Shown here piece by piece: positions 1 to 64,000 of a stretch of DNA of 64,000 bases (its first letter is position 1; every line of letters begins with the position of its first letter). Position numbers and translations under genes: made by a program. This DNA comes from Massilia sp. R2A-15 (lineage in GTDB: Bacteria; Pseudomonadota; Gammaproteobacteria; Burkholderiales; Burkholderiaceae_D): positions 4,154,001-4,218,000 of the forward strand of contig NZ_CP131935.1 in assembly GCF_030704305.1 (NCBI RefSeq), written 5' to 3'. Under the pieces are notes generated by a model, which was not told the origin of the DNA, made no database searches, and saw only the letters and a program-made list of their open reading frames with translations.

Positions 1-2
1 AA

Positions 3-479
3 GCCAATTCGGAAGGCGTGAATTTTTCGGACGACGTGGCGTTCTTCGTGGCCAAGCACCTGCGCTCGAACGTGCGCGAGCTCGAAGGCGCGCTGCGCAA
101 GATCCTGGCGTACTCGCGCTTCCACGGCAAGGACATCACCATCGACGTGGTGAAGGAAGCGCTGAAGGACCTGCTGTCGGTGCAGAACCGCCAGATCTCG
201 GTGGAGAACATCCAGAAGACGGTCGCGGACTTCTTCAACATCAAGGTCGCCGACATGTACTCGAAGCGCCGGCCGGCCAACATCGCGCGGCCGCGCCAGA
301 TCGCGATGTACCTGGCGAAGGAGCTGACGCAAAAGAGCCTGCCGGAGATCGGCGAACTGTTTGGCGGACGCGATCACACCACCGTGCTGCACGCGGTGCG
401 CAAGATCGCGCTGGACCGCACCAAGAACGCCGAGTGCAACCACGAGCTGCACGTGCTGGAGCAGACGCTGAAAGGCTGA
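3..479 (+). CDS. dnaA: DnaA, chromosomal replication initiator, C-terminal part (5' truncated by window edge)
   Basis: The reading frame is open from base 3 and ends at the TGA at 477-479, so only about 158 C-terminal residues are present. They begin in the AAA+ lid ([11 protein letters not shown]) and end with the DNA-binding domain IV, whose DnaA signature is visible as [13 protein letters not shown] and [15 protein letters not shown]. DnaA binds DnaA boxes at oriC, opens the duplex and loads the helicase. dnaN and gyrB follow in the standard order, so oriC should lie upstream, outside the window. A GTG at 18 is internal to the protein and is not the real start. Confidence 0.97.
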
Positions 480-487
480 TGAAGTTA

Positions 488-559
488 GGGGTCTGGTCCT
501 GCGGACCTGACCCCATCTTTGAAGTCGCAAATGGGGTCAGGTCCGCAGGACCAGACCCC
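488..559. repeat. Pair of family-A palindromes in inverted orientation
   Basis: Two 27-bp copies (488-514 and 533-559) of the ggggtctggtcc/ggacctgacccc palindrome face each other across 18 bp. Each can fold alone, and the pair can form one longer hairpin directly behind dnaA. It may act as a terminator or mRNA-stabilising element between dnaA and dnaN. The rest of 560-688 shows no gene. Confidence 0.9.
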
Positions 560-688
560 CTATATTTAGCCACGGCAATTTCTGGCAAAATAGCAATGCA
601 GAGACGGGCGCCCGCACGGCCCCGGGCAGTAACAAAAAAGTAATAAAAGCAGCAACCAGTATTTACGATCAACCTACCGAGGATAACT

Positions 689-1795
689 ATGCAATTGGTC
701 AAAACCACCCGAGATACCCTTCTCCGGCCACTGCAGATCGTGAGCGGTATTGTCGAGCGTCGGCACACTATGCCGATTCTGGCCAATATCCTCATCCGCA
801 AGGACGGCGAAAGCGTCTCGTTCCTGTCGACCGACACCGAAGTGCAGATCACCACGCACGCCCAGATCGGCTCGGGCGCCGAGGTCGCCGGCACCACCGT
901 CGCCGCGCGCAAGCTGCTCGACATCCTGCGCGCGCTGCCTGAATCGGGCGACGTCACGATGACGCTGCTGAACAAGCGCCTGACCGTGCAGACCGGTAAA
1001 TCGCGCTTCGCGCTGCAGACGCTGGCGGCCGAGGAATTCCCGACCGTGTCGGTCGCGGACACCTACAACGCCACCGTCACGCTGCCGCAGAAGACGCTCA
1101 AGCACCTGTTCCAGATGGTGCACTTCTCGATGGCGCAGCAGGACATCCGCTACTACCTGAACGGCCTGCTGCTGGTGCTCGACGGCCGCAACGTCATCGC
1201 CGTGGCGACCGACGGCCACCGCCTGGCGTTCTGCCAGGTCGAGACCGAGCAGGAATTCACGCGCCAGGAAGTGATCATCCCGCGCAAGACCATCATCGAA
1301 CTTCAGCGCCTGCTGGAAGAGAGCGACGAGACGGTCCAGCTGGATATCGCCGCGAGCCAGGTCAAGCTGACCTTCGCCGACATCGAACTGGTGTCCAAGC
1401 TGGTCGAGGGCAAATTCCCCGACTACACGCGCGTGATCCCGAAGGGCTACAAGAACGACTTCACGATCGGCCGCGACGAATTGCTGCGTTCCCTGCAGCG
1501 CGCCGCGATCATGACGAGCGATAAATTCAAGGGCGTCCGTTGCATCATCACGCCGGGCAGCATGAAGATCAGCTCGACCAACGCCGACCAGGAAGAAGCG
1601 GTTGAAGAACTCGAGATCGACTACGGCGGCGACTCGGTCGACATCGGCTTCAACGTCACCTACCTGCTCGACGTGCTGAATAATTTGAAGTGCGACCAGA
1701 TCAACATCGCGCTGGGCGATTCCAATTCGTCGGCGCTGATTTCGATTCCGGACAACGCCGACTTCAAGTACGTCGTCATGCCGATGCGGATTTAA
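689..1795 (+). CDS. dnaN: DNA polymerase III beta subunit (sliding clamp)
   Basis: This 368-residue protein has the usual clamp length. It begins MQLVKTTRDTLLRPLQIVSG and contains clamp landmarks such as RHTMPILANILI, ATDGHRLAFC and the C-terminal VVMPMRI. The ring-shaped dimer encircles DNA and tethers the polymerase and other clamp-binding proteins. A weak Shine-Dalgarno (gagga, about 679) precedes the ATG. It lies between dnaA and gyrB with palindromic spacers on both sides. Confidence 0.98.
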   Translation: MQLVKTTRDTLLRPLQIVSGIVERRHTMPILANILIRKDGESVSFLSTDTEVQITTHAQIGSGAEVAGTTVAARKLLDILRALPESGDVTMTLLNKRLTVQTGKSRFALQTLAAEEFPTVSVADTYNATVTLPQKTLKHLFQMVHFSMAQQDIRYYLNGLLLVLDGRNVIAVATDGHRLAFCQVETEQEFTRQEVIIPRKTIIELQRLLEESDETVQLDIAASQVKLTFADIELVSKLVEGKFPDYTRVIPKGYKNDFTIGRDELLRSLQRAAIMTSDKFKGVRCIITPGSMKISSTNADQEEAVEELEIDYGGDSVDIGFNVTYLLDVLNNLKCDQINIALGDSNSSALISIPDNADFKYVVMPMRI

Positions 1796-1813
1796 AGCAC
1801 AGCCGGCAGCATC

Positions 1814-4418
<2,605 letters not shown>

Positions 4419-4426
4419 GCTGGCCT

Positions 4427-4453
4427 GGGGTCTGGTCCCGCGGACCTGACCCC
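4427..4453. repeat. Family-A palindrome
   Basis: A single 27-bp copy with a central cccgcgg begins 9 bp after the gyrB stop codon, upstream of a conventional terminator hairpin. Confidence 0.85.
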
Positions 4454-4481
4454 GTCTTGTTCGCCGCCGCAGTTAGCACCG

Positions 4482-4514
4482 AAAGGCCAATCGTTCGATT
4501 GGCCTTTTCGTTTT
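4482..4514 (+). terminator. Rho-independent terminator behind gyrB
   Basis: A perfect 12-bp stem (aaaggccaatcg / cgattggccttt) with a 2-nt nominal loop is followed by tcgtttt. It sits 64 bp after gyrB and closes the dnaA-dnaN-gyrB block. Confidence 0.85.
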
Positions 4515-4600
4515 GGGCGATCAGTGGCTCTTGTCAGTGTGATAGCATCGGTTCTCTTCGATGATTCGACCGCCCATTTTCAATCTACTGCATTGTTTCA

Positions 4601-4693
4601 ATGGCTTCCAATCCGATACATTCCGCGCAGATAAATAACGATGAAGTTCTGAAAGAGCTGACTTCTGGCCGGCGCGAAGGGTTTGGAATTTGA
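4601..4693 (+). CDS. Possible 30-codon leader ORF coupled to the TonB-like gene
   Basis: An ATG-started frame (MASNPIHSAQINN...) runs from 4601 to the TGA at 4691-4693. That stop overlaps the TTG start of the next gene in the arrangement TTGA, as in translational coupling. No strong Shine-Dalgarno is visible before its ATG and no family is recognised. It could be a chance frame. The overlap and the unusual TTG start downstream are the only support. Confidence 0.3.
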   Translation: MASNPIHSAQINNDEVLKELTSGRREGFGI

Positions 4694-6297
4694 GTGCGGC
4701 TCTCCTCAGTCCGCGCGACCCTCGGCGATTGAGCACGGCGCTGGTGCTCTCGTTGATAGCGCACTCGCTGCTGTTGAGCATAGTGCTAGGCGGCCAGACG
4801 TTCGGCCTTCCTCGCTTCGACTTCCCCTGGAAAGAGCGACGCCTGAGCGCCAATGATTTGCGCATTCTTCTTGCGCCGGTGCCCCCCATTGAGACGGTTT
4901 CAGCGCCGGCGCCTGCAGACACTATGCTTCCAGAACCCATGCACGCGCTGCCCACGCCAGTGCAACCGCCTGTGGTCGCGAGCACCCCAACATCCATGTC
5001 GCTGCCACCTCCCGCAGCGACGCCGAATGACGCTGCTGCCATCCCGCCGGCCGCTCCTGCTGCTCCCCCGGAGCCAGTCGCGGCCTCGCGAGAACGGCCA
5101 GTCGTGGACCTGCCGATCGCACCAGACGCGCCACGGGTCAGGGCGCCCGCAACCTCCGCGCCGAGCAGCACGACTATCCCAAACAGTGAGATAGCCGGTC
5201 CTCGCGACGCCGTCGATGCCGCTCAAAAGCATGCCGACCAGGAAGCGCGGACAGCGGAGCAGGCCAGGCTGGAGCGGCAGAGTGCGGAACTGTTGCGAAA
5301 AGCAGAGCTGAAGGCGCAGGCTCTGCGTGAAGCATCGCGGCAAGAGCAGCTGCGCCAGGAGGCCGCAATCGCCGAGCAGAAAGCCAGGGACGAAGCGGCA
5401 CGACTGGAGAAGGATCGTCTGGAGCTTACTCGGCAGGAAGGGCTGCGACGAGAGGCTTTGCAGAAAGAGATGGCAAGGCAAGCGCAAATGGATGCAGCGA
5501 AGCAGGCGCAATTGGAATCCGCTAAGCGAGCGCAGCTGGAAGCGACTCGTCAGGCGCAATTGGAAGCTGCAAAACAGGCACAGCTAGAGGCGGCGAAACA
5601 AGCACAGTTAGAGATAGCGCGGAACGCCCAGCTGGAAGCGACCCGCCGAGCGCAACTGGAAGCCGCAAAACAGACGCAGCTGGAAGCAACTCGGCAGGCC
5701 CAACAGGAAGCCGCGCGACAAGACGCATTAAGGCAAGAGGCTGCACGGCGAGATGCCGCAAAGCAGGAAGCAGCGCGGCAGGAATTCGCCGCCAAGGAAC
5801 AAGCGCAGCGCGAGCGAGCCGAGCAGGAGGCGCAGCGTGAGGAGCGGCTGCGTGCGATCGGCAGGCAACTAAATGCAGAAGCGGCCCAGCGCGACGCCGC
5901 GTCAAATCCCCCGTCACGCTCGCTGCTGCCCGGCATGAGCAGCCTCCGCCGCGGATGGCTCCTCGGACGCGCCGATCCAAACGCCGATCTCGTCCTCTAC
6001 GCAGAAGCCATGGGCCGGAAGATCCAGACAAACATGACGACGTTCGAGATGGTGCGCGAGGCGGTAAAACAGCCTCACACCCAACCGATCGTGACGGTGG
6101 CAATCCGTGCCGATGGCTCCGTCGAGAAGGTGACGTTCGTGGTCTCCAGCGGCGTTGCTGCAATCGACGACGCGATACGAAAAGTGGTGGCCAGCCAGGC
6201 GCCCTACGGCGCATTCCCGCCGGTCCTGGCGCGCCAGTACGACGTGATCGAGATTCGCCGCACATGGATATTCGATGTGGCGATCCGCTTGCAGTAA
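4690..6297 (+). CDS. TonB/TolA-like energy-transducer protein with long coiled-coil linker
   Basis: This 535-residue protein has an N-terminal signal-anchor (about residues 15-35, STALVLSLIAHSLLLSIVL). A Pro/Ala-rich stretch follows (about 55-160), then a very long charged helix rich in A, Q, E, K and R (about 175-400). The end is a TonB-C-like domain (about 430-535: VTVAIRADGSVEKVTFVVSSG, IRRTWIFDV). TonB/TolA proteins span the periplasm and pass inner-membrane energy to the outer membrane. The start is a TTG preceded by gaaggg; no ATG exists between it and the upstream in-frame stop at 4642. No exbB/exbD gene is adjacent. The helix contains a nine-copy 8-residue repeat listed separately. 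Confidence 0.75.
   Translation: MSAALLSPRDPRRLSTALVLSLIAHSLLLSIVLGGQTFGLPRFDFPWKERRLSANDLRILLAPVPPIETVSAPAPADTMLPEPMHALPTPVQPPVVASTPTSMSLPPPAATPNDAAAIPPAAPAAPPEPVAASRERPVVDLPIAPDAPRVRAPATSAPSSTTIPNSEIAGPRDAVDAAQKHADQEARTAEQARLERQSAELLRKAELKAQALREASRQEQLRQEAAIAEQKARDEAARLEKDRLELTRQEGLRREALQKEMARQAQMDAAKQAQLESAKRAQLEATRQAQLEAAKQAQLEAAKQAQLEIARNAQLEATRRAQLEAAKQTQLEATRQAQQEAARQDALRQEAARRDAAKQEAARQEFAAKEQAQRERAEQEAQREERLRAIGRQLNAEAAQRDAASNPPSRSLLPGMSSLRRGWLLGRADPNADLVLYAEAMGRKIQTNMTTFEMVREAVKQPHTQPIVTVAIRADGSVEKVTFVVSSGVAAIDDAIRKVVASQAPYGAFPPVLARQYDVIEIRRTWIFDVAIRLQ
5494..5709 (+). repeat. 24-bp coding minisatellite, nine copies
   Basis: Nine consecutive 8-codon units inside the TonB-like gene encode variants of AAKQAQLE (also SAKRAQLE, ATRQAQLE, IARNAQLE). 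Synonymous positions differ between units, so the array is not a very recent expansion. It extends the periplasmic helix in 8-residue steps. Confidence 0.9.
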
Positions 6298-6329
6298 GTC
6301 CTGGCGACGTCGCGGGCGCCGACCAAAAT

Positions 6330-6356
6330 GGGGTCAGGTCCGCAGGACCAGACCCC
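6330..6356. repeat. Family-A palindrome
   Basis: A single 27-bp copy lies 33 bp downstream of the TonB-like gene in the spacer to the next gene. Confidence 0.85.
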
Positions 6357-6440
6357 GCGCTGGCGCGCCAGTCTGCGACAATACTAAAATCGACCGCCCG
6401 CGATCTGCCCGAGCACTCATCACCCCCAAGAAAGTTCACC

Positions 6441-7145
6441 ATGACATCAGCGAAGCTCCCGCAGCGCGCCACCACCGCCGAAACCTGCCAATGGCTTGGC
6501 GAACAAACCGGCACGCAGTGGAACCTCGCGCGCCTGCTCGAACATGGTTTGACGCCCTACGTCTGGGTCGATTACTCGGACGAATATGCCGACCTGTTCG
6601 CCGAAGGCATCACCGGTTACTCCGCGCCGGTCGTCTACATCGAAGATACCAAGCGCCTGGCCGCCGGCAGCGACGATGTGCTGATCCGCTTCACGCGCGA
6701 CTCCGACCGGATCGCCATCAAGCTGAAGGAACCGGGCATGCGCATGCCGCTCGATGCGGTACGTTTCTTCCAGCGCGATATCGAGCAACTGGCCGGCGCC
6801 CTGCTCAACCCGCCAGCGCCCGAGACTCCGCCCGCGCCGAAGGAAAGTTTGAAAGGGATTAGCAAGGAGCAAGTGCTGATCGTTTTCGGCGGCATGGCAA
6901 AGGTCGACCTGGAAAAAGCATTAGCCGGCGGCATCAGCATTTTCGGCGACGACTGCGCCCGAGTCCGGAAGAATTCCCGCGGCGGGAAAAATACGCACCT
7001 GTGGAATCCGGTGACGCTCGCCCTTGGCCTGAATGACGTGTACCGTGTGCCGATGCGGTCCCTGAAGAAAGCCTTCGCCACGCAGCCGCAGTTGATCGAA
7101 TGGCGCGCCGCCTGGCTCGAGTCGTTGCGCTTGCTGGGCGAATAA
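6441..7145 (+). CDS. Unknown protein, 234 aa
   Basis: I do not recognise this protein. The chosen ATG (MTSAKLPQRATTAETC) has an upstream aagaaag ribosome site; the frame stays open further 5' but that part covers the palindromic spacer and the preceding gene. The protein is soluble, without signal peptide or membrane segments. The N-terminal half (about 1-125) ends in a Pro-rich linker (PPAPETPPAPKES). A basic C-terminal region (KNSRGGKNTHLW, LKKAFATQPQLIEW) follows and has the look of a small helical nucleic-acid-binding domain. It is separated from the next gene by a family-B palindrome and is probably not part of that operon. Confidence 0.7.
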   Translation: MTSAKLPQRATTAETCQWLGEQTGTQWNLARLLEHGLTPYVWVDYSDEYADLFAEGITGYSAPVVYIEDTKRLAAGSDDVLIRFTRDSDRIAIKLKEPGMRMPLDAVRFFQRDIEQLAGALLNPPAPETPPAPKESLKGISKEQVLIVFGGMAKVDLEKALAGGISIFGDDCARVRKNSRGGKNTHLWNPVTLALGLNDVYRVPMRSLKKAFATQPQLIEWRAAWLESLRLLGE

Positions 7146-7153
7146 GCCGACGC

Positions 7154-7241
7154 GTCGTACCAGCGGAGGCTGGTACCCATGCTGAGCGGATTATGCAGGT
7201 AAAGCAATCTCACTATGGGTACCAGCCTCCGCTGGTACGAC
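7154..7241. repeat. Family-B palindrome pair
   Basis: The sequence gtcgtaccagcggaggctgg at 7154 reappears inverted and ends at 7241; each arm is itself a palindrome (ccagcggaggctgg). The two arms are separated by about 20 bp. Confidence 0.9.
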
Positions 7242-7325
7242 AATCCCGCATTTCCCAGCGTGATTGCAATTCGCACGCGACCGTATACGCTGAGACTTGG
7301 TTCGAAGCGAAACGGGGGAGGCATC

Positions 7326-8087
7326 ATGTCAGCCATTGTGCGCATTGACGACGAAGTCATCGGCACCGACGATTTCATCCGTACGCTCAAGCTGAGCGGA
7401 CAGTTCGAGGGACTCATCGAGCAGCTGGTGCGCGACAAGCTGACCGTGCGCGCCGCCAAGAAACAGGGCCTGCAGCTGGCGCCCGACGACGTCCAGGAGC
7501 GCGCCGATCAGTTCCGCCGCACGCTGGGTCTGCACCGCGCCGCCGACATGAACCACTACCTCGACACCCTCGGCGTGTCCCTCGACGAATTCGAAACCTT
7601 CATCACCGACGGCCTGTACCAGGAAAAGATGATGGCCGAGGTGTGCAGCGAAAAGGCCGTCGAACAATATTTCAAGCTGAACTCGCCGAAGTTCGACAGC
7701 GTCGAGGTCAGCCACATCGTGCTTGACACCGACGGCAAGGCCAAGGAGATGATGTCGGCGCTGACCGACGACCCCGACAGTTTCGCCGAGATGGCGCGCG
7801 AACATTCGATGGGCGACGCTCGCGAGCGCGGCGGCGTGATCGGCAAGGTGCTGCGCGGCTCGCTCAAGCCGGACATCGAGGCGCGCGTGTTCAACGCCGC
7901 CGTCGGCGAGCCGCTCGGCCCCTTTCCCTCGCCCGACAAGTCCTTCTACGAAATCTTCACGGTCAACGCGAAATATCCCGCCACGCTCGACGAGGACACC
8001 GCCACCGAAATCCGCCGCCTGCTGCGCGAAGGCTGGCTGGTCGCGCGCGCGCAGGAACACATCATCGAGGCCTTGCCGCCGCGATAG
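7326..8087 (+). CDS. Cytoplasmic parvulin-type peptidyl-prolyl isomerase
   Basis: A strong Shine-Dalgarno (gggggagg) precedes the ATG of this 253-residue protein. An N-terminal helical region (about 1-115, SurA/PpiC-N-like) is followed by a parvulin/PpiC domain (about 120-225) with VSHIVLDTDGKAKEM, FAEMAREHSMGDARERGGVIG and VFNAAVGEPLGPF. Parvulins isomerise X-Pro bonds and act as chaperones. There is no signal peptide, so it should work in the cytoplasm, unlike SurA or PpiD. It is the first gene of the strand that continues with the peptidase-ABC transporter, so a plausible job is keeping the double-glycine peptides or the transporter competent for export. That role is inference from position. 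Confidence 0.85.
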   Translation: MSAIVRIDDEVIGTDDFIRTLKLSGQFEGLIEQLVRDKLTVRAAKKQGLQLAPDDVQERADQFRRTLGLHRAADMNHYLDTLGVSLDEFETFITDGLYQEKMMAEVCSEKAVEQYFKLNSPKFDSVEVSHIVLDTDGKAKEMMSALTDDPDSFAEMAREHSMGDARERGGVIGKVLRGSLKPDIEARVFNAAVGEPLGPFPSPDKSFYEIFTVNAKYPATLDEDTATEIRRLLREGWLVARAQEHIIEALPPR

Positions 8088-8130
8088 GGCGAACTTCCGT
8101 CCAGCGCCAGCGTCGAACAATGTGGAATGA

Positions 8131-8232
8131 GGGGTCAGACCCTGGTGTTTCTTTTGGGGGGTCTGATCCCGGTTCGCAGTCGCCAACGCAAACCGGGGTC
8201 GGACCCCCTAACGGAAAAACCGGGGTCTGCCC
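8131..8232. repeat. Degenerate family-A palindrome cluster
   Basis: Several imperfect copies (ggggtcagaccctgg, ggggggtctgatccc, ccggggtcggacccc, ccggggtctgcccg) lie between the parvulin and the transporter gene. Confidence 0.7.
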
Positions 8233-8270
8233 GCTCGGCCAGCGTCGAGTCTGCATAACGCAGGAACGTC

Positions 8271-11200
8271 ATGGATCCCTTACCGCAACAGCAATCGGCC
8301 GCCGATTTCCTGTCCACCGTTGAAATCCTGTCGCCGTTCACGCGCGCCGAACTCGAGCGCCTGGCCGACGCCGCCGAGTCGCGCTTCTACGCTTTCGGCG
8401 ACACCGTCTGCCAAACGGGCGAGCCGGGCGGCGGCCTATACGTGATCAAGTCCGGCTCGGTTCGCGTGTTCAGCGACGAGCACGGCAAGGAAGTGAGCAT
8501 GGGCGTGCGCAAGACCGGCGAGGTGTTCGCCGAGATCGCCATGCTGCGCGACCATCGCCACGAAGTCTCCGTGCGCGCGTCGCTGAAGTCCGAGCTGCTG
8601 TTCATCCCGCGCGCCGCGATCGAGCCGGTGCTGATGCACAATCCAGTCGCCCTCGACTTCGTCACCAACTACGTCGCCATCAGTTCCGCCGGCGGCCTGG
8701 TGGCGCGCCTGTTCGACCTGCGCGGCAAGGTCAGCAAGGAGGAGCTGGCGGACTTCGTGCGCAGCGTCGGCGTCAAGCGCGTCGGCCCCGGCAAGGAAAT
8801 CCTCAAGCAGGACTCGCGCGACGACCGCCGCCTGTACGTGGTGCGCCAGGGCCAAGTGCGCCTGGTCTACCACGATGCCGACGACGAATACAACCTGGCC
8901 ACGCTCGGCGCCGGCGAAATCTTCGGCGAGAAAGCCTGCCTGATGCGCCAGGAACAGATGGTCTCCGTCATCGCCGTCACCGACGTCACGCTGCTGGTCG
9001 TGCCCGAAAAAACCGCCCACTTCATCCTCGAGCGCAACGTCAAGCTGCGCGAGGTAATGGAAGACCGCATCCGCGGCGTCGAGCGCGAGCTGCATCGCCA
9101 GAAGCGCCTTGCCGAGCGGCGCAAGAAACCGGTCGTGCTCGACCTGCACTCGAAGGCCGAGTCCGGCGAGAAGCTGATCAAGCGCTTCGCTCTGGTCGAA
9201 CAGGCCGAGGAGATGGACTGCGGCGCCGCCTGCCTGGCGATGCTGTGCCGCCACTACGGCTTGAACATGACGCTGGGAAAACTGCGCGAACTGGCCAACG
9301 TCACCACCCAAGGCGCCACCCTCGACAGCCTCGCGCGCGCCGGCGAGACGCTCGGCTTCACCACGCGCGGCGTCCAGTGCACCTACGACGCCCTGCTCGG
9401 CTTCGACCTGCCGTTCATCGTGCACTGGGAAGGCTACCACTACATCGTGGTCTACGGCGTGTCGCCGCGCCAGGTGTGGGTGGCCGACCCGGCCGTCGGC
9501 TTCAAGAAGATGACGGTGGAGGAATTCGAAAAAGGCTGGAGCGGCACCTGCCTGGTCTTCACGCCCGGCCAGGAGATGGTGCAGCTGACCGCGGCGCGCT
9601 CGCCGTGGCTGCGCTTCGTCAGCTACCTGGCGCCCTACAAGACCATCCTGTGGCACCTGTTCCTGGCCACCTTCGTGATCCAGATGCTGGGCATCGTGCC
9701 GCCGATGATCATCCAGAACATCCTCGACAGCGTGGTGGTGCACCAGAACGTCAGCCTGCTGCACCTGCTCATCCTGGGCCTGGTCATCTCCACCGTGTTC
9801 ACCCAGGTCATGTCCACCGTGCGCTCCTACCTGGCCAACTACATGGTGCGCAACCTCGACTTCTCGATGATGTCGCAGTTTTTCAAGCACACCATGTCGC
9901 TGCCCTACTCCTTCTTCGCCAAGCGCAAGACCGGCGACATCCTCGCGCGCTTCCAGGAAAACGCGACCATCCGCGCCTTCCTCACGGAGTCCACCGTCAC
10001 CACCGTGCTGAACGTGATGATGGTGTTCATCTACTTCACTATCCTGTTCCTCTACAACGTCAAGCTGACCCTGCTGCTGATCGCCTTCGTCATCCCGATC
10101 ATGGCGGTGACCGTGCTGGCCACGCCGCGCACCAAGGACTTCGCGCGCGAGGTGTTCACCGCCTCGACCGACGCCCATTCGTTCCTGATGGAAGCGCTCG
10201 GCGGCATCGAGACCATCAAGGGCATGGGCAGCGAGCGGCCCGTGCGCCTGAAGTGGGAGAAAAAATACGTCAAGGCGCTCGAAGTGCAGTACCGCGCGCA
10301 GACGTTCAACATCCGGGTCGGTCTCGCCAGCCAGCTGCTCAATTCCGCCACCACCATCGCCATCCTGTGGGTCGGCGCCGACCTGGTGCTGTCGCGCGAA
10401 CTGTCGATCGGCCAGCTGATCGCCTTCAACGCGCTGATGGGCAGCGTGCTGGCGCCTCTGATGGGCCTGGTGGGCCTGTGGAGCCGCTTCGCCGACGCCA
10501 CCGTCGCGATGGAGCGCCTGGGCGACGTGCTCGACATCGAGCCCGAGCAGAAGCCGTCCGACCTCGCCTCGCGCGTGGTGCTGCCCGATCTGCAGGGCGA
10601 GATCAAGTTCGAGGGCATGTACTTCCGCTACGGCGAAAGCGACACCCCCTACGTGCTGGAAAACATCACCATCGACATCAAGCCAGGCGAGCTGGTCGCC
10701 ATCGTCGGGCGCAGCGGCTCGGGCAAGACCACGCTGGCCAAATTGCTGGTCGGCTTCTACCCTCCCACCGAAGGGAAGATCATCGTGGACGGCTACGACA
10801 TGAGCGTGATCGACAAAGACTACTACCGCGCCCAGGTCGGCTACGTCATGCAGAGCAACCTGCTGTTCTCCGGCACCATCGCCGAGAACATCGCCAGCGG
10901 CGACGACAGCCCGGACCGGCGCCGCATCGAGGAAGTGGCCAAGATGGCCGACGCCCACGCCTTCATCGCCAAGATGCCGCTCGGCTACGAGCAGATCGTC
11001 GGCGAGCGCGGCGTCGGCCTGTCCGGCGGCCAGGTGCAGCGCCTGTGCATCGCCCGCGCGCTGTACCACGATCCGCGCCTGCTGGTGTTCGACGAAGCCA
11101 CCTCGGCGCTCGACACCCAGTCCGAGAGCAACATCATCGCCAACATGCAGAACATCCTCGAAGGGCGGACCGCCGTGATCATCGCGCACCGGCTCAGCAC

Positions 11201-11330
11201 CATCATGCGGGCCGACAAGATCGTCGTGCTGTACGAAGGCGCCATCGTCGAGCAGGGCAAGCACGAAGAACTGATCGAGCGGCGCGGCATGTATTACGAA
11301 CTCGTCCAGAAACAATTGAGCGCGGCATGA
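8271..11330 (+). CDS. Peptidase-containing ABC exporter with two N-terminal cNMP-binding-like domains
   Basis: The 1019 residues contain, in order, two cyclic-nucleotide-binding folds (about 20-135 and 150-275), a C39 peptidase (about 300-440), a six-helix membrane domain (about 455-740) and an ABC ATPase (about 780-1019). The C39 triad is visible as Cys317 (EEMDCGAACLAML), His390 (GYHYIVVYG) and Asp406 (WVADPAVG). Walker A is GRSGSGKTT, the signature LSGGQVQRL, Walker B LLVFDEATSALD and the H-loop IIAHRLST. Such exporters cut double-glycine leaders while pumping peptides out. The first cNMP cassette (GEVFAEIAML) is closer to consensus than the second (GEIFGEKACL), which lacks the phosphate-contacting Arg, so only one may bind ligand. 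Its stop overlaps the next ATG. Confidence 0.95.
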   Translation: MDPLPQQQSAADFLSTVEILSPFTRAELERLADAAESRFYAFGDTVCQTGEPGGGLYVIKSGSVRVFSDEHGKEVSMGVRKTGEVFAEIAMLRDHRHEVSVRASLKSELLFIPRAAIEPVLMHNPVALDFVTNYVAISSAGGLVARLFDLRGKVSKEELADFVRSVGVKRVGPGKEILKQDSRDDRRLYVVRQGQVRLVYHDADDEYNLATLGAGEIFGEKACLMRQEQMVSVIAVTDVTLLVVPEKTAHFILERNVKLREVMEDRIRGVERELHRQKRLAERRKKPVVLDLHSKAESGEKLIKRFALVEQAEEMDCGAACLAMLCRHYGLNMTLGKLRELANVTTQGATLDSLARAGETLGFTTRGVQCTYDALLGFDLPFIVHWEGYHYIVVYGVSPRQVWVADPAVGFKKMTVEEFEKGWSGTCLVFTPGQEMVQLTAARSPWLRFVSYLAPYKTILWHLFLATFVIQMLGIVPPMIIQNILDSVVVHQNVSLLHLLILGLVISTVFTQVMSTVRSYLANYMVRNLDFSMMSQFFKHTMSLPYSFFAKRKTGDILARFQENATIRAFLTESTVTTVLNVMMVFIYFTILFLYNVKLTLLLIAFVIPIMAVTVLATPRTKDFAREVFTASTDAHSFLMEALGGIETIKGMGSERPVRLKWEKKYVKALEVQYRAQTFNIRVGLASQLLNSATTIAILWVGADLVLSRELSIGQLIAFNALMGSVLAPLMGLVGLWSRFADATVAMERLGDVLDIEPEQKPSDLASRVVLPDLQGEIKFEGMYFRYGESDTPYVLENITIDIKPGELVAIVGRSGSGKTTLAKLLVGFYPPTEGKIIVDGYDMSVIDKDYYRAQVGYVMQSNLLFSGTIAENIASGDDSPDRRRIEEVAKMADAHAFIAKMPLGYEQIVGERGVGLSGGQVQRLCIARALYHDPRLLVFDEATSALDTQSESNIIANMQNILEGRTAVIIAHRLSTIMRADKIVVLYEGAIVEQGKHEELIERRGMYYELVQKQLSAA

Positions 11331-12580
11331 AACTGTTCAACCAAGGCATCCCGCGCGGCTCCGCGATGTCGTATGCGGCGCTGCTGGAAAAGATCGAGAT
11401 CCTGCGTTCGACCTTGCGCTGGTCCACGTCGATGGAGCGGCCCGACATCGAAAAGCTGCTGCGCCAGGCCAACGTGCTGCGCGACGAAGTGATGCAACTG
11501 TCGCACAAGGAACGCTTCGTGCAGGCGGTCAGCGCCGAGCCTGTGCCGGACCTGGCGGCGGGCGAACGCCGGCAAGCGCTGTTGGGCCGCAGTTTCGTGT
11601 TCGAAGGCACCTTCGGCGACAACCCCAAGCTGCTCGACGCGCTCGAAGTCGCGGAGAAGGCGGCTCCGACCGAGCTGCCGGTGCTGATCGACGGCGAGAG
11701 CGGCACCGGCAAGGAGCTGATGGCCAAGGTGATCCACGCCAACGGCTCGCGCGCCGACAAGCCCTACATCTCCGTCAACTGCGGCGCGATTCCCGAAAGC
11801 CTGCTCGAATCCGAACTGTTCGGCCACAAGAAAGGCGCGTTCACGGGCGCGGCGACCGACCGCAAGGGCAAGTTCGAAAGCGCGCACCACGGCACGATTT
11901 TTCTCGACGAAATCGGCGAACTTCCGCTGCCCGGACAGGTCAAGCTGCTGCGGGTGCTGCAGTCGCACGAGATCCAGCGCGTGGGGTCGGACGAAACCAC
12001 GCTGGTCGATACGCGCATCGTGGCGGCGACCAACAAGAACCTGCGCAAGCTGATCGAGGAAGGACTGTTCCGCGAAGACTTGTTCTATCGCCTCAGCGTG
12101 ATCCAGCTGACCTTGCCGCCGCTGCGCGAACGCCGCGACGAGATACCGCTCTTGATTTCCTGGTACGCGGACGAATCGGCGGAAGAGCTCAAGCGCCGGC
12201 CGGTGAAGATGACGGCCAAGCTGCGCGATTTCCTGCTGAACTATTCATACCCCGGCAACATCCGCGAGCTGCGCAACCTGCTGTACCGGATCTCGTGCCT
12301 GGCGGGCGAGACGGCCGACCTGGCGCATCTGCCGGAAGACATCCGGCCCGCGGCGCCGGCTGCGCGCGGCAAGGCGGCGCCGGCGGCGGCGATGTCGATG
12401 AGCGACGCGAAGCGGGTGGCCAGCGACGAAGCCGAGCGCGCGTATCTCGAACGTGGTCTGCAGGAAGTGGGCGGCACGGTGGCCGAGCTGGCGCGGCGCT
12501 GGGACATGAACCGCTCGCATTTGCAGATCCTGCTGAAAAAGCACGGCCTGCACTCGAAGGATTTCCGCAAAGACGCCTGA
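11327..12580 (+). CDS. Sigma-54-dependent transcriptional activator (AAA+ enhancer-binding protein)
   Basis: The start codon overlaps the transporter stop (ATGA), giving 417 residues; the longer upstream frame is a shadow of the transporter gene. A short N-terminal region (about 1-95) lacks a response-regulator receiver domain. The central AAA+ domain has Walker A GESGTGKE (about 123-130), an intact sigma-54 contact loop GAFTGA (about 171-176) and Walker B GTIFLDEIGE. The C-terminus is a Fis-type helix-turn-helix (ELARRWDMNRSHLQILLKKHG). Activators of this type remodel sigma-54 polymerase at -24/-12 promoters. Three such promoters precede the peptide operons of the same locus, which are the obvious targets. 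The input signal is not evident. Confidence 0.93.
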   Translation: MKLFNQGIPRGSAMSYAALLEKIEILRSTLRWSTSMERPDIEKLLRQANVLRDEVMQLSHKERFVQAVSAEPVPDLAAGERRQALLGRSFVFEGTFGDNPKLLDALEVAEKAAPTELPVLIDGESGTGKELMAKVIHANGSRADKPYISVNCGAIPESLLESELFGHKKGAFTGAATDRKGKFESAHHGTIFLDEIGELPLPGQVKLLRVLQSHEIQRVGSDETTLVDTRIVAATNKNLRKLIEEGLFREDLFYRLSVIQLTLPPLRERRDEIPLLISWYADESAEELKRRPVKMTAKLRDFLLNYSYPGNIRELRNLLYRISCLAGETADLAHLPEDIRPAAPAARGKAAPAAAMSMSDAKRVASDEAERAYLERGLQEVGGTVAELARRWDMNRSHLQILLKKHGLHSKDFRKDA

Positions 12581-12596
12581 GTTGGCGTAAAGACCG

Positions 12597-13006
12597 TCGT
12601 TCCTTCGCAGGCAGGAACCCATGCTGAGCGTGCGGCCAGCGCTAACCAACACGCGTCAGGGGTATGACGGGGGCGCCGAGCACCGCGGGTTCAGACCCAA
12701 GTTCAGCAAACTATGATCTGTCGTTCCTGCGCGGGCAGGAACCCATGCTGAGCGCGACGGGCCGAATCAAATGGCGCGTCAGGGGTATGACGGGGCGCCG
12801 AGCACCGCGGGGTCAGACCCAAGTTCAGAAAACTATGATCTGTCGTTCCTGCGAAGGCAGGAACCCATGCTGAGCGTGCGGCCAGCGCTAACCAACACGC
12901 GTCAGGGGTATGACGGGGGCGCCGAGCACCGCGGGGTCAGACCCAAGTTCAGCAAACGATGATCAGTCGTTCCTGCGCAGGCAGGAACCCATGCTGAGCG
13001 TGCGGT
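12597..13006. repeat. Tandem array, about 122-124 bp unit, 3 full copies plus part of a fourth
   Basis: Copies start at 12597, 12721, 12843 and 12967. Each begins with half a family-B palindrome (tcgttcctgcgcaggcagg), then the phrase cccatgctgagcg, a variable block, and a family-A-like fragment (ccgcggggtcagaccc). The array fills most of the non-coding stretch between the activator gene and the convergent phosphatase gene. I see no gene in 12581-13106. Confidence 0.9.
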
Positions 13007-13022
13007 AAGTTCCAATAAACAT

Positions 13023-13049
13023 GGGGTCAGGTCCGCAGGACCAGACCCC
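13023..13049. repeat. Family-A palindrome
   Basis: A perfect 27-bp copy between the tandem array and the 3' end of the phosphatase gene. It could terminate either of the converging transcripts. Confidence 0.85.
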
Positions 13050-13106
13050 GACACGCGGCGCTCCTGCATGCTTTTCGCGGCCGCATGCCATCCCGAAACA
13101 GCAGTC

Positions 13107-13865
13107 TCAAAGTGCCGGATTAATCATCGTCTTGTCGCTCGACGCATCATCCGCGCGCACCACCACCACCGAGATGTTATCGCGCCCGCCGTTGGCCAGC
13201 GCCTGCGCCACCAACTCGTCCACCGCGCGGCGGCAGTCGCCCGCCGCCAGCATCTCGGCGATCGCCTGATCCTCCACCGGATTGCTCAGCCCGTCGCTGC
13301 ACAACAAGAACAAATCGCCATCGCGCACCTGCAGCGTGCCGACCTCGTAATCGATCGTATCGGCCGCCCCGAGCGCCCGCGTAATCTGATTCGGCATCGC
13401 CGGCGGCGCATCGAGCCCCGGCGGATGCGCCCGGTACTCCTCCGCCTGGCTATGATCGCGCGTCAACTGCCGCAGCCGGCCATTGCGGTACAGATAAATG
13501 CGGCTATCGCCCGCCCACACGTACGCCGCTTCGGACCCGCTGGCGAGCAGCACCACCACAGTGCTGCCCATCATCGCCACCTTGCGCAGCACCGCTTCAT
13601 CGCGCAGCCGGCGGTTCACCGCGCGCAGCTGATCGCCGGCCGCGGCGGCGAACCGGTCGATATCGCCAGGATCGGCAAGCGCCTGCAGCGCCTCGACCAC
13701 CATGCCGCTGGCGACGTCGCCATACGCGTGCCCGCCCATCCCGTCTGCCACCGCCCACACGCCGCGCTCGCCCATTTCCAGCAGCGCGTCCTCATTGCGG
13801 CTGCGCACCAGCCCGATGTCCGTGCGCGCCGCCGACGTCCAGCGCAATTGTGCCTGGGCGGTCAT
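13107..13865 (-). CDS. PP2C-family protein Ser/Thr phosphatase
   Basis: This 252-residue protein shows the PPM/PP2C metal-site motifs RSRNEDALLE, VADGMGGHAYGD, SRIYLYRNG (in WAGDSRIYLY), LLCSDGLS and GRDNISVVVV. Such enzymes remove phosphate from Ser/Thr with two Mn/Mg ions. There is no membrane segment. Its ATG overlaps the stop of the preceding double-glycine peptide gene by 4 bp, so it is translated as the last gene of a peptide operon with a sigma-54 element at its head. The natural substrate is the locus kinase and its FHA-bound targets; that pairing parallels PppA with PpkA and is inferred. Confidence 0.95.
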   Translation of the reverse strand: MTAQAQLRWTSAARTDIGLVRSRNEDALLEMGERGVWAVADGMGGHAYGDVASGMVVEALQALADPGDIDRFAAAAGDQLRAVNRRLRDEAVLRKVAMMGSTVVVLLASGSEAAYVWAGDSRIYLYRNGRLRQLTRDHSQAEEYRAHPPGLDAPPAMPNQITRALGAADTIDYEVGTLQVRDGDLFLLCSDGLSNPVEDQAIAEMLAAGDCRRAVDELVAQALANGGRDNISVVVVRADDASSDKTMINPAL

Positions 13866-14140
13866 TGCAGCCGATTGTTCACGCTGCCTTCATCGACCGT
13901 GACCGCGATGTTCGAATTCGGCCCGGAGTTGTTCACGTTGACCATCTGATACTGATTGATCATCTGGTCCGCGTAGTTATTGGTCTGGTAGAAGTTGATC
14001 ACTTGCGGCTGCGACCGCAGAGTGGACGGAACCGCCATCCAGCCATAAATCCAGTTCGCCGCCCCGCCCCGCACCTGCGCCAGCGCCTTTCGGTCCAGCT
14101 CGCGATTGACGGAAAGGTCTGTGATCGTAATGGTAGCCAT
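13862..14140 (-). CDS. Double-glycine leader peptide, class 3 (92 aa)
   Basis: The leader begins MATITITDLSVNRELD and ends ALAQVRGG at residues 25-26, matching the double-glycine leaders of its neighbours (hydrophobic-acidic DL...ELDR...GG). The predicted 66-residue core starts AANWIYGWM, is rich in Asn and Gln (TNNYADQMINQYQMVN), and has no Cys. A good ribosome site (gaggag) precedes the ATG. The core does not align with the other two peptide classes except in composition. The stop overlaps the phosphatase start. Likely exported and processed by the C39 transporter of the locus. Confidence 0.88.
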   Translation of the reverse strand: MATITITDLSVNRELDRKALAQVRGGAANWIYGWMAVPSTLRSQPQVINFYQTNNYADQMINQYQMVNVNNSGPNSNIAVTVDEGSVNNRLQ

Positions 14141-14194
14141 GATTGCGTCTCCTCGACACGTCGGAAAAGAGAGGCCTGTGCAGGCCTCCCTAGT

Positions 14195-14461
14195 TTAGAA
14201 CATCTTTGGAATGACCGCGTTGTTGAATCCAGTCTGCGCGACCGCCAGGTCAACGTGCGGCCCGCTGAAGCCGGCGCCGATCGTGCCATTGTTATTGAGC
14301 ACGTTGACGTCGACGTCCTGCACCTGGATGAGAGTCTGGTTCACGTTCAGGTTCATGTTGACGTCGGAACCCCAGGCCATGTGGCCGCCGTGCACCGCCG
14401 ACATCGCACGCGCGTCGAGGTCTGTGCTGCACGACAGGTCGTTGAGGGAAATGGAGGACAT
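14195..14461 (-). CDS. Double-glycine leader peptide, class 2 (88 aa, VHGG variant)
   Basis: The leader MSSISLNDLSCSTDLDARAM ends SAVHGG, with His at the position where the other leaders have Arg. The core has alternating polar/aliphatic runs (VNMNLNVNQ, VDVNVLNNNGTIGAGF) that match the two near-identical class-2 peptides at 15382 and 16373. There is no Cys in the core. A ribosome site (ggggag) precedes the ATG, and the gene follows the class-1 peptide by 15 bp, so the two are co-transcribed. Confidence 0.88.
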   Translation of the reverse strand: MSSISLNDLSCSTDLDARAMSAVHGGHMAWGSDVNMNLNVNQTLIQVQDVDVNVLNNNGTIGAGFSGPHVDLAVAQTGFNNAVIPKMF

Positions 14462-14476
14462 GTCCGTTCTCCCCGC

Positions 14477-14752
14477 TTAGTACTGCACGATGTTGTTCTG
14501 GCCGAACTGCTCGGTCGTGTTGACCGCGCTGACGTCGCTGACGAAGGCCGAGCCGTCGGCGGTGCCGTTGAACACGCTCTGTCCCTGCATCAGGTTCTGG
14601 ATGCCGTGGATCGACGAGTCGTAGCTTGGCGTGTACGAGATGTTGCCGACCGAGTACACCGGTGCGGCCATGTGACCGCCGCGAACTGCCGACATTGCGG
14701 CGCGGTCGAGTTGTTCGGTGCGGGCCAGGTCTTTGATGGTCAGTGCTTTCAT
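14477..14752 (-). CDS. Double-glycine leader peptide, class 1 (91 aa)
   Basis: The start was placed at 14752 because aggag stands 7 bp upstream and the paralogues begin identically (MKALTIKDLARTE); the frame is open further upstream into the promoter. The leader ends SAVRGG. The core shares the class-1 pattern Y-x-VG-N/D, Y-x-P-x-YDSSI, QN..Q.Q, DGSAFV and the C-terminal QFGQNNIV. No Cys is present. It is first in the operon with 14195, 13862 and the phosphatase, 63 bp behind a sigma-54 element. Confidence 0.9.
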   Translation of the reverse strand: MKALTIKDLARTEQLDRAAMSAVRGGHMAAPVYSVGNISYTPSYDSSIHGIQNLMQGQSVFNGTADGSAFVSDVSAVNTTEQFGQNNIVQY

Positions 14753-14814
14753 GATGATTCTCCTAGAGTAGTGGTTGGTTGGTTGAGGCATTTCGATGCG
14801 CTCGATCTCTATAT

Positions 14815-14830
14815 AGCGAAAGCCGTGCCA
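14815..14830 (-). promoter_or_regulatory. Sigma-54 (-24/-12) promoter of the peptide-phosphatase operon
   Basis: On the minus strand the site reads TGGCACG-N4-TCGCT, close to the RpoN consensus TGGCACG-N4-TTGCW with GG and GC at the required spacing. It lies 63 bp before the start of the first peptide gene. The same element recurs at two other peptide operons. Confidence 0.8.
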
Positions 14831-14847
14831 GCACCCCGACCAAGGCG

Positions 14848-14860
14848 TAAGTCATTGAAT
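14848..14860 (-). promoter_or_regulatory. IHF-like site upstream of sigma-54 promoter
   Basis: The minus-strand sequence ATTCAATGACTTA matches 12 of 13 positions of the IHF consensus WATCAANNNNTTR. It is 18 bp upstream of the -24 element, and the same block occurs at the other two sigma-54 sites. IHF commonly bends DNA between enhancer and sigma-54 promoter. Confidence 0.45.
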
Positions 14861-14912
14861 TCATTAGTTTTTGCGAGTTCCTTAACTGACCAGGAAGATG
14901 GTTCTGACCAAA

Positions 14913-14947
14913 CAGTTCGCGGCGTCTCGTTCGGCGCCGCCCAACAT
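14913..14947 (-). promoter_or_regulatory. Candidate enhancer (activator-binding) block
   Basis: A block with cagtt-N10-cgttcggcgcc and cccaaca is conserved at 16151-16185 at exactly the same distance (83 bp) from the -24 element, with a weaker version near 17492. Position and conservation fit an upstream activator site. No protein binding is demonstrated by sequence alone. Confidence 0.35.
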
Positions 14948-15003
14948 CTCGGGGTAGGTTCGCCGGGGCGACGGGAAGACCGCGTCCCCATTTTTGAACG
15001 GAC

Positions 15004-15034
15004 GAAAAAAAACCGCCCGGCGCAAACCAGGCGG
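15004..15034 (-). terminator. Rho-independent terminator after peptide gene 15055-15246
   Basis: Read on the minus strand, a GC-rich hairpin (ccgcctgg / ccgggcgg, one mismatch) is followed by eight T residues. It lies 21 bp behind the stop codon. Confidence 0.8.
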
Positions 15035-15054
15035 CTTCTCGTGACAAACACAAA

Positions 15055-15246
15055 CTACTTCTTCGGCTCTGCCTGCGGAAACGTCGGCGCCCTGCGCGCC
15101 AGGTCGACGATCCTCACTCCGCGCGCCGGCTCGCGCCTCACGGCGCCACCCGCCGAGCGCATCCTCGACCCGCCCGCAATCGCCAGCATCGCGCGCCGGT
15201 CCAGTTCGACGTTCTCCGCCAAATCCTTGATAACGATAATTCCCAT
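15055..15246 (-). CDS. Double-glycine leader peptide, class 4: short basic core (63 aa)
   Basis: The start at 15246 is set by a strong ggaggg site and by the leader MGIIVIKDLAENVELDRRAM, which aligns with its neighbours and ends LAIAGG. The 37-residue core (SRMRSAGGAVRREPARG...) is Arg/Pro-rich and lacks the Asn-rich patterns of the others. It is either a distinct cationic product or a leader joined to a degenerated core. A second GG pair lies seven residues into the core. It sits behind the terminator hairpin at 15279-15310 and ahead of its own terminator. Confidence 0.75.
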   Translation of the reverse strand: MGIIVIKDLAENVELDRRAMLAIAGGSRMRSAGGAVRREPARGVRIVDLARRAPTFPQAEPKK

Positions 15247-15278
15247 GATCCCTCCTTCGCAACCGTGATGAAAATGGC

Positions 15279-15310
15279 CCAGCCCAGCCATCTGCAAATG
15301 GCTGGGCTGG
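15279..15310 (-). terminator. Hairpin terminator behind peptide gene 15382-15639
   Basis: A perfect 13-bp stem (ccagcccagccat / atggctgggctgg) with loop ctgcaa is followed on the minus strand by ccattttc. The same hairpin is found behind the paralogous peptide gene at 16373, so it moved with the gene when it duplicated. Confidence 0.75.
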
Positions 15311-15381
15311 ACCGGCTGAGGACTTCGGTCAGTTGACATGGTAGCCCTCCTTTCGTTGGAAAGCAGCGCGCACGCCAGACA

Positions 15382-15639
15382 TCAGGCGGGTGCGCCTCCG
15401 TGGCTGGCCTGCCAGGTATCGGCGGCCGCGTTCATGTCCGCCCCGCCGAAGTTGGCGCCGATGACGGCATTGTTGTTAAGGACGTTGACGCCAACCTGCT
15501 GGAACTGCAGGAACTGCTGGTTGAGCGAAACATTCACGTTCACGTCCGGCACGATGCCGCTGCCGCCGCGCACGGATGACATCGCGGCGTTGTCCAATAC
15601 CGAGCGGTGCGACAGGTCTTGAATCTGAATCGATGACAT
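15382..15639 (-). CDS. Double-glycine leader peptide, class 2 (85 aa, copy 1)
   Basis: The start MSSIQIQDLSHRSVLD is preceded by aggag and ends its leader at SSVRGG. The 59-residue core holds VNVNVSLNQQ, FLQFQQVGVNVLNNN and IGANFGG, an alternating beta-prone pattern, and ends QASHGGAPA. It differs from the copy at 16373-16630 in only three residues. No Cys is present. It is the second gene of the operon started by 15703-15987 and ends in a strong hairpin. Confidence 0.9.
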   Translation of the reverse strand: MSSIQIQDLSHRSVLDNAAMSSVRGGSGIVPDVNVNVSLNQQFLQFQQVGVNVLNNNAVIGANFGGADMNAAADTWQASHGGAPA

Positions 15640-15702
15640 AAGGTTCTCCTTGCGTGTTGATGGTCGATGGAGGCCAGCGGTCGCGGCCTCCATCGCTGCG
15701 GA

Positions 15703-15987
15703 TCAGTGCGAGCCGCCGGAGATGATGTTGTTCTGGCCGAACTGGGTCGTGGTGTTGTGCGCGTCCACGTTGTCCACGAAGGCCGAACCGTCCACAGTGC
15801 TGTTGAATACGCTCTGGAACTGGGTCATGTTCTGCGTCGCGACGATCGACGAATCGTACGAAGGGGCGTAGTTCACGTTGCCGACGTCGTACGACGGCCA
15901 GCCCAGCGTGCCGCCGCGTACGGATGCCATTGCGGTGCGATCGAGTTCTTCGGTGCGGGCCAGATCTTTGATGGTCAGTGCTTTCAT
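15703..15987 (-). CDS. Double-glycine leader peptide, class 1 (94 aa)
   Basis: The start at 15987 (MKALTIKDLARTEELD) has aggag upstream; 14 extra codons are open 5' but are not conserved. The leader ends ASVRGG. The core (TLGWPSYDVGNVNYAPSYD...) contains YDSSI, QNMTQFQ, DGSAFVDNV and QFGQNNII. It is nearly identical to 16695-16973 from YDVGNV onward. It is first behind the second sigma-54 element, at a distance of 66 bp. Confidence 0.9.
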   Translation of the reverse strand: MKALTIKDLARTEELDRTAMASVRGGTLGWPSYDVGNVNYAPSYDSSIVATQNMTQFQSVFNSTVDGSAFVDNVDAHNTTTQFGQNNIISGGSH

Positions 15988-16052
15988 GATGATTCTCCTG
16001 ATAGATAAAGGTTGGATTGGTTGAGGCATTTCGTTGCGCTCAATGTCTATAT

Positions 16053-16068
16053 AGCGAAAGGCGTGCCA
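16053..16068 (-). promoter_or_regulatory. Sigma-54 promoter of the second peptide operon
   Basis: The minus strand reads TGGCACG-N4-TCGCT, identical in conserved positions to the site at 14815, 66 bp upstream of the first start codon. Confidence 0.8.
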
Positions 16069-16085
16069 GCCAATGCCGTGCGACC

Positions 16086-16098
16086 TAAGTCGTTGAAT
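16086..16098 (-). promoter_or_regulatory. IHF-like site
   Basis: The minus strand ATTCAACGACTTA matches the IHF consensus at 12 of 13 positions and is 18 bp upstream of the -24 element, the same spacing as at 14848. Confidence 0.45.
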
Positions 16099-16150
16099 CT
16101 TATGCGTTTTGCGAGTTCGCTATGGCACGCACCAGGTGGGTTCACACAAC

Positions 16151-16185
16151 CAGTTCGGAGAGACGTGTTCGGCGCCTCCCAACAC
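16151..16185 (-). promoter_or_regulatory. Candidate enhancer block
   Basis: This copy of the cagtt-N10-tgttcggcgcc block is 83 bp from the -24 element, as at 14913. It is a putative binding site for the locus activator. Confidence 0.35.
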
Positions 16186-16206
16186 TCATGCGTCGCGGCC
16201 CAAGAT

Positions 16207-16246
16207 GGGGTCAGGTCCGCCGGAGCGACGGGGACGCCGAGTCCCC
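16207..16246. repeat. Family-A palindrome, long variant
   Basis: This variant continues from ggggtcaggtccgccgg into a second small hairpin (cggggacgccgagtcccc). It lies between the second sigma-54 control region and the terminator of the third peptide operon. Confidence 0.8.
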
Positions 16247-16308
16247 GGGTTTGCCGGCGGCAGATGAACTTGCAGCCGTCGGGCCTCGTCCACATTGATG
16301 ACGAAAAT

Positions 16309-16346
16309 GGTCCAGCCCAGCCATCTGCAAATGGCTGGGCTGGACC
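16309..16346 (-). terminator. Hairpin terminator behind peptide gene 16373-16630
   Basis: A perfect 16-bp stem (ggtccagcccagccat and its complement) with loop ctgcaa is followed on the minus strand by attttc. It is the longer twin of the hairpin at 15279. Confidence 0.78.
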
Positions 16347-16372
16347 GCTTCGGAATGGAATGGCGGGGCCGC

Positions 16373-16630
16373 TCAGGCTGGCGCGCCTCCGTGGCTGGCC
16401 TGCCAGGTATCGGCGGCCGCGTTCATGTCCGCCCCGCCGAAGTTGGCGCCGATGACGGCATTGTTGTTGAGGACGTTCACGCCAACCTGCTGGAACTGCA
16501 GGAACTGCTGGTTGAGCGAAACATTGACGTTCACGTCCGGCACGATGCTGCTGCCGCCGCGAACGGATGACATCGCGGCGTTGTCCAACATCGTGCGGTG
16601 CGACAGGTCTTGAATCTGAATCGATGACAT
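16373..16630 (-). CDS. Double-glycine leader peptide, class 2 (85 aa, copy 2)
   Basis: It is the near-identical paralogue of 15382-15639: the leader has TMLD instead of SVLD and the core begins SSIVP instead of SGIVP. The ribosome site (aggag) and downstream hairpin are shared as well. The core again has VNVNVSLNQQ and VGVNVLNNN and no Cys. It is the third gene of the operon that begins at 17293. Confidence 0.9.
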   Translation of the reverse strand: MSSIQIQDLSHRTMLDNAAMSSVRGGSSIVPDVNVNVSLNQQFLQFQQVGVNVLNNNAVIGANFGGADMNAAADTWQASHGGAPA

Positions 16631-16694
16631 AAGGTTCTCCTTGCGTGTCGAAGGGTCGATGGAGGCCAGCGGTCGCGGCCTCCATCGCTGCGGA

Positions 16695-16973
16695 TCAGTT
16701 CGAGCCGGAGATGATGTTGTTCTGGCCGAACTGGGTCGTGGTGTTGTGCGCGTCCACGTTGTCCACGAAGGCCGAACCGTCCGCAGTGCCGTTGAACACG
16801 CTCTGGAACTGGGTCATGTTCTGCGTCGCGACGATCGACGAGTCGTAGTGCGGCGCGTAGTTCACGTTGCCGACGTCGTACATGGGCCAGCCCATGCCGC
16901 CGCGCACGGCAGCCATTGCGTTGCGATCGAGTTCTTCGGTGCGGGCCAGGTCTTTGATGGACAAGGTTTTCAT
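16695..16973 (-). CDS. Double-glycine leader peptide, class 1 (92 aa)
   Basis: The start at 16973 has aggag upstream and opens MKTLSIKDLARTEELD; the leader ends AAVRGG. The core MGWPMYDVGNVNYAPHYD continues with the conserved YDSSI, QNMTQFQ, DGSAFVDNV and QFGQNNII. It is closest to the peptide at 15703, so genes 16695 and 16373 form a duplicate of the 15703-15382 pair. It follows 17015-17293 by 41 bp. Confidence 0.9.
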   Translation of the reverse strand: MKTLSIKDLARTEELDRNAMAAVRGGMGWPMYDVGNVNYAPHYDSSIVATQNMTQFQSVFNGTADGSAFVDNVDAHNTTTQFGQNNIISGSN

Positions 16974-17014
16974 GGTGATTCTCCTAAATGAAAGTAAATG
17001 AGTGATGGATGCGA

Positions 17015-17293
17015 TTAGTGGCTGGACACGATGTTGTTCTGGCCGAACTGGTCGTTGGTGTTGGTGGCCGAGACATTGTCGACGAATGCCGAACCGTCGA
17101 CCGTCGAGTTGAACGCTTGCTGCCCCTGGAACAGGTTCTGCACGCCGACGATCGACGAATCGTACGAAGGCGCATACGAGATGTCGCCGACTTTGTAGGT
17201 GGGCATCTGCATGTGGCCGCCGCGCACGACGGACATTGCGCCGCGGTCGAGTTCTTCGGTACGGGCCAGGTCTTTGATGGTCAGAGCTTTCAT
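17015..17293 (-). CDS. Double-glycine leader peptide, class 1 (92 aa), first gene of third operon
   Basis: The start at 17293 (MKALTIKDLARTEELDRGAM) has aggag upstream; the upstream extension of the frame crosses the promoter and is rejected. The leader ends SVVRGG. The core HMQMPTYKVGDISYAPSYD carries YDSSI, QNLFQGQ, DGSAFVDNV and QFGQNNIV, with no Cys. It lies 68 bp behind the third sigma-54 element and is divergent from the kinase gene. Confidence 0.9.
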   Translation of the reverse strand: MKALTIKDLARTEELDRGAMSVVRGGHMQMPTYKVGDISYAPSYDSSIVGVQNLFQGQQAFNSTVDGSAFVDNVSATNTNDQFGQNNIVSSH

Positions 17294-17360
17294 GGTGTTT
17301 CTCCTTGATGATCGGTTGGTTTGGAAAGTGAGGCATTTCGTTTGCGCTCGATGGACATAT

Positions 17361-17376
17361 AGCGAGATGCGTGCCA
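17361..17376 (-). promoter_or_regulatory. Sigma-54 promoter of the third peptide operon
   Basis: The minus strand reads TGGCACG-N4-TCGCT, 68 bp upstream of the start at 17293. The flanking 30 bp toward the gene (ccatcgagcgcaaacgaaat) also resemble the other two promoters. Confidence 0.8.
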
Positions 17377-17404
17377 GGTCCCGCACGGGGCGCGCAGCAT
17401 CGCA

Positions 17405-17417
17405 TAAGCCATTGAAT
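17405..17417 (-). promoter_or_regulatory. IHF-like site
   Basis: The minus strand ATTCAATGGCTTA matches the IHF consensus at 12 of 13 positions. It is 29 bp upstream of the -24 element, which is 11 bp (about one helical turn) further than at the other two promoters. Confidence 0.42.
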
Positions 17418-17591
17418 TTAAAGCGAAGTATCGGACCGGCATTGCAAGAAGAAACAGCACGCGGGAACCATCGGTGGTGGGCCGTATCCAACAGTTTTAA
17501 GGGGTGTGTTTGCGGCGTGCCGACATGCAGCCGCGCATGATGCGCCCGGCTTGATGATCGTATATTTAGTGCTACGCTCAAACCGTAGGGA

Positions 17592-17618
17592 GGGGTCTGG
17601 TCCTGCGGACCTGACCCC
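17592..17618. repeat. Family-A palindrome
   Basis: A 27-bp copy lies 42 bp upstream of the chosen kinase start in the divergent control region. The rest of 17294-17660 holds the third sigma-54 control region and no gene. Confidence 0.85.
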
Positions 17619-17660
17619 ATTTTGGATGTTGTGGCGGCGGCGGAAATTAACCCGAACCCG

Positions 17661-19706
17661 ATGGACAACCTTGCTCAAGCAATCCAGCAACTGCAAAGCG
17701 GCGCGCTGGAACGCTCGGATTTTTTCATCCAGCTGGACCGGGCGCTCGCCTCGGCCCCGGGCAACGCCGTGCGCATGCTCGAGGCGCTGAGCGAGCAGCA
17801 CGCCCGCTCGCCGCTGGCGCCCGAGCTGTACGCCGAAGTACAGCAGCACATCGAACGCTCGCTCAAGGCGCGCAAGAACGCCGGCGCCGACGACACCTTC
17901 GTCCAGACCAGGCCTGGCGCCTTCGTCCCCGCCGCCCCGCCCGTCACCACGCCGCCGCGCGACGAACTGGACGATCAGGAAGCCGAGCCCGAACGCATGA
18001 AGGCGGTAGGCGACACCCTCAACGGCCGCTTCGTGCTGGAGGAATGCGTCGGCTTCGGCGGCATGGGCACGGTCTACAAGGCGCTTGACCTGCGCAAGCT
18101 CGAAGCGGCCGACCGAAAGCCCTACATCGCCATCAAGGTGCTCAACGTCCAGTTCCGCGGCCACCCGAAGTCGCTGATCGCGCTGCAGCGCGAAGCGCGC
18201 AAGGCGCAGGCGCTGGCGCACCCGAACATCGTCTCGGTCTACGACTTCGACCGCGACGGCCAGACCGTCTACCTGACGATGGAATACCTGTCTGGCAAGT
18301 CGCTCAGCCAAATGCTGCGCGCGCCCGGCTTCACCGGCATGCCCTACGCCGACGCGCTGAAAATCGTCGAAGGCATGGGCAAGGCCCTCGCGTATGCGCA
18401 CGAACGCGGCTTCGTCCACTGCGACTTCAAGCCGGGCAACGTCATCCTCACCGATTCCGGCGTGGTCAAGGTCATCGACTTCGGCATCGCCCGCGTGTTC
18501 CAGAAAGCGGAAGAAGAAGTCGACGTCACCGTGTTCGATCCCGGCAGCCTGGGCGCGCTGACCCCGGCCTACGCCAGCCCGGAAATGCTCGAACACCTCG
18601 AACCCGATCCGCGCGACGACATTTATGCACTTTCTTGCATAACCTACGAATTGCTGACCGGCAGCCACCCGTTCAACCGCCTTTCGGCGCTGCAGGCGCG
18701 CGCCGCCGGCATCAAGCCGCAGCAGCCTCCCGGCCTGAGCCGTGCCAGATGGCGCGCGCTGAAGGACGGCCTGTCGCTCGAGCGCGCCACCCGCACCCCG
18801 ACGGTGAACCGCTTGCTGAGCCAGCTGAGCGAGCCGGACCACGGCCCGCGCAACAAGATGCTGGCGATGGTGGGCGGCGGCATCGCGGCGCTCCTGATCG
18901 CCGGCGTCGCCGTCTGGCGCTTCGGACTGCCCGGCAAGAGCGTCGCGCCGCCGCCCGCGGTCGCCACGCAACAGGCGCCAGTTCCGGCCCCGGTCGCACC
19001 GCCCGCTGCGGCGCCCATGCCCGACCCGGCCGCCATCGCCGCCGCGCTCGCCGCCGTCCCCTGCTCGGCGCTGCTGGCGACGGCAACCGGGCGCACGCTG
19101 CGCGTCCAGGGCTATCTGGCGAAGGCTTACGGCAACGCGCGCCTGAGCGAGACGCTGGGCGCGGTGACTGGCGTGTCCGCGGTCGAGCTGGACGTGCAGC
19201 CGGTGGCCGACAACAACTGCGCTGTGATCAGCGCCCTCGGCCCGTACTGGAGCGCGCACCGGCGCGCCGGCGGCGGCGCCAAGATCGTCCTCAGCACGCC
19301 AGGCGCCGCGGCCGGCAACGTGCTGACCGACGGCGATTCGCTGATGGTCGACATCACCACCGCCGGCGCCGACTCGTTCGCCACGGTGGACTACTTCGAG
19401 GCCGACGGCAGCGTCGTGCACCTGCTGCCGAATCTGCGCGCGCGCGACAACCGGGCGCCGCCGCGCTACACCGCCACCATCGGCAGCCTCGGCAACTGGA
19501 TGATCGCCAAGCCGTTCGGCAGCGAGATTGTGGCGCTGGTCACCACGCCGGTGCCGCTGTTCGATGCGCTACGTCCCGAAACCGAATCGGCCGCCGATTA
19601 TTTGCGCGCGCTGGAAGATCGTCTGAAGCAGGCCAGCGCCAGCGCGGGCGGCAATGCCATCGCCGTCGATTTCGTCCAGATCAGCACGCGGGCGCGCAAG
19701 CGCTGA
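17661..19706 (+). CDS. Membrane Ser/Thr protein kinase with periplasmic DUF4384-like domain
   Basis: The ATG at 17661 gives 681 residues; a TTG at 17622 is possible but lies at the edge of a palindromic repeat. The kinase domain (about 115-365) has the Gly loop GFGGMGTVYK, Lys159 in AIKVL, catalytic HCDFKPGNV (Asp255; Cys replaces the usual Arg, so it is a non-RD kinase), DFG and APE-like SPEM. One membrane helix is at about 400-422 (MVGGGIAALLIAGVAVW), followed by a Pro/Ala linker and a C-terminal periplasmic domain with DUF4384 features (GDSLMVDI, DGSVVHLLPN). It is divergent from the peptide operons. Partners should be the locus PP2C phosphatase and FHA proteins. Confidence 0.93.
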   Translation: MDNLAQAIQQLQSGALERSDFFIQLDRALASAPGNAVRMLEALSEQHARSPLAPELYAEVQQHIERSLKARKNAGADDTFVQTRPGAFVPAAPPVTTPPRDELDDQEAEPERMKAVGDTLNGRFVLEECVGFGGMGTVYKALDLRKLEAADRKPYIAIKVLNVQFRGHPKSLIALQREARKAQALAHPNIVSVYDFDRDGQTVYLTMEYLSGKSLSQMLRAPGFTGMPYADALKIVEGMGKALAYAHERGFVHCDFKPGNVILTDSGVVKVIDFGIARVFQKAEEEVDVTVFDPGSLGALTPAYASPEMLEHLEPDPRDDIYALSCITYELLTGSHPFNRLSALQARAAGIKPQQPPGLSRARWRALKDGLSLERATRTPTVNRLLSQLSEPDHGPRNKMLAMVGGGIAALLIAGVAVWRFGLPGKSVAPPPAVATQQAPVPAPVAPPAAAPMPDPAAIAAALAAVPCSALLATATGRTLRVQGYLAKAYGNARLSETLGAVTGVSAVELDVQPVADNNCAVISALGPYWSAHRRAGGGAKIVLSTPGAAAGNVLTDGDSLMVDITTAGADSFATVDYFEADGSVVHLLPNLRARDNRAPPRYTATIGSLGNWMIAKPFGSEIVALVTTPVPLFDALRPETESAADYLRALEDRLKQASASAGGNAIAVDFVQISTRARKR

Positions 19707-19716
19707 CGGGGGTAAA

Positions 19717-19741
19717 GGGTCTGACCCCGCGGGTCAGACCC
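19717..19741. repeat. Short family-A-like palindrome
   Basis: A perfect palindrome gggtctgacccc-g-... (gggtctgacc / ggtcagaccc) lies 10 bp behind the kinase stop and may act as its terminator. Confidence 0.75.
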
Positions 19742-19800
19742 TGGTTTGGCTGCGGGCTCCCGGAAGGTACTGCTGCGACTTGCGCCGCGCGCGTTTTCTC

Positions 19801-19915
19801 CGTCGCTCCTGCGCAGGCAGGAGCCCATACTGCGTCTGCGCAACCTCAGCATGGGTTCCTGCCTGCGCAGGAATGACGAGCTGGGGGCCGCGGACTCAGC
19901 ATGGGTTCCTGCCCG
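19801..19915. repeat. Family-B palindrome pair plus a partial third copy
   Basis: Inverted copies of ctcctgcgcaggcaggagcc / ggttcctgcctgcgcagg are followed by a truncated third copy. They lie between the convergent kinase and FGE-fold genes. Confidence 0.85.
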
Positions 19916-19947
19916 CGATGTATCGCGCAGATACCGCAGAGGCAAGA

Positions 19948-21084
19948 CTACTTCATGCCACGCGCCACCCTGAACCCATTCTGCGTATGCCGCACACTCG
20001 CGTCATACTTGAACCGCGACGTCGACAGCATGTAACTGGCTCCTTCGCGCCACGATCCTCCCCGAATCACCCGCACGCTGCAATTGGCCGAATCCCAAGC
20101 CCTCCCATCCGCCGGCGCATCCTTGAACGTGTTGTGCCAGCAGTCCGCCACCCACTCCCACACGCTGCCGTTCATGTCATACAGCCCCCACGGATTGGGC
20201 GCGAAGCTGCCCGCCTTGGCCGGCGCATCGGCCTGCCACGGCGGCCCGCAGTCCTTGCAATTGGCCTTGCCGACGGCCATCTGCTCGCCCCACCAGTAGC
20301 GCGTGCTGGTCCCGCCGCGCGCCGCATACTCCCACTCCGCCTCGGTCGGCAGCCGATACGCCTTGCCCGTCGTGGTCGCCAGCCATTTGACATACACCTG
20401 CGCGTCATCCCAGCTGACATCGCGCAGCGGCGCCGCCGCCACGCTGTTCGACGCCTGCGCCAGCTGCGGACACGCATTGGCCGCCGCGCACGCATTCCAC
20501 TGCGCCACGGTCACCTCGTACTTGCCGATCGCGAACGGCGCCGCGATGGTGACGGAGTGCGCCGGCTTCTCGCTCGGATCGCTGCTGTTGCTGCCCATCG
20601 TAAATGAGCCCGCGGGCACCGCCACCAGCACCGGGCAGGTCGGACAATCGGTGATCTCCGAACCCGCCTTCGCAGGCGGCGAGGAAGCAGGTGCGGGCGC
20701 CGCAACAACGGGCGGCGGCTTCACCGCGGTGACTGGCGGCTTGACCGCGGAGGCCGGAGGCTTCACCACCGCAACAGCCGGCTTGCTCGGCGCCGGCGTG
20801 GGCGCCGCAGTGGCAGGCGCTGGCGTCGCCGCCTTCAGCCGGTCGATGCGCGCCTTCGCCAGCGCAACGAAACGCCCCTTCGGATACTGCTTCAGGTATG
20901 CCTCGTAGTCGCCGACATGGTTGCTGTCCTTGATCGACTCCCAGAACGTGATCTCGAACTGCTCGGCGCTGTTCTTCGGCACCACGCCGGCCAGTAGGAT
21001 GGGCGGATCCACGTCGCGGGCGACGCCGGTGGACGGCATGACAAGGCCCAGCAAAACGCTTGCGATGAGAAGAAGATGTGCCAC
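19948..21084 (-). CDS. Secreted SUMF1/FGE-fold protein (TagR-like position)
   Basis: A GTG start with gggag upstream gives 378 residues. A signal peptide (about 1-22, [20 protein letters not shown]) precedes a short helical part ([18 protein letters not shown]), a Pro/Ala/Lys linker (about 85-140) and an FGE-sulfatase domain (about 145-378). The domain is recognisable by [51 protein letters not shown] and GFRVAR. The active-site Cys pair of true formylglycine-generating enzymes is absent from the RGGSW segment, so oxidase activity is unlikely. A similar catalytically dead periplasmic FGE fold, TagR, stimulates the kinase PpkA in type VI secretion. Here the gene is convergent with the locus kinase. 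Confidence 0.88.
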
Positions 21085-21235
21085 GAGCCGCTCCCGGTAA
21101 TCGCTGCGCGCAAGACGAATCGGCCTTGCGGATTTACTTCGACTGTGCCAGATTTAGCCATGCGGAGTCGCACGATGTCGTGAACATTTTGTCCAGCAAT
21201 TGTTCTTGCCCGCGTCGCGGGGAAAGGTGCCGATC

Positions 21236-21661
21236 ATGCGCAACACATTGCTTTCCGCCGCACTGCTGGCGATGCTCTTGCAGCTGCCCGCCGCCCAGTC
21301 GGCGCGCACGGCGGCGCCCGAAAACGCCCAGGTCTACTTTATCTGGCCGTCCGACGGCACGGTCATCCCGAACGGCAAATTCTGGGTGCGCATGGGCCTG
21401 CGCAACATGGGCGTGGCGCCAAAAGGCAGCGACGTCGCCAAGACCGGGCACCACCATTTGATCATCGACTCCGAGCTGCCGGCGATGGACGAGCCGATCC
21501 CCAACGACCGCAACCACCTGCACTTCGGCGCTGGCGAGACCGAGGCGCGGGTCGAACTGCCGCCCGGCAAGCACACCCTGCAGCTGCTGCTCGGCGACGC
21601 CAATCACGTGCCGCACGATCCCCCGGTGCAATCGAAAAAAATAACCGTCATCGTGAAGTGA
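21236..21661 (+). CDS. DUF4399-type periplasmic protein, copy 1
   Basis: The ATG at 21236 with gggaaagg upstream gives 141 residues with a signal peptide (about 1-24, LLSAALLAMLLQLPAAQSA). The mature part shows YFIWPSDGTVIP, GVAPKG, TGHHHLIID, PNDRNHLHFGAGETE, LPPGKHTLQLLLGD and VPHDPPVQSKKITV, the pattern of the DUF4399 family, whose function is unknown to me. The HHH and H-x-HFG motifs suggest a metal or ligand site. A paralogue follows 258 bp downstream, and the gene diverges from the FGE-fold gene. Confidence 0.85.
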   Translation: MRNTLLSAALLAMLLQLPAAQSARTAAPENAQVYFIWPSDGTVIPNGKFWVRMGLRNMGVAPKGSDVAKTGHHHLIIDSELPAMDEPIPNDRNHLHFGAGETEARVELPPGKHTLQLLLGDANHVPHDPPVQSKKITVIVK

Positions 21662-21713
21662 ATTGACAGCGCGATCCGTGGTCTAACGAAGATGGGTTGT
21701 TAGCCTGTAGACC

Positions 21714-21801
21714 GTCGTACCCGCGCAGGCGGGTACCCATGCTGAGCGCGCCGACGAAGTAAAGCTCGCTCAGCATGGGTACCTGCCTTCGCAGGTACGA
21801 C
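21714..21801. repeat. Family-B palindrome pair
   Basis: The arm gtcgtacccgcgcaggcggg and its inverted counterpart (cctgccttcgcaggtacgac) are separated by about 40 bp between the two DUF4399 genes. Confidence 0.88.
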
Positions 21802-21859
21802 ACCTTAACTGACGGTATTCGGGACGGGTCCCCGGGGGCCTGATCGCCAATCGTATCCC

Positions 21860-21899
21860 GGGGTCTGGTCCCGCGGAGCGACGGGGATGCCGAGTCCCC
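21860..21899. repeat. Family-A palindrome, long variant
   Basis: A ggggtctggtcccgcgg arm runs into the second hairpin form cggggatgccgagtcccc, 20 bp before the second DUF4399 gene. Confidence 0.8.
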
Positions 21900-21919
21900 A
21901 TTTTGGATGGAGCCATGCC

Positions 21920-22345
21920 ATGCGCAAATCCCTCGCCGCCGCAGCTGTGCTTGCCTGTCTGTGGAGCGCCGCGCCCATCGCCGCCAACTCCCCGGCGCCG
22001 GCCAACGCCTACTGCTACATCGGCTGGCCCAACGACGGCCAGGTGATCGCCGCGGGCAAGCCCTTCCGCGTCTGGTTCGGCCTGCGCTACATGGGCGTGG
22101 CGCCAAAAGGCGTCGCGTTCAAGAACACCGGCCACCACCACCTGCTGATCGACACCGACCTGCCGCCGCTGGACCAGCCCATCCCCAACGACCGCAACCA
22201 CCTGCACTTCGGCGCGGGCGAAACGGAAACCACCATCGAACTCGCGCCGGGCAAGCACACCCTGCAACTGCTGATGGGCGACGAAAACCACATCCCCCAC
22301 AATCCGCCCGTCAAGTCGAAGAAAATCACCATCACCGTCAGATGA
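21920..22345 (+). CDS. DUF4399-type periplasmic protein, copy 2
   Basis: The ATG at 21920 gives 141 residues with a signal peptide (about 1-23). It is a clear paralogue of the upstream gene: GWPNDGQVIAAGKPF, GVAPKG, TGHHHLLID, PNDRNHLHFGAGETE, APGKHTLQLLMGDENHIPHN. The downstream FHA-HD-GYP gene starts 1 bp after its stop, so it leads the operon 21920-28599. A periplasmic chaperone-like or ligand-binding role in the secretion machine is possible but only suggested by linkage. Confidence 0.85.
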   Translation: MRKSLAAAAVLACLWSAAPIAANSPAPANAYCYIGWPNDGQVIAAGKPFRVWFGLRYMGVAPKGVAFKNTGHHHLLIDTDLPPLDQPIPNDRNHLHFGAGETETTIELAPGKHTLQLLMGDENHIPHNPPVKSKKITITVR

Positions 22346-22346
22346 C

Positions 22347-24290
22347 ATGGAAACATCGCCTTCCTTCCCCGCACCGGGCGGCGCCGTCTCCGCCTACCTC
22401 GAGCTGACTGGCGCCGGCAGCGCCAAGCCCGCGGTGCTGCCGCTGCACGACGAAGCGGTGATCGGGCGCGACCCGCAGGACGCGCTCGCCTCCGACAAGT
22501 TCATCTGCGTGCCCGAGCACACCATCAGCCGCCGCCACGCCCGCATCCGCCGCCGCGGCGCCAACTACTTCATCGAAGACCTGCACTCGCGCAACGGCAC
22601 CTTCGTGCTCGGCCAGCGCCTCGCGCCCGGCGCCTGGCACCCGCTGCACGACGGCGACGAACTGTCGCTGTCCTCGGCGCAAATGGTGTTCCACTCGCTG
22701 GTCATCCCGCCGCGCGAAAGCATGCCCACCATCATCACCAAGGCCGTGGACGCCACCCAGTACGCCCAGCCGACCATGCGGCCGGCCGCCGCGCCCAGCG
22801 ACCTCGAAAAATCCGTCAAGCGCCTGCACGCAATGGCCCAGGTCAGCATCGCGCTCGGCGCCGTGACCGACCGCGCCACGCTCACCGAGCGCATCATGAA
22901 TTTTATTTTCGACCTGTTCCCGCTGGCCGAGCGCGCCTTCATCCTGCTCAGGGTCAACGAGCGCGACGCCCCGGTGCCGGTGGCCGCGCGCCGCCGCGAC
23001 GGCGCCATCCAGGACCCGGCCACCGTGCGCATCTCGCACACCATCGTCGACGAAGTGCTGCACAGGAAGCACGCCATCCTCTCCACCGACACGCTGTCCA
23101 ACCGCCACTTCTCGGCGCAGGAATCGATCGTCGCGCAAGCCATCCTCAGCGTCATGTGCGTGCCCCTGATCATCGGCGACGAAGTGATCGGCCTGATCCA
23201 GGTTGACACCTCCTCCGACCCCTTCGCGTTCACCGAGGCCGACCTTGAAATCCTGAGCGGCGTGTGCGCCGAGACCGCCGTCGCCCTGAAAAACTTCCAG
23301 CTCTACGCCGACATCAAGGGCCTGCTGGACGGCTTCGTCAGCGCCTCGGTGCAGGCGATCGAAGAACGCGACCCCGTCACGGCCGGCCACTCCTTCCGCG
23401 TCGCCGAATATTCCGACCGGCTGGCCGAGGCCATCGGCCGCGCCGACGACCCCGACCTGCGCCGCATCGCCTTCACCAGGGAACAGCTGCGCGAAATCCA
23501 CTACGCCGCGCTGCTGCACGACTTTGGCAAGGTCGGCGTGCGCGAGCACGTCCTGCGCAAGGAAAAGAAACTGCACCACGCCGACATGCGCCTGCTGGAG
23601 CAGCGCTTCCGCTACGCCCGCTCCTGCATCGAGCGCCAGGCCTACCGCGAGCTGGCCGAAACGCACCTGCGTGAACGCCTCGATGACGCCGAATTCCGCC
23701 GCCGCAAGGAAAACATCGACGCCGAGCTGCGCATCGAAAGCGCCCGCCTCGACGCCTTCCTCGAATCGATCCGGCAGGCCAACGAGCCCGCCATCTCCGA
23801 GGGCGGCAAGCGCTTCGAGCTCGACCCGATCCGCCGCTACGCCTGCCGCCATCCGGAAGGCGACGTGTTCCACCTGCTCGACGACGACGAACTGGCCGCG
23901 CTCAACATCGCGCGCGGCTGCCTGACGCCCGACGAACGGCGCCAGATCGAAGCCCACGTGGTCGATTCCTACTCCTTCCTCATTTTGATCCCGTGGACGC
24001 GCGAACTGGCCGGCGTGCCCGCGATCGCCCACGGCCACCACGAAAAGCTCGACGGCTCCGGCTACCCGATGGGCCTGAAGGGCGGGCAGATCAGCATCCA
24101 GACCCGCATCCTCACCATCAGCGACATCTACGACGCCCTCACCGCGCGCGACCGCCCCTACAAGCAGGCGGTGCCGGCCGAAGCGGCGCTTGCGCTGATG
24201 GACGCCGAATGCGCCGCCGGCCACCTCGACCCGCGCCTATTCAAGGTGTTCGTCGAATCACGCGGATGGGCCACATCATGCGCCGCCTGA
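22347..24290 (+). CDS. FHA-GAF-HD-GYP protein (predicted cyclic-di-GMP phosphodiesterase with phosphothreonine reader)
   Basis: The 647 residues contain an N-terminal FHA domain (about 20-120: VIGRDP, SRRHARI, LHSRNGTF), a GAF domain (about 155-325: VPLIIGDEVIGLIQVDT) and a C-terminal HD-GYP domain with a helical insertion (about 330-640). The HD-GYP residues are intact: HSFRVAEYSDRLA, LLHDFGKVGV, HGHHEKLDGSGYP and SDIYDALTARDRPYK. FHA domains bind phosphothreonine and HD-GYP enzymes hydrolyse cyclic di-GMP. The protein could therefore couple kinase output to second-messenger level. No membrane segment is seen. It overlaps the next gene. Confidence 0.93.
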   Translation: METSPSFPAPGGAVSAYLELTGAGSAKPAVLPLHDEAVIGRDPQDALASDKFICVPEHTISRRHARIRRRGANYFIEDLHSRNGTFVLGQRLAPGAWHPLHDGDELSLSSAQMVFHSLVIPPRESMPTIITKAVDATQYAQPTMRPAAAPSDLEKSVKRLHAMAQVSIALGAVTDRATLTERIMNFIFDLFPLAERAFILLRVNERDAPVPVAARRRDGAIQDPATVRISHTIVDEVLHRKHAILSTDTLSNRHFSAQESIVAQAILSVMCVPLIIGDEVIGLIQVDTSSDPFAFTEADLEILSGVCAETAVALKNFQLYADIKGLLDGFVSASVQAIEERDPVTAGHSFRVAEYSDRLAEAIGRADDPDLRRIAFTREQLREIHYAALLHDFGKVGVREHVLRKEKKLHHADMRLLEQRFRYARSCIERQAYRELAETHLRERLDDAEFRRRKENIDAELRIESARLDAFLESIRQANEPAISEGGKRFELDPIRRYACRHPEGDVFHLLDDDELAALNIARGCLTPDERRQIEAHVVDSYSFLILIPWTRELAGVPAIAHGHHEKLDGSGYPMGLKGGQISIQTRILTISDIYDALTARDRPYKQAVPAEAALALMDAECAAGHLDPRLFKVFVESRGWATSCAA

Positions 24291-25681
24291 ACCATCTCTT
24301 CGCCCTGCTCGCCGCCATGCTGCTGTGGGGCTGCGCCGACGTCAGCCAGAAGCCCTACCAGCAGCCGTCGGTGCCGGAAAAAGCCGGCTGGTCGCAAACT
24401 TCCGGCCGCCCCGCCTCCCCCGGCGACACCATCCAGATCGACTGGTGGAAGCAGTTCAAGGACCCCTACCTGGACGGCCTGGTCGACAAGGCCGTCAACG
24501 GCAACTTCGACCTCAAGGTGCTGGCCGCGCGCATCGGCGTGGCGGGCGCCGAGATCGGCGAAGCGCGCGCCGGCGCCCTTCCCACGCTCGACGCCGGCGC
24601 CGGCGCCAGCTTCGAAAAAAGCACCGGCCAGAACTTCCGCAAGCAATTCAATCTCGGCACCCAGGTCAACTGGGACATCGACATCTGGGGCAAGGTCGAA
24701 AAAGGCGTGAAAGCCCAGACCGCCGAATACAAGGCGACCGAAGCCGAGTGGCGCGCCGGCTACCTCAAGCTCGCGGCCGACGTCGCCACCACCTACTTCC
24801 AGATCCTGCAATTCGACGAACAGATCGACCAGCAGCAAAAATCGCTCGCCAAGAGCCAGCAGATCCTCGCCACCTACCAGGCGATGCAGCAAAACGGCCT
24901 GGTGCCGCAGACGCGCGTGCTGCAGCAGGGCGCGGAGGTCAACGGCCTGACCAACGCCCTGATCGAACTGCGCCGCCTGCGCGCCATCGCCGGCAACGCG
25001 CTCTCCACCCTGGTCGCCGTGCCGGCCGGCGACTTCACGGTACCCAAGGGCAACCTGCAGCAGCGCGTGCAACTGCCGACCGTGCCCGAAGGCCTGCCGT
25101 CCCAGCTGCTCAAGCGTCGGCCCGACGTCGTCGCCGCGGAATTTCGCGTGCTGGTCGCCTACGAGCTGGTCGGCCAGGCCAAGCTGGCGCAACTGCCCTC
25201 GATCGGCCTGACCGGGCGCGGCGGCACCGCCAGCTTCGCGCTGAGCAGCCTGCTCAAGTCCTTCACCTTCGGCCTGCTCCCCAGCATCAACTTCCCGATC
25301 TTCGACCCCAGCGTCAAGGCGAAAATCAAGACCAGCGAAGCGCGCACCCAGGTCGCCGAGCAGCAATACCGCGCCACCGTCATGGCCGCCTTCGAAGAAG
25401 TGGAGAACGCGCTGGTCAACCTCGACGCGCACCGCAAGCAGCGCGAGCAGCTGCAGCAGCAGACCGACCAGCTGCGCACCGTGGCCGTGCAGATCGACGC
25501 CCAACTCAAGGAAGGGCTGGTGTCTCAGCTGGAAGTATTCGAAACCGAGCGCTCGCTGCTGTCGGCCGAACTGGCGCTGCTGGCCAACCACCAGCAGATC
25601 CTGTCCGACACGGTGACTTTGTACAAGGCGCTGGGCGGCGGCTGGGCGCCGGTGGATGTGCGGCATGCGTCCCGCGAATGA
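24278..25681 (+). CDS. TolC/NodT-type outer-membrane efflux lipoprotein
   Basis: The ATG at 24278 overlaps the HD-GYP gene by 13 bp (24266 is an alternative); 467 residues. The lipobox LLWGC gives a lipidated Cys near residue 19. Two outer-membrane efflux repeats follow, with the family features IDWWKQFKDPYLDGLV, VNWDIDIWGKVEKG, LLKRRPDVVAAE and INFPIFDP. Such trimers form the outer-membrane duct of type I systems and RND pumps. Together with the HlyD-type adaptor in the same operon and the C39-ABC transporter it completes a tripartite exporter. Confidence 0.93.
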   Translation: MRRLNHLFALLAAMLLWGCADVSQKPYQQPSVPEKAGWSQTSGRPASPGDTIQIDWWKQFKDPYLDGLVDKAVNGNFDLKVLAARIGVAGAEIGEARAGALPTLDAGAGASFEKSTGQNFRKQFNLGTQVNWDIDIWGKVEKGVKAQTAEYKATEAEWRAGYLKLAADVATTYFQILQFDEQIDQQQKSLAKSQQILATYQAMQQNGLVPQTRVLQQGAEVNGLTNALIELRRLRAIAGNALSTLVAVPAGDFTVPKGNLQQRVQLPTVPEGLPSQLLKRRPDVVAAEFRVLVAYELVGQAKLAQLPSIGLTGRGGTASFALSSLLKSFTFGLLPSINFPIFDPSVKAKIKTSEARTQVAEQQYRATVMAAFEEVENALVNLDAHRKQREQLQQQTDQLRTVAVQIDAQLKEGLVSQLEVFETERSLLSAELALLANHQQILSDTVTLYKALGGGWAPVDVRHASRE

Positions 25682-27248
25682 ACCGGACGGCGGGCACGCC
25701 GTGGCCGAAGCGCGCGCACCGGCGGGCCAGCAGCGCATGATCGTGCTGCAGCCGCTCAACCCGCCGGGACTGGCCGACATCCGCATCGACGGCAGCCTGT
25801 TCGCGGTCGGCCGCACCGAAGCGCCGTTCGCCTCCTACCCGGCCGACGTCGTGGCCGACCTGTCGCGCCGCCACGCCCGCATCTTCTGCGAAGGCGGCGC
25901 CGTCTACCTGGCCGACCTCGACAGCAAGAACGGCACCACGGTCAACGGCGCCGCGCTGAAGCAGACCATCACCCGGCTGGGCAACGGCGACGAAATCGGT
26001 TTCGGCCGCGCCCTGTCGTACCGGCTCAAGCTGGTGGAAGGCGGGCCGGCGCCGCCGCCCACGGCCACCCTGGCCAGCCTGACGCTCACGCCCGAATCGC
26101 CGGACTCTGGCCTGCAGCCGATCGTCGTCACCGAATTCCCCTTCCTGATCAGCAAGGCCGACGACACCTTCGCGCGCTACCAGGCCAGCGCGCCGGCGCA
26201 AGTGAACTACCTGTCGCGCCGCCACGCCCACATCTTTCTCAAGCACGGCCGGCCCTTCATCGAAGACCTCGGCAGCACCAACGGCACCTTCGTGGACGGC
26301 ACGCGGCTCGAAGAGCACGCTGTCGCGCTAACGGAGGGCAGCACCGTCGGCTTCGGCGGCCACCACTTCGTCTACCGGCTCAGCGCGCAATGGGACGACC
26401 CGACCGTCGATCCCACCGTCACCCGCTTCGGGGCCGCGGCCGCCGCGCCCGCCATCGACACCGACAAGACCACCTTCGTGGCGGCGGCCGACTCCTTCCT
26501 CGACATCTTCTGCGTCGACCCGCCGCACGAGGAGCCGCGCGCCGAAGCGGCCGAAGTGCCCGCCGCCGAAGCCGCCCGTGCCCGGCCGCAAGGCAGGACC
26601 GCCGCCTTCATCGCCGAACTGAGGGCGGCCATCGGCGGCGAGGACGTGAGCAAGAAGCCCGCCATTCGTCTAGGCCTGATGGCGCTGGCCGCCCTGGTCG
26701 TGGTCACGCTGGCGCTGTACCTGGCCGGCGCGCCGGAGCGCGACGCGCAGGATCTGCTCGCCAGCGGCAACTACGCCAAGGCGGCAGCCGTCGCCACCGA
26801 CGGCCTGGCGCGCGATCCGGACAACCTCACGTTGCGCAACCTCGCCACCCAGGCTCAGCTCAAGGCTAACGTCCCGCGCTGGTCCGCGCTGCTCAAGGCG
26901 CGCCAGTTCACCGCCGCCACATCCGTGGTCGCAACGATGCGGCAAAACGCGCGGCAGAATCCCGAGCTGATGCCGCTGGTGGACGAACTTGCCTGGATCG
27001 GCGACATCGAAAAATTCGTCGCCGCACGCGGCGGCGCCGAGGCCGCATCCAGCAGCCCAGCCGACGCCGCCAGGATCAAACAGATCCTCAAGCAATGGGA
27101 AGACGAGACCGAACTGCACCAGCGCGCCTTCTCCACAATCAGCTCGTACGTGCCCGAGTTTCGCGACACCTACGCGGTTGCGCTAAGCCACGTGCGCAAA
27201 CTTGCCCTGTCGGGCGGAGGACCGGCCCATGAGCAGCAATCCCCTTAA
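25665..27248 (+). CDS. Double-FHA membrane protein
   Basis: It starts inside the end of the preceding gene (ATG 25665 or 25656); about 527 residues. Two FHA domains (about 25-120 and 140-235) show GRTEAPF, SRRHARIFCEG, SKNGTTVNG and then SRRHAHIFLKHG, STNGTFVDG. A linker precedes one membrane helix (about 335-355, LGLMALAALVVVTLALYLAG), and a helical C-terminal part with TPR-like character (ASGNYAKAAAVATDGLARDPDN) lies beyond it, probably in the periplasm. FHA domains would read phosphothreonine made by the locus kinase and carry that signal to the HlyD adaptor or transporter. The next gene overlaps it by 20 bp. Confidence 0.88.
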   Translation: MRPANEPDGGHAVAEARAPAGQQRMIVLQPLNPPGLADIRIDGSLFAVGRTEAPFASYPADVVADLSRRHARIFCEGGAVYLADLDSKNGTTVNGAALKQTITRLGNGDEIGFGRALSYRLKLVEGGPAPPPTATLASLTLTPESPDSGLQPIVVTEFPFLISKADDTFARYQASAPAQVNYLSRRHAHIFLKHGRPFIEDLGSTNGTFVDGTRLEEHAVALTEGSTVGFGGHHFVYRLSAQWDDPTVDPTVTRFGAAAAAPAIDTDKTTFVAAADSFLDIFCVDPPHEEPRAEAAEVPAAEAARARPQGRTAAFIAELRAAIGGEDVSKKPAIRLGLMALAALVVVTLALYLAGAPERDAQDLLASGNYAKAAAVATDGLARDPDNLTLRNLATQAQLKANVPRWSALLKARQFTAATSVVATMRQNARQNPELMPLVDELAWIGDIEKFVAARGGAEAASSSPADAARIKQILKQWEDETELHQRAFSTISSYVPEFRDTYAVALSHVRKLALSGGGPAHEQQSP

Positions 27249-28599
27249 GCCCCTGACCGAAGCGCTGGAGGACCACAGCGCCGAAGGCATCTCGATTCTG
27301 ACCGCCGAACCGTGGCGCTTCACGCGCGCGGTGGTCTACACCATGGTCGGGCTGGTGCTGGCCGGGCTGGCCTGGTCCTTCTTCGGCCACGCCGACGTGA
27401 TGGTCACGGCGCCCGGCACGCTGGTGCCCGCATCCGAGGTGCGGCGGCTGTATGCGCCGATCGACGGCGAGCTGTCCAGCATCTACATCGCCGAAGGTCA
27501 GCCCGTGCTCAAGGGCGACGTGGTGGCGCGGATCTACGCGCGCGGCGCGATCGAAGCGGCCAAGAACGCCCTCGAAGCGCGGCTCAAGCTGGAAGACGCC
27601 GAACGCGAATGGAAAGAATTCCCCGAAAAGAAAGCGCTGATGGAGCGCCGCGCCGCCGCGCTCAAGGAAGCGACCGCCGTCGAAGAAAAGCAGCACGAAC
27701 GGCGCCTGGCCGAAGGCACCAGCAAGGTCACCGCGGGCCAGCAAGCGCAAGTCCAGGAAGCGCGCACCAACATGGACGACGCCAGGCGCGCGCGCGATGC
27801 CGCCAAGGACGAGGCCGACAAATACACGCGCCTGTTCGCCATGGCCGGCGGCGGCGGCGTGTCGCAGTTGCAGGTCGAACAAAAGAAAAACGCCCTGCTG
27901 GCCGCGGAGAACGCCATGCGCGTCGCGCAGGCCCGCTTCAGCGAACTGAACGCGCGGCAAAGCCTCGAGTTCACCCAAGCCAAGTCGCAGCTCGAGACCA
28001 GCGGGCAGGAACTGACCAAGCTGCGACTGCAATCCGAATCGGCGGACCGCGAGGTGGCCAACGCCGAGGACAAGCTCAAGCTGCAAGTGCAGACGGCGCG
28101 GCTGGTGGCGGATGCTGCGGCGCGCATCAAGTTCGAAAACATCGACAAGGACAACTTCCTGCTGATCGTCGCGCCGGTGGACGGCGTGATCACGGACGTG
28201 ACGTCGACGCAGCCCGGCGACAAGATCCAGGCCAACTCGCCGCTGGGCGGCATCGCGCCGAAGGATGCGAAGCCGATCCTGAAGATCGAGATCGCCGAGA
28301 ACGACCGCGGCTTCCTGCGCGAGGGACTGCCGGTGCAGATCAAGTTCAACGCGTTTCCGTACCAGCGTTACGGGCTGATCAAGGGCACGCTGCAATTCAT
28401 CTCGCCGGCGACCAAGGTGTCGGCGGTGACCAAACAGCCCGTGTACGAGGGTCGAATCGCGCTAGAAGCGGATCACTATCGCGTTGGCAATACTTCATAC
28501 CCGCTGCGATATGGGATGGCGGCGGTGGCAGAGATCGTGGTACGCGAACGGAGGATGATTGATCTGGCCTTGGACCCGTTCAGGCAAATCGGCGGTTGA
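27229..28599 (+). CDS. HlyD-type membrane-fusion (adaptor) protein of the type I exporter
   Basis: The ATG at 27229 with ggcggagg upstream gives 456 residues. A single N-terminal membrane helix (about 38-55, VVYTMVGLVLAGLAWSFFG) is followed by a lipoyl half-motif (APIDGELSSIYIAEGQPVLKG), a long coiled coil (about 110-300) and the second lipoyl/beta-barrel part (IVAPVDGVITDV, RYGLIKGTLQFISP, YPLRYGMAAVAEIVV). Such adaptors link the inner-membrane ABC exporter to the outer-membrane channel. It ends the operon and the accessory locus; only a palindrome separates it from the convergent helicase gene. Confidence 0.93.
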   Translation: MSSNPLKPLTEALEDHSAEGISILTAEPWRFTRAVVYTMVGLVLAGLAWSFFGHADVMVTAPGTLVPASEVRRLYAPIDGELSSIYIAEGQPVLKGDVVARIYARGAIEAAKNALEARLKLEDAEREWKEFPEKKALMERRAAALKEATAVEEKQHERRLAEGTSKVTAGQQAQVQEARTNMDDARRARDAAKDEADKYTRLFAMAGGGGVSQLQVEQKKNALLAAENAMRVAQARFSELNARQSLEFTQAKSQLETSGQELTKLRLQSESADREVANAEDKLKLQVQTARLVADAAARIKFENIDKDNFLLIVAPVDGVITDVTSTQPGDKIQANSPLGGIAPKDAKPILKIEIAENDRGFLREGLPVQIKFNAFPYQRYGLIKGTLQFISPATKVSAVTKQPVYEGRIALEADHYRVGNTSYPLRYGMAAVAEIVVRERRMIDLALDPFRQIGG

Positions 28600-28610
28600 G
28601 TCACCGATCC

Positions 28611-28637
28611 GGGCTCAGGTCCGCCGGACCTGACCCC
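28611..28637. repeat. Family-A palindrome
   Basis: A variant copy (gggctcaggtccgccgg...) lies between the convergent HlyD and helicase genes and may terminate both. Confidence 0.8.
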
Positions 28638-28678
28638 GGCTTTGTCCCCGCAGCCGGCCGCACCTTGTCGTCTCTTTG

Positions 28679-31600
28679 CTAACCCATCCTCAATACGCTG
28701 AATTGGCTAAATGCCGCCGCGGGCAGCGGGATATAGAGTTTCCAAGTGATATTCATGGGCCGCTCGCCGTGGGTGTTCTGAAAAATCGTTGGTCCGCAAG
28801 CTAGGTATGGGCTCTCCGAATCAGGGCGAACAAACAGCTGGTACGACCAACCGTTAGCTTTCTCACCCACACTCTCGAGATACTGGCGCCCGATCGGCGT
28901 AGTCGGCGCCGCACTATTTTGGGACTGCCAATGGAACAAATCGTGGCTGATCGCATAATCGTGATACGCCACCGATTCGTGGAAGCCGCTACGCTTGTCC
29001 AGCGTTACAAACATCAGCTCGAGCTTACGGTCCTTGAGTCGCAACACGCCGGTATTGAAGAGCGGCCGGGCGGAGGCGGTGAGAAATCCCACCGCCGTGA
29101 GGATTTCATTGAGGCGATAATGCCCGTGAAGACAGAGCGGTGCGAACTCAAGGCCCGGAATGGGCGCCGAATGGGGTAATGCATTCGCATTTAAAACTTT
29201 CGCCAACTCTGCTAACTCATGCGCGCTGTTCGGATTGGCTAGCAAGCGCTGCGCGAAGGCCGCTCCGCTTCCAACCCGACTTGCGGTCCCGTCCACCTGA
29301 TACGCTAACATTTGCAAGCGCAAGGCTTGTTCGCCATCCAGCGCCAGCTCATCAGGCGCCTCCTCCACAATCCGCGACATCAAGGCAATTTGAGATGGAT
29401 CGCTGCTGTGCAACAACGCCGCGAATCGCCGACCAAAATATTCCTCTTCTGCTCCGACATCTTGGACCGCCAATCCGGCGGCGCGACGCAAAGCAGCCCA
29501 TCCGCTATTTCCCTTGCCACGGTAGATGTCGCCAATACTCAGCGCTTGATCGTGTAGGAACTCAGCGAGGCTGACATTTTGGTGCCCTCTCAAGCTCACG
29601 TATGCCTGAAGCTCACGTGTGAGACGCGCCCAATTTTGATTGATGAGTGTGCGAAGATTGTGGAGAATTTGCTCGCGGCTTTGCCTCTGCAACTGAATAT
29701 GACAACCAGGCGGCAGTTGATTGAAGCCGTTCTCCACGCCGTCGATCAGCTGGCGACGATTCAAGCCCGTCATCTGCCCAAGCAGATGGTCAAAGCGAAA
29801 CTCGCTCGAATACTGGCCAACGAAGTCGAGAATCAAGCAGCTTTCCTTGCCAGGAGACAGGCGCAAGCCACGCCCAATTTGCTGTTGGAACAAAACCGGA
29901 CTCTGGGTTGGCCGCAACAGAAGCAGCGTATCGACAGTGGGGATATCGACGCCCTCATTGAACAAGTCGACCGTAACTAGCACGCAGACCTTTCCGGCCG
30001 CGAGCGCGACGGGCGCGTACTCCCGTTCGGATGTTGACGATTGACCAGTAACACACAGCGCTGGTATGCCCGCGGCGTTGAATTTCTTTGTCATGAATTC
30101 TGCGTGTCTAACACTCACGCAAAACGCAATGGCCCTACCCTTTCGAGGATCAGCGCAGAGACGAGCCCACTCGTTGATGATGAGGCGCGCACGAATTTCA
30201 TTTCCGGTGAGGACATTGTCGAGCATTGCTGCCTCACCCGGCTGTCTCCATGGGATATCGCGCAGATTCGTCGGGTCATCGCATGCGAAGTATTCAAACG
30301 GCGCAAGCAGTTGCAAGTCGAGTGCGTGCCAGAGGCGAAGCTCAACTGCGGGACTTCCGTCGGGACGGGGATCGAAATACACGGAAATCGGCCTGCCATC
30401 ACTTCGCTCCGGCGTCGCGGTCAGTCCGATCAGGATCGTTGGCTTGATGCGCGTTGCAATGGCGTCAAAGCTGTTAGCAGCCATCCGGTGGCATTCATCA
30501 AAGACCACCGCGTGCCAGTAGTCTGCTCCATAACGATGGAGTAACTCCTTACGGTGGACGCTCTCGATGGTGGCGAAAAGATGGTCGGGACTACCCAGCG
30601 CGTGGTCGCCGCTAAGGAGCTGACCGAAACCTCCGTCGCGCAATACCTCGCGATAAGTCTTTATCGCTTGTTGGAGTATTTCGATTCGGTGGGCCACGAA
30701 CAGCAAGCGAGGGCGACCGCCGTATTTGTTGCAGATTCGCTGATAGTCAAACGCCGCCACGATAGTTTTGCCGGTACCTGTCGCCGCAACGACAAGATTT
30801 CGCATACGCCCATGCTCGCGTTCAGCTTGCAACTGCTCGAGCATTTCTAGCTGATAGTTCTTCGGCTGAAGGTCGAAGAAACTGAACACATTTGCCGCCT
30901 GCTCCGACTTGCTGCCACCTTTTTCTTGAGCGATCGCTGCATCGAGCGCCGTGCGGTGCTCGGGGTTGTTCGGGTCGTAAAGCACAAACTCTTTGTCGTG
31001 CCACAGCGTCTCGAAATGGGCTTGCGCTTGCGAGAACATTGGACCCTGGCCGCGCTCGGCGAACTTGACGGTCCATTCCAATCCGCCAGCGAGTGCGGCT
31101 TGCGTTAGATTCGCGCTACCGACGTAGGCTGTGCCAAAGCCGCTGTTACGCTCAAAAATCCAAGCCTTCGCGTGTAACCGTGTGCGCCGTCCGTCAAGCG
31201 AGATTCGCACCTCGCAATTTGGCAGCCGCGCTAACTCGTCGACGGCTTGCGCCTCGGTCGCACCGATATAAGTGGTCGTAAGAATGCGCATTCGTGCGCG
31301 TGATTTTCCGGCGCCATCCACCGCCGTAATGCTATGCAAAATATCGCGAATCTTGCGAATGCCGGAAACGGTGATGAAACTCATGAGTATGTCTACGCGG
31401 TCGCTACTTGCTAACTCATGACGCAGTTCAGACAGCAGTGCCGGCGACGCTTTGGCCGCGGTGAAAAGCCAAGGCGAAGTTATGCCGGTATCAGGTACAG
31501 TTGGCGCCGTGCGCTGGCGGTGAATCGCGGTGAGCTGTTGTGGAGGACTCGCAAGCAGGCGAACATTCGCTCCGAAGTCTGATGTCGGAAATTGACTCGC

Positions 31601-31888
31601 GAGACGACTTCTGAGATCGACTAGCATCGCGTTGACGAACTCCAGCTGCAGTTGAAGGCGAGTCGGTCGCCCCTCCAGCTCAGCCGCCTCGTCAGTCTGT
31701 CGCGGTGAAATCTCTTGAAGGACGCTTGCAAGTTGATCTGCGAGAGCGTCTGCCAAGCGCCGCGCGCCATCGGCAGCGTCAATCGATCCAAGCGTCCTCT
31801 GGCCTAACGAAATCTGCTGTGCCAGGGTTAGAGCTAAGTCTTCGGTAAGAAGTTCGTCGTAGAGACCGTCAGGTAGCAAATTCGTCAT
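28679..31888 (-). CDS. SF2 helicase with phospholipase-D-type nuclease domain and DUF3427-like C-terminus
   Basis: The 1069 residues contain an N-terminal helical region, a PLD-like domain (about 135-305; HAKAWIF followed by GSANLTQAAL) and a DEAD/DEAH helicase core (about 345-700). The core shows AATGTGKT, FDECHRMA, GLTATPERSDG, NEGVDIPTVD and QQIGRGLR. A long C-terminal region (about 710-1069) matches what I know of DUF3427 proteins (GWSYQLFVRPDSESPY). The fusion looks like a single-protein restriction or phage-defence enzyme, but that is inference. Codon use is visibly less GC-biased than in neighbouring genes, which suggests horizontal origin. Confidence 0.85.
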   Translation of the reverse strand: MTNLLPDGLYDELLTEDLALTLAQQISLGQRTLGSIDAADGARRLADALADQLASVLQEISPRQTDEAAELEGRPTRLQLQLEFVNAMLVDLRSRLASQFPTSDFGANVRLLASPPQQLTAIHRQRTAPTVPDTGITSPWLFTAAKASPALLSELRHELASSDRVDILMSFITVSGIRKIRDILHSITAVDGAGKSRARMRILTTTYIGATEAQAVDELARLPNCEVRISLDGRRTRLHAKAWIFERNSGFGTAYVGSANLTQAALAGGLEWTVKFAERGQGPMFSQAQAHFETLWHDKEFVLYDPNNPEHRTALDAAIAQEKGGSKSEQAANVFSFFDLQPKNYQLEMLEQLQAEREHGRMRNLVVAATGTGKTIVAAFDYQRICNKYGGRPRLLFVAHRIEILQQAIKTYREVLRDGGFGQLLSGDHALGSPDHLFATIESVHRKELLHRYGADYWHAVVFDECHRMAANSFDAIATRIKPTILIGLTATPERSDGRPISVYFDPRPDGSPAVELRLWHALDLQLLAPFEYFACDDPTNLRDIPWRQPGEAAMLDNVLTGNEIRARLIINEWARLCADPRKGRAIAFCVSVRHAEFMTKKFNAAGIPALCVTGQSSTSEREYAPVALAAGKVCVLVTVDLFNEGVDIPTVDTLLLLRPTQSPVLFQQQIGRGLRLSPGKESCLILDFVGQYSSEFRFDHLLGQMTGLNRRQLIDGVENGFNQLPPGCHIQLQRQSREQILHNLRTLINQNWARLTRELQAYVSLRGHQNVSLAEFLHDQALSIGDIYRGKGNSGWAALRRAAGLAVQDVGAEEEYFGRRFAALLHSSDPSQIALMSRIVEEAPDELALDGEQALRLQMLAYQVDGTASRVGSGAAFAQRLLANPNSAHELAELAKVLNANALPHSAPIPGLEFAPLCLHGHYRLNEILTAVGFLTASARPLFNTGVLRLKDRKLELMFVTLDKRSGFHESVAYHDYAISHDLFHWQSQNSAAPTTPIGRQYLESVGEKANGWSYQLFVRPDSESPYLACGPTIFQNTHGERPMNITWKLYIPLPAAAFSQFSVLRMG

Positions 31889-31983
31889 AGATATCAGAAC
31901 GACAAAATTTCAGTGTAACCCGTCGTAGTTCTGATAGGAAAATTTCTTCAGCTGTTTTCCCCGAAGGCGTGGGTGCCAGACGA

Positions 31984-32598
31984 TCAGGCCTTATCGGCAT
32001 CAATCGCCGCGATGATTTCATTCACCTTGTCGATCGCGACCTGGTTGCCCTTCTCTGCGGCCAGGACGTACAAGGTCAGCGCTTGATCGAAGTTCTGCTC
32101 GACGCCCACACCGTAGAAGTACATCGACGCCAGGTTGCATTCGGCTACCGCATTGCCCTGCGCGGCTGCGCGCTGGAACCATTCCGCCGCTTTCACCACA
32201 TCCTGCTCGACGCCCTGCCCGTTGTCGTACATGACGCCAAGATTGGTCTGCGCCGAGGCATGCCCCGCTGATGCGGCGCGCTCCAGCCACGCCAGCGCCT
32301 GCGCGTAGTCCTGCTCCACACCGCGGCCGAGGTCGTACATCACGCTCAGGTTGTACTGCGCCAACGTGTTGCCTTTTTCCGCAGCCTGCTTGTACCAGCG
32401 CACCGCTTCTTCGAGGTTGACCGGAATGCCGGCGGCGCCCTCGTGCAGCACGCCCAGGTTGTACTCGGCAATGTCGTTGCCCTGCTCTGCCAGCGCCTGG
32501 AGCAGCTGCATCGCCTTGGCGCCGTCGCCAGCCTCGACGGCCGCGATCGCCTCGCTCAGTTGCTGATCGACTGCGCTTTGTTCTTTTGCTGCTGCCAT
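31984..32598 (-). CDS. Sel1-like tetratricopeptide repeat protein, 204 aa
   Basis: The start at 32598 has aggag upstream; the longer upstream frame runs through an operator-like spacer. After a short helical lead (MAAAKEQSAVDQQLSEAIAA), four to five Sel1 repeats of 36 residues follow: AEYNLGVLHEGAAGIPVN, AQYNLSVMYDLGRGVEQD, AQTNLGVMYDNGQGVEQD, AECNLASMYFYGVGVEQN. Sel1 proteins are adaptor solenoids. There is no signal peptide, so it acts in the cytoplasm. The gene stands alone behind the helicase gene's 5' end on the same strand. Confidence 0.88.
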   Translation of the reverse strand: MAAAKEQSAVDQQLSEAIAAVEAGDGAKAMQLLQALAEQGNDIAEYNLGVLHEGAAGIPVNLEEAVRWYKQAAEKGNTLAQYNLSVMYDLGRGVEQDYAQALAWLERAASAGHASAQTNLGVMYDNGQGVEQDVVKAAEWFQRAAAQGNAVAECNLASMYFYGVGVEQNFDQALTLYVLAAEKGNQVAIDKVNEIIAAIDADKA

Positions 32599-32708
32599 CG
32601 GTAAGGCTCCTGTCGGAATTCGAATCGCGCTAAGGGCGCGCGTACACAACTGCAAGCTTCTACGATATTTTTCATCCTTGCAATGAAAGTTTGCCAACTT
32701 ACCTCGAA

Positions 32709-32727
32709 TTGCAAATGAAATTTGCAA
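32709..32727. promoter_or_regulatory. Perfect dyad upstream of the Sel1 gene
   Basis: The sequence ttgcaaat-gaa-atttgcaa is an 8-bp perfect inverted repeat with a 3-bp spacer, 111 bp upstream of the Sel1 start and in an AT-rich stretch. The form is that of an operator. No regulator gene is adjacent. Confidence 0.4.
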
Positions 32728-32818
32728 CAACGGGCTGGGTGGCAGGGAAGATGGGGGCTGCAGGACCAGAGCCCGGATATGGCGTGCCTTACAAGACGCA
32801 CCGGGTGGCGTCAAATTA

Positions 32819-32845
32819 GGGGTCAGGTCCGCAGGACCAGACCCC
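32819..32845. repeat. Family-A palindrome (with a degenerate copy just upstream)
   Basis: A perfect 27-bp copy lies 9 bp behind the depolymerase stop codon; a decayed copy (ggggctgcaggaccagagccc) is at about 32754-32774. Confidence 0.85.
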
Positions 32846-32853
32846 GGGCGCGA

Positions 32854-34062
32854 TCAGGGGCAACTGCCGTAGGCGTAGTAGCCGGCCGAGGTGCGCCGCA
32901 CGTCGGTGTAGGCCGCGGTCGAGTAATAGCCGAGGTACTGGTTGGAGTTGGTGGCGTACACCTGGCCGTCGCCGCCGATATACGCGCGGCCGTAGTACAC
33001 GTGCCAGTAGTTGCTGTCGTACCAGTGGCCGCACGTATATGGGGCGGCCACGTTGCCGCTGACGATGCGGTCGATCATCGTCTTGATCGCCACCATTTGC
33101 CCGCCGCTCTTGGCCGGGAAGTTGACGTCATCGTAGCCCCACCAGTCCCAGCAGCCGTTCGGGTTCGCCGCCGTCGAAGTCGCCTGCGGATACAGCACGA
33201 TCATGTTGTTGGTGTCCGCCCAGCGGTTGTAGCCGGTGTTCTGGTAATAGTTGACGCCCACCGTGGCGACGTTCTGCTTGCAACCGTGGAAGGCCACGTG
33301 CAGCTTGCAGGCCTGCCCCTCGGCGCAACTGGCGGGCACGTAGGCGTAGCCGCTGCTGGCCATGCCGTGCGTGTTGGGATTGAAATTGCCCCAGAAGGCG
33401 GCCTGGTCGAAATTGATGAAGGTGCCGGAGAGCGTGCTGACGTTCTTGGCGTTCAGCGGGCCGTAGATCCACTTGAGGATTTCGCCGGCGGTGTCGAAGT
33501 TGCAGTTGTTGACGTAGGGCGAGCCGTTGACGCTGCAGGCGTTGCCGAAGAAGTCGGTCGGCATCGAATGCTCGGCGGCCAGTGTGTTCTTGTAGAAGAT
33601 GTTGGCCGCGTTGATGTAGTGGGCGTACATCGAATTCAGGTCGTTCATCACCGGCTGCCTGACGGTGGAGTCGAGTGTGCCGGAAAACAGGTAGACCCTG
33701 GCGCCGGCCAGGTTGCTGGTGGGGTCGATGTAGCCGTTGCCGGACCAGGTGTCGATCACCGATTCGAGGTAGGAGAGGTTGCGCGATCCGGTATCGGCCA
33801 TGCACGGGCCGGTGGCGATGGAGACGTTGCCTTGCGAGCAGTAGACCGGGCCGCCGGCGACGATGCCGGCGCCTTTTTTGATCGTCTTCGAATATGCGAA
33901 GTGCATCTGGGCGGCCATGTACCCGCCGGACGACAGGCCGGAGACGGAAACGTCGTTGGTGCTGACGTTGTACTTGGGGAGGACGACCACGGCGCCCAAA
34001 GCGCTTGCGCTGAGCAGGCTGGCAAGCAGGGCGGCGGTGAGGGAGGTGAGGCGAAGGTCCAT
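32854..34062 (-). CDS. Secreted poly(3-hydroxybutyrate) depolymerase-family esterase
   Basis: The start at 34062 (MDLRLTSLTAALLASLLSASALG) gives 402 residues with a clear signal peptide. The lipase-box Ser lies in SGLSSGGYMAAQMHFAYS, near residue 47, and the oxyanion segment is VAFHGCKQNV. Several Cys (CSVNG, NNCNFD, GCWDWWGYDD) suggest disulphides in an exported enzyme. Family members cleave PHB or short-chain esters. The C-terminal about 50 residues (YYGRAYIGGDGQVYATNSNQ) look like a separate small binding domain. A Massilia-type bacterium would use it to degrade external polyester. Confidence 0.85.
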   Translation of the reverse strand: MDLRLTSLTAALLASLLSASALGAVVVLPKYNVSTNDVSVSGLSSGGYMAAQMHFAYSKTIKKGAGIVAGGPVYCSQGNVSIATGPCMADTGSRNLSYLESVIDTWSGNGYIDPTSNLAGARVYLFSGTLDSTVRQPVMNDLNSMYAHYINAANIFYKNTLAAEHSMPTDFFGNACSVNGSPYVNNCNFDTAGEILKWIYGPLNAKNVSTLSGTFINFDQAAFWGNFNPNTHGMASSGYAYVPASCAEGQACKLHVAFHGCKQNVATVGVNYYQNTGYNRWADTNNMIVLYPQATSTAANPNGCWDWWGYDDVNFPAKSGGQMVAIKTMIDRIVSGNVAAPYTCGHWYDSNYWHVYYGRAYIGGDGQVYATNSNQYLGYYSTAAYTDVRRTSAGYYAYGSCP

Positions 34063-34196
34063 GCAGTCTCCTATCGTTGTTGTGAGTTCGATGCAGGGTG
34101 ACGCGGCTGGCGGCTGAGGTAAGGAAGCCAATGCCAGAATAGGCGTCGGCTGAGGATTGTCAAGCGGATAGAAATGGCGCGGGGACGGGGCAAGAT

Positions 34197-34398
34197 GGGG
34201 TCAGGTCCTCAGGACCAGACCCCGGTTTGCGGGCGGCGCGGGCCGACATCGTTGCGGTGGCGGTTCGGCGGCGCGTTCAACTTCGGGGTCAGGTCCGGCG
34301 GACCTGACCCCTTCTTTCAGGCGGCGCGGGCCGAAATCGTTGCGCCGGCAAGTCGGAGGCGTGTCCGACGGCGGGGTCTGGTTCTGCGAACCTGACCC
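34197..34398. repeat. Three family-A palindromes in a non-coding spacer
   Basis: Copies at 34197-34223, 34285-34311 and 34373-34398 are spaced 88 bp apart. The intervening sequence is itself repeated (gcggcgcgggccga), so the spacer is a tandem duplication of an 88-bp unit. I see no gene in 34063-34417. Confidence 0.88.
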
Positions 34399-34417
34399 AT
34401 CTTGCAGGCGCCGCGGG

Positions 34418-36046
34418 CTAAATTCGCGTAAGCAGCTGCTCGGCGGCGCGCTCGCTCATCACCAGCACCAGCTTCAGCCGCGCCCGCGTCATGCCGACGA
34501 ATAGCTTGCGAAACACCAGCTCGTCGATCTCGGCGAAGTCGATCTCCGTGAAAATCACCGCCGGCGCCGACTGGCCCTTGAAGCGGTACACCGACTCTGC
34601 CAGCAGCCCGCCATCGCGGAACACGGGATTGCCCTCTTCATCATACGTGCCGGTAAAGGACTTCAGCGTATGCGCGTCGCCCAGCGTGTCGAGCCGCAGG
34701 ATCGCGGACTTCTCGCGCCCGCGGAACGAGGCGATCGCGATATCCTGCCGCGCGAAGCCGGCCGCCAGGCACAGCGTAATGGCGTGCTTGGTCTGCGCGA
34801 TCATGGCGTCGGCATCGCCGTCCGCATACACCAGCGCTTCGATGTCGGCGCCGTCGAACGGACTGGCCGCTTCCACCGGTTCGCGCGCGTCGCCGATCGA
34901 TGCGAGCATGTCGACGATCTGTCGCGGGCTTCGGTAGTTGGCGTTCGAATGCAGCGTCACCCATCCCGGCAGCGCCACCATCTCGCGCCCGTACAGGTTT
35001 TGCGTCGGATCCTCCAGCCACGTTGCGCGCCCACCCTCCTTCAGCATGCGCAGCAAAATGTCGCGCCACGCCGCCGAAAAATCCTGGCCTTCGTCGACGA
35101 TCAGCACGTCGTACTTCCACGTCTCCGGCAGGTCCGCCGTCGCCAGCGCGCTTTCCATTTCGCGCCACACCTCGGGCGAGCCGTAGTCGGGCGTGATGCC
35201 GCGGGCGCGCATGAAGGCGTCGCCCAACATGTGGAAGGTGGCCACGCGCCCGCCGTCCGGCACCAGCCGGTCGATGTGGTCGGCCAGCGGGCGGTTGAAG
35301 CAGACGTACAGCGGTCGCAGGCCGGCGTCGATCGCGGCGCCGTATTCGGCCAGCGCCAGCTGGGTCTTGCCGCTGCCGGCGGTGCCGACCACGCGCAGCC
35401 GGTATGGCGCAAAGTCGAGCCGGCGCGCCCACATCGCAAGTCCGCCGGACAGGCGCGTCACCATCCGCGTGGCGCAGCCGATCATGGCGCTGGGGTCGGG
35501 CCGCAGGCTAAGGGTGTCGCCGAGGAAGCGCGCGACCTGCTCGAACTGTTCGCCCGGCTCGGTCACCGGCAGGGTCTCGCGGATCACAAGCGGCAGCCGG
35601 TCCTTGCTGGTGGCGTCGATGATGTGGCGCGGGTCGATGCCGGCCAGGTGCGGATCGCGCACGATGTAGTCGGGGCAGTACAGCAGGTAGTCGATCGACA
35701 GGTCGTCGCCGAAGCGGCGCGTCAGTCCGTCGATGGTGCGCAGGATGTCGGCGCGGATGTTGCGCGGCTTGCCGTGGTAGTTCTTGACCAGGCCGTCCGG
35801 CGTCTCGGTCAGGAAGCCGGCCTTCTGTTCGATCAGGAGGATACGGCCGCTCGGTGCGAGGACGATGAAGTCGATCTCGCCGTAGGCCGAGAAGCCCTGC
35901 TCGACGTTGGTCCAGTGGACGCCGTGGTAGATGCTGTAGGGCGCGTCGGCCAGCGCGGCGTCGAGCCAGGCGAGCGTTTCGATTTCGCGGGCGGCGGCGC
36001 CGGTCACGGACAACTCGCGCCAGCCGGCCGGGTGGATATGCGCCAT
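34418..36046 (-). CDS. NERD-like nuclease domain fused to UvrD/SF1-type helicase
   Basis: This 542-residue protein begins with a NERD-like region (about 10-130: GEIDFIVLAPSGRILLIEQKAG, the D...ExK-type metal site). An SF1 helicase core follows: Walker A VGTAGSGKTQLALAEY (about 220), DEAD-equivalent LIVDEGQDFSAAW, SNANYRSPRQI, and the C-terminal helicase motif VYRFKGQSAPAVIFTEI with GMTRARLKL. Such proteins are thought to work in DNA repair or in defence against foreign DNA. It stands alone, flanked by palindromes. Function beyond DNA-dependent ATPase/nuclease is not predictable from the sequence. Confidence 0.85.
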   Translation of the reverse strand: MAHIHPAGWRELSVTGAAAREIETLAWLDAALADAPYSIYHGVHWTNVEQGFSAYGEIDFIVLAPSGRILLIEQKAGFLTETPDGLVKNYHGKPRNIRADILRTIDGLTRRFGDDLSIDYLLYCPDYIVRDPHLAGIDPRHIIDATSKDRLPLVIRETLPVTEPGEQFEQVARFLGDTLSLRPDPSAMIGCATRMVTRLSGGLAMWARRLDFAPYRLRVVGTAGSGKTQLALAEYGAAIDAGLRPLYVCFNRPLADHIDRLVPDGGRVATFHMLGDAFMRARGITPDYGSPEVWREMESALATADLPETWKYDVLIVDEGQDFSAAWRDILLRMLKEGGRATWLEDPTQNLYGREMVALPGWVTLHSNANYRSPRQIVDMLASIGDAREPVEAASPFDGADIEALVYADGDADAMIAQTKHAITLCLAAGFARQDIAIASFRGREKSAILRLDTLGDAHTLKSFTGTYDEEGNPVFRDGGLLAESVYRFKGQSAPAVIFTEIDFAEIDELVFRKLFVGMTRARLKLVLVMSERAAEQLLTRI

Positions 36047-36129
36047 GGTGATCAGGGCGCGTGTCGTCGCGCCGTAGCTAGAAAAACATCATTGTATGCC
36101 TGCTACGGCACCCCGGGGCTGCACCCGAT

Positions 36130-36218
36130 GTCGTTCCTGCGGAGGCAGGAACCCATGCTGAGCTAGCGAAAAGGCAAAAGCACGCTCAGCATGGGCACCT
36201 GCCTGCGCAGGTGCGACG
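36130..36218. repeat. Family-B palindrome pair
   Basis: The arms gtcgttcctgcggaggcagg and its inverted mate (cctgcctgcgcaggtgcgac) flank about 30 bp. The remainder of 36047-36341 shows no gene. Confidence 0.88.
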
Positions 36219-36341
36219 GCGGAGATATCAAATGTTCAAGAAGTCACAGAAAACCCGCTCTACTTAACGATTTGATCGGTACGCACGCCGCATACCATTA
36301 CATCATCCGATCGAATGCACTTTGCGGCGAGAAATGACATC

Positions 36342-37334
36342 ATGAATACCACTGTATTGACGTACCCGGCTGACGCAACCGAAGCCCCCACCCCCGGAGT
36401 GCTTCGTCCGGCTGTGTTGGCCGATGCCAAGGCACTGTCCGGCGCCGCCCGCGCCGAGATCATGGCGCTCTCCGGCGCCCGCCCTGTTCGCTTTGCGGCG
36501 GAGTTAGCACTCACTTGGGCCACCGTTGCCGGCCTCATCGCCGTCGGCGTGCATTTCGATAACCTAGCCATCAGCCTGGTCTGCGCCTTCCTGGTCGGCA
36601 CCCGCCAGATGGCGCTGGCGCTGCTGCTGCACGAGCAGGTGCACCGCCTGGGCATGCGCAACAAGTACGCCGACTGGCTGATCAACGTGTTCGCCGTGTA
36701 TCCGCTGTTCGTCACCACCGTCGAAGATTATGCCAAGGTGCACCTGTCGCACCACAAGTACTGCTTCACCGACGCCGATCCGGACTTCATCCGCAAGTCC
36801 GGCCCGGAGTGGACCTATCCGATGACCAAGCGCCAGCTGCTGGGCATCGCGCTGCGCGACCTCTCCGGCATCAACATCATCCGCGTCATCCGCGGCAAGA
36901 AGGCGCATGCGACCGACGAATTCACCCGCCGCAACCCGACGCCGAAGTGGCTGCGCATCGGCTTCTTCGTGGCGCTGGCGACGGCGCTGACGCTGGCCGG
37001 CGGCTGGAAAGTGTTCCTGCTGTACTGGGTGCTGCCGATCCTGACTGTGACCCAGCTGATGCTGCGCTGGGTTGCCGTGGCCGAGCACGAGTACAACATC
37101 GAAAACGGCTCGATTCACGCGACCACGCCGCTGCTGCAGCTGAACTGGTGGCAGCGCATCGTGTTCCCCGACCTGAACTTCGGCCTGCACGTGTACCACC
37201 ACATGCATCCGGGCGTATCGTTCGGCAACCTGCCGAAGGTGCACGAGATCTACAAGCGCGAAGGACTGGTGGACGAGAGCGCGATTTTCTACGGCCAGGG
37301 TTCCTACCTGAAGTACATCACCTCGGCGAAGTAA
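36342..37334 (+). CDS. Membrane fatty acid desaturase family protein
   Basis: The ATG at 36342 gives 330 residues (an in-frame ATG at 36315 is also possible). The three His clusters of di-iron membrane desaturases are visible: HEQVH (about 105), HLSHHKYCF (about 138) and HVYHHMHP (about 286). Hydrophobic segments lie at about 50-90, 115-130 and 205-245. These enzymes introduce double bonds or hydroxyl groups into acyl chains using ferredoxin- or cytochrome-type electron donors, none of which is adjacent. The substrate cannot be told from the sequence. Confidence 0.88.
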   Translation: MNTTVLTYPADATEAPTPGVLRPAVLADAKALSGAARAEIMALSGARPVRFAAELALTWATVAGLIAVGVHFDNLAISLVCAFLVGTRQMALALLLHEQVHRLGMRNKYADWLINVFAVYPLFVTTVEDYAKVHLSHHKYCFTDADPDFIRKSGPEWTYPMTKRQLLGIALRDLSGINIIRVIRGKKAHATDEFTRRNPTPKWLRIGFFVALATALTLAGGWKVFLLYWVLPILTVTQLMLRWVAVAEHEYNIENGSIHATTPLLQLNWWQRIVFPDLNFGLHVYHHMHPGVSFGNLPKVHEIYKREGLVDESAIFYGQGSYLKYITSAK

Positions 37335-37343
37335 CCGGGGTGG

Positions 37344-37457
37344 GGGGTCAGGTCCTGCGCGACCTGACCCCATTTTTGTCGCTGCAATTCGCAAATATGA
37401 GGTACATGCAAACGCCTCGGCCCAACCCCTGGGGTCAGGTTCGACGAACCTGACCCC
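37344..37457. repeat. Two family-A palindromes
   Basis: Copies at 37344-37371 and 37431-37457 lie between the desaturase and antiporter genes. The second is a near-perfect palindrome with centre ttcgacgaa. Confidence 0.85.
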
Positions 37458-37521
37458 TTCTTGCATCCGCCGCCGTTCAAGCGCGCGTTTGATGCGGCGC
37501 ATCAATTGTAGAATCGTCATT

Positions 37522-38826
37522 ATGACGACTACCTACTGGTTCCTGCTGATCGGCCTGCTGATGCTGGCGCGCGGCCTCGCCGCCACCACCATCGCGCGCC
37601 TGCCGATCACGTCCTCCATCGCTTATCTCGCCGTCGGCGTCGTGCTCGGCCCGTTCGCCCTCGGCATCTTCCATTTCGACCCGGTCGCCAGGTCCCACAT
37701 CCTGGAAACGGCCACCGAGATCGCCGTCCTCATTTCGCTGTTTTCCGCCGGCGTCAAAATGCCCGTGCCGATCACCTTCAAGCGCTGGGCGCCGTCGATC
37801 CGGCTGGCCTGGGTGTCGATGTCGATCACGGTCGGCCTGGTCGCCGCCTTCGCGTATTTCGTGCTGGGCCTGCCGATCGGCGCGGGCGTGCTGCTGGGTG
37901 CGATCCTGGCGCCCACCGATCCGGTGCTGGCTACCGACGTACAGGTGCGCCACGCCGGCGACTACGACACGCTGCGCTTCACCCTGACGTCCGAGGCGGG
38001 CATGAACGACGGCTCGGCGTTCCCTTTCGTAATGCTGGGCCTGGGCCTGCTGGGCGCGAACGAGCTGGGCCAGTACGCCTGGCGCTGGGCGCTGGTGGAC
38101 GTGGTCTGGGCCACGCTGGGCGCGGTGGCGATCGGTATGGCCAGCGGCGCCGCGCTTGGCCGGCTGGGCTGGGCGCTGCGCAATCAGGAGCCGAAGCACG
38201 AGGTGCTCGACGACCTGGTCGGCCTGGGCCTGATCGGGGTGGTCTACGGCGTATCCGTGCTGCTGCACGCGTGGGGATTCCTGGCCGTGTTTTTCGCCGG
38301 CCTGGCGCTGCGCCATACCGAACTGGTGCTGGCCGGCGCGCACAAGAACCGCCAAGGCCTGCTGGTGCCGGACGATCCCAAGGCCGACCCGGCCAACGAC
38401 GAGGTGCCCGATCCCGAGACGACGCCGCTGACGGTGAGCGGCGAGTCGCTGATCTTCAAGGAGCACCTCGAGCGGCTGTCGGAGCTGACGCTGGTGCTGC
38501 TGCTGGGCGGCATGCTGACCTTGCAGGCGTGGAACTGGCGCACCTGGGGCACGGCGCTGTTCCTGTTCCTGGTGGCGCGGCCGGTGAGCGTGCTGCTCGG
38601 TCTGGCGGGCAGCGGCGCCACGATGCGGGTGAAGCTGATCGTCGGCTGGTTCGGCGTGCGAGGCATCGGCTCGCTGTACTACCTGATGTTCGCGATCAAT
38701 CACGGCATGCCGCCGGGCCTGGCGCGTGACGTGATCGACATCACCGCCATCGTGGTGGCGCTGTCGATCGTCGTGCACGGCATCAGCGTCAAGCCCCTGA
38801 TGGACCGCTACTGGCGCAAAAAATGA
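37522..38826 (+). CDS. Cation:proton antiporter (NhaP/CPA1 family)
   Basis: The ATG at 37522 gives 434 residues with 11-12 hydrophobic segments. The CPA1 core is recognisable by ILAPTDPVLATDVQV and TSEAGMNDGSAFPFVMLG, the latter carrying the ND ion-binding pair. It ends VKPLMDRYWRKK with no large cytoplasmic domain. These antiporters exchange Na+ or K+ for protons across the inner membrane. A hydrophilic loop (about 285-310, PDDPKADPANDEVPDPE) separates two membrane halves. Confidence 0.93.
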   Translation: MTTTYWFLLIGLLMLARGLAATTIARLPITSSIAYLAVGVVLGPFALGIFHFDPVARSHILETATEIAVLISLFSAGVKMPVPITFKRWAPSIRLAWVSMSITVGLVAAFAYFVLGLPIGAGVLLGAILAPTDPVLATDVQVRHAGDYDTLRFTLTSEAGMNDGSAFPFVMLGLGLLGANELGQYAWRWALVDVVWATLGAVAIGMASGAALGRLGWALRNQEPKHEVLDDLVGLGLIGVVYGVSVLLHAWGFLAVFFAGLALRHTELVLAGAHKNRQGLLVPDDPKADPANDEVPDPETTPLTVSGESLIFKEHLERLSELTLVLLLGGMLTLQAWNWRTWGTALFLFLVARPVSVLLGLAGSGATMRVKLIVGWFGVRGIGSLYYLMFAINHGMPPGLARDVIDITAIVVALSIVVHGISVKPLMDRYWRKK

Positions 38827-38830
38827 AGAT

Positions 38831-38857
38831 GGGGACAGGTCCGCGGGACCAGTCCCC
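38831..38857. repeat. Family-A palindrome (ggggacaggtcc variant)
   Basis: A variant copy immediately downstream of the antiporter stop codon; it may serve as its terminator. Confidence 0.8.
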
Positions 38858-38926
38858 GGCTTCGTTCGCCGCCGCTGATATACTCCGCAGAGCAATTTTC
38901 ACCAACCCCGCATCCACAGGACACCC

Positions 38927-39328
38927 ATGAAGCGCAGCCTTCCGCTCCTCCTCGCTCCCCTGCTGCTGGCCGGCTGCCTGAATCAATCCACCAGTTACCT
39001 CGTCGATGGCCCGAACCACGCGATCACCCTGCGGGCGGAGCAGGAATATTTCTGGAACAACGACGTCATCGTGCGCATGGTGACGACTCACCTGCCCGAC
39101 TGCCAGCGCCTGTTCCCGATGACCACGGTGCCGCTCGCCGAGCTCGACGTCGAGCTCTACAGCGCGGGCGAGAACGTCTACTCTCTGCGCATCGGCAAGC
39201 AGGTGATGCGCGTCGAGACCGCGTCCTGCACGCGCCTGACCGAGCCGACCGCCGCGGAACTGGGCGAGCGCCTGGGCGCCTTCAAGCTCAACGCGGACAA
39301 GAAACTGGTGTTCGAAAAAGCGCCATGA
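38927..39328 (+). CDS. Small lipoprotein of unknown function
   Basis: The 133 residues start with a lipoprotein signal (MKRSLPLLLAPLLLAGC, Cys17 lipidated). The mature part is a small mixed-charge domain with two further Cys (DCQRLFPM and SCTRL) that could form a disulphide. No family is recognised. Its stop overlaps the ATG of the EamA gene (ATGA), so the two are co-translated. Confidence 0.85.
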   Translation: MKRSLPLLLAPLLLAGCLNQSTSYLVDGPNHAITLRAEQEYFWNNDVIVRMVTTHLPDCQRLFPMTTVPLAELDVELYSAGENVYSLRIGKQVMRVETASCTRLTEPTAAELGERLGAFKLNADKKLVFEKAP

Positions 39329-39753
39329 ACCTGACCCTGTCATGGCAAAGCTTCGCCGTCTTGTCCGCCGTGTTCGCGGCGATGACGGCCATCCTGGCCA
39401 AGGTCGGGGTGGCGCACATGAACAGCAACATGGCCACGCTGATCCGCACGGTCGTGATCCTGATGGTGACGGCGCTGATCATCTCGGCGCGCTCGGAATG
39501 GCAGAAGCCGTCGGGCGGCAGCTGGGTCGGCTGGACCTGCCTGCTTGCGTCGGGCGTCACCACCGGGCTGTCGTGGCTGTGCTACTTTCGCGCGCTGCAG
39601 CTGGGGCCGGTGTCGGTGGTGGCGCCGGTGGACAAGCTGAGCGTGGCGCTGGTGATCGTCAGCGGCTGGCTGATCCTGGGCGAGCCGTTCACGCTCAAGG
39701 GCGCCATCGGCGGCGCGCTGGTGGTGATCGGCTCGCTGGTGCTGATTCTTTAG
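39325..39753 (+). CDS. Single-domain EamA-family membrane protein
   Basis: The 142 residues hold about five membrane helices and one EamA repeat (KVGVAHMNSNMATLIRTVV, ALQLGPVSVVAPVDKLSVAL, GEPFTLKGAIGGALVVIGS). Full drug/metabolite transporters have two such repeats, so this half-size form should work as a dimer. It is translationally coupled to the lipoprotein gene upstream. Downstream is the large palindrome array. Confidence 0.88.
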   Translation: MNLTLSWQSFAVLSAVFAAMTAILAKVGVAHMNSNMATLIRTVVILMVTALIISARSEWQKPSGGSWVGWTCLLASGVTTGLSWLCYFRALQLGPVSVVAPVDKLSVALVIVSGWLILGEPFTLKGAIGGALVVIGSLVLIL

Positions 39754-39795
39754 CGGCGGTTCACGCGGCGGCGGGCTACAAGTTGACGCCCGCCT

Positions 39796-40474
39796 GTCGT
39801 ACCAGCGAAGGCTGGTACCCATGCTGACGCCGAGACCACGCGGCGCACGTCATCAATTTGCGAACTCAGCATGGGTTCCTGCCTTCGCAGGAACGACAAC
39901 CCTTGGATCACGCGACGGTAGCTACAGGTTGACGCCCGCCCGTCGTACCAGCGGAGGCTGGTACCCATACTGACGCCGAGACCACGCGGCGCACGTCATC
40001 AATTTGCGGACTCAGCATGGGTTCCTGCCTCCGCAGGAACGACAACCCTTGGATCACGCGGCGGCGGGCAACGGGTTGACGCCCGCGTGTCGTACCAGGG
40101 CTCGGCGCCCCCTCGCTGGTACCCATACTGACGCCAAGACCACGCGGCGCACGCCATCAATTTGCGGACTCAGCATGGGTTCCTGCCTTCGCAGGAACGA
40201 CGCCCCTTGGATCACGCGACGGCAGCTACAGGTTGACATCCGCCTGTCGTACCAGCGAAGGCTGGTACCCATGCTGACGCCGAAACCACGCGGCCAAAAG
40301 CAACGCCGTCAGATTGCGACCTCACCATGGGTTCCTGCCTTCGCAGGAACGACAACCCTTGGATCACGCCTGTCGTACCAGCGGAGGCTGGTACCCATGC
40401 TGACGCCGAGACCACGTGGCGCACGCCATCAATTTGCGAACTCAGCATGGGTTCCTGCCTCCGCAGGAACGACA
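39796..40474. repeat. Tandem array of family-B palindrome pairs, five copies
   Basis: Units start at 39796, 39942, 40089, 40246 and 40372 (146, 147, 157 and 126 bp apart). Each unit has a gtcgtaccagcg-type arm, a constant middle (acgccgagaccacgcgg, catcaatttgcg) and an inverted ggttcctgcc-type arm, then cccttggatcacgcg. The third copy has its first palindrome interrupted by about 11 bp (ctcggcgcccc). The array fills 39754-40483; I see no gene in it. Confidence 0.92.
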
Positions 40475-40483
40475 TTCGTTGGC

Positions 40484-40822
40484 TCACGCGGCGGCGGAGT
40501 GGAACTCCCCAATCCGCTTGCGCATCTTGTCCAGCGTCTCGGACCGGCCGATCTCTTCCAGCGCGCGCTCGAGCAGGCTGCGCTCGTCGCCGCGCGCCAG
40601 CGTCCACTGGGTGAAATATTCGTGCACGGTGCGCCACGGCGGAAACTCGGGCGGCAGGCTGCGCCACGCCACGCCACTATCGACGAAGTACAGCACCGCG
40701 CAAAACACGTCGTAAAGATCGTGCTTGCGCGGGCGCGTCTTGCGCCGCGCCGCTTCCAGCATCGGGCGGATCCGTTCGAATTTATCGCGAGCTACATCGC
40801 TGGGGTATTCTGGCCTTGGCAT
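40484..40822 (-). pseudogene. IS5-family transposase N-terminal fragment (DUF4096-like), 112 aa
   Basis: The frame from 40822 encodes MPRPEYPSDVARDKF and the IS5-group N-terminal pattern DLYDVFCAVLYFVDSGVAWRS, LPPEFPPWRTVHEYFTQW. The DDE catalytic domain that should follow is missing; instead the frame stops within sequence resembling the repeat flank (acgcggcggcgg). It is either a transposase remnant or a domesticated stand-alone domain. No terminal inverted repeats or target duplication are evident. Confidence 0.7.
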
Positions 40823-40887
40823 CGTCGCCCCCCAAATAGGATTGGATGGCGAGAATCGGAACAGGTTCCCGAAAAATGCAGAACAAG

Positions 40888-40912
40888 GTTCAGGTCCGCA
40901 GGACCAGGCCCC
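40888..40912. repeat. Family-A palindrome forming the 3' end of a gene
   Basis: The copy ggttcaggtccgcaggacc...cccc overlaps the last codons and stop codon of the thioredoxin-like gene on the minus strand (GLVLRT-stop). Confidence 0.8.
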
Positions 40913-42254
40913 GCAACCGTTGCAGTTGCTCGCCAAGCTCGTCGCGTCCCGACAAGGCCTTGGCAATCCGCGCCGCCTGCGTCCGGTTGCGCTGGCAGCC
41001 GGCGTCCGGCGTCGCTTCGAACTGATCGGACAATTCCTGCGCGCAGCGTTCGATGCGCGCCTCGTCGCCCGGCGCCAAGTCCAGCAGCGCCAGCAGCCAG
41101 CTCGCGCCCCACTGGATCCGCGTCGCACTGCCGGTGGCGCCTTGCCACGCGCGTTCGTACCAGTCGAGCGCGCCCGCCGGGTCGCCGCGGCGCTTGGCGA
41201 TCGCCGCCAGCGTATGCATGAAGAAGAACGGCGAATGCGATCGCGCCAGCTCGTTCTGCAGCAGCTGCGCGGCCTCTAGCGCCAGGCCCGCGTCCATCAG
41301 GATGCCCGCGCCGCCATTGATGACGGCGTGGCGCAGCGCCGGCGCGTCGGCAGCGGCCACCGCGGCGGCCACGCGATCGCGCGCCAGCGCCGCCAGGTTC
41401 GCGTTGCCCGCGCCGAGCCGGGCCAGCCGCACGCGCGTGCGCAGCGCGCCGAGGCGGTCGCACAGGTTCAGGGTGTCGTCATATTCCAGCACTTCCAGCG
41501 CGCGCGACCAGGTGTCGATCAGCGCCAGCCGCGCGCCGCTGCCCGGCTCCGTCAGGAAGCGCACCAGGTCGAGCGCGTAGCCGATCACGATGTCGAGCTG
41601 CTGGCACACCACCGCCGGATCGTTCAGCGTGGTCTCCAGCCGCGCGATCGCCGCGGCCTGGTCCACGCCTGTCTCGCCGGCCATCGCCGCCGCGTGCAGG
41701 CCCAGCCACTCGAGCCGCAGCGCCGCGTGTGGCAGGGTGCAGGCGCGCGTCAGGCTGGCGACGATCGCGGCGAAGTCGAGGTTCTTGAGCAGCTGGCGCT
41801 CGTCGGTGTCCCACGAATAGAAACTGAGCAGGTTCCAATCGTCATCGGACAGCGCGCGCTCGCGCGACAGCGCCACGCTGAGCGACTCGGCCGCGGTGTA
41901 GCGGGCGTTGAGCGCCAGCGCGAGGATGTGGACGAAGCGCTTGCCATCGAGCTCGCACGGCAGCCGCGTGACTTCGGCGCCGTCGGGACGATACACCACC
42001 AGCGTGGGATAGCTGCGCAGCTTGCGCTCCTCGCCCAGCCGCTGGGCGCCGGCACTGTCGCCGTCGATCGCCAGCGCGACGAAGGAATCGGACAATGCCA
42101 GGAAATCGGGCCGACCGAACACCAGCGACTTGATCCGGTTGCACGGCGGGCACCACGCGGCGCCCCAGTACAGCAGCAGCGGCAGGCCGCGCGCACGCGC
42201 TTCGGCGAACGCCGCCTCCGGATCGCGCTGCCAGTCGATGCCGGCGCCGGCCAT
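40890..42254 (-). CDS. Thioredoxin-fold protein with long helical C-terminus
   Basis: The start at 42254 overlaps the folE stop (ATGA); 454 residues. The N-terminal thioredoxin-like domain (about 1-120) has the redox motif WCPPC (about residues 34-38) after LLLYWGAA. The rest (about 130-454) is an Ala/Leu/Arg-rich helical region with TPR-like pieces (ALDWYERAWQGATGSATRI). No signal peptide, so it is probably a cytosolic reductase or redox-sensing protein. The final six residues are encoded by a palindromic repeat that also supplies the stop. Confidence 0.85.
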   Translation of the reverse strand: MAGAGIDWQRDPEAAFAEARARGLPLLLYWGAAWCPPCNRIKSLVFGRPDFLALSDSFVALAIDGDSAGAQRLGEERKLRSYPTLVVYRPDGAEVTRLPCELDGKRFVHILALALNARYTAAESLSVALSRERALSDDDWNLLSFYSWDTDERQLLKNLDFAAIVASLTRACTLPHAALRLEWLGLHAAAMAGETGVDQAAAIARLETTLNDPAVVCQQLDIVIGYALDLVRFLTEPGSGARLALIDTWSRALEVLEYDDTLNLCDRLGALRTRVRLARLGAGNANLAALARDRVAAAVAAADAPALRHAVINGGAGILMDAGLALEAAQLLQNELARSHSPFFFMHTLAAIAKRRGDPAGALDWYERAWQGATGSATRIQWGASWLLALLDLAPGDEARIERCAQELSDQFEATPDAGCQRNRTQAARIAKALSGRDELGEQLQRLRGLVLRT

Positions 42255-42817
42255 CAGTCGCGCGCCAGCGCCAAAAATTCGGTGCGCAGCGCCAGGTTCG
42301 GCTGCAGCTCGCCCAGCATCGCCGAGGTGATGGTTTCTTCGCCCGGCGTGCGGATGCCGCGGCTTTCCATGCACAGGTGGCGGCACTTGACGACCACGCC
42401 CACCGCCTTCGGCTCGAGCACTTCCATCAGCGCGTTGGCGATCTGGATCGTCATCCGTTCCTGCACCTGCAGGCGCTTGGCGAAGCAGTCGACCAGGCGG
42501 GTCAGCTTGGACAGCCCGACGATTTTCCCGTTCGGCAGGTAGCCGACGGTAGCCTTGCCGAAGAACGGCGCCAGGTGGTGTTCGCAGTGGCTGTAGACCG
42601 GGATGTTGCGCACGACGATCAGCTCGTTGTACTGCTCGGCGCCGTCCTCGAAAGCCTTGAGCAAGGTCTCGGGATCCTGGTCGTAGCCCGAGGTCCAGTG
42701 CTTCCATGCCTTCGACACGCGCGCCGGCGTCTCGACCAGGCCTGGACGGTCCGGGTCTTCACCCAGGCTGGCCAGCAGGCGGCGCCAATCTTTTTCGGAA
42801 AAATGGTCGTGGGACAT
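42254..42817 (-). CDS. folE: GTP cyclohydrolase I
   Basis: The 187-residue protein has the FolE length and motifs: PGLVETPARVSKAW, the zinc/active-site segment VYSHCEHHLAPFFGKA, IVGLSKLTRLVDCFAKRLQVQE and CRHLCMESRGI (the second Cys ligand region). It converts GTP to dihydroneopterin triphosphate, the first step of folate synthesis. The next gene is translationally coupled by a 1-bp overlap. The upstream side is divergent from a membrane-protein gene. Confidence 0.97.
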   Translation of the reverse strand: MSHDHFSEKDWRRLLASLGEDPDRPGLVETPARVSKAWKHWTSGYDQDPETLLKAFEDGAEQYNELIVVRNIPVYSHCEHHLAPFFGKATVGYLPNGKIVGLSKLTRLVDCFAKRLQVQERMTIQIANALMEVLEPKAVGVVVKCRHLCMESRGIRTPGEETITSAMLGELQPNLALRTEFLALARD

Positions 42818-42960
42818 GAATGGAACCTCAAAAATTACGATTGCCGACAGTATATAGAAAATGCTGCGGCGCGGTTTTAACTCCGGCTTGCGCTAACCGA
42901 ACCCAGCCGTAGCGCGCCAGGCGTAGCGTGGAGTTGTCAATATCGCACCAGGAGAACATC

Positions 42961-43833
42961 ATGCTTGGAAGCACAGTCCTCGAAGTTGCGGTCGGAATGA
43001 GCTTTTGCTACGCCACCGTCGCGCTGACCGTCAGCACGGTGCAGGAAGGCCTGGCGTCGGCGCTGCACCTGCGCGCCCACAGCCTGCTCGACGGCATCAA
43101 GACCATGCTCAACGATCCCGAGTTCACCGGCCTGGCGCGCCAGCTGTACGGCCACGCGCTGGTCAACCCGCACGACGACGGCGCCAGCGGCGACCAGGGC
43201 GCGCTCAAGGCCAAGCCCTCCTACATCGAGCCGGTGCATTTCGCCATCGCGCTGGTCGATGCGATCCAGACCATCCCCGGCAACTACACCCAGCTCGGGC
43301 GCGACATCGAAGCGCTGCCCGACCCGCAGGTGCGGCGCGCGCTGCTCGGCATCTACCAGCGCGCGGGCGGCGACATGAAGCAGTTCCAGGAAGGCGTGGC
43401 CGGCTGGTTCGACAGCGCGATGGAGCGCGTGTCGGGCGAATACAAGCGACGCTCGCTGATGGTCAGCGTGCTACTGACGCTGCTGATGGCGATCATGTTC
43501 AACATCGACAGCATCCACCTGTTCCGCACCCTGTGGCAGCATCCGGCGCTGGTGGCCGAACTGGGCGCGGCGCCGGCCACGGTCGATGCGCACGCGATGG
43601 AGCAGCTGTTCGCGCTGCCGATCGGCTGGAGCACCTTCCCGCCGCTGCTCGACGGCGCCTTCGCGATGCAGGTGGCCGGCTGGGTGATCACCGCGTCGAC
43701 CGCGCTGTTCGGCGCGCCGTTCTGGTTCGCCACGCTGCAGCGCGTGATGCAGCTGCGCGGCACGGGCGCCAAGCCGGAAGAGGCGCCGCACGAGGGAAGG
43801 GCTCAGGTCCGCCGGAGCGACGGGGGCGCCTAG
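42961..43833 (+). CDS. Unknown inner-membrane protein, 290 aa
   Basis: The ATG at 42961 has ccaggag upstream. The N-terminus (about 1-25, MLGSTVLEVAVGMSFCYATV) is hydrophobic; further membrane segments are at about 170-190 (SLMVSVLLTLLMAIMFNI) and 240-265 (MQVAGWVITASTALFGAPFW). The middle is a soluble region (SYIEPVHFAIALVDAIQTIPG, DPQVRRALLGIYQRAGGD). I do not recognise the family. The last eleven codons (GRAQVRRSDGGA) come from a family-A palindrome, so the original stop was probably displaced. Confidence 0.8.
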   Translation: MLGSTVLEVAVGMSFCYATVALTVSTVQEGLASALHLRAHSLLDGIKTMLNDPEFTGLARQLYGHALVNPHDDGASGDQGALKAKPSYIEPVHFAIALVDAIQTIPGNYTQLGRDIEALPDPQVRRALLGIYQRAGGDMKQFQEGVAGWFDSAMERVSGEYKRRSLMVSVLLTLLMAIMFNIDSIHLFRTLWQHPALVAELGAAPATVDAHAMEQLFALPIGWSTFPPLLDGAFAMQVAGWVITASTALFGAPFWFATLQRVMQLRGTGAKPEEAPHEGRAQVRRSDGGA

Positions 43834-44043
43834 CCCCCGGCCTTTGGTCTGCGGCGCCGACAGCATCGGGGACTGGTCCTGCGGACCTGTCCCCATCTTG
43901 ATTTCGCCACGGTTTTTCGGCGCCAAAAAACACCGGCGTAATCCGGTTTCGTCGAGAATCTCAACATGGGGTCAGGTCCGCAGGACCAGACCCCGGCCTG
44001 CCGCGCCAATAGCATCGGGGACTGGTCCCGCGGACCTGTCCCC
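43799..44043. repeat. Cluster of four family-A palindromes
   Basis: Copies at 43799-43838 (long variant), 43868-43894, 43968-43994 and 44017-44043 alternate in orientation between two convergent genes. Two are the ggggactggtcc/ggacctgtcccc subtype. They may act as a bidirectional terminator. Confidence 0.88.
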
Positions 44044-44048
44044 ATTTT

Positions 44049-44864
44049 TCATTCAGGCCGGTGCGCGTCAATCAGCATGCTCGAAATCGACACATGCGCG
44101 ATCCGCTCCGGCCACTCGTCGCCCGGCCCGAACCAGCGCGCCTCGCTGATCTCGGACTGGTCGACCCTGATCTCGCCGTCGAGGTAATCGGCGGTGAACG
44201 CGATCATCAGCGAATGCGGGAACGGCCACGACTGGCTGGCGAAGTACTTCAGGTTGTGCACGCGCAGGCCGACTTCCTCGAACACTTCGCGGTGCACCGC
44301 CTCCTCCACCGACTCCCCCGCTTCGAGGAAGCCGGCGAGGGGGCTGAAACGCTTGGTGGGCGAGGCCGTGTGCATCGCCAGCAGCACCTTGTCGCCCTTG
44401 CGGATCAACACCATCATCGCCGGCGAGATGCGCGGATAGGCCAGGTGGCCGCAGCGGCTGCACTGGAAGCAGCGCTCGCCCGCGGCCAGCTGCATCGGAT
44501 TACCGCAGGCGCCGCAGAAGCGGTGGGTGCGCGCCCACTCGGCGATCTGCGCGGCGCGCCCGGCCAGGCCCAGCACGTCCTCCTGCAGCGCGCCGAACAT
44601 CGAGCGCAGCCCGCGCCAGCCGAAGCCCTCGGCCGGCAGCGCGTCGCGGTCCACCCAGCCAGCCTGCACGTAGCGTTCGCCCAGCATGCCGACCGGATGC
44701 AGCTGGTGCGGCCCCAGTTCGAGCTGCGCCACGGCGGCCGCATCGGGCAGCGACAGGTCGTCCTCGCGCACCAGCAGGCGGCCCTGGTGAAACAGGAAGG
44801 TCAGCGGCTCGGCGTGCTCTTGCGGCGCCATCAGCGGAGTGAAGGAAGCGGGAGTCTGGAGCAT
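44049..44864 (-). CDS. nudC: NADH pyrophosphatase / NAD-cap hydrolase
   Basis: The start at 44864 gives 271 residues. The zinc ribbon is FCGACGNPM...CFQCSRCG, the Nudix box GFLEAGESVEEAVHREVFEEVG is intact, and the NudC-specific motif SQSWPFPHSLM follows it. The enzyme cleaves NADH to NMNH and AMP and can remove NAD caps from RNA. An upstream in-frame extension to 45086 is not conserved-looking and lies opposite the next gene. Confidence 0.95.
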   Translation of the reverse strand: MLQTPASFTPLMAPQEHAEPLTFLFHQGRLLVREDDLSLPDAAAVAQLELGPHQLHPVGMLGERYVQAGWVDRDALPAEGFGWRGLRSMFGALQEDVLGLAGRAAQIAEWARTHRFCGACGNPMQLAAGERCFQCSRCGHLAYPRISPAMMVLIRKGDKVLLAMHTASPTKRFSPLAGFLEAGESVEEAVHREVFEEVGLRVHNLKYFASQSWPFPHSLMIAFTADYLDGEIRVDQSEISEARWFGPGDEWPERIAHVSISSMLIDAHRPE

Positions 44865-44987
44865 GGGCGTGGGAATGGAAAAGGATTGCGGCCCATCATA
44901 CCGCTTTTTCGGCGCGCGCCTGTTTGACCGCGCGGACGGAACGCCGGACACCGCTGTGCTGTCTAACCAATTTCGCGGATCCCCACC

Positions 44988-46328
44988 ATGCGGCTGGCCC
45001 CCTTCATACGAACCCATCTCGAACAGATCCTGGACGAATGGGACAGGTTCGCGCGGGGAATGCCCCCGGCGCTTGCATTGGAGCAAGGCGCGTTACGCGA
45101 CCACGCGCGCGGCATGTTGCTCGAGATCGCCGCCGACCTGGAGTCGGCCCCGACGGCGGCCGAACGGGAAGACAAATCCAAAGGCAAGGCGCCCCTCGCG
45201 CCGGAAGTGACCCAGGCCGAACTGCACGGCCTGTCGCGTTTCAGCGAAGGCTTCAGCGTCACCGAATCGATGGCCGAATTCCGCGCGCTGCGCGCCAGCG
45301 TGTTGCGTCTGTGGGGCGCGACGCACGCCGAATCGGCCGACGTCATCCGCTTCAACGAAGCGATCGACCAGGTGGTGGCCGAATCGCTGTCTCGGTTTAC
45401 CGTCATGAAGGACCGGCGCGCGCGCCTGTTCCAGTCCTTGCTGGACACGTCGCCCGACCTGAACTACATCGCCGAACCCAGTGGCGCGCTCATTTACGCC
45501 AACCCGGCCTTCGCCGCCGCGGTGCGCCTGACGCAGGCCGAGCTTTCGGACGCCGACTTTTTCCAGCTGGCCCAGGAATTCATCCCCGACATCGCCGCCC
45601 AGGCGCGCGAGGCGATGCGCAGCGGCGTCACCTTTCGCGGCGAAATGCAGGCGACGGTCGCACTGGGCGACGTACGCACCTACGAATACCAGCTGGTGCC
45701 CGTCTGCCCCCCCGGCGGCCGCTGCGAAGCGATCGCCGGCAATGCGCGCGACATCACCGCGCGCAAGGTCGAGGAAGATCGCATCCGGCGCCGCGCCAGC
45801 CACGACCTGCTCACCGACCTGCCGAACCGCGGCCTGTTCCGCGAGCGGCTCGAGCACGAAGTCCAGCATGCGGCGCGCACCCGCCTGCCACTGGCGTTGC
45901 TGTTCATCGACCTCGATGGGTTCAAGGAGGTCAATGACCGCCTGGGCCACGCCGCCGGCGACGAACTGCTGCAGCAGGTCGCGCAGCGCATCAAGCGGCG
46001 CACGCGCGTTACCGACACCGTCGCGCGCCTGGGCGGCGACGAATTTACCGTGATCCTCACCGACGTCACCGAGTCCCAGCATATCGACACGATCGCCGCC
46101 ACGATACTCGGCGACCTGCGCGAGCCGTTCGCGCTGGCCGCCGGCGAGGCCGGGATTTCGGCCAGCATCGGTATCAGCGTGTACCCCGGCGACGGCGCCA
46201 CGTCCGAAGAACTGGTGGTCAATTCCGACGCCGCGATGTACGCCGCCAAGAGCGCCGGGCGCAACTGCTACCGGTTCTTCACGGCCGCGATGCGGGAGGC
46301 GCCAGCTTCGCTCGGAAAAACACCATGA
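44988..46328 (+). CDS. Diguanylate cyclase with RsbR-like N-terminal and PAS domains
   Basis: The 446 residues contain an N-terminal helical domain (about 1-130, HLEQILDEWDRFARGMPP, resembling RsbRD-N sensor regions), a PAS domain (about 145-255: LLDTSPDLNYIAEPSGALIYANPAF) and a GGDEF domain (about 270-435). The active-site GGDEFTVIL and the substrate segment DLDGFKEVNDRLGHAAGD are intact, so it should make cyclic di-GMP. No inhibitory RxxD site is obvious. Its 3' end overlaps the convergent gene by 50 bp. Confidence 0.92.
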   Translation: MRLAPFIRTHLEQILDEWDRFARGMPPALALEQGALRDHARGMLLEIAADLESAPTAAEREDKSKGKAPLAPEVTQAELHGLSRFSEGFSVTESMAEFRALRASVLRLWGATHAESADVIRFNEAIDQVVAESLSRFTVMKDRRARLFQSLLDTSPDLNYIAEPSGALIYANPAFAAAVRLTQAELSDADFFQLAQEFIPDIAAQAREAMRSGVTFRGEMQATVALGDVRTYEYQLVPVCPPGGRCEAIAGNARDITARKVEEDRIRRRASHDLLTDLPNRGLFRERLEHEVQHAARTRLPLALLFIDLDGFKEVNDRLGHAAGDELLQQVAQRIKRRTRVTDTVARLGGDEFTVILTDVTESQHIDTIAATILGDLREPFALAAGEAGISASIGISVYPGDGATSEELVVNSDAAMYAAKSAGRNCYRFFTAAMREAPASLGKTP

Positions 46329-47583
46329 ACGAGGACGGGCTGGTGCCGTAGAAGGCGTCGAGCGCCGCTGGCTTCCAGTACTTGCTGGCCAGCGCGCCGG
46401 CGCTGAAGGTCACCTGGCCGGCGCTGAACAGGTCGCGCGCCAGGCCCACGGAGAGCTTGCGCACACCGAACGCCTGGCCATGCAGCGGCGAGTCATGCGG
46501 GAACAGCTCGTCGTTGGCGACGCGCTCGAAGCGCGCGAACAGCGACGTCGCCCGATCCGCATGCAGCGCCGACTCGAGCAGGTAGCCGTCGGTCGCCTCG
46601 CCCGGATCGCGCTTGTTGCGGCCCCACGCCAGCGTGGTCTGCATCGGCCGGCCTCCGATCGCGTGCTGGTAGCTGGCCGACGCGGTGGTGCGCCGCACCG
46701 ACATCTCCGGCTCCAGCGCCTCGGGGCTGTCGAGGCGCCCGTGGCTGACCTGCAGCGCCCACTCCGGCGTCGGATTCCACGACAGCCGCGCCGACGCCGA
46801 GTCGAGCTTGCGCACTTCCATGTTCCAGCGATACTGGTCCGGTTCGCGGCCATTGAACACCGACGCTTCGAGCTTCAGATCGCGCCACACGTAGCCGGCC
46901 GTGACGACTCCGAACGCGACGTGGGTCGAATCGAGCCAGTGGTGAGTCAGCGGCGCCTCGGGATTGTCCATGCCGGACGCGCGGTGCATGTAGGCGGTCG
47001 GGCCGAGCGCCGGCTCGCCGGGCAGGCCGGCATAGACGAACGCCGAGCTGTCGGCGCCGAGCTTGCGGCTGTAGCTGGCCGACAGCTCCATCAGCAGATC
47101 GTGCGGATGCTGGCGGTCGACCAGCGCGTGCTGACCGTCGGCCGTTTCGCCGGTCTGGAACAGCAGCGGATAGCCGGCCTTGCCCATAGCGGGGTCGAGC
47201 GAGGCCATCGCGTGCAGGCCCAGCGTGCCGTCGCCGACCGGCCGCTGCGCCATGAACATCAGCATGCTCTCGGCGAAGCTCCGCTTGCCGCCGCGCGGGC
47301 CGCCCTGGTGGTCGTAGACCGCGGTGACGTTCCCGTGCCACATGGTCATCCAGTCGCCGTCCATGTTGTGGATGCCGTCCATCGGCGTCGCTTCGGGCTG
47401 CCAGCTGGTGCCCGAGGCTTCGCGCGTCATCTTGTACGGGCCGAAGGCGCCGGTCATCGCCATCGCGTGCGGCTCCATCGCCATCGCTTGCGGCTTCATT
47501 GCCATCATCGCGGCGTGATCGTGGTCTTGGGCCAGGGCCGGCGCGGCGCAGGCCAGCGCCAGCGCAATCGGAATAATTTTCAT
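46279..47583 (-). CDS. Putative outer-membrane protein with Met/His-rich N-terminus
   Basis: The 434 residues have a signal peptide (about 1-18, MKIIPIALALACAAPALA) followed by a metal-ligand-rich stretch (QDHDHAAMMAMKPQAMAM). The rest is rich in aromatic, beta-strand-like segments (SASYQHAIGG, MQTTLAWGRN, LFARFERV) and ends near MVFFRAKL, as in outer-membrane barrels. The gene is last in an operon with a His-tailed transporter, suggesting copper or zinc handling. That role is inference; no enzyme motif is seen. It overlaps the diguanylate cyclase gene tail to tail. Confidence 0.72.
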   Translation of the reverse strand: MKIIPIALALACAAPALAQDHDHAAMMAMKPQAMAMEPHAMAMTGAFGPYKMTREASGTSWQPEATPMDGIHNMDGDWMTMWHGNVTAVYDHQGGPRGGKRSFAESMLMFMAQRPVGDGTLGLHAMASLDPAMGKAGYPLLFQTGETADGQHALVDRQHPHDLLMELSASYSRKLGADSSAFVYAGLPGEPALGPTAYMHRASGMDNPEAPLTHHWLDSTHVAFGVVTAGYVWRDLKLEASVFNGREPDQYRWNMEVRKLDSASARLSWNPTPEWALQVSHGRLDSPEALEPEMSVRRTTASASYQHAIGGRPMQTTLAWGRNKRDPGEATDGYLLESALHADRATSLFARFERVANDELFPHDSPLHGQAFGVRKLSVGLARDLFSAGQVTFSAGALASKYWKPAALDAFYGTSPSSFMVFFRAKLAPPASRP

Positions 47584-47671
47584 ATTGTTTTTTAGTGGTC
47601 AGTTAAGTCAAATGGCATCGGATGCGGCGGCGACAAAGGCGGGGTCCGCGCAGGTAGCAAACCGGCGTCGT

Positions 47672-48715
47672 TCAGTGTTCATGTCGATGGTGGATATCGG
47701 GGTAATGCGGATGCGAGTGCCGCAGCGGCTCGTGCTCATGCGGATGCGAGTGCGGCTCCACGCCATCCCATTCGAAATCGTGCTCGTGCTGATGATGCTC
47801 GTCGTGGCTATGCGCATGTGCATGATACAGCGGCTCGTGCAGGTGCTCATGCTCGTGGCGCTCGGTCAGGTGCAGCCAGATCCCGGCTCCCATCAGCGCG
47901 GCGGCTATCCAGAACAGCGCGCCGGGAGTCTCGCGCAGCATCAGCAGCGAGATCGCCGCGCCCACAAACGGCGCCGCGGAAAAATACGCCCCGGTGCGCG
48001 CGGTGCCGAGGTGGCGCAGCGCCAGCACGAACATCACCAGGCTGAGGCCATAGCCGCCAAATCCGACCAGGCCCGCCAGCGCCGCCGTACCGGGTGCGGG
48101 CAGCCGGAATCCCATTGCAAAGGCGATCCCCAGATTGACCGAGCCAGCCACGAGTCCCTTTGCGCAGGCGATCTGCAGCGCGTCGCTGGCCGACACCTTG
48201 CGCGTCAGGTTGTTGTCGACGCCCCAGCACAGGCAGGCGCCGATGATGGCCAGCGCGCCCCAGGGCACGCCGAAGGCCGGCGCCTGTTCCCACGACAGCA
48301 GCGCGCCCGCCGCCACGATCAGCAGCATGCCGATGAAAATGCGGCGGTCGAAATTCTCCCTGAAGACGAACCACGCGAGCATCGACGTCAGCACGCCCTC
48401 CATGTTCAACAGCAGCGAGGCGGTGGACGCCGCCGTGAGCGACAGTCCGATCATCAGCAGCACCGGCCCGGCGATGCCCCCGGCGGCGATCGCCCCGGCC
48501 AGCCACGGCAAGTCGGACCTGGTCAACCCGGTCGGTTTGGCGTCCGTGGACAGCGCGCGTACCGCGATACAGGCCAGCAGCCCCAGTCCGCTGCCCAGAT
48601 ACAGCATGCCGGCCAGCCCGACCGGCGCGACCTGGCCAACCAGGGTCTTGGCGAACGGCGTGCTGGCGCCGAACAGCGCCGCGGCCAGTAAAGCGTACAC
48701 GACTCCCTTGTGCAT
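47672..48715 (-). CDS. EamA/DMT-family transporter with histidine-rich C-terminal tail
   Basis: The start at 48715 gives 347 residues with ten membrane helices and two EamA repeats (VYALLAAALFGASTPFAKTL; GVPWGALAIIGACLCWGVDN). The last about 65 residues form a hydrophilic tail crowded with His and Glu/Asp (HEHEHLHEPLYHAHAHSHDE and more; roughly 24 His). Such tails bind Zn, Ni, Co or Cu. DMT carriers move small solutes; a metal- or chelate-linked role fits the neighbouring Met/His-rich barrel. The gene starts 5 bp after the DUF2145 gene. Confidence 0.88.
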   Translation of the reverse strand: MHKGVVYALLAAALFGASTPFAKTLVGQVAPVGLAGMLYLGSGLGLLACIAVRALSTDAKPTGLTRSDLPWLAGAIAAGGIAGPVLLMIGLSLTAASTASLLLNMEGVLTSMLAWFVFRENFDRRIFIGMLLIVAAGALLSWEQAPAFGVPWGALAIIGACLCWGVDNNLTRKVSASDALQIACAKGLVAGSVNLGIAFAMGFRLPAPGTAALAGLVGFGGYGLSLVMFVLALRHLGTARTGAYFSAAPFVGAAISLLMLRETPGALFWIAAALMGAGIWLHLTERHEHEHLHEPLYHAHAHSHDEHHQHEHDFEWDGVEPHSHPHEHEPLRHSHPHYPDIHHRHEH

Positions 48716-48720
48716 CGCCG

Positions 48721-49617
48721 CTACTCCAGCGAAACCACGCGGTCGCCCTCGGCGGGCCGGCAGCCCTCGGCGACCGGCGTCCAGCCGCGGTGCACGACCA
48801 CCTGGCGTTCGTCGTGGCATACCTCGACGCGCTCGCTGCCGGCAATGCGCTCGCGCACAAAGCCTTCCAGCGCCGCCGGCAGGCTCACTTGCAGCAGCAT
48901 CGCGTCGCGGTCGGCATCCGGATGATCGTCGAGGTGAAGGAAGGGGATGAACGAGGCCGCGAACATCAGCAGGCGTGAGCCCACCGCGACCGGCTCCGGC
49001 GCGTAGCGCGATTCGCGCAGCCATCGCTGGGCGCGTTCGCGCAGGTCGTCGCCGTCGGCCAGGCCGCCCCATCCCGCGGCGATCATCTCCGCGACCCACT
49101 GGTTGCAGTTCTGGTACAGGAGACTGAAGGGATAGGCGTTGGCGCTGTAGCGCGCGGCCACCAGGTGCAACGCGCGCGGCGTGTCGAGCGAAGCGCGTTT
49201 GAGCGCGTCCGCGGCATCGGCCGGCATCCGCACGATCGACACGTAGCCCAGGGCGGGATCGTCGGTGCCCATCGCGAATCCCGCGAGGCCCTGGTCGAAC
49301 ACGCGCGGCCGTTTTTCGTCGCAGGCGTAGTACAGCTGGCGCGCCGTCCAGCCGCCGCTGTCGCCGCGCCATGCCACGGCGGCGTGCGAATAACGGATGT
49401 GGAAGCGCGACAGGTCGAGGCCAGAACGGCTGATCAGCGCCGCGCTGCCCTCAGTCAGCGCCAGCTCCTCGCGCACGACGGCTGCGAAGCGCAGCAGCTT
49501 GTCCTGCTGGCTGGCCGTGAGAGGCTGGGTGCGGTCGCAGAAGCGCGACGAACCGGACGACGCCTGGGCCGCGCCCGCCGCGAGGGCCAGCGCCAGCATC
49601 AGCGCGCGCCGGAACAT
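48721..49617 (-). CDS. DUF2145-family exported protein
   Basis: The start at 49617 overlaps the upstream gene's stop (ATGA); 298 residues. A signal peptide (about 1-20, MFRRALMLALALAAGAAQA) precedes a domain with IRYSHAAVAWRG, WTARQLYYACDE and SLLYQNCNQWVAEMIAAGWG. The Cys/His spacing (HAAVAW...NCNQW) is reminiscent of papain-like or NlpC-type folds. I know this only as a DUF2145-type protein of unknown function. It is second in the four-gene operon. Confidence 0.82.
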   Translation of the reverse strand: MFRRALMLALALAAGAAQASSGSSRFCDRTQPLTASQQDKLLRFAAVVREELALTEGSAALISRSGLDLSRFHIRYSHAAVAWRGDSGGWTARQLYYACDEKRPRVFDQGLAGFAMGTDDPALGYVSIVRMPADAADALKRASLDTPRALHLVAARYSANAYPFSLLYQNCNQWVAEMIAAGWGGLADGDDLRERAQRWLRESRYAPEPVAVGSRLLMFAASFIPFLHLDDHPDADRDAMLLQVSLPAALEGFVRERIAGSERVEVCHDERQVVVHRGWTPVAEGCRPAEGDRVVSLE

Positions 49618-50072
49618 CAGATGGTGACCTTGCGCGCCGCCAGCTCGTTGTACCACTCGTCGGCCAGCACCAGGTAGAACGCGGTGCGCGTGTCGTCGCG
49701 CGCGAATTCCATGCCGTAGTCGCGGTTCTTGGCCTGCACGTAGTCGCCGCGCACGAAACCCTGCTGCTGCACGACGGCCTTCGGCAGGTCGAGCACGATG
49801 CGCTGCTGCGGGTCGTCGCCCTGCATGGTCAGGCGCGCAACGCCGGCGCGGCCCGGCGCGTCGCCAATGTCGGTGAGGCGGTAGCGGCCGTCGGCGCGCT
49901 TGTTGTCGCCGCTCGAGCTGTTGCTCGACGCGCCGAACGAATCCGAGATGCTGCCGATGGAGGCCGAACCAGCGCTCGATGCGGAGGAAGTAAAGCTGTC
50001 GGCGTGCGCGGTGACGGCGACGCCGAAAACAGCTGCGATGAAGGCGCCGCGGAGGGCTGCGGTTGAGATCAT
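49617..50072 (-). CDS. Exported Ser-rich protein of unknown function, first gene of operon
   Basis: The start at 50072 gives 151 residues (MISTAALRGAFIAAVFGVAV...) with a signal peptide (about 1-24). A Ser-rich stretch follows (about 26-55, SFTSSASSAGSASIGSISDS), then a compact domain with YRLTDIGDAPG and RTAFYLVLADEWYNELA. No family is recognised. The downstream DUF2145 gene is coupled by overlap, so the two proteins probably act together in the periplasm. Confidence 0.8.
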   Translation of the reverse strand: MISTAALRGAFIAAVFGVAVTAHADSFTSSASSAGSASIGSISDSFGASSNSSSGDNKRADGRYRLTDIGDAPGRAGVARLTMQGDDPQQRIVLDLPKAVVQQQGFVRGDYVQAKNRDYGMEFARDDTRTAFYLVLADEWYNELAARKVTI

Positions 50073-50211
50073 GAAAACTCCTGATGGGGAAAAATGCGGC
50101 GGCCAGGCCGCGCGGTTCAGCTGAATGATATACCACCGTGGTTTGGCGCACAGATGCGAACCTGGGCGCGCAGCACAATGGCCTACCTGTTGAACAACCA
50201 AAGGAGACACC

Positions 50212-50403
50212 ATGACCCAATCGAAATCGACCGACACCCAGAACCGCCAGTCGGGCAGCCCTTCGACCGAAGCAGATGCCAAGGCGTCGAAGAAGCCGTC
50301 GATGGACAGCGATAAGTCCAGCCACGATCACATGAGCCGCCAGAAAGCCGGCAGCGACCATGGCGCCGGCGGCGGCGCGAAGCAGGATCAGAAGCACCGT
50401 TAA
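50212..50403 (+). CDS. Small hydrophilic protein, 63 aa
   Basis: A strong aaaggaga site stands before the ATG. The protein is made almost entirely of S, K, D, Q, G, H and A (MTQSKSTDTQNRQSGSPS, DHMSRQKAGSDHGAGGG) with no hydrophobic core, so it is probably disordered. It could be a stress-type hydrophilin. It is divergent from the exported-protein operon. Confidence 0.65.
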   Translation: MTQSKSTDTQNRQSGSPSTEADAKASKKPSMDSDKSSHDHMSRQKAGSDHGAGGGAKQDQKHR

Positions 50404-50461
50404 GCGGAACAGCATCGAGCCAACTTGATGGCGCCGGCAAGCTATGCGGCGCCTTCAAACC

Positions 50462-50556
50462 CGGGGACTCGGTGTCCCCGTCGCTCCGGCGGACCTGACC
50501 CCATCTTCGGTCCGCGCCGCATGCACATCGGGGTCTGGTCCTGCGGACCTGACCCC
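50462..50556. repeat. Two family-A palindromes
   Basis: A long-variant copy (50462-50502) and a 27-bp copy (50530-50556) lie in the spacer before the convergent lipoprotein gene. Confidence 0.85.
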
Positions 50557-50584
50557 ATCTTCGTCGGCGCTGCAGAAATCAAAC

Positions 50585-51325
50585 CTACCGCACGCAGGTC
50601 ACATATGCGCCGGTTCCATCCGATTCGTCGCCCGTCATGCCGGTCGCCAGATTGACCGCCTGGTGAGATGAGGCGGCGGCGCCCGCATTGGACGACCAGG
50701 TCTTTCCGAGCACCCAGTTCTTGCCGTTCATTGCTCCGGATGCATACAAATCGGCCAGCTCCACCGGCAGCGGCAACCTCCATCCGGTGGCGCCATTGAT
50801 CGTGGTCCCGTTGCAGAACGCGTTCGCATTCGCCCAGGTATCGGCCCGGGTGGCGGGCATGAAGGTGAGGCCATTGTTGGTGGCGACCGTCGCCGTCGTC
50901 GCCGGCGCCGTGCACACGCCGTTCTGCACCGTCGCCGGCGCAGTGCAGGTCGGGGGCGTCACGCAGGCGCCGTTCTGATTGACCGCCGGCGCCGTGCAGA
51001 CGCGCGCCTTCACCGTCAACAGGGCACTGGTGCTGGTCGGGTTGTAGCTGCCCAGTTGCGGCTGCTGCGCCATGATAGTGCTGGTGCCGGCCAGCAGAAT
51101 GGTCAGCACGTTGCCGTTGACCGTCGCCACTTGCGGATTGCTGCTGGTGAAGACGAACGCGGCCGGGCTTTTGGACGTCGGCGCCGTCAGCGTGATCGGC
51201 GCATCGCCTTCGGTCGCGTTGATTGCTGGAAAAGCGCCAAGGGTGACGCCGCCGCCGCCCCCGCAGGCCGCGAGCATGGCGGCCGCGACCAGGACGGCCC
51301 ACTTGAGAATGTTTTTGCTATTCAT
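50585..51325 (-). CDS. Lipoprotein with Ig-like and DUF1566-like domains
   Basis: The start at 51325 gives 246 residues. The lipobox is MLAACGGGGG. A bacterial Ig-like (Big2-type) segment follows (FTSSNPQVATVNGNVLTILLAGTST), then a Cys-containing Thr/Ala/Pro-rich linker with repeated C-T-A-P phrases (VCTAPAVNQNGACVTPPTCTAP). The C-terminal part (TWANANAFCNGTTINGATG, WRLPLPVELADLY, WSSNAG) looks like the Lcl/DUF1566 fold. It is a surface or periplasmic protein; substrate unknown. Confidence 0.8.
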   Translation of the reverse strand: MNSKNILKWAVLVAAAMLAACGGGGGVTLGAFPAINATEGDAPITLTAPTSKSPAAFVFTSSNPQVATVNGNVLTILLAGTSTIMAQQPQLGSYNPTSTSALLTVKARVCTAPAVNQNGACVTPPTCTAPATVQNGVCTAPATTATVATNNGLTFMPATRADTWANANAFCNGTTINGATGWRLPLPVELADLYASGAMNGKNWVLGKTWSSNAGAAASSHQAVNLATGMTGDESDGTGAYVTCVR

Positions 51326-51396
51326 TGTTCCGCCCGAAAGTTTAAAGATTCGCCGCATCCTGGCGACGTTGTTGATGGACCGCTATTTTCTGCGCA

Positions 51397-52980
51397 TCAC
51401 TTCGCCCAATGGATCTGGCCATGCTGGGCGGCAAACGAACCTTCGCAACGCTGTTCGAAGCGCAGATCGATGGACGACAATGCTTCCCGCACATAGCTGA
51501 CCTGGTCGACGACAAACCACCCCGCCAGGGTATTGCATTCGCGCCCGTCGCCGGCCCAGCTCATCCCGCCTTTGACGAAATTACGGAACGGATAACGTCC
51601 CGAGTTGCCATAATAACCGGGCGTCAGTTGCGTGAGCGAATTCATTCCGACGAAGTCGCCGGCCCAAGCGCCCGCCTTGATGGTGAACATAACCCCACCT
51701 CCGGAGGCGGTGATGGTGGCGTTGCTGGAAGTGAGCAATTCGGTGCCGCCCCGTCCGATATAGTCGCCCGGCTCGCTCGCCAAATACACGTAGTTGCCGG
51801 CCGGCGCGACAAACGACGCGTCCGGCTTCCACAATCCCGCCGGCGGCGGGTTCTGCAGGCCCGCCACGGTCGACACATCGTTCTCCTCCCAGTGCACCTT
51901 GCCGTACAGAGGACGGGAACTACCGTCGCAATACTGAGCAAACCGCAAGTCGAGCGCGGTGATGACCGTGCCGGTGTAGGTGATCTTGTCGACGGCGAAC
52001 CAGCCCTTCAATTGGTTGCAGCCACGGCCTTCGCCCGACCATTCGAGGCTCCCGGTGACAGGACTGTTGAACGGGTAGCGCGAAAGCCCGCTGTAGTAGC
52101 CCACGGCTAACTGCTCCTGGCTGTTCATGCCCTGGAAGTCGCCCGACCAGTATTGATCGCCGGTGATGCGCATGCGTACTCTTGCGGTCGCGGTGGTCAT
52201 CGCCAGCGCGGCGTCCGATCGCGTGTAGAGATAGGCCTGCCCTGCGCCTACGTCGTCCCCAGGAAGGCTTTCCAGGTAGACGTAACTGCCCGACGACGGC
52301 ACGAGGCCGGCGGCTGGCTGCCACAGGGATGCGGGAATGGCTTTCGGCCCTGTTGCGCCAGTGTTCGCTTCGGCCTTGGTCCAGTGGATCTGTCCGTGCA
52401 AAGCGGTGCTTCCACCATCGCAGCGCTGTTCGAAGCGCAGGTCGATCGCTTCGATGACGCCCGCGTTCAGCGTCACTTGATCCAGCGCCAGCCAGCCCTT
52501 GATAATATTGCAGTTGCGCCCTTCCCCCCACCACTCGACGCCGCCCACCACTGGGTCGGCAATGGCCGTGCGCACCAGGTCCAGATAGTAGCCGGCTTGA
52601 AGCGTTCCGGCCGCGCGCGGCAGCAGGAATGCGCCGCTCCATTGCTCATTGCCCTGCACGTTCATGTTCACCGCGAGGCCGTTGCTGGACAGCCTGAGGA
52701 TCGCGTTGGCCTCTGAATAGAAATAGCTGCGGCCCGCGCCGACGTAGTCGCCGCTATCGCTTTGCAGGTAGACGTAGTTGCCAGTGGCCGGTGTCGCGCC
52801 CGCAGGTGCCGACCATAGCGCATATTTCGGAGGCTGCGCGACCGGCGGTGGCGTGGTGACCGGTGGCGCGGCGACTGGCCCCGCCGGAGCGGCAGCGGTC
52901 GAACCGGCTCCTCCCCCTCCGCACGCTGTCAGCAAGAGCGACAAGGCGATTGCCGCAAGACGGCCGCAGAGTGAGGACAT
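51397..52980 (-). CDS. Lipoprotein with three internal repeats of about 150 residues
   Basis: The 527 residues start with a lipoprotein signal (ALSLLLTACGGGG) and a Pro-rich linker. Three tandem domains follow at about 55-205, 215-365 and 375-527. Each shows the order GNYVYLQSDSGDYVGAG, W-S-G-D-F-x-G-M, L-x-x-GYY, W-x-GEGR-x-CN-x-x-x-GW, IDLRF-x-QRCDG and HGQIHW. The two Cys per domain probably pair. I do not recognise the domain. It is in the same direction as the preceding lipoprotein and may share a promoter. Confidence 0.85.
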   Translation of the reverse strand: MSSLCGRLAAIALSLLLTACGGGGAGSTAAAPAGPVAAPPVTTPPPVAQPPKYALWSAPAGATPATGNYVYLQSDSGDYVGAGRSYFYSEANAILRLSSNGLAVNMNVQGNEQWSGAFLLPRAAGTLQAGYYLDLVRTAIADPVVGGVEWWGEGRNCNIIKGWLALDQVTLNAGVIEAIDLRFEQRCDGGSTALHGQIHWTKAEANTGATGPKAIPASLWQPAAGLVPSSGSYVYLESLPGDDVGAGQAYLYTRSDAALAMTTATARVRMRITGDQYWSGDFQGMNSQEQLAVGYYSGLSRYPFNSPVTGSLEWSGEGRGCNQLKGWFAVDKITYTGTVITALDLRFAQYCDGSSRPLYGKVHWEENDVSTVAGLQNPPPAGLWKPDASFVAPAGNYVYLASEPGDYIGRGGTELLTSSNATITASGGGVMFTIKAGAWAGDFVGMNSLTQLTPGYYGNSGRYPFRNFVKGGMSWAGDGRECNTLAGWFVVDQVSYVREALSSIDLRFEQRCEGSFAAQHGQIHWAK

Positions 52981-53140
52981 AGGGCTTCACAAAAAGTTAA
53001 TTTTAATAATTAAGCATAATTGGTTTCAGTTAACTTGTCGAGGAAAGGGAATTGTGGAGGGGCGACGGTTAAGCCCATCCTGCCACTTTCTCAAGATTTT
53101 CATGACGCCAATCAAGTAATTTTAATCGGCGGGAGCGTCA

Positions 53141-53173
53141 CTAATTAAAAAAGGCCTCGTTTTTTTTAATTAG
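53141..53173. repeat. AT-rich perfect inverted repeat upstream of the Fic gene
   Basis: A 12-bp perfect stem (ctaattaaaaaa / ttttttaattag) flanks ggcctcgtt. It lies 47 bp before the Fic start in a distinctly AT-rich stretch (52981-53219) that holds no gene. It could terminate transcription or act as an operator. Confidence 0.7.
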
Positions 53174-53192
53174 AGAGTCTACTATTTAAGGG

Positions 53193-53205
53193 AGCTTAAC
53201 TAACG
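53193..53205 (+). repeat. 13-bp direct repeat, left copy (agcttaactaacg)
   Basis: The same 13 bp recur at 54546-54558, so the pair brackets the Fic gene at its 5' and 3' sides. Confidence 0.7.
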
Positions 53206-53219
53206 AAGTAAAGGAACTT

Positions 53220-54470
53220 ATGAACAGCCCCGTCGCGGCAAACGCGAGAGCCGGTCGATTCGTTTCAACGGTCGCCTTTGATGAAGCGGTAAATGCGTTT
53301 GTGCCCGCGCCCTTGCCGCCAGAACCCGCTGTCGATATTTCCGGCTCCCTGATCAGCAAGTTGAGCGACGCGGACCGGGCAATTGGACGTCTTGACGGCA
53401 TAGCAATGATGCTGCCTGAAACCAGTCTTTTCCTTTACATGTACGTTCGCAAGGAGGCAGTGCTGTCTTCGCAGATCGAGGGCACTCAGTCGACTCTGGA
53501 CGACCTGCTCCTGTTCGAAAATGTGGCGCTGCTCGGCCAGCCCATCGATGACATTACGGAAGTTTCAAATTACGTCGATGCGATGATGTACGGGCTACGC
53601 CTCATGCGCGACGATACATCGGAAGGGCTGCCCCTGTGTTTGCGGCTTATTCGCGAAATGCATGGCCGACTGCTACAGAGCGGTCGCGGTGAACAGAAAG
53701 ACCCGGGCGAATTTCGACGCTCCCAAAACTGGATCGGCGGCACACGCCCTGGCAATGCTACCTATGTTCCCCCGCCTGTCAACGAACTGGCGGGGTGCCT
53801 GGATTCCTTCGAAAAATTCCTGTACGACGAAACTGTTCCTTTGCCCCCTTTGATTAGAGCGGGGCTTCTGCATGTCCAGTTCGAAAGTATTCACCCCTTC
53901 CTCGACGGCAACGGCCGGATAGGCCGCTTGTTGATCGCGCTCTTTCTGGTGGAACGACGCGTCCTGCAGCAGCCGCTCCTATACCTGAGCCTTTATTTTA
54001 AATCGAATCGAGAAGCCTATTATCGATTGCTGCAGGAAGTCAGGCAAAACGGGGCGTGGGAAGCCTGGCTCGAGTTTTTCCTGGATGGCGTCACAGAAAC
54101 CGCTAATAATGCCTTCGACAGTGCCTCTCGAATCGTACAACTCTTCCGTGAAGATCGTCAGCGAATATCGGCGTCGACTGACAGGGCGAGTACAGCGCTT
54201 CGTGTCCACGAAGTGCTCCAAAGGCAGCCGTTCGTCACCGCAAACCAACTGACAACGACAACTGGCCTTACTACTCCAACGGTCAACAGCGCGCTGCAAG
54301 CCCTCGAAATGCTTGGCATTGTCCGAGAAATTACAGGAAAGCAGCGTTCGCGCGTGTACTGTTACCAAGAATTCATGGACATCCTCGATGACGGAGCAGG
54401 ATCACGTCAACGACGCGCTTCGCAACGTATCGAGCCACCCCAAGAGCCCATCCCTGCAACGGATCCCTAG
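53220..54470 (+). CDS. Fic-domain AMP-transferase family protein with winged-helix C-terminus
   Basis: A taaagg site stands before the ATG; 416 residues. The inhibitory helix is visible near residue 80 (LSSQIEGTQSTLDD), the Fic core motif HPFLDGNGRIGR is complete (about 220-232), and a C-terminal winged-helix region (about 325-395: TANQLTTTTGLTTPTVNSAL, LEMLGIVREITGKQRSR) follows. Fic proteins usually transfer AMP to target hydroxyl groups; the DNA-binding end suggests autoregulation. Base composition is lower in GC than its neighbours and it sits between AT-rich repeats, hinting at recent acquisition. No toxin-antitoxin partner is adjacent; the inhibitory motif is in cis. Confidence 0.93.
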   Translation: MNSPVAANARAGRFVSTVAFDEAVNAFVPAPLPPEPAVDISGSLISKLSDADRAIGRLDGIAMMLPETSLFLYMYVRKEAVLSSQIEGTQSTLDDLLLFENVALLGQPIDDITEVSNYVDAMMYGLRLMRDDTSEGLPLCLRLIREMHGRLLQSGRGEQKDPGEFRRSQNWIGGTRPGNATYVPPPVNELAGCLDSFEKFLYDETVPLPPLIRAGLLHVQFESIHPFLDGNGRIGRLLIALFLVERRVLQQPLLYLSLYFKSNREAYYRLLQEVRQNGAWEAWLEFFLDGVTETANNAFDSASRIVQLFREDRQRISASTDRASTALRVHEVLQRQPFVTANQLTTTTGLTTPTVNSALQALEMLGIVREITGKQRSRVYCYQEFMDILDDGAGSRQRRASQRIEPPQEPIPATDP

Positions 54471-54526
54471 TGCGGCCTCTCGCGAAAATTTCACTAATAA
54501 AAAATAGCCCATTATTTTTAAATAGC

Positions 54527-54564
54527 AAAAGCCGCTAATTAAGCAAGCTTAACTAACGGCTTTT
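54527..54564 (+). terminator. Terminator-like hairpin behind the Fic gene
   Basis: Outer arms aaaagccg / cggctttt enclose an inner palindrome ttaagc-aa-gcttaa, followed by attg. It contains the right copy of the 13-bp direct repeat (54546-54558) and lies between the Fic gene and the convergent ssb gene. Confidence 0.6.
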
Positions 54565-54625
54565 ATTGTCCTCGAACGACTCAGGAGCGAAAGGTTGCTG
54601 AGTCACCGGCTAAGAACATTCTGTT

Positions 54626-55126
54626 TTAGAACGGGATGTCGTCATCCATGTCCGAGAAATTCGGCGCCGGCTTCGGCTGCGGACGCGCTGGCGGAGGAGG
54701 CGGCGCCTGGCGCTGCTGCTGTGGCTGCGGACGGCTCGGAGCGCTGCTCTCGTAGCCGCCGTCATCCATGCCGCTGTCGCCACCCATACCCTGGCGGCCG
54801 CCCAGCATCTGCATGTTCTCGGCGATGATGTCGGTTGCGTACTTCTCGACGCCGTCCTTGTCGGTGTACTTGCGGGTCTGCAGGCGGCCTTCGACGTAGA
54901 CCGACGAACCCTTCTTCAGGTATTGACCAACGATCTCGGCCAGGCGGCCGAAGAACGAAATGCGGTGCCACTCGGTCAGCTCTTTCTGCTCGCCAGTGTT
55001 GCGGTCCTTCGACTTGTACGAAGTGGCCACGGCGATGTTGGCGATCGCGTCGCCGCTCGGCATGTAGCGGATTTCCGGATCGCGGCCCAGGTTGCCGACG
55101 ATGATGACCTTGTTAACAGATGCCAT
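54626..55126 (-). CDS. ssb: Single-stranded DNA-binding protein
   Basis: The start at 55126 (agaggag upstream) gives 166 residues. The OB fold shows [40 protein letters not shown] and [21 protein letters not shown] Gly/Pro/Gln-rich linker (about 115-155) leads to the acidic tip MDDDIPF that binds partner proteins. It coats single-stranded DNA in replication, repair and recombination. It is divergent from uvrA, with a LexA-type box between them. Confidence 0.97.
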
Positions 55127-55368
55127 GTAATGCTCCTCTGATTTTTGTGGGCCCTGGCTCTGCACTTGACTAAGCGCCAGGGTATCGGTGTCCTCGCGAA
55201 CAGCCGATATTATGGCCGAACTTCCCCCGCTCAGAAATGAATTTTTAACATTCTCTGATGTCGCTCGCCAGCCCGAACTTTATTTTGAACTTCTGGCGTT
55301 TTTGCCATTGGAAACCCTGCGTTTCGCTCCAGATGGGCTCCTTGCCCACCGTTTGCAGCCGGCAATAA

Positions 55369-55388
55369 TACTGTTATTATATACAGTA
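55369..55388. promoter_or_regulatory. LexA (SOS) box between ssb and uvrA
   Basis: The palindrome tactgttattatatacagta fits CTG-N10-CAG exactly, with the expected AT-rich centre. It lies 161 bp before uvrA and 242 bp before ssb, in a 423-bp intergenic region (55127-55549) where I accept no gene. Both genes are SOS-controlled from a shared region in E. coli. Confidence 0.85.
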
Positions 55389-55549
55389 GTCGCACTGGTG
55401 GCGGCCGCTGCCTGCGTCCGGCAATCGTCTCCGCCGGACGCGCTGGAATTGAAACACGGCTATAGTTACAGGTTGTCCCTTTTTGGCCCCGCCGACATCG
55501 GTTTTCTCGCGCGCGCCAGCCTCGCTTCACCCATTGGAAAGCACAATAC

Positions 55550-58396
55550 ATGGAACAGATCCGCATCCGCGGCGCCCGCACGCATAACCTGAAGAACATC
55601 AACCTCGACCTGCCGCGCAACAAGCTGACGGTCATCACCGGCCTGTCCGGCTCCGGCAAGTCGTCGCTGGCGTTCGACACGCTGTATGCCGAAGGCCAGC
55701 GCCGCTATGTCGAGTCGCTGTCGGCCTATGCGCGCCAGTTCCTGCAGCTGATGGAGAAACCCGACGTCGACCTGATCGAAGGCCTGTCGCCGGCCATCTC
55801 GATCGAGCAGAAAGCCACGTCGCACAATCCGCGTTCGACCGTCGGCACCGTCACCGAAATTCACGATTACCTGCGCCTGCTGTACGCGCGCGTCGGCACG
55901 CCCTACTGCCCCGACCACGCGGAGCATCCGCTGGCCGCGCAGACCGTGTCGCAGATGGTCGACGCCGTGCTGGCTATGGAAGAAGGCACCAAGCTGATGA
56001 TCCTCGCGCCCGTGGTGGCCAACCGCAAGGGCGAGCACGCCGACCTGTTCGCGTCGATGCAGGCGCAGGGCTTCGTGCGCTTCCGCATCCAGAGCGGCAC
56101 TCATGACGCGAAGATCTACGAGATCGACGACATGCCGACCTTGAAGAAGACCGAGAAGCACACCATCGACGTGGTGATCGATCGCGTGAAGGTCAACGCC
56201 GACATCAAGCAGCGCCTGGCCGAATCGTTCGAGACCGCGCTGCGCCTGGCCGACGGCCGCGCCGTGGCGCTCGAGATGGATAGCGGCGCCGAGCATGTGT
56301 ACTCGAACAAGTTCGCCTGCAACGTCTGCGGCTACTCGCTGCAGGAGTTGGAGCCGCGCCTGTTCTCGTTCAACAATCCGATGGGCGCCTGCCCGGAGTG
56401 CGATGGCCTCGGCCACATCGAGTTCTTCGACCCGAAGCGCATCGTCGCCTTCCCCAACCTGTCGCTCGCTTCGGGCGCCATCAAGGGGTGGGACCGCCGC
56501 AACCAGTTCTACTTCCAGATGCTGTCGAACCTGGCCGCGTTCTACGACTTCGACATCGACAAGCCGTTCGAGCAGCTGCCGGCCGAAGCGCAGAAGGCCG
56601 TGCTGACCGGTTCCGGCAAGACCACGATCCCGTTCACCTACGTCAATGAGCGCGGCCGCACCGTAATTCGCGAGCACACCTTCGAAGGCGTGGTCACCAA
56701 CCTGCAGCGGCGCTACCGCGAGACCGATTCGATGGCGGTGAAAGAGGAACTGGCGAAATTCATCAACGAGAAGAAGTGCCCGTCGTGCGAAGGCGCGCGC
56801 CTGCGCGTGGAAGCGCGCTACGTCAAGCTCGGCGCCGGCAAGCAGCAGCGCGCGATCTACGAGATCGCCAACAAGCCACTGCGCTCCTGCCTCGACTACT
56901 TCGAGAAGCTGTCGCTCAAGGGCGCGAAGAAGGACATCGCCGACCGCGTGATCAAGGAAATCATCTCGCGCCTGAAGTTCTTGAATAACGTCGGCCTCGA
57001 CTACCTCTCGCTCGACCGCAGCGCCGACACCCTGTCAGGCGGCGAAGCGCAGCGCATCCGCCTGGCGTCGCAGATCGGCTCGGGCCTGACCGGCGTGATG
57101 TACGTGCTCGACGAGCCGTCGATCGGCCTGCACCAGCGCGACAACGATCGCCTGATCGAAACGCTCAAGCACCTGCGCGACATCGGCAATACGGTGCTGG
57201 TGGTCGAGCACGACGAAGATGCGATCCGCACCGCCGACTACATCGTCGACATGGGCCCGGGCGCGGGCGTGCATGGCGGCGAGGTGTGCGCCGAAGGCAC
57301 GCTGGCGCAGATCCTGAAGAACAAGAAGTCGCTGACCGCGAAGTACCTGAACGGCACGCTGAAGATCGCCGTGCCGAAGAAGCGCCACGTGGCTAATCCG
57401 GACAAGCAGCTGGTGATCACCGGCGCTACCGGCAACAACCTGAAGAGGGTGTCGCTGCACCTGCCGGTCGGCCTGATGACCTGCGTGACCGGCGTGTCCG
57501 GCTCCGGCAAGTCCTCGCTGGTGAACGACACGCTGTACCCCGCGCTGTCGCGCCACCTGTACGGTTCGCAGACCGAGCCGGCGCCGCACGATTCGATCAG
57601 CGGGCTGGAACACTTCGACAAGGTGATCTCGGTCGATCAGGCGCCGATCGGGCGCACGCCGCGCTCGAACCCGGCCACCTACACCGGCGTGTTCACGCCG
57701 ATTCGCGACCTGTTTTCGACGGTGCCGACGGCGAAGGAGCGCGGCTACAGCGCCGGGCGCTTCTCGTTCAACGTCAAGGGCGGCCGCTGCGAAGCCTGTC
57801 AGGGCGACGGCGTGATCAAGGTCGAGATGCACTTCCTGCCGGACGTGTACGTGCCGTGCGACGTCTGCCACGGCAAGCGCTACAACCGCGAGACGCTCGA
57901 GGTGCAGTACAAGGGCAAGAACATCACCGAAGTGCTGGACATGACGGTGGAGGACGCGCACGAGTTCTTCAAGCCGGTGCCGGTCATCGCACGCAAGCTG
58001 CAGACGCTGCTCGACGTGGGCCTCGGCTACATCAAGCTGGGACAGAGCGCGACCACGCTGTCGGGCGGCGAGGCGCAGCGGGTCAAGCTGTCGTTAGAGC
58101 TGTCGAAGCGCGACACGGGACGCACGCTGTACATCCTCGACGAGCCGACCACCGGTTTGCACTTCCAGGATATCGACTTGCTGCTGAAGGTGATGCATCG
58201 CCTGCGCGACCAGGGCAATACGCTGGTCGTCATCGAGCACAATCTGGACGTGATCAAGACGGCGGACTGGATTGTCGACCTGGGGCCGGAAGGCGGCGCG
58301 GGCGGCGGTCAGATCGTGTCGGCTGGCACGCCGGAGAATGTGGCGAAGGATCCGAACAGCGTGACCGGGAAGTACCTGGTGCCGCTGCTGAAATAA
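55550..58396 (+). CDS. uvrA: UvrABC excision nuclease subunit A
   Basis: The 948 residues have the UvrA size. Two ABC ATPase halves are visible: Walker [16 protein letters not shown] and [15 protein letters not shown], and signatures [12 protein letters not shown] and [12 protein letters not shown]. Zinc modules are CNVCGYSL...[15 protein letters not shown] and CEACQGDG...CDVCHG. UvrA finds bulky DNA lesions and loads UvrB. The start ATG ([17 protein letters not shown]) matches the family. A SOS box lies upstream and an inverted palindrome pair downstream. Confidence 0.98.
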
Positions 58397-58401
58397 AAAA
58401 T

Positions 58402-58470
58402 GGGGTCAGGTCCGCAGGACCAGACCCCGATGCCGCAGACTTTGGGGTCTGGTCCTGCGGACCTGACCCC
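58402..58470. repeat. Inverted pair of family-A palindromes between convergent genes
   Basis: Copies at 58402-58428 and 58444-58470 face each other with a 15-bp spacer between uvrA and pckG. Flanking aaaaaa on one side and attttc on the other make this a good bidirectional terminator. Confidence 0.88.
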
Positions 58471-58480
58471 ATTTTCGTTC

Positions 58481-60334
58481 TTACGCCGCCATGCGCGACT
58501 CGAGCGCCTTGCGCGTGTCGTCCAGCTCTTTCGGCAGGTGATACGCCAGCTTCTCGAACAGTTCGTCGTGCAGCTTCACTTCGTCCTTCCACGCGTTCGC
58601 GTCGATCGAGGTGATCTTGTCGAACTGCTCGCGGCTGAACTCCAGCCCGTCCCAGTTCATGTCCTCGTAGCGCGGCGTGATGCCGAACAGGTGCTCGGCG
58701 CCGCCGGCCTTGCCTTCGATCCGGTCCAGCATCCACTTCAGCACGCGCATGTTGTCGCCGAATCCCGGCCAGACGAAATTGCCTTCGTCATCGGTGCGGA
58801 ACCAGTTCACGCAGAAGATCTTCGGCATCTTGCCAGGCTGCTTCGCGCCCAGGTCGAGCCAGTGCTGGAAGTAGTCGCTCATGTTGTAGCCGATGAACGG
58901 CAGCATCGCGAACGGATCGCGCCGCACCACGCCGATCTTCGCCGCGGCGGCAGCCGTGGTCTCCGAACCCATCGTCGCGGCCATGTACACGCCCTCGGTC
59001 CAGTTGCGCGCCTCGGTTACCAGCGGCACGGTGGTCGAACGCCGTCCGCCGAAGATGAAGGCGGAAATCGGCACGCCGGCCGGATCGTCCCACGACGGGT
59101 CGAGCACCGGGTTCTGCGTCGCCGCCACCGTGAAGCGCGAGTTCGGGTGCGCGGCCTTGGTGCCGGAGGCCGGCGTCCAGTCCTTGCCCTGCCAGTCGAT
59201 CAGGTGCGCCGGAGCTTCCTTGGTCAAGCCTTCCCACCACACGTCGCCGTCGTCGGTCAGCGCGACGTTGGTGAAGATCGAGTTCTCGCGCATCGAGGCC
59301 ATGCAGTTGGCGTTGGTCTTTTCGTTGGTGCCCGGCGCGACGCCGAAGTAGCCCGCTTCCGGATTGATCGCGACCAGGCGGCCGTCGGCGCCCGGCTTGA
59401 TCCAGGCGATGTCGTCGCCGACGGTGGTGACCTTCCAGCCATTGAAGCCGGCCGGCGGGATCATCATCGCGAAGTTGGTCTTGCCGCACGCTGACGGGAA
59501 CGCCGCCGCGACGTAGTGCTTCTTCCCTTCCGGCGATTCGACGCCCAGGATCAGCATGTGCTCGGCCAGCCAGCCGTCGCCGCCGGCCTTGGCTTCCTGC
59601 TGGCCCATGTTCGAGGCGATGCGCAGCGCGAAGCACTTCTTGCCGAGCAGCGCGTTGCCGCCGTAGCCCGAGCCGTACGACCAGATCTCGCGCGTCTCGG
59701 GGAAGTGGACGATGTACTTGGTGTCGTTGCACGGCCACGCGACGTCCTTCTGGCCTTCGCGCAGCGGCGCTCCGACGGTGTGCACGGCCGGCACGAACTC
59801 GCCGTCCGCGCCAAGCACGTCGTACACGGCGCGGCCCATGCGCGTCATGATGCGCATGTTCACGGCGACGTAAGGCGAGTCGGACAGCTCGACGCCGATG
59901 TGGGCGATCGGCGAGCCCAGTGGCCCCATCGAGAACGGCACCACGTACATCGTGCGGCCGGCCATGCAGCCGTCGAACAGGCCGTGCAGCGTCTCGCGCA
60001 TTTCGGCGGGCGCCATCCAGTTGTTGGTCGGCCCGGCCTGCTCGCGGGTTTCGCTGCAGATGAAGGTGCGGTCCTCGACACGCGCCACGTCGGTCGGGTC
60101 GGACAGCGCCAGGAAGGAGTTCGGGCGCTTTTCCGGATTGAGTTTTTTCATGGTGCCGGCGGCGACCATCTCGGCGCACAGGCGGTCGTATTCCTCCTGC
60201 GAGCCGTCGCACCAGTAGATGCGGTCCGGCTTGGCAAGGGCGGCGATCTCGGCGACCCAATTGATCAGTTTTTGGTGTTTGATGTAAGCTGGGACGTTCA
60301 AGGCGGAAACGCCTTTCATGACGGGCTGGTTCAT
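58481..60334 (-). CDS. pckG: Phosphoenolpyruvate carboxykinase (GTP)
   Basis: The 617 residues have the length of GTP-type PEPCK. Landmarks are [30 protein letters not shown], the mobile active-site loop [13 protein letters not shown] (with its reactive Cys and P-loop), [24 protein letters not shown] and [19 protein letters not shown]. It converts oxaloacetate and GTP to PEP and CO2 in gluconeogenesis. The ribosome site is ggaggtactgc on the minus strand. The 60335-60625 spacer holds no gene I can support. Confidence 0.97.
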
Positions 60335-60625
60335 GCAGTACCTCCAATACGATTAAGAATTGTGGTCGGGACCGCTGGCGGGAAGGCAGCGCGGCGGTCG
60401 AACAGCGGCGCCGGGGCGCGGCTGCAAAAGAACTTGACTGCGCAACTAAATGCAAAGTGGTCTAGTCAAATCCTCAAAATATCGGGCCGATTGTACACCC
60501 GCAAAACCATGATTAAAACGCCAGAAACGCAAAAATGTAGTAATAGTAGTTGACTAAAGTAGTGGGCTACTCAGGCCCGCGAAATTCCTGTTATTTACCT
60601 ACGAAGTTTTATTATCTTTCTAATA

Positions 60626-61624
60626 ATGCCAATGAAAATAGCTGTCCTAGACGACTATCAGGATGCCGTGCGCAGCCTGGACTGCTTCAAGCTGCTGGAC
60701 GGGCATGAGGTGAAGGTGTTCAACAATTCGACCCGGGGGCTGGGGCAGCTGGCGATCCGGCTGGCGCCGTACGACGCGCTGGTGCTGATCCGCGAGCGCA
60801 CCGCCCTGTCGCGCGCGCTGCTTGCCAAGCTGCCCAACCTCAAGCTGATCTCGCAGACGGGCAAGGTGGCCGGCCACATCGACGTGGCGGCGGCGACCGA
60901 GCGCGGCGTGGCGATCGCCGAGGGTGTTGGCTCGCCGGTGGCGCCGGCCGAGCTGACCTGGGCGCTGATCATGGCCGCCAGCCGCAAGATCGTGCCCTAC
61001 GCGAACAACCTGAAGGACGGGCTGTGGCAGACGGCGTCGATCAATCCGGCGCTGAACGGGCTGGGCAGCGTGTTGAAGGGCAAGACGCTGGCGATCTGGG
61101 GCTACGGCAAGATCGGCAAGATGGTGGCCGGCTACGGCAAGGCATTCGGCATGAGCGTGCTGGTGTGGGGGCGCGAAGCGAGCCGCACGGCCGCGCTGGC
61201 GGACGGCTACCAGGCGGCCGGCTCGCAGGAAGAATTTTTCGAGCGGGCCGATGTGCTGACTGTGCATTTGCGGCTGGTCGATGCGACGCGCGGGATCGTC
61301 ACGGCGCAGGATTTGGCGCGGATGAAGCGCTCGTCGCTGTTCGTCAATACCAGCCGGGCTGAGCTGGTCGAGGAAGGCGCGCTGGAGGCGGCGCTACCGC
61401 AGGGCCGGCCTGGGATGGCGGCGCTCGACGTGTTCACCAGCGAGCCGCTGGCGCCGGATTCGCCGCTGCTGCGCATGCCGACCGTGCTGGCGACGCCGCA
61501 CCTGGGCTATGTCGAGAAGGACAGCTACGAGCTGTATTTCGAGGCGGCGTTCCGCAACGTCGTCAACTTCGCGGAGGGCAAGCCGAGCGGGATTTTGAAT
61601 CCTGAAGTGTTGGCAAAAACCTAG
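60626..61624 (+). CDS. D-2-hydroxyacid dehydrogenase (NAD-dependent)
   Basis: The 332 residues (ATG 60626; 60632 is an alternative, no strong ribosome site for either) show the two-domain D-hydroxyacid dehydrogenase form. The Rossmann motif is WGYGKIGKMVAGYGKAFGM (about 155-173) and the catalytic Arg/Glu/His segments are VNTSRAELVEEGAL, ALDVFTSEPL and LATPHLGYVEKDSYE. It reduces a 2-keto acid; the substrate is uncertain (phosphoglycerate- or glyoxylate-like). It diverges from pckG. Confidence 0.9.
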   Translation: MPMKIAVLDDYQDAVRSLDCFKLLDGHEVKVFNNSTRGLGQLAIRLAPYDALVLIRERTALSRALLAKLPNLKLISQTGKVAGHIDVAAATERGVAIAEGVGSPVAPAELTWALIMAASRKIVPYANNLKDGLWQTASINPALNGLGSVLKGKTLAIWGYGKIGKMVAGYGKAFGMSVLVWGREASRTAALADGYQAAGSQEEFFERADVLTVHLRLVDATRGIVTAQDLARMKRSSLFVNTSRAELVEEGALEAALPQGRPGMAALDVFTSEPLAPDSPLLRMPTVLATPHLGYVEKDSYELYFEAAFRNVVNFAEGKPSGILNPEVLAKT

Positions 61625-61627
61625 CGT

Positions 61628-61714
61628 GTCGTACCTGCGGAGGCAGGTACCCATGCTGAGCGCACTTTACCTCTTCCGCTGATTCAGCATGGGTACCAGC
61701 CTTCGCTGGTACGA
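61628..61714. repeat. Family-B palindrome pair
   Basis: The arm gtcgtacctgcggaggcagg and its inverted mate (cagccttcgctggtacgac) lie between convergent genes and can pair into a hairpin. Confidence 0.88.
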
Positions 61715-61724
61715 CAATCAAGTG

Positions 61725-62477
61725 TCAGCGCACCTGCTCGCCGGTAATGCTGATCGGCGGCGCCGGCATCACGTGAGCGCGCGTCCACAAGCCGGCCCAT
61801 CCCGGCGGCCAGCTCAGTTGCGGACCCGAATACGCCGGCAAGGTCGCGCGCACCGCAATCACCGGCACCGGCGGCACTTCCTTCAATCCACCGGCCGTCG
61901 CGCGCTCCATGTCCAGGCTGTACATGTAGCCCGGCAGCAGCGCGTCGCACACTCCCTTGAACCACTCGGTGTGATCCTCGTCGCGCCCCAGCGCCTGCGC
62001 CAGTCCCTGCGGGTCGAACTTGGCCAGCGCGGTAATCAGTTCGTCGGTCGACGCGCCCGGCGAATCGCCCCACCCCATCACCGGATTGACGTTGTAGTCG
62101 GCGCCCGAGCCATACCAGCCCTCGCGCCAGGGCCGCTGCATCCAGTTGCGCTGGCCGGTGAACAAATGCCAGCGCCAGTGCAGGCCGGACGGCTTCGGCC
62201 ACGAATACAGATACAGCTTCTCGTAACCGGCCTCATGCAGTGCGCGCACCATCGCCATCAGGCGCGCGTGCGGCATGCGGTCGGGCGGCGCGCGGCGGAA
62301 CAAAATCGCTTCGCCGTCCGCGTGCTGCACGTCGTCGGTGGACAGGTTCAGGTCCAGCGTGCGCTGCTCGCTGCCGAAGCGCGCGCTGATCCAGCCAGTG
62401 AGCAAGTTGACATGCGTGATCACGCCGTAGCCGCGGTGGCGGTGAAAGATGACGGTTCCTGGAGCGAGCGTTTTCAT
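61725..62477 (-). CDS. Unknown protein with Tudor/KOW-like N-terminus, 250 aa
   Basis: I do not recognise the family. The N-terminal about 55 residues (APGTVIFHRHRGYGVITHVN, WISARFGSEQRTLDLN) resemble small SH3-like barrels such as those of CarD or the UvrD tail, which bind protein or DNA. The middle has many aromatics (YLYSWPKPSGLHWRWHLF, GSGADYNVNPVMGWGDSPG) and looks enzymatic or structural. No signal peptide or membrane segment is seen. It is divergent from the asparaginase-family gene. Confidence 0.75.
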   Translation of the reverse strand: MKTLAPGTVIFHRHRGYGVITHVNLLTGWISARFGSEQRTLDLNLSTDDVQHADGEAILFRRAPPDRMPHARLMAMVRALHEAGYEKLYLYSWPKPSGLHWRWHLFTGQRNWMQRPWREGWYGSGADYNVNPVMGWGDSPGASTDELITALAKFDPQGLAQALGRDEDHTEWFKGVCDALLPGYMYSLDMERATAGGLKEVPPVPVIAVRATLPAYSGPQLSWPPGWAGLWTRAHVMPAPPISITGEQVR

Positions 62478-62600
62478 TGGATCGAGTGTAGCGAGGCGCT
62501 GACGAAGATTCTAGCGCAGTCACAACCGGATACAAGGTTTTCGACAGCGCGTGTGCCAGGCGCTATCATGAGGCACTTTTCACACACACCATACATCACC

Positions 62601-63086
62601 ATGAACTTGCGGATCATCGCCACCGGCGGCACCTTCGACAAACACTACGACGAGCTGACGGGCAAGCTCGATTTCGCCGCCAGCCACCTGCCGGCCGTGC
62701 TGGCGCGCACGCGCATGACCATTCCGGTCGAACTCGAAGTGCTGCCGCTGCTCGATTCGCTCGACATGCAGGACGTGGACCGCCAGCGCGTGCTGGCCTC
62801 GTGCCAGGCGGCGGCGGAAAAAGCGATCGTCATCATCCACGGCACCGACACCATGCGCGAGACCGCCGGCGTGCTGGGCGCGGCAAAGCTGGACAAGGCG
62901 ATCGTGCTGACCGGCGCGATGATTCCGTACGAGATCGCGAATTCGGATGCGTTGTTTAATTTGGGATTTGCTACTGGCGTGGCGCAGACCTTGGCGCCTG
63001 GAGTGTACGTGGCGATGAACGGCCAGGTGTTCGCGTGGGATAACGTGACGAAGAACAAAGCGGCCGGAGTGTTCCAGCCGCTGTAA
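62601..63086 (+). CDS. Single-domain asparaginase-family protein, 161 aa
   Basis: The ATG at 62601 gives a protein with the N-terminal asparaginase motifs IIATGGTFDKHYDE (Thr nucleophile in TGGT) and IIHGTDTMRETA. Classical L-asparaginases have about 330 residues with a second domain; here only the first is present, and the frame ends cleanly at AAGVFQPL. It may act as a dimeric amidohydrolase of altered specificity. An in-frame ATG at 62568 is possible. Confidence 0.85.
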   Translation: MNLRIIATGGTFDKHYDELTGKLDFAASHLPAVLARTRMTIPVELEVLPLLDSLDMQDVDRQRVLASCQAAAEKAIVIIHGTDTMRETAGVLGAAKLDKAIVLTGAMIPYEIANSDALFNLGFATGVAQTLAPGVYVAMNGQVFAWDNVTKNKAAGVFQPL

Positions 63087-63095
63087 AACGGAGGC

Positions 63096-63186
63096 GGGGT
63101 CTGGTCCCGCGGAGCGACGGGGACGCCGAGTCCCCATCTTCGCGTGGACGTTCCAAAATGGGGTCAGGTCCGCAGGACCAGACCCC
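63096..63186. repeat. Two family-A palindromes
   Basis: A long-variant copy (63096-63135) and a 27-bp copy (63160-63186) sit between the convergent asparaginase-family and rdgC genes. Confidence 0.87.
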
Positions 63187-63197
63187 TTCACTTCGGC

Positions 63198-64000
63198 TTA
63201 CGCCGTCGCTTCGCCGCCCAGCGCTTCGACGACGTCGGCCATCATCTGCGCCAGTTCGCCCGTCATCATCATCATGTCGTTGTCGAAGCGCTCGTCGTCG
63301 TTGCGGGTCGACGCGTCGTTTTCCTTGATCACGTCGAGCGGCTTGATGCCCTTGATCGCCAGCGACTCGGTCAGCACGAACGAGATCTTGTCGTTCCACG
63401 TCATCGCCAGGCGCGTGCACTGCTTGCCGGCTGCGATGTGGCGGCGGATGTCGTCCGCTTCCAGCGCGTGCTTCACGTAGCGCACCGCAGCCTTGCTCTC
63501 GCCGGTGGCGCGCAGCTCGGTATCCTGATCGACCGTGAAGCCGACCGGCGCCTCGTCCGTCTCCAGCCACGCCGTCATCACCGCAACCGGCGAGCGCTGC
63601 ACGCGCAGGCTCTCGAGTGGCAGCTTGTCGACTGCTTTCAACAGCAGCTTGATCACATCGTCGGCCTTGGCCGGGCTGGCCGCATCGACCACCAGCCAGC
63701 CGTTCACCGGATCGATCCAGGTGTACACGTTGCTGCGGATGCTGAACGCGCGCGGCAGCAGTTCGTCGGCCACGCGCTCTTTCAATTCCTTCATCGCCTT
63801 CTTGCCTGGCGCGAAACCTTGTGCTTCTTCCAGTTCGGCCGCCTTGGCCTTGGCTACCTGGTTGATGACCGAGCCTGGGAGCAGCTTCTTTTCGGTGCCC
63901 AGCTGGATCAGCATCTGCTTGTTGACGACGTGGACCAGGCCGCCGTTCGGACGCGGCTTGTCCCAGCCCTGGCGCAGCAGTTCGTTGCTGGTGGCGGGCA
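63198..64000 (-). CDS. rdgC: Recombination-associated protein RdgC (5' end beyond window)
   Basis: The frame is open through base 64000, so the N-terminus is outside the window; about 267 residues are visible. RdgC features include [65 protein letters not shown] and the acidic end. RdgC is a ring-shaped DNA-binding protein that limits RecA action at forks. An internal ATG at 63914 is not the start, since the upstream codons (GLVHVVNKQ) are RdgC sequence too. Confidence 0.95.

Follow-up and report, generated by a model that had tools for sequence, protein, structure and literature searches.

The window, that is, the whole 64-kb stretch of Massilia sp. R2A-15 DNA that was analysed, contains a 21-kb interval (7326-28599) in which Pfam, NCBIfam and motif inspection identify an exporter conduit, a set of regulatory proteins and nine double-glycine (GG) peptides, together with two DUF4399 proteins that belong to the conserved set. 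All the parts named in the preliminary description (exporter, HlyD adaptor, outer channel, parvulin, regulators, FGE-fold protein and nine GG peptides) are present by these methods, and the catalytic or signature motifs of the kinase, PP2C, HD-GYP, C39, ABC and activator (GAFTGA) domains were found on motif check. The larger genes are the following.

7326..8087, plus strand: parvulin-type peptidyl-prolyl isomerase (Pfam Rotamase, 1.2e-10; 79 of 80 named loci)
8271..11330, plus strand: exporter with two cNMP, C39 peptidase, ABC membrane and ATPase domains (Pfam)
11327..12580, plus strand: sigma-54 activator with GAFTGA motif (Pfam Sigma54_activat, 3.7e-70; 80 of 80 named loci)
13107..13865, minus strand: PP2C phosphatase, directly behind the class C peptide gene (Pfam; 73 of 80 named loci)
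17622..19706, plus strand: Ser/Thr kinase (Pfam Pkinase, 2.2e-40) with a DUF4384-like C-terminal part below the Pfam cut-off
19948..21084, minus strand: FGE-fold protein (Pfam FGE-sulfatase, 5.4e-55)
21200..21661, plus strand: DUF4399 protein a (Pfam; 58 of 80 named loci)
21887..22345, plus strand: DUF4399 protein b (Pfam; 58 of 80 named loci)
22347..24290, plus strand: FHA-GAF-HD-GYP protein (Pfam; HHExxDGxGYP motif)
24278..25681, plus strand: NodT-type outer-membrane channel (NCBIfam TIGR01845, outer_NodT, 300 bits against a cut-off of 210; Pfam OEP, 3e-52)
25656..27248, plus strand: double-FHA protein (Pfam FHA, 1e-28, two stretches)
27202..28599, plus strand: HlyD periplasmic adaptor (Pfam; TIGR01843, 5.7e-48, below cut-off)

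Conservation of the exporter and its neighbours

Judged from its sequence, the exporter is a peptidase-containing ABC transporter (PCAT): the C39 residues Cys317, His390 and Asp406, invariant among 12 aligned homologues, belong to a peptidase domain fused to ABC membrane and ATPase domains, and GG-leader substrates are encoded alongside. By eye, the parvulin has no signal peptide and the double-FHA protein has a hydrophobic segment, accompanied by a weak TPR-like part; Pfam detects no receiver domain in the sigma-54 activator.

The preliminary description had taken the stretch for a self-contained locus, a view borne out by the co-occurrence of its parts in other genera; the bacteria that carry it belong to Massilia, Duganella, Noviherbaspirillum, Paraburkholderia, Caballeronia, Cupriavidus and Aromatoleum. 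The order parvulin-exporter-activator is collinear in 79 of the 80 named loci, the 80th being interrupted by a contig end (tblastn of loci, with a general cut-off of 60 bits, raised to 100 for the kinase, to 150 for both the outer channel and the double-FHA protein and to 300 for the HD-GYP protein). The phyletic distribution of the double-FHA protein matches that of the exporter: of 349 order-level genomes, three have the exporter and these three are also the ones with the double-FHA protein (E 1e-200 for the exporter, 1e-30 for the double-FHA protein), and among 60 relatives the full-length exporter is present in five, while strong double-FHA matches (E 3.9e-87 or better) fall in the same five genomes and in one incomplete genome. 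Accidental co-location can thus be rejected, since exporter, double-FHA protein, peptides, parvulin and activator recur together across genomes, and it is this conserved co-occurrence that lifts the gene grouping above chance; the loci are nevertheless mutually related, so that their counts are not independent, and Fisher tests on the named loci treat genomes as independent. A kinase orthologue is found in 15 of the 15 exporter genomes tested (tblastn of loci returned 14 kinase matches, two of which, in L091 and L099, cover just a short stretch where the locus ends). The HD-GYP protein was considered as a core part and rejected, being present, within the flanking DNA covered, in 8 of the 80 named loci.

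Peptide genes and their promoter motifs

All nine GG peptide genes lie between 13862 and 17293 and are read from the minus strand. Every leader is 26 residues long, and every gene has a ribosome-binding-site-like sequence; two terminator-like hairpins and three sigma-54 type promoter motifs lie among them.

13862..14140, minus strand: GG peptide, class C
14195..14461, minus strand: GG peptide, class B
14477..14752, minus strand: GG peptide, class A
14816..14830, minus strand: sigma-54 type promoter motif TGGCACGGCTTTCGC, 63 bp before 14752
15055..15246, minus strand: GG peptide, class D, with a short Arg-rich core
15270..15320, minus strand: terminator-like hairpin behind a class B gene (RNA fold -36.3 kcal/mol, z -7.5)
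15382..15639, minus strand: GG peptide, class B
15703..15987, minus strand: GG peptide, class A
16054..16068, minus strand: sigma-54 type promoter motif TGGCACGCCTTTCGC, 66 bp before 15987
16300..16356, minus strand: terminator-like hairpin behind a class B gene (RNA fold -39.7 kcal/mol, z -9.4)
16373..16630, minus strand: GG peptide, class B, near-identical to 15382-15639
16695..16973, minus strand: GG peptide, class A
17015..17293, minus strand: GG peptide, class A
17362..17376, minus strand: sigma-54 type promoter motif TGGCACGCATCTCGC, 68 bp before 17293

With a leader profile built from these same loci, and after exclusion of matches below 12 bits or not ending in GG, GA, GS or AG, 81 of the 88 sequences yield GG-leader peptides; those without one by this profile include three full-length loci, L034, L037 and L091. 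Custom regular expressions set the classes; the L108 entry, sorted into class D, is a fragment of 14 residues that resembles class C. The class C gene is immediately upstream of the PP2C gene, on the same strand, in 71 of the 71 loci examined, and the phosphatase is probably co-transcribed with the peptides as one operon. The distance between the two, taken to the start of the PP2C alignment, is below 30 nt in 36 of the 71 loci and reaches about 200 nt; the 4-nt stop/start overlap seen in the window was rejected as a general trait, overlaps of 4 or 1 nt occurring in 6 of the 71.

Perfect sigma-54 motifs number three in the 64 kb against 0.28 expected, and all of them precede class A genes. One scan of the DNA before peptide genes kept 226 of 232 peptide matches, leaving out those with a poor ribosome-binding score or less than 120 bp of upstream DNA. 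Class A genes have a motif 41-97 bp upstream in 89 of 159 cases and class C genes in 52 of 72, nearly half of the class A genes being without one. Sites with 10 or 11 of 11 motif matches fall 20-120 bp before a peptide start in 87 of 114 cases, where 0.8% would be expected by area, and those with at least 9 matches do so in 144 of 529. Across the genome as a whole the motif shows no enrichment (30 sites, where the reversed pattern has 62), and four of the 30 sites precede GG peptides, one of the four outside the window; despite this, we reject the motif as mere background, given that the strong sites within the loci concentrate before peptides. The genome encodes rpoN, and the sequence holds three features of a sigma-54 regulon, namely a GAFTGA activator, RpoN and -24/-12 sites. 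The position of the motifs upstream of class A and class C genes suggests that the cluster's own activator is what probably switches the peptide genes on. Three things are additions to the preliminary description: these motifs, the pair of DUF4399 proteins, and a phosphatase that is likely to be co-transcribed with peptides.

Nature of the predicted exported cores

The cores of classes A-C, with median lengths of 59-69 residues, are conspicuous for their composition: Asn makes up 12-15% of residues against 2.9% in long gene calls, the joint share of Gln and Asn is 19-24%, and Cys accounts for at most 0.4%. When all unique cores are aligned (149 class A, 27 class B and 63 class C), 30 columns reach a conservation of 90% or more, and Gln or Asn occupies 16 of these, to be set against that share of 19-24%. 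Reduced alignments, from which near-identical and hand-removed cores were taken out (leaving 53 class A cores from 60 of 106 non-redundant ones, 36 of 38 class C and 23 of 23 class B), give Gln or Asn at 11 of 15 invariant columns; we prefer the former figure as the weaker. Such composition bears on whether the peptides are toxins of the class II bacteriocin or microcin type directed against competitors, the producer being protected by a small immunity protein that has escaped recognition or by its own insensitivity. The combination of GG leader, C39 exporter and HlyD is the classical microcin/bacteriocin set, the multi-copy arrays have varying cores, and the cyanobacterial relatives were, in the portion of the source available, initially named bacteriocins (PMC3140520). 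We nonetheless regard this as unlikely, for the cores are rich in Asn and Gln, none of the larger ORFs in the interval could be recognised as immunity-like, and class C, conserved across genera (mean column identity 48% over 36 aligned cores) and found just once per locus in all 72 of 72 loci, is for both reasons unlike a diversifying toxin.

The core profiles of the three classes are related, none of 40 column shuffles being as good in each case (hhalign probability 73% for A-B and A-C, but 34% for B-C, a relation that is weak taken alone), and the cores look like one diverged family. No significant Pfam or PDB match was obtained for the A, B or C cores (best PDB sequence match E 0.015), no curli or other amyloid family was matched in either database, and curlin gave no match at E 1 among the 53 class A, 36 class C and 23 class B cores; one class B peptide matches Pfam DUF6160 at 0.0021, below cut-off. 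The class C profile alone retrieves 766 relatives, and among the 120 matches listed the named ones are hypothetical or uncharacterized. AlphaFold2 models of classes C and B are uninformative, with a mean pLDDT of about 54 and no strand, class B showing a low-confidence helix. Beta-type hydrophobic alternation, assessed on at most 60 unique cores per class, is clear in class B only (mean z 1.87) and weak in A (0.61) and C (0.80), with a helix-type z of 1.03 in class C.

A role as pheromones read by the producers themselves, sensed through the C-terminal domain of the kinase or through the FGE-fold or DUF4399 proteins, appears to us somewhat less probable again than toxicity. It would draw on the presence of these candidate sensors and the kinase within the conserved set, and on the proposal, in the accessible text of the HetC study, that this cNMP-C39 exporter exports a signalling peptide (PMC10986499), yet a signal would not usually have as many as eight copies at one locus, as class A does, or cores of the median length given above, and class D, which is short, has no recognised receptor. 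Least probable of all, and in our judgement improbable, is a reading of the peptides as RiPP precursors on which the FGE-fold protein, or some other enzyme, acts ahead of export or in the course of it. The FGE-fold protein does frequently adjoin the kinase (13 of 15 loci) and has PvdO as its top NCBIfam model, below cut-off, while the kinase matches the LanL and LanKC models, likewise below cut-off and through the kinase domain common to them; against this, the FGE-fold protein looks secreted or periplasmic (an N-terminal hydrophobic segment is visible by eye) whereas type I export bypasses the periplasm, the cores have almost no Cys, and lanthionine cyclase, radical-SAM and YcaO domains are absent from the proteins scanned in the interval.

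Proposed mechanism and relation to described systems

The reading we favour, with about as much confidence as doubt, is that of a regulated type I system of Betaproteobacteria that exports small Asn/Gln-rich matrix peptides in the manner of EbfG/PteB, with assembly predicted. As the sequence indicates, -24/-12 promoters would let RpoN and the cluster's activator transcribe the peptide operons, and the phosphatase gene probably sits in one of these. From what is known of the families, and with the motifs intact, the C39 domain should cleave each precursor behind GG, and the ABC-HlyD-NodT conduit should export the core, the parvulin helping to keep or present substrates. We infer from the kinase, PP2C and FHA domains that the locus may be phospho-regulated, possibly by a phospho-Thr switch gating the exporter or the activator. 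Nucleotide signals may be added to this switch through the cNMP domains, as in HetC, and through HD-GYP in the loci that have it. In the weakest step, the exported A, B and C cores might assemble extracellularly into fibres or a matrix, class C, with its single copy per locus, serving as the fixed partner and A and B as multi-copy subunits; were this so, the system would work like EbfG/PteB of Synechococcus. More tentatively, and with doubt outweighing confidence, the cores may be new functional amyloid-like peptides distinct from curli, Fap and TasA, exported by a type I route, made on demand through RpoN and gated by kinase, phosphatase and FHA proteins, the phosphatase made with the cargo acting as an off-switch. 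If true, a secretion system of soil- and plant-associated Betaproteobacteria would possess its own cargo, promoters and signalling circuit, which would link sigma-54, Ser/Thr phosphorylation and an exported peptide matrix in a testable manner and would suggest that some Gram-negative "bacteriocin-like" GG peptides are structural.

In the threonine phosphorylation pathway of the T6SS (PpkA/PppA/Fha), too, genes for a kinase, a PP2C and an FHA protein accompany those of a secretion machine; the machine of the Massilia locus is a type I exporter, and no T6SS family was found among the proteins scanned in the interval. For EbfG1-4/PteB of Synechococcus elongatus a biofilm role was tested and EbfG1-3 formed amyloid in a reporter system, as the available text of the two studies reports (PMC4997328, PMC9981879). 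Both systems have several small GG proteins, a C39 peptidase exporter and a mature size of 6-7 kDa, and mature EbfG reportedly lacks homology to the proteins of other cyanobacteria (PMC4997328, PMC9981879, same portions); for the Massilia cores a matrix role is predicted. HetC of Nostoc combines cNMP, C39 and ABC domains, and its cNMP domain is required for function and binds ppGpp in vitro; according to the accessible text it differs from the Massilia exporter in having one cNMP domain, no adaptor gene nearby and a role in cell differentiation (PMC10986499).

The preliminary description did not recognise the combination as a described system, which holds for one part of it and not for the other. 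Its exporter core is already described in cyanobacteria: in the available part of Wang et al. 2011, long-type clusters (groups I, II and VI) comprise a CAP_ED, C39 and ABC exporter, HlyD, SurA/rotamase and GG precursors, and share with the Massilia locus an exporter with an N-terminal nucleotide-binding domain, C39, HlyD, rotamase and GG peptides (PMC3140520). Among the papers listed, no title or abstract covers the layer of sigma-54 and kinase/PP2C/FHA control or these peptides, most subscription journals lying outside the coverage; the word "kinase" is absent from the main text of PMC3140520 as available, and the secretion-related passages of PMC5979394 hold nothing relevant. The Massilia locus differs from the long-type clusters in its two cNMP domains, NodT channel, sigma-54 activator and promoter motifs, as well as in its kinase/PP2C/FHA set, FGE-fold and DUF4399 proteins and different peptide cores. 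A Nostoc plasmid encodes exporter, HlyD and PpiC together with four tandem GG peptides.

Cluster composition and recurrence in other genomes

The interval 7326-28599 holds 12 larger genes and nine peptide genes. Scans against Pfam and NCBIfam confirmed a parvulin, the C39-ABC exporter with its two cNMP domains, a sigma-54 activator, a PP2C phosphatase, a Ser/Thr kinase, an FGE-fold protein, an FHA-GAF-HD-GYP protein, an outer-membrane channel of the NodT type, a further FHA protein with two such domains (double-FHA) and HlyD, with two DUF4399 proteins sited among the other genes; the expected motifs were found in the kinase, PP2C, HD-GYP protein, exporter and activator. All nine peptides lie on the minus strand and carry a leader of 26 residues ending in GG. 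The exporter, parvulin, activator, kinase, PP2C, FHA and FGE-fold parts and the nine peptides named in the preliminary description are all present. Three neighbouring features were also recorded:

18-4418: end of dnaA, then dnaN and gyrB, recognized by eye from the ORF list and placing the cluster near replication origin genes
28679-31888, minus strand: next gene downstream of the cluster, a large defence-like protein (PLD, DEAD/ResIII helicase, DUF3427) without evident link to it
44988-46325: beyond the cluster, a protein combining GGDEF, PAS and RsbRD-like domains

A single search through species-level genomes, for which 12 aligned exporter sequences served as query, yielded at least 260 confirmed relatives, of which the 80 loci listed come from Duganella, Massilia, Noviherbaspirillum, Paucimonas, Paraburkholderia, Caballeronia, Cupriavidus, Aromatoleum and others. 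The non-pathogenic Duganella aceris and Paraburkholderia xenovorans LB400 are among the carriers. By tblastn all 80 have the activator; the parvulin was detected in 79, PP2C in 73, HlyD and each DUF4399 protein in 58, the outer channel, double-FHA and FGE-fold proteins in 57 each, the kinase in 14 and the HD-GYP protein in 8 (10-kb flanks), and eight parts together in 49, many of the absences stemming from the 10-kb flank or from contig ends. The parvulin, exporter and activator genes adjoin one another collinearly in 79 of the 80 loci listed, and in the remaining one, L061, the contig begins inside the exporter. The second half of the cluster lies farther along the same contig in the longer pieces of genomes G002 and G033 and on another contig in G026 and G034, and in two further genomes, G189 and G284, a single run takes in kinase, FGE-fold, two DUF4399, outer channel, double-FHA, HlyD, parvulin, exporter, activator and PP2C, but not HD-GYP.

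In 15 genomes picked from the 80 for spread, the kinase was matched in every case at E 1.4e-156 or better, the other matches being pieces of its C-terminal part or reaching 6e-42 at best, and the FGE-fold gene adjoins the kinase in 13. Such a C-terminal piece adjoins the kinase match in most genomes having one; it lies on another contig in G383, while in Noviherbaspirillum denitrificans (G382, locus L042) the two parts stand apart on one contig, where the outer channel and double-FHA genes neighbour the kinase part. Among 349 genomes drawn from the order, exporter (E 1e-200) and double-FHA protein (E 1e-30) occur in the same three. Of 60 close relatives, all have some ABC match and five a full-length exporter; strong double-FHA matches (E 3.9e-87 or better) occur in those same five and in G024, a genome 86% complete in 430 contigs, and at E 0.001 the double-FHA protein matches 22 of the 60, mostly through short FHA stretches. 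On both samples, the system is therefore patchy in its distribution yet travels as a set. Co-occurrence in other genomes, which the preliminary description proposed as a check, is supported by the 80 loci listed, the 15 kinase genomes and the sample of 349 genomes from the order.

The GG-leader peptides

A GG-leader profile built from peptides of these same loci detected such peptides in 81 of 88 sequences (the window and 87 loci, some being pieces of one genome), and none in the full-length L034, L037 and L091, the short L038, L090 and L104 or the flank piece L114. Our own regular expressions sorted the 284 matches by core, the part behind the leader, into class A (162 peptides in 75 sequences), class B (29 in 18), class C (72, exactly one per sequence) and the Arg-rich class D (21, one per sequence, one being a fragment). 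The Asn share is 12.1% in class A cores, 15.4% in B and 14.5% in C, compared with 2.9% in gene calls above 250 residues and 0.9% in class D cores; Cys does not exceed 0.4% in any class. When all unique cores are aligned (149 of class A, 27 of B and 63 of C), 30 columns have the same residue in 90% or more of the sequences, and this residue is Q or N in 16, with an overall Q+N share of 19-24%; in smaller hand-picked alignments, Q or N occupies 11 of 15 invariant columns.

Profile comparison gave E 3e-5 (probability 73%) for A-C and A-B and E 4e-4 (34%) for B-C, and in each of the three pairs none of 40 column shuffles scored as well, so classes A, B and C appear to form a single family that has diverged. 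In neither Pfam nor the PDB did the cores have a convincing match. With class C as query, a database search returned 766 relatives, and among the 120 listed those named are hypothetical or uncharacterized. The class C leader ends in GA in four Cupriavidus loci (L089, L095, L105, L108), and the GG peptides of L055 and L052 (Aromatoleum anaerobium, a MAG) have other cores, which our rules place in class A but which resemble further types. At 15382-16975, an A-B peptide pair is duplicated in tandem over about 1 kb; stretches of it are 92-96% identical, which suggests that duplication enlarges the array.

Sigma-54 promoter motifs and likely operons

The motif TGGCACG-N4-TYGC occurs without mismatch three times in the 64-kb window, where 0.28 sites are expected, each time 63-68 bp upstream of a class A gene and on the correct strand; tolerating one mismatch gives 4 matches where 7.7 are expected, which leaves only the perfect sites standing out. 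Over the loci, which are related and therefore do not supply independent events, at least 9 of the 11 positions match within 200 bp of 122 of 226 peptide genes (against 1.75% in Markov-resampled controls), and 87 of 114 strong sites (10-11 of 11) and 144 of 529 sites with at least 9 matches stand 20-120 bp upstream of a peptide start, where 0.8% is expected by area. By class, the motif precedes 89 of 159 A genes, 52 of 72 C genes, 0 of 29 B genes and 1 of 21 D genes, which fits A and C as the first genes of operons.

The window's genome has one rpoN and 30 sites of the motif with YYGC, 4 of them followed by a GG-leader peptide: three in the cluster and one about 15.7 kb past the window end (L156, G000:C1:4233702-4233900), where an orphan peptide gene lies 70 bp behind TGGCACGGTCCCTGC. 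The peptide, whose core differs and is Asn-free, first came to notice through a weak match at protein level (E 0.26) and is probably a tenth regulon member, situated apart from the cluster. Gene spacing suggests these operons:

Site 17376: likely drives two class A genes and one class B gene, with a strong hairpin at the end
Site 16068: likely drives A and B, followed by a hairpin, and perhaps D too
Site 14830: likely drives A, B, C and PP2C

Both array hairpins, folding at -36 and -40 kcal/mol, look like terminators. In all 71 loci examined, and likewise in the window, which is outside those 71, the class C gene is found close upstream of PP2C and in the same orientation; this adjacency indicates that cargo and phosphatase production are probably tied together. 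Between activator and PP2C (12596-13000), a 159-nt stretch occurs three times, 122-124 bp apart and overlapping, resembling by eye dispersed REP-like repeats.

Proposed mechanism and relation to known systems

What can be read from the sequence itself are the components, their motifs, the promoter motifs and co-occurrence, and the following mechanism would accommodate them. The activator and RpoN would turn on the peptide genes, C39 would cleave the precursors at GG, and export would proceed through an ABC-HlyD-NodT channel; kinase and PP2C would act on phosphothreonines read by FHA domains and thereby gate these steps. The cNMP domains might be nucleotide sensors, by analogy with HetC, the Nostoc cNMP-C39 exporter, whose N-terminal domain binds ppGpp (PMC10986499). 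Most tentatively, the cores might assemble into an extracellular matrix. Against such assembly we count that AlphaFold2 gave no confident core model and that beta-strand-type alternation is clear in class B only. The precedent for this step is EbfG/PteB of Synechococcus elongatus: the GG proteins EbfG1-4, whose export involves PteB, take part in forming biofilms, and for EbfG1-3 a reporter system indicated amyloid (PMC4997328, PMC9981879).

The exporter core is already known from cyanobacteria: in domain make-up it matches groups I, II and VI of the long-type clusters there (PMC3140520). The betaproteobacterial set of sigma-54 control, kinase/PP2C/FHA and this peptide family was not found described in the literature searched. 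Exporters of Skermanella and Leptolyngbya align over 96% of the length at 31-36% identity, and the Skermanella gene table, incomplete by its own description, has HlyD and no kinase, PP2C, FHA or activator around the exporter. A Nostoc plasmid record has the cyanobacterial long-type arrangement with four tandem GG peptides.
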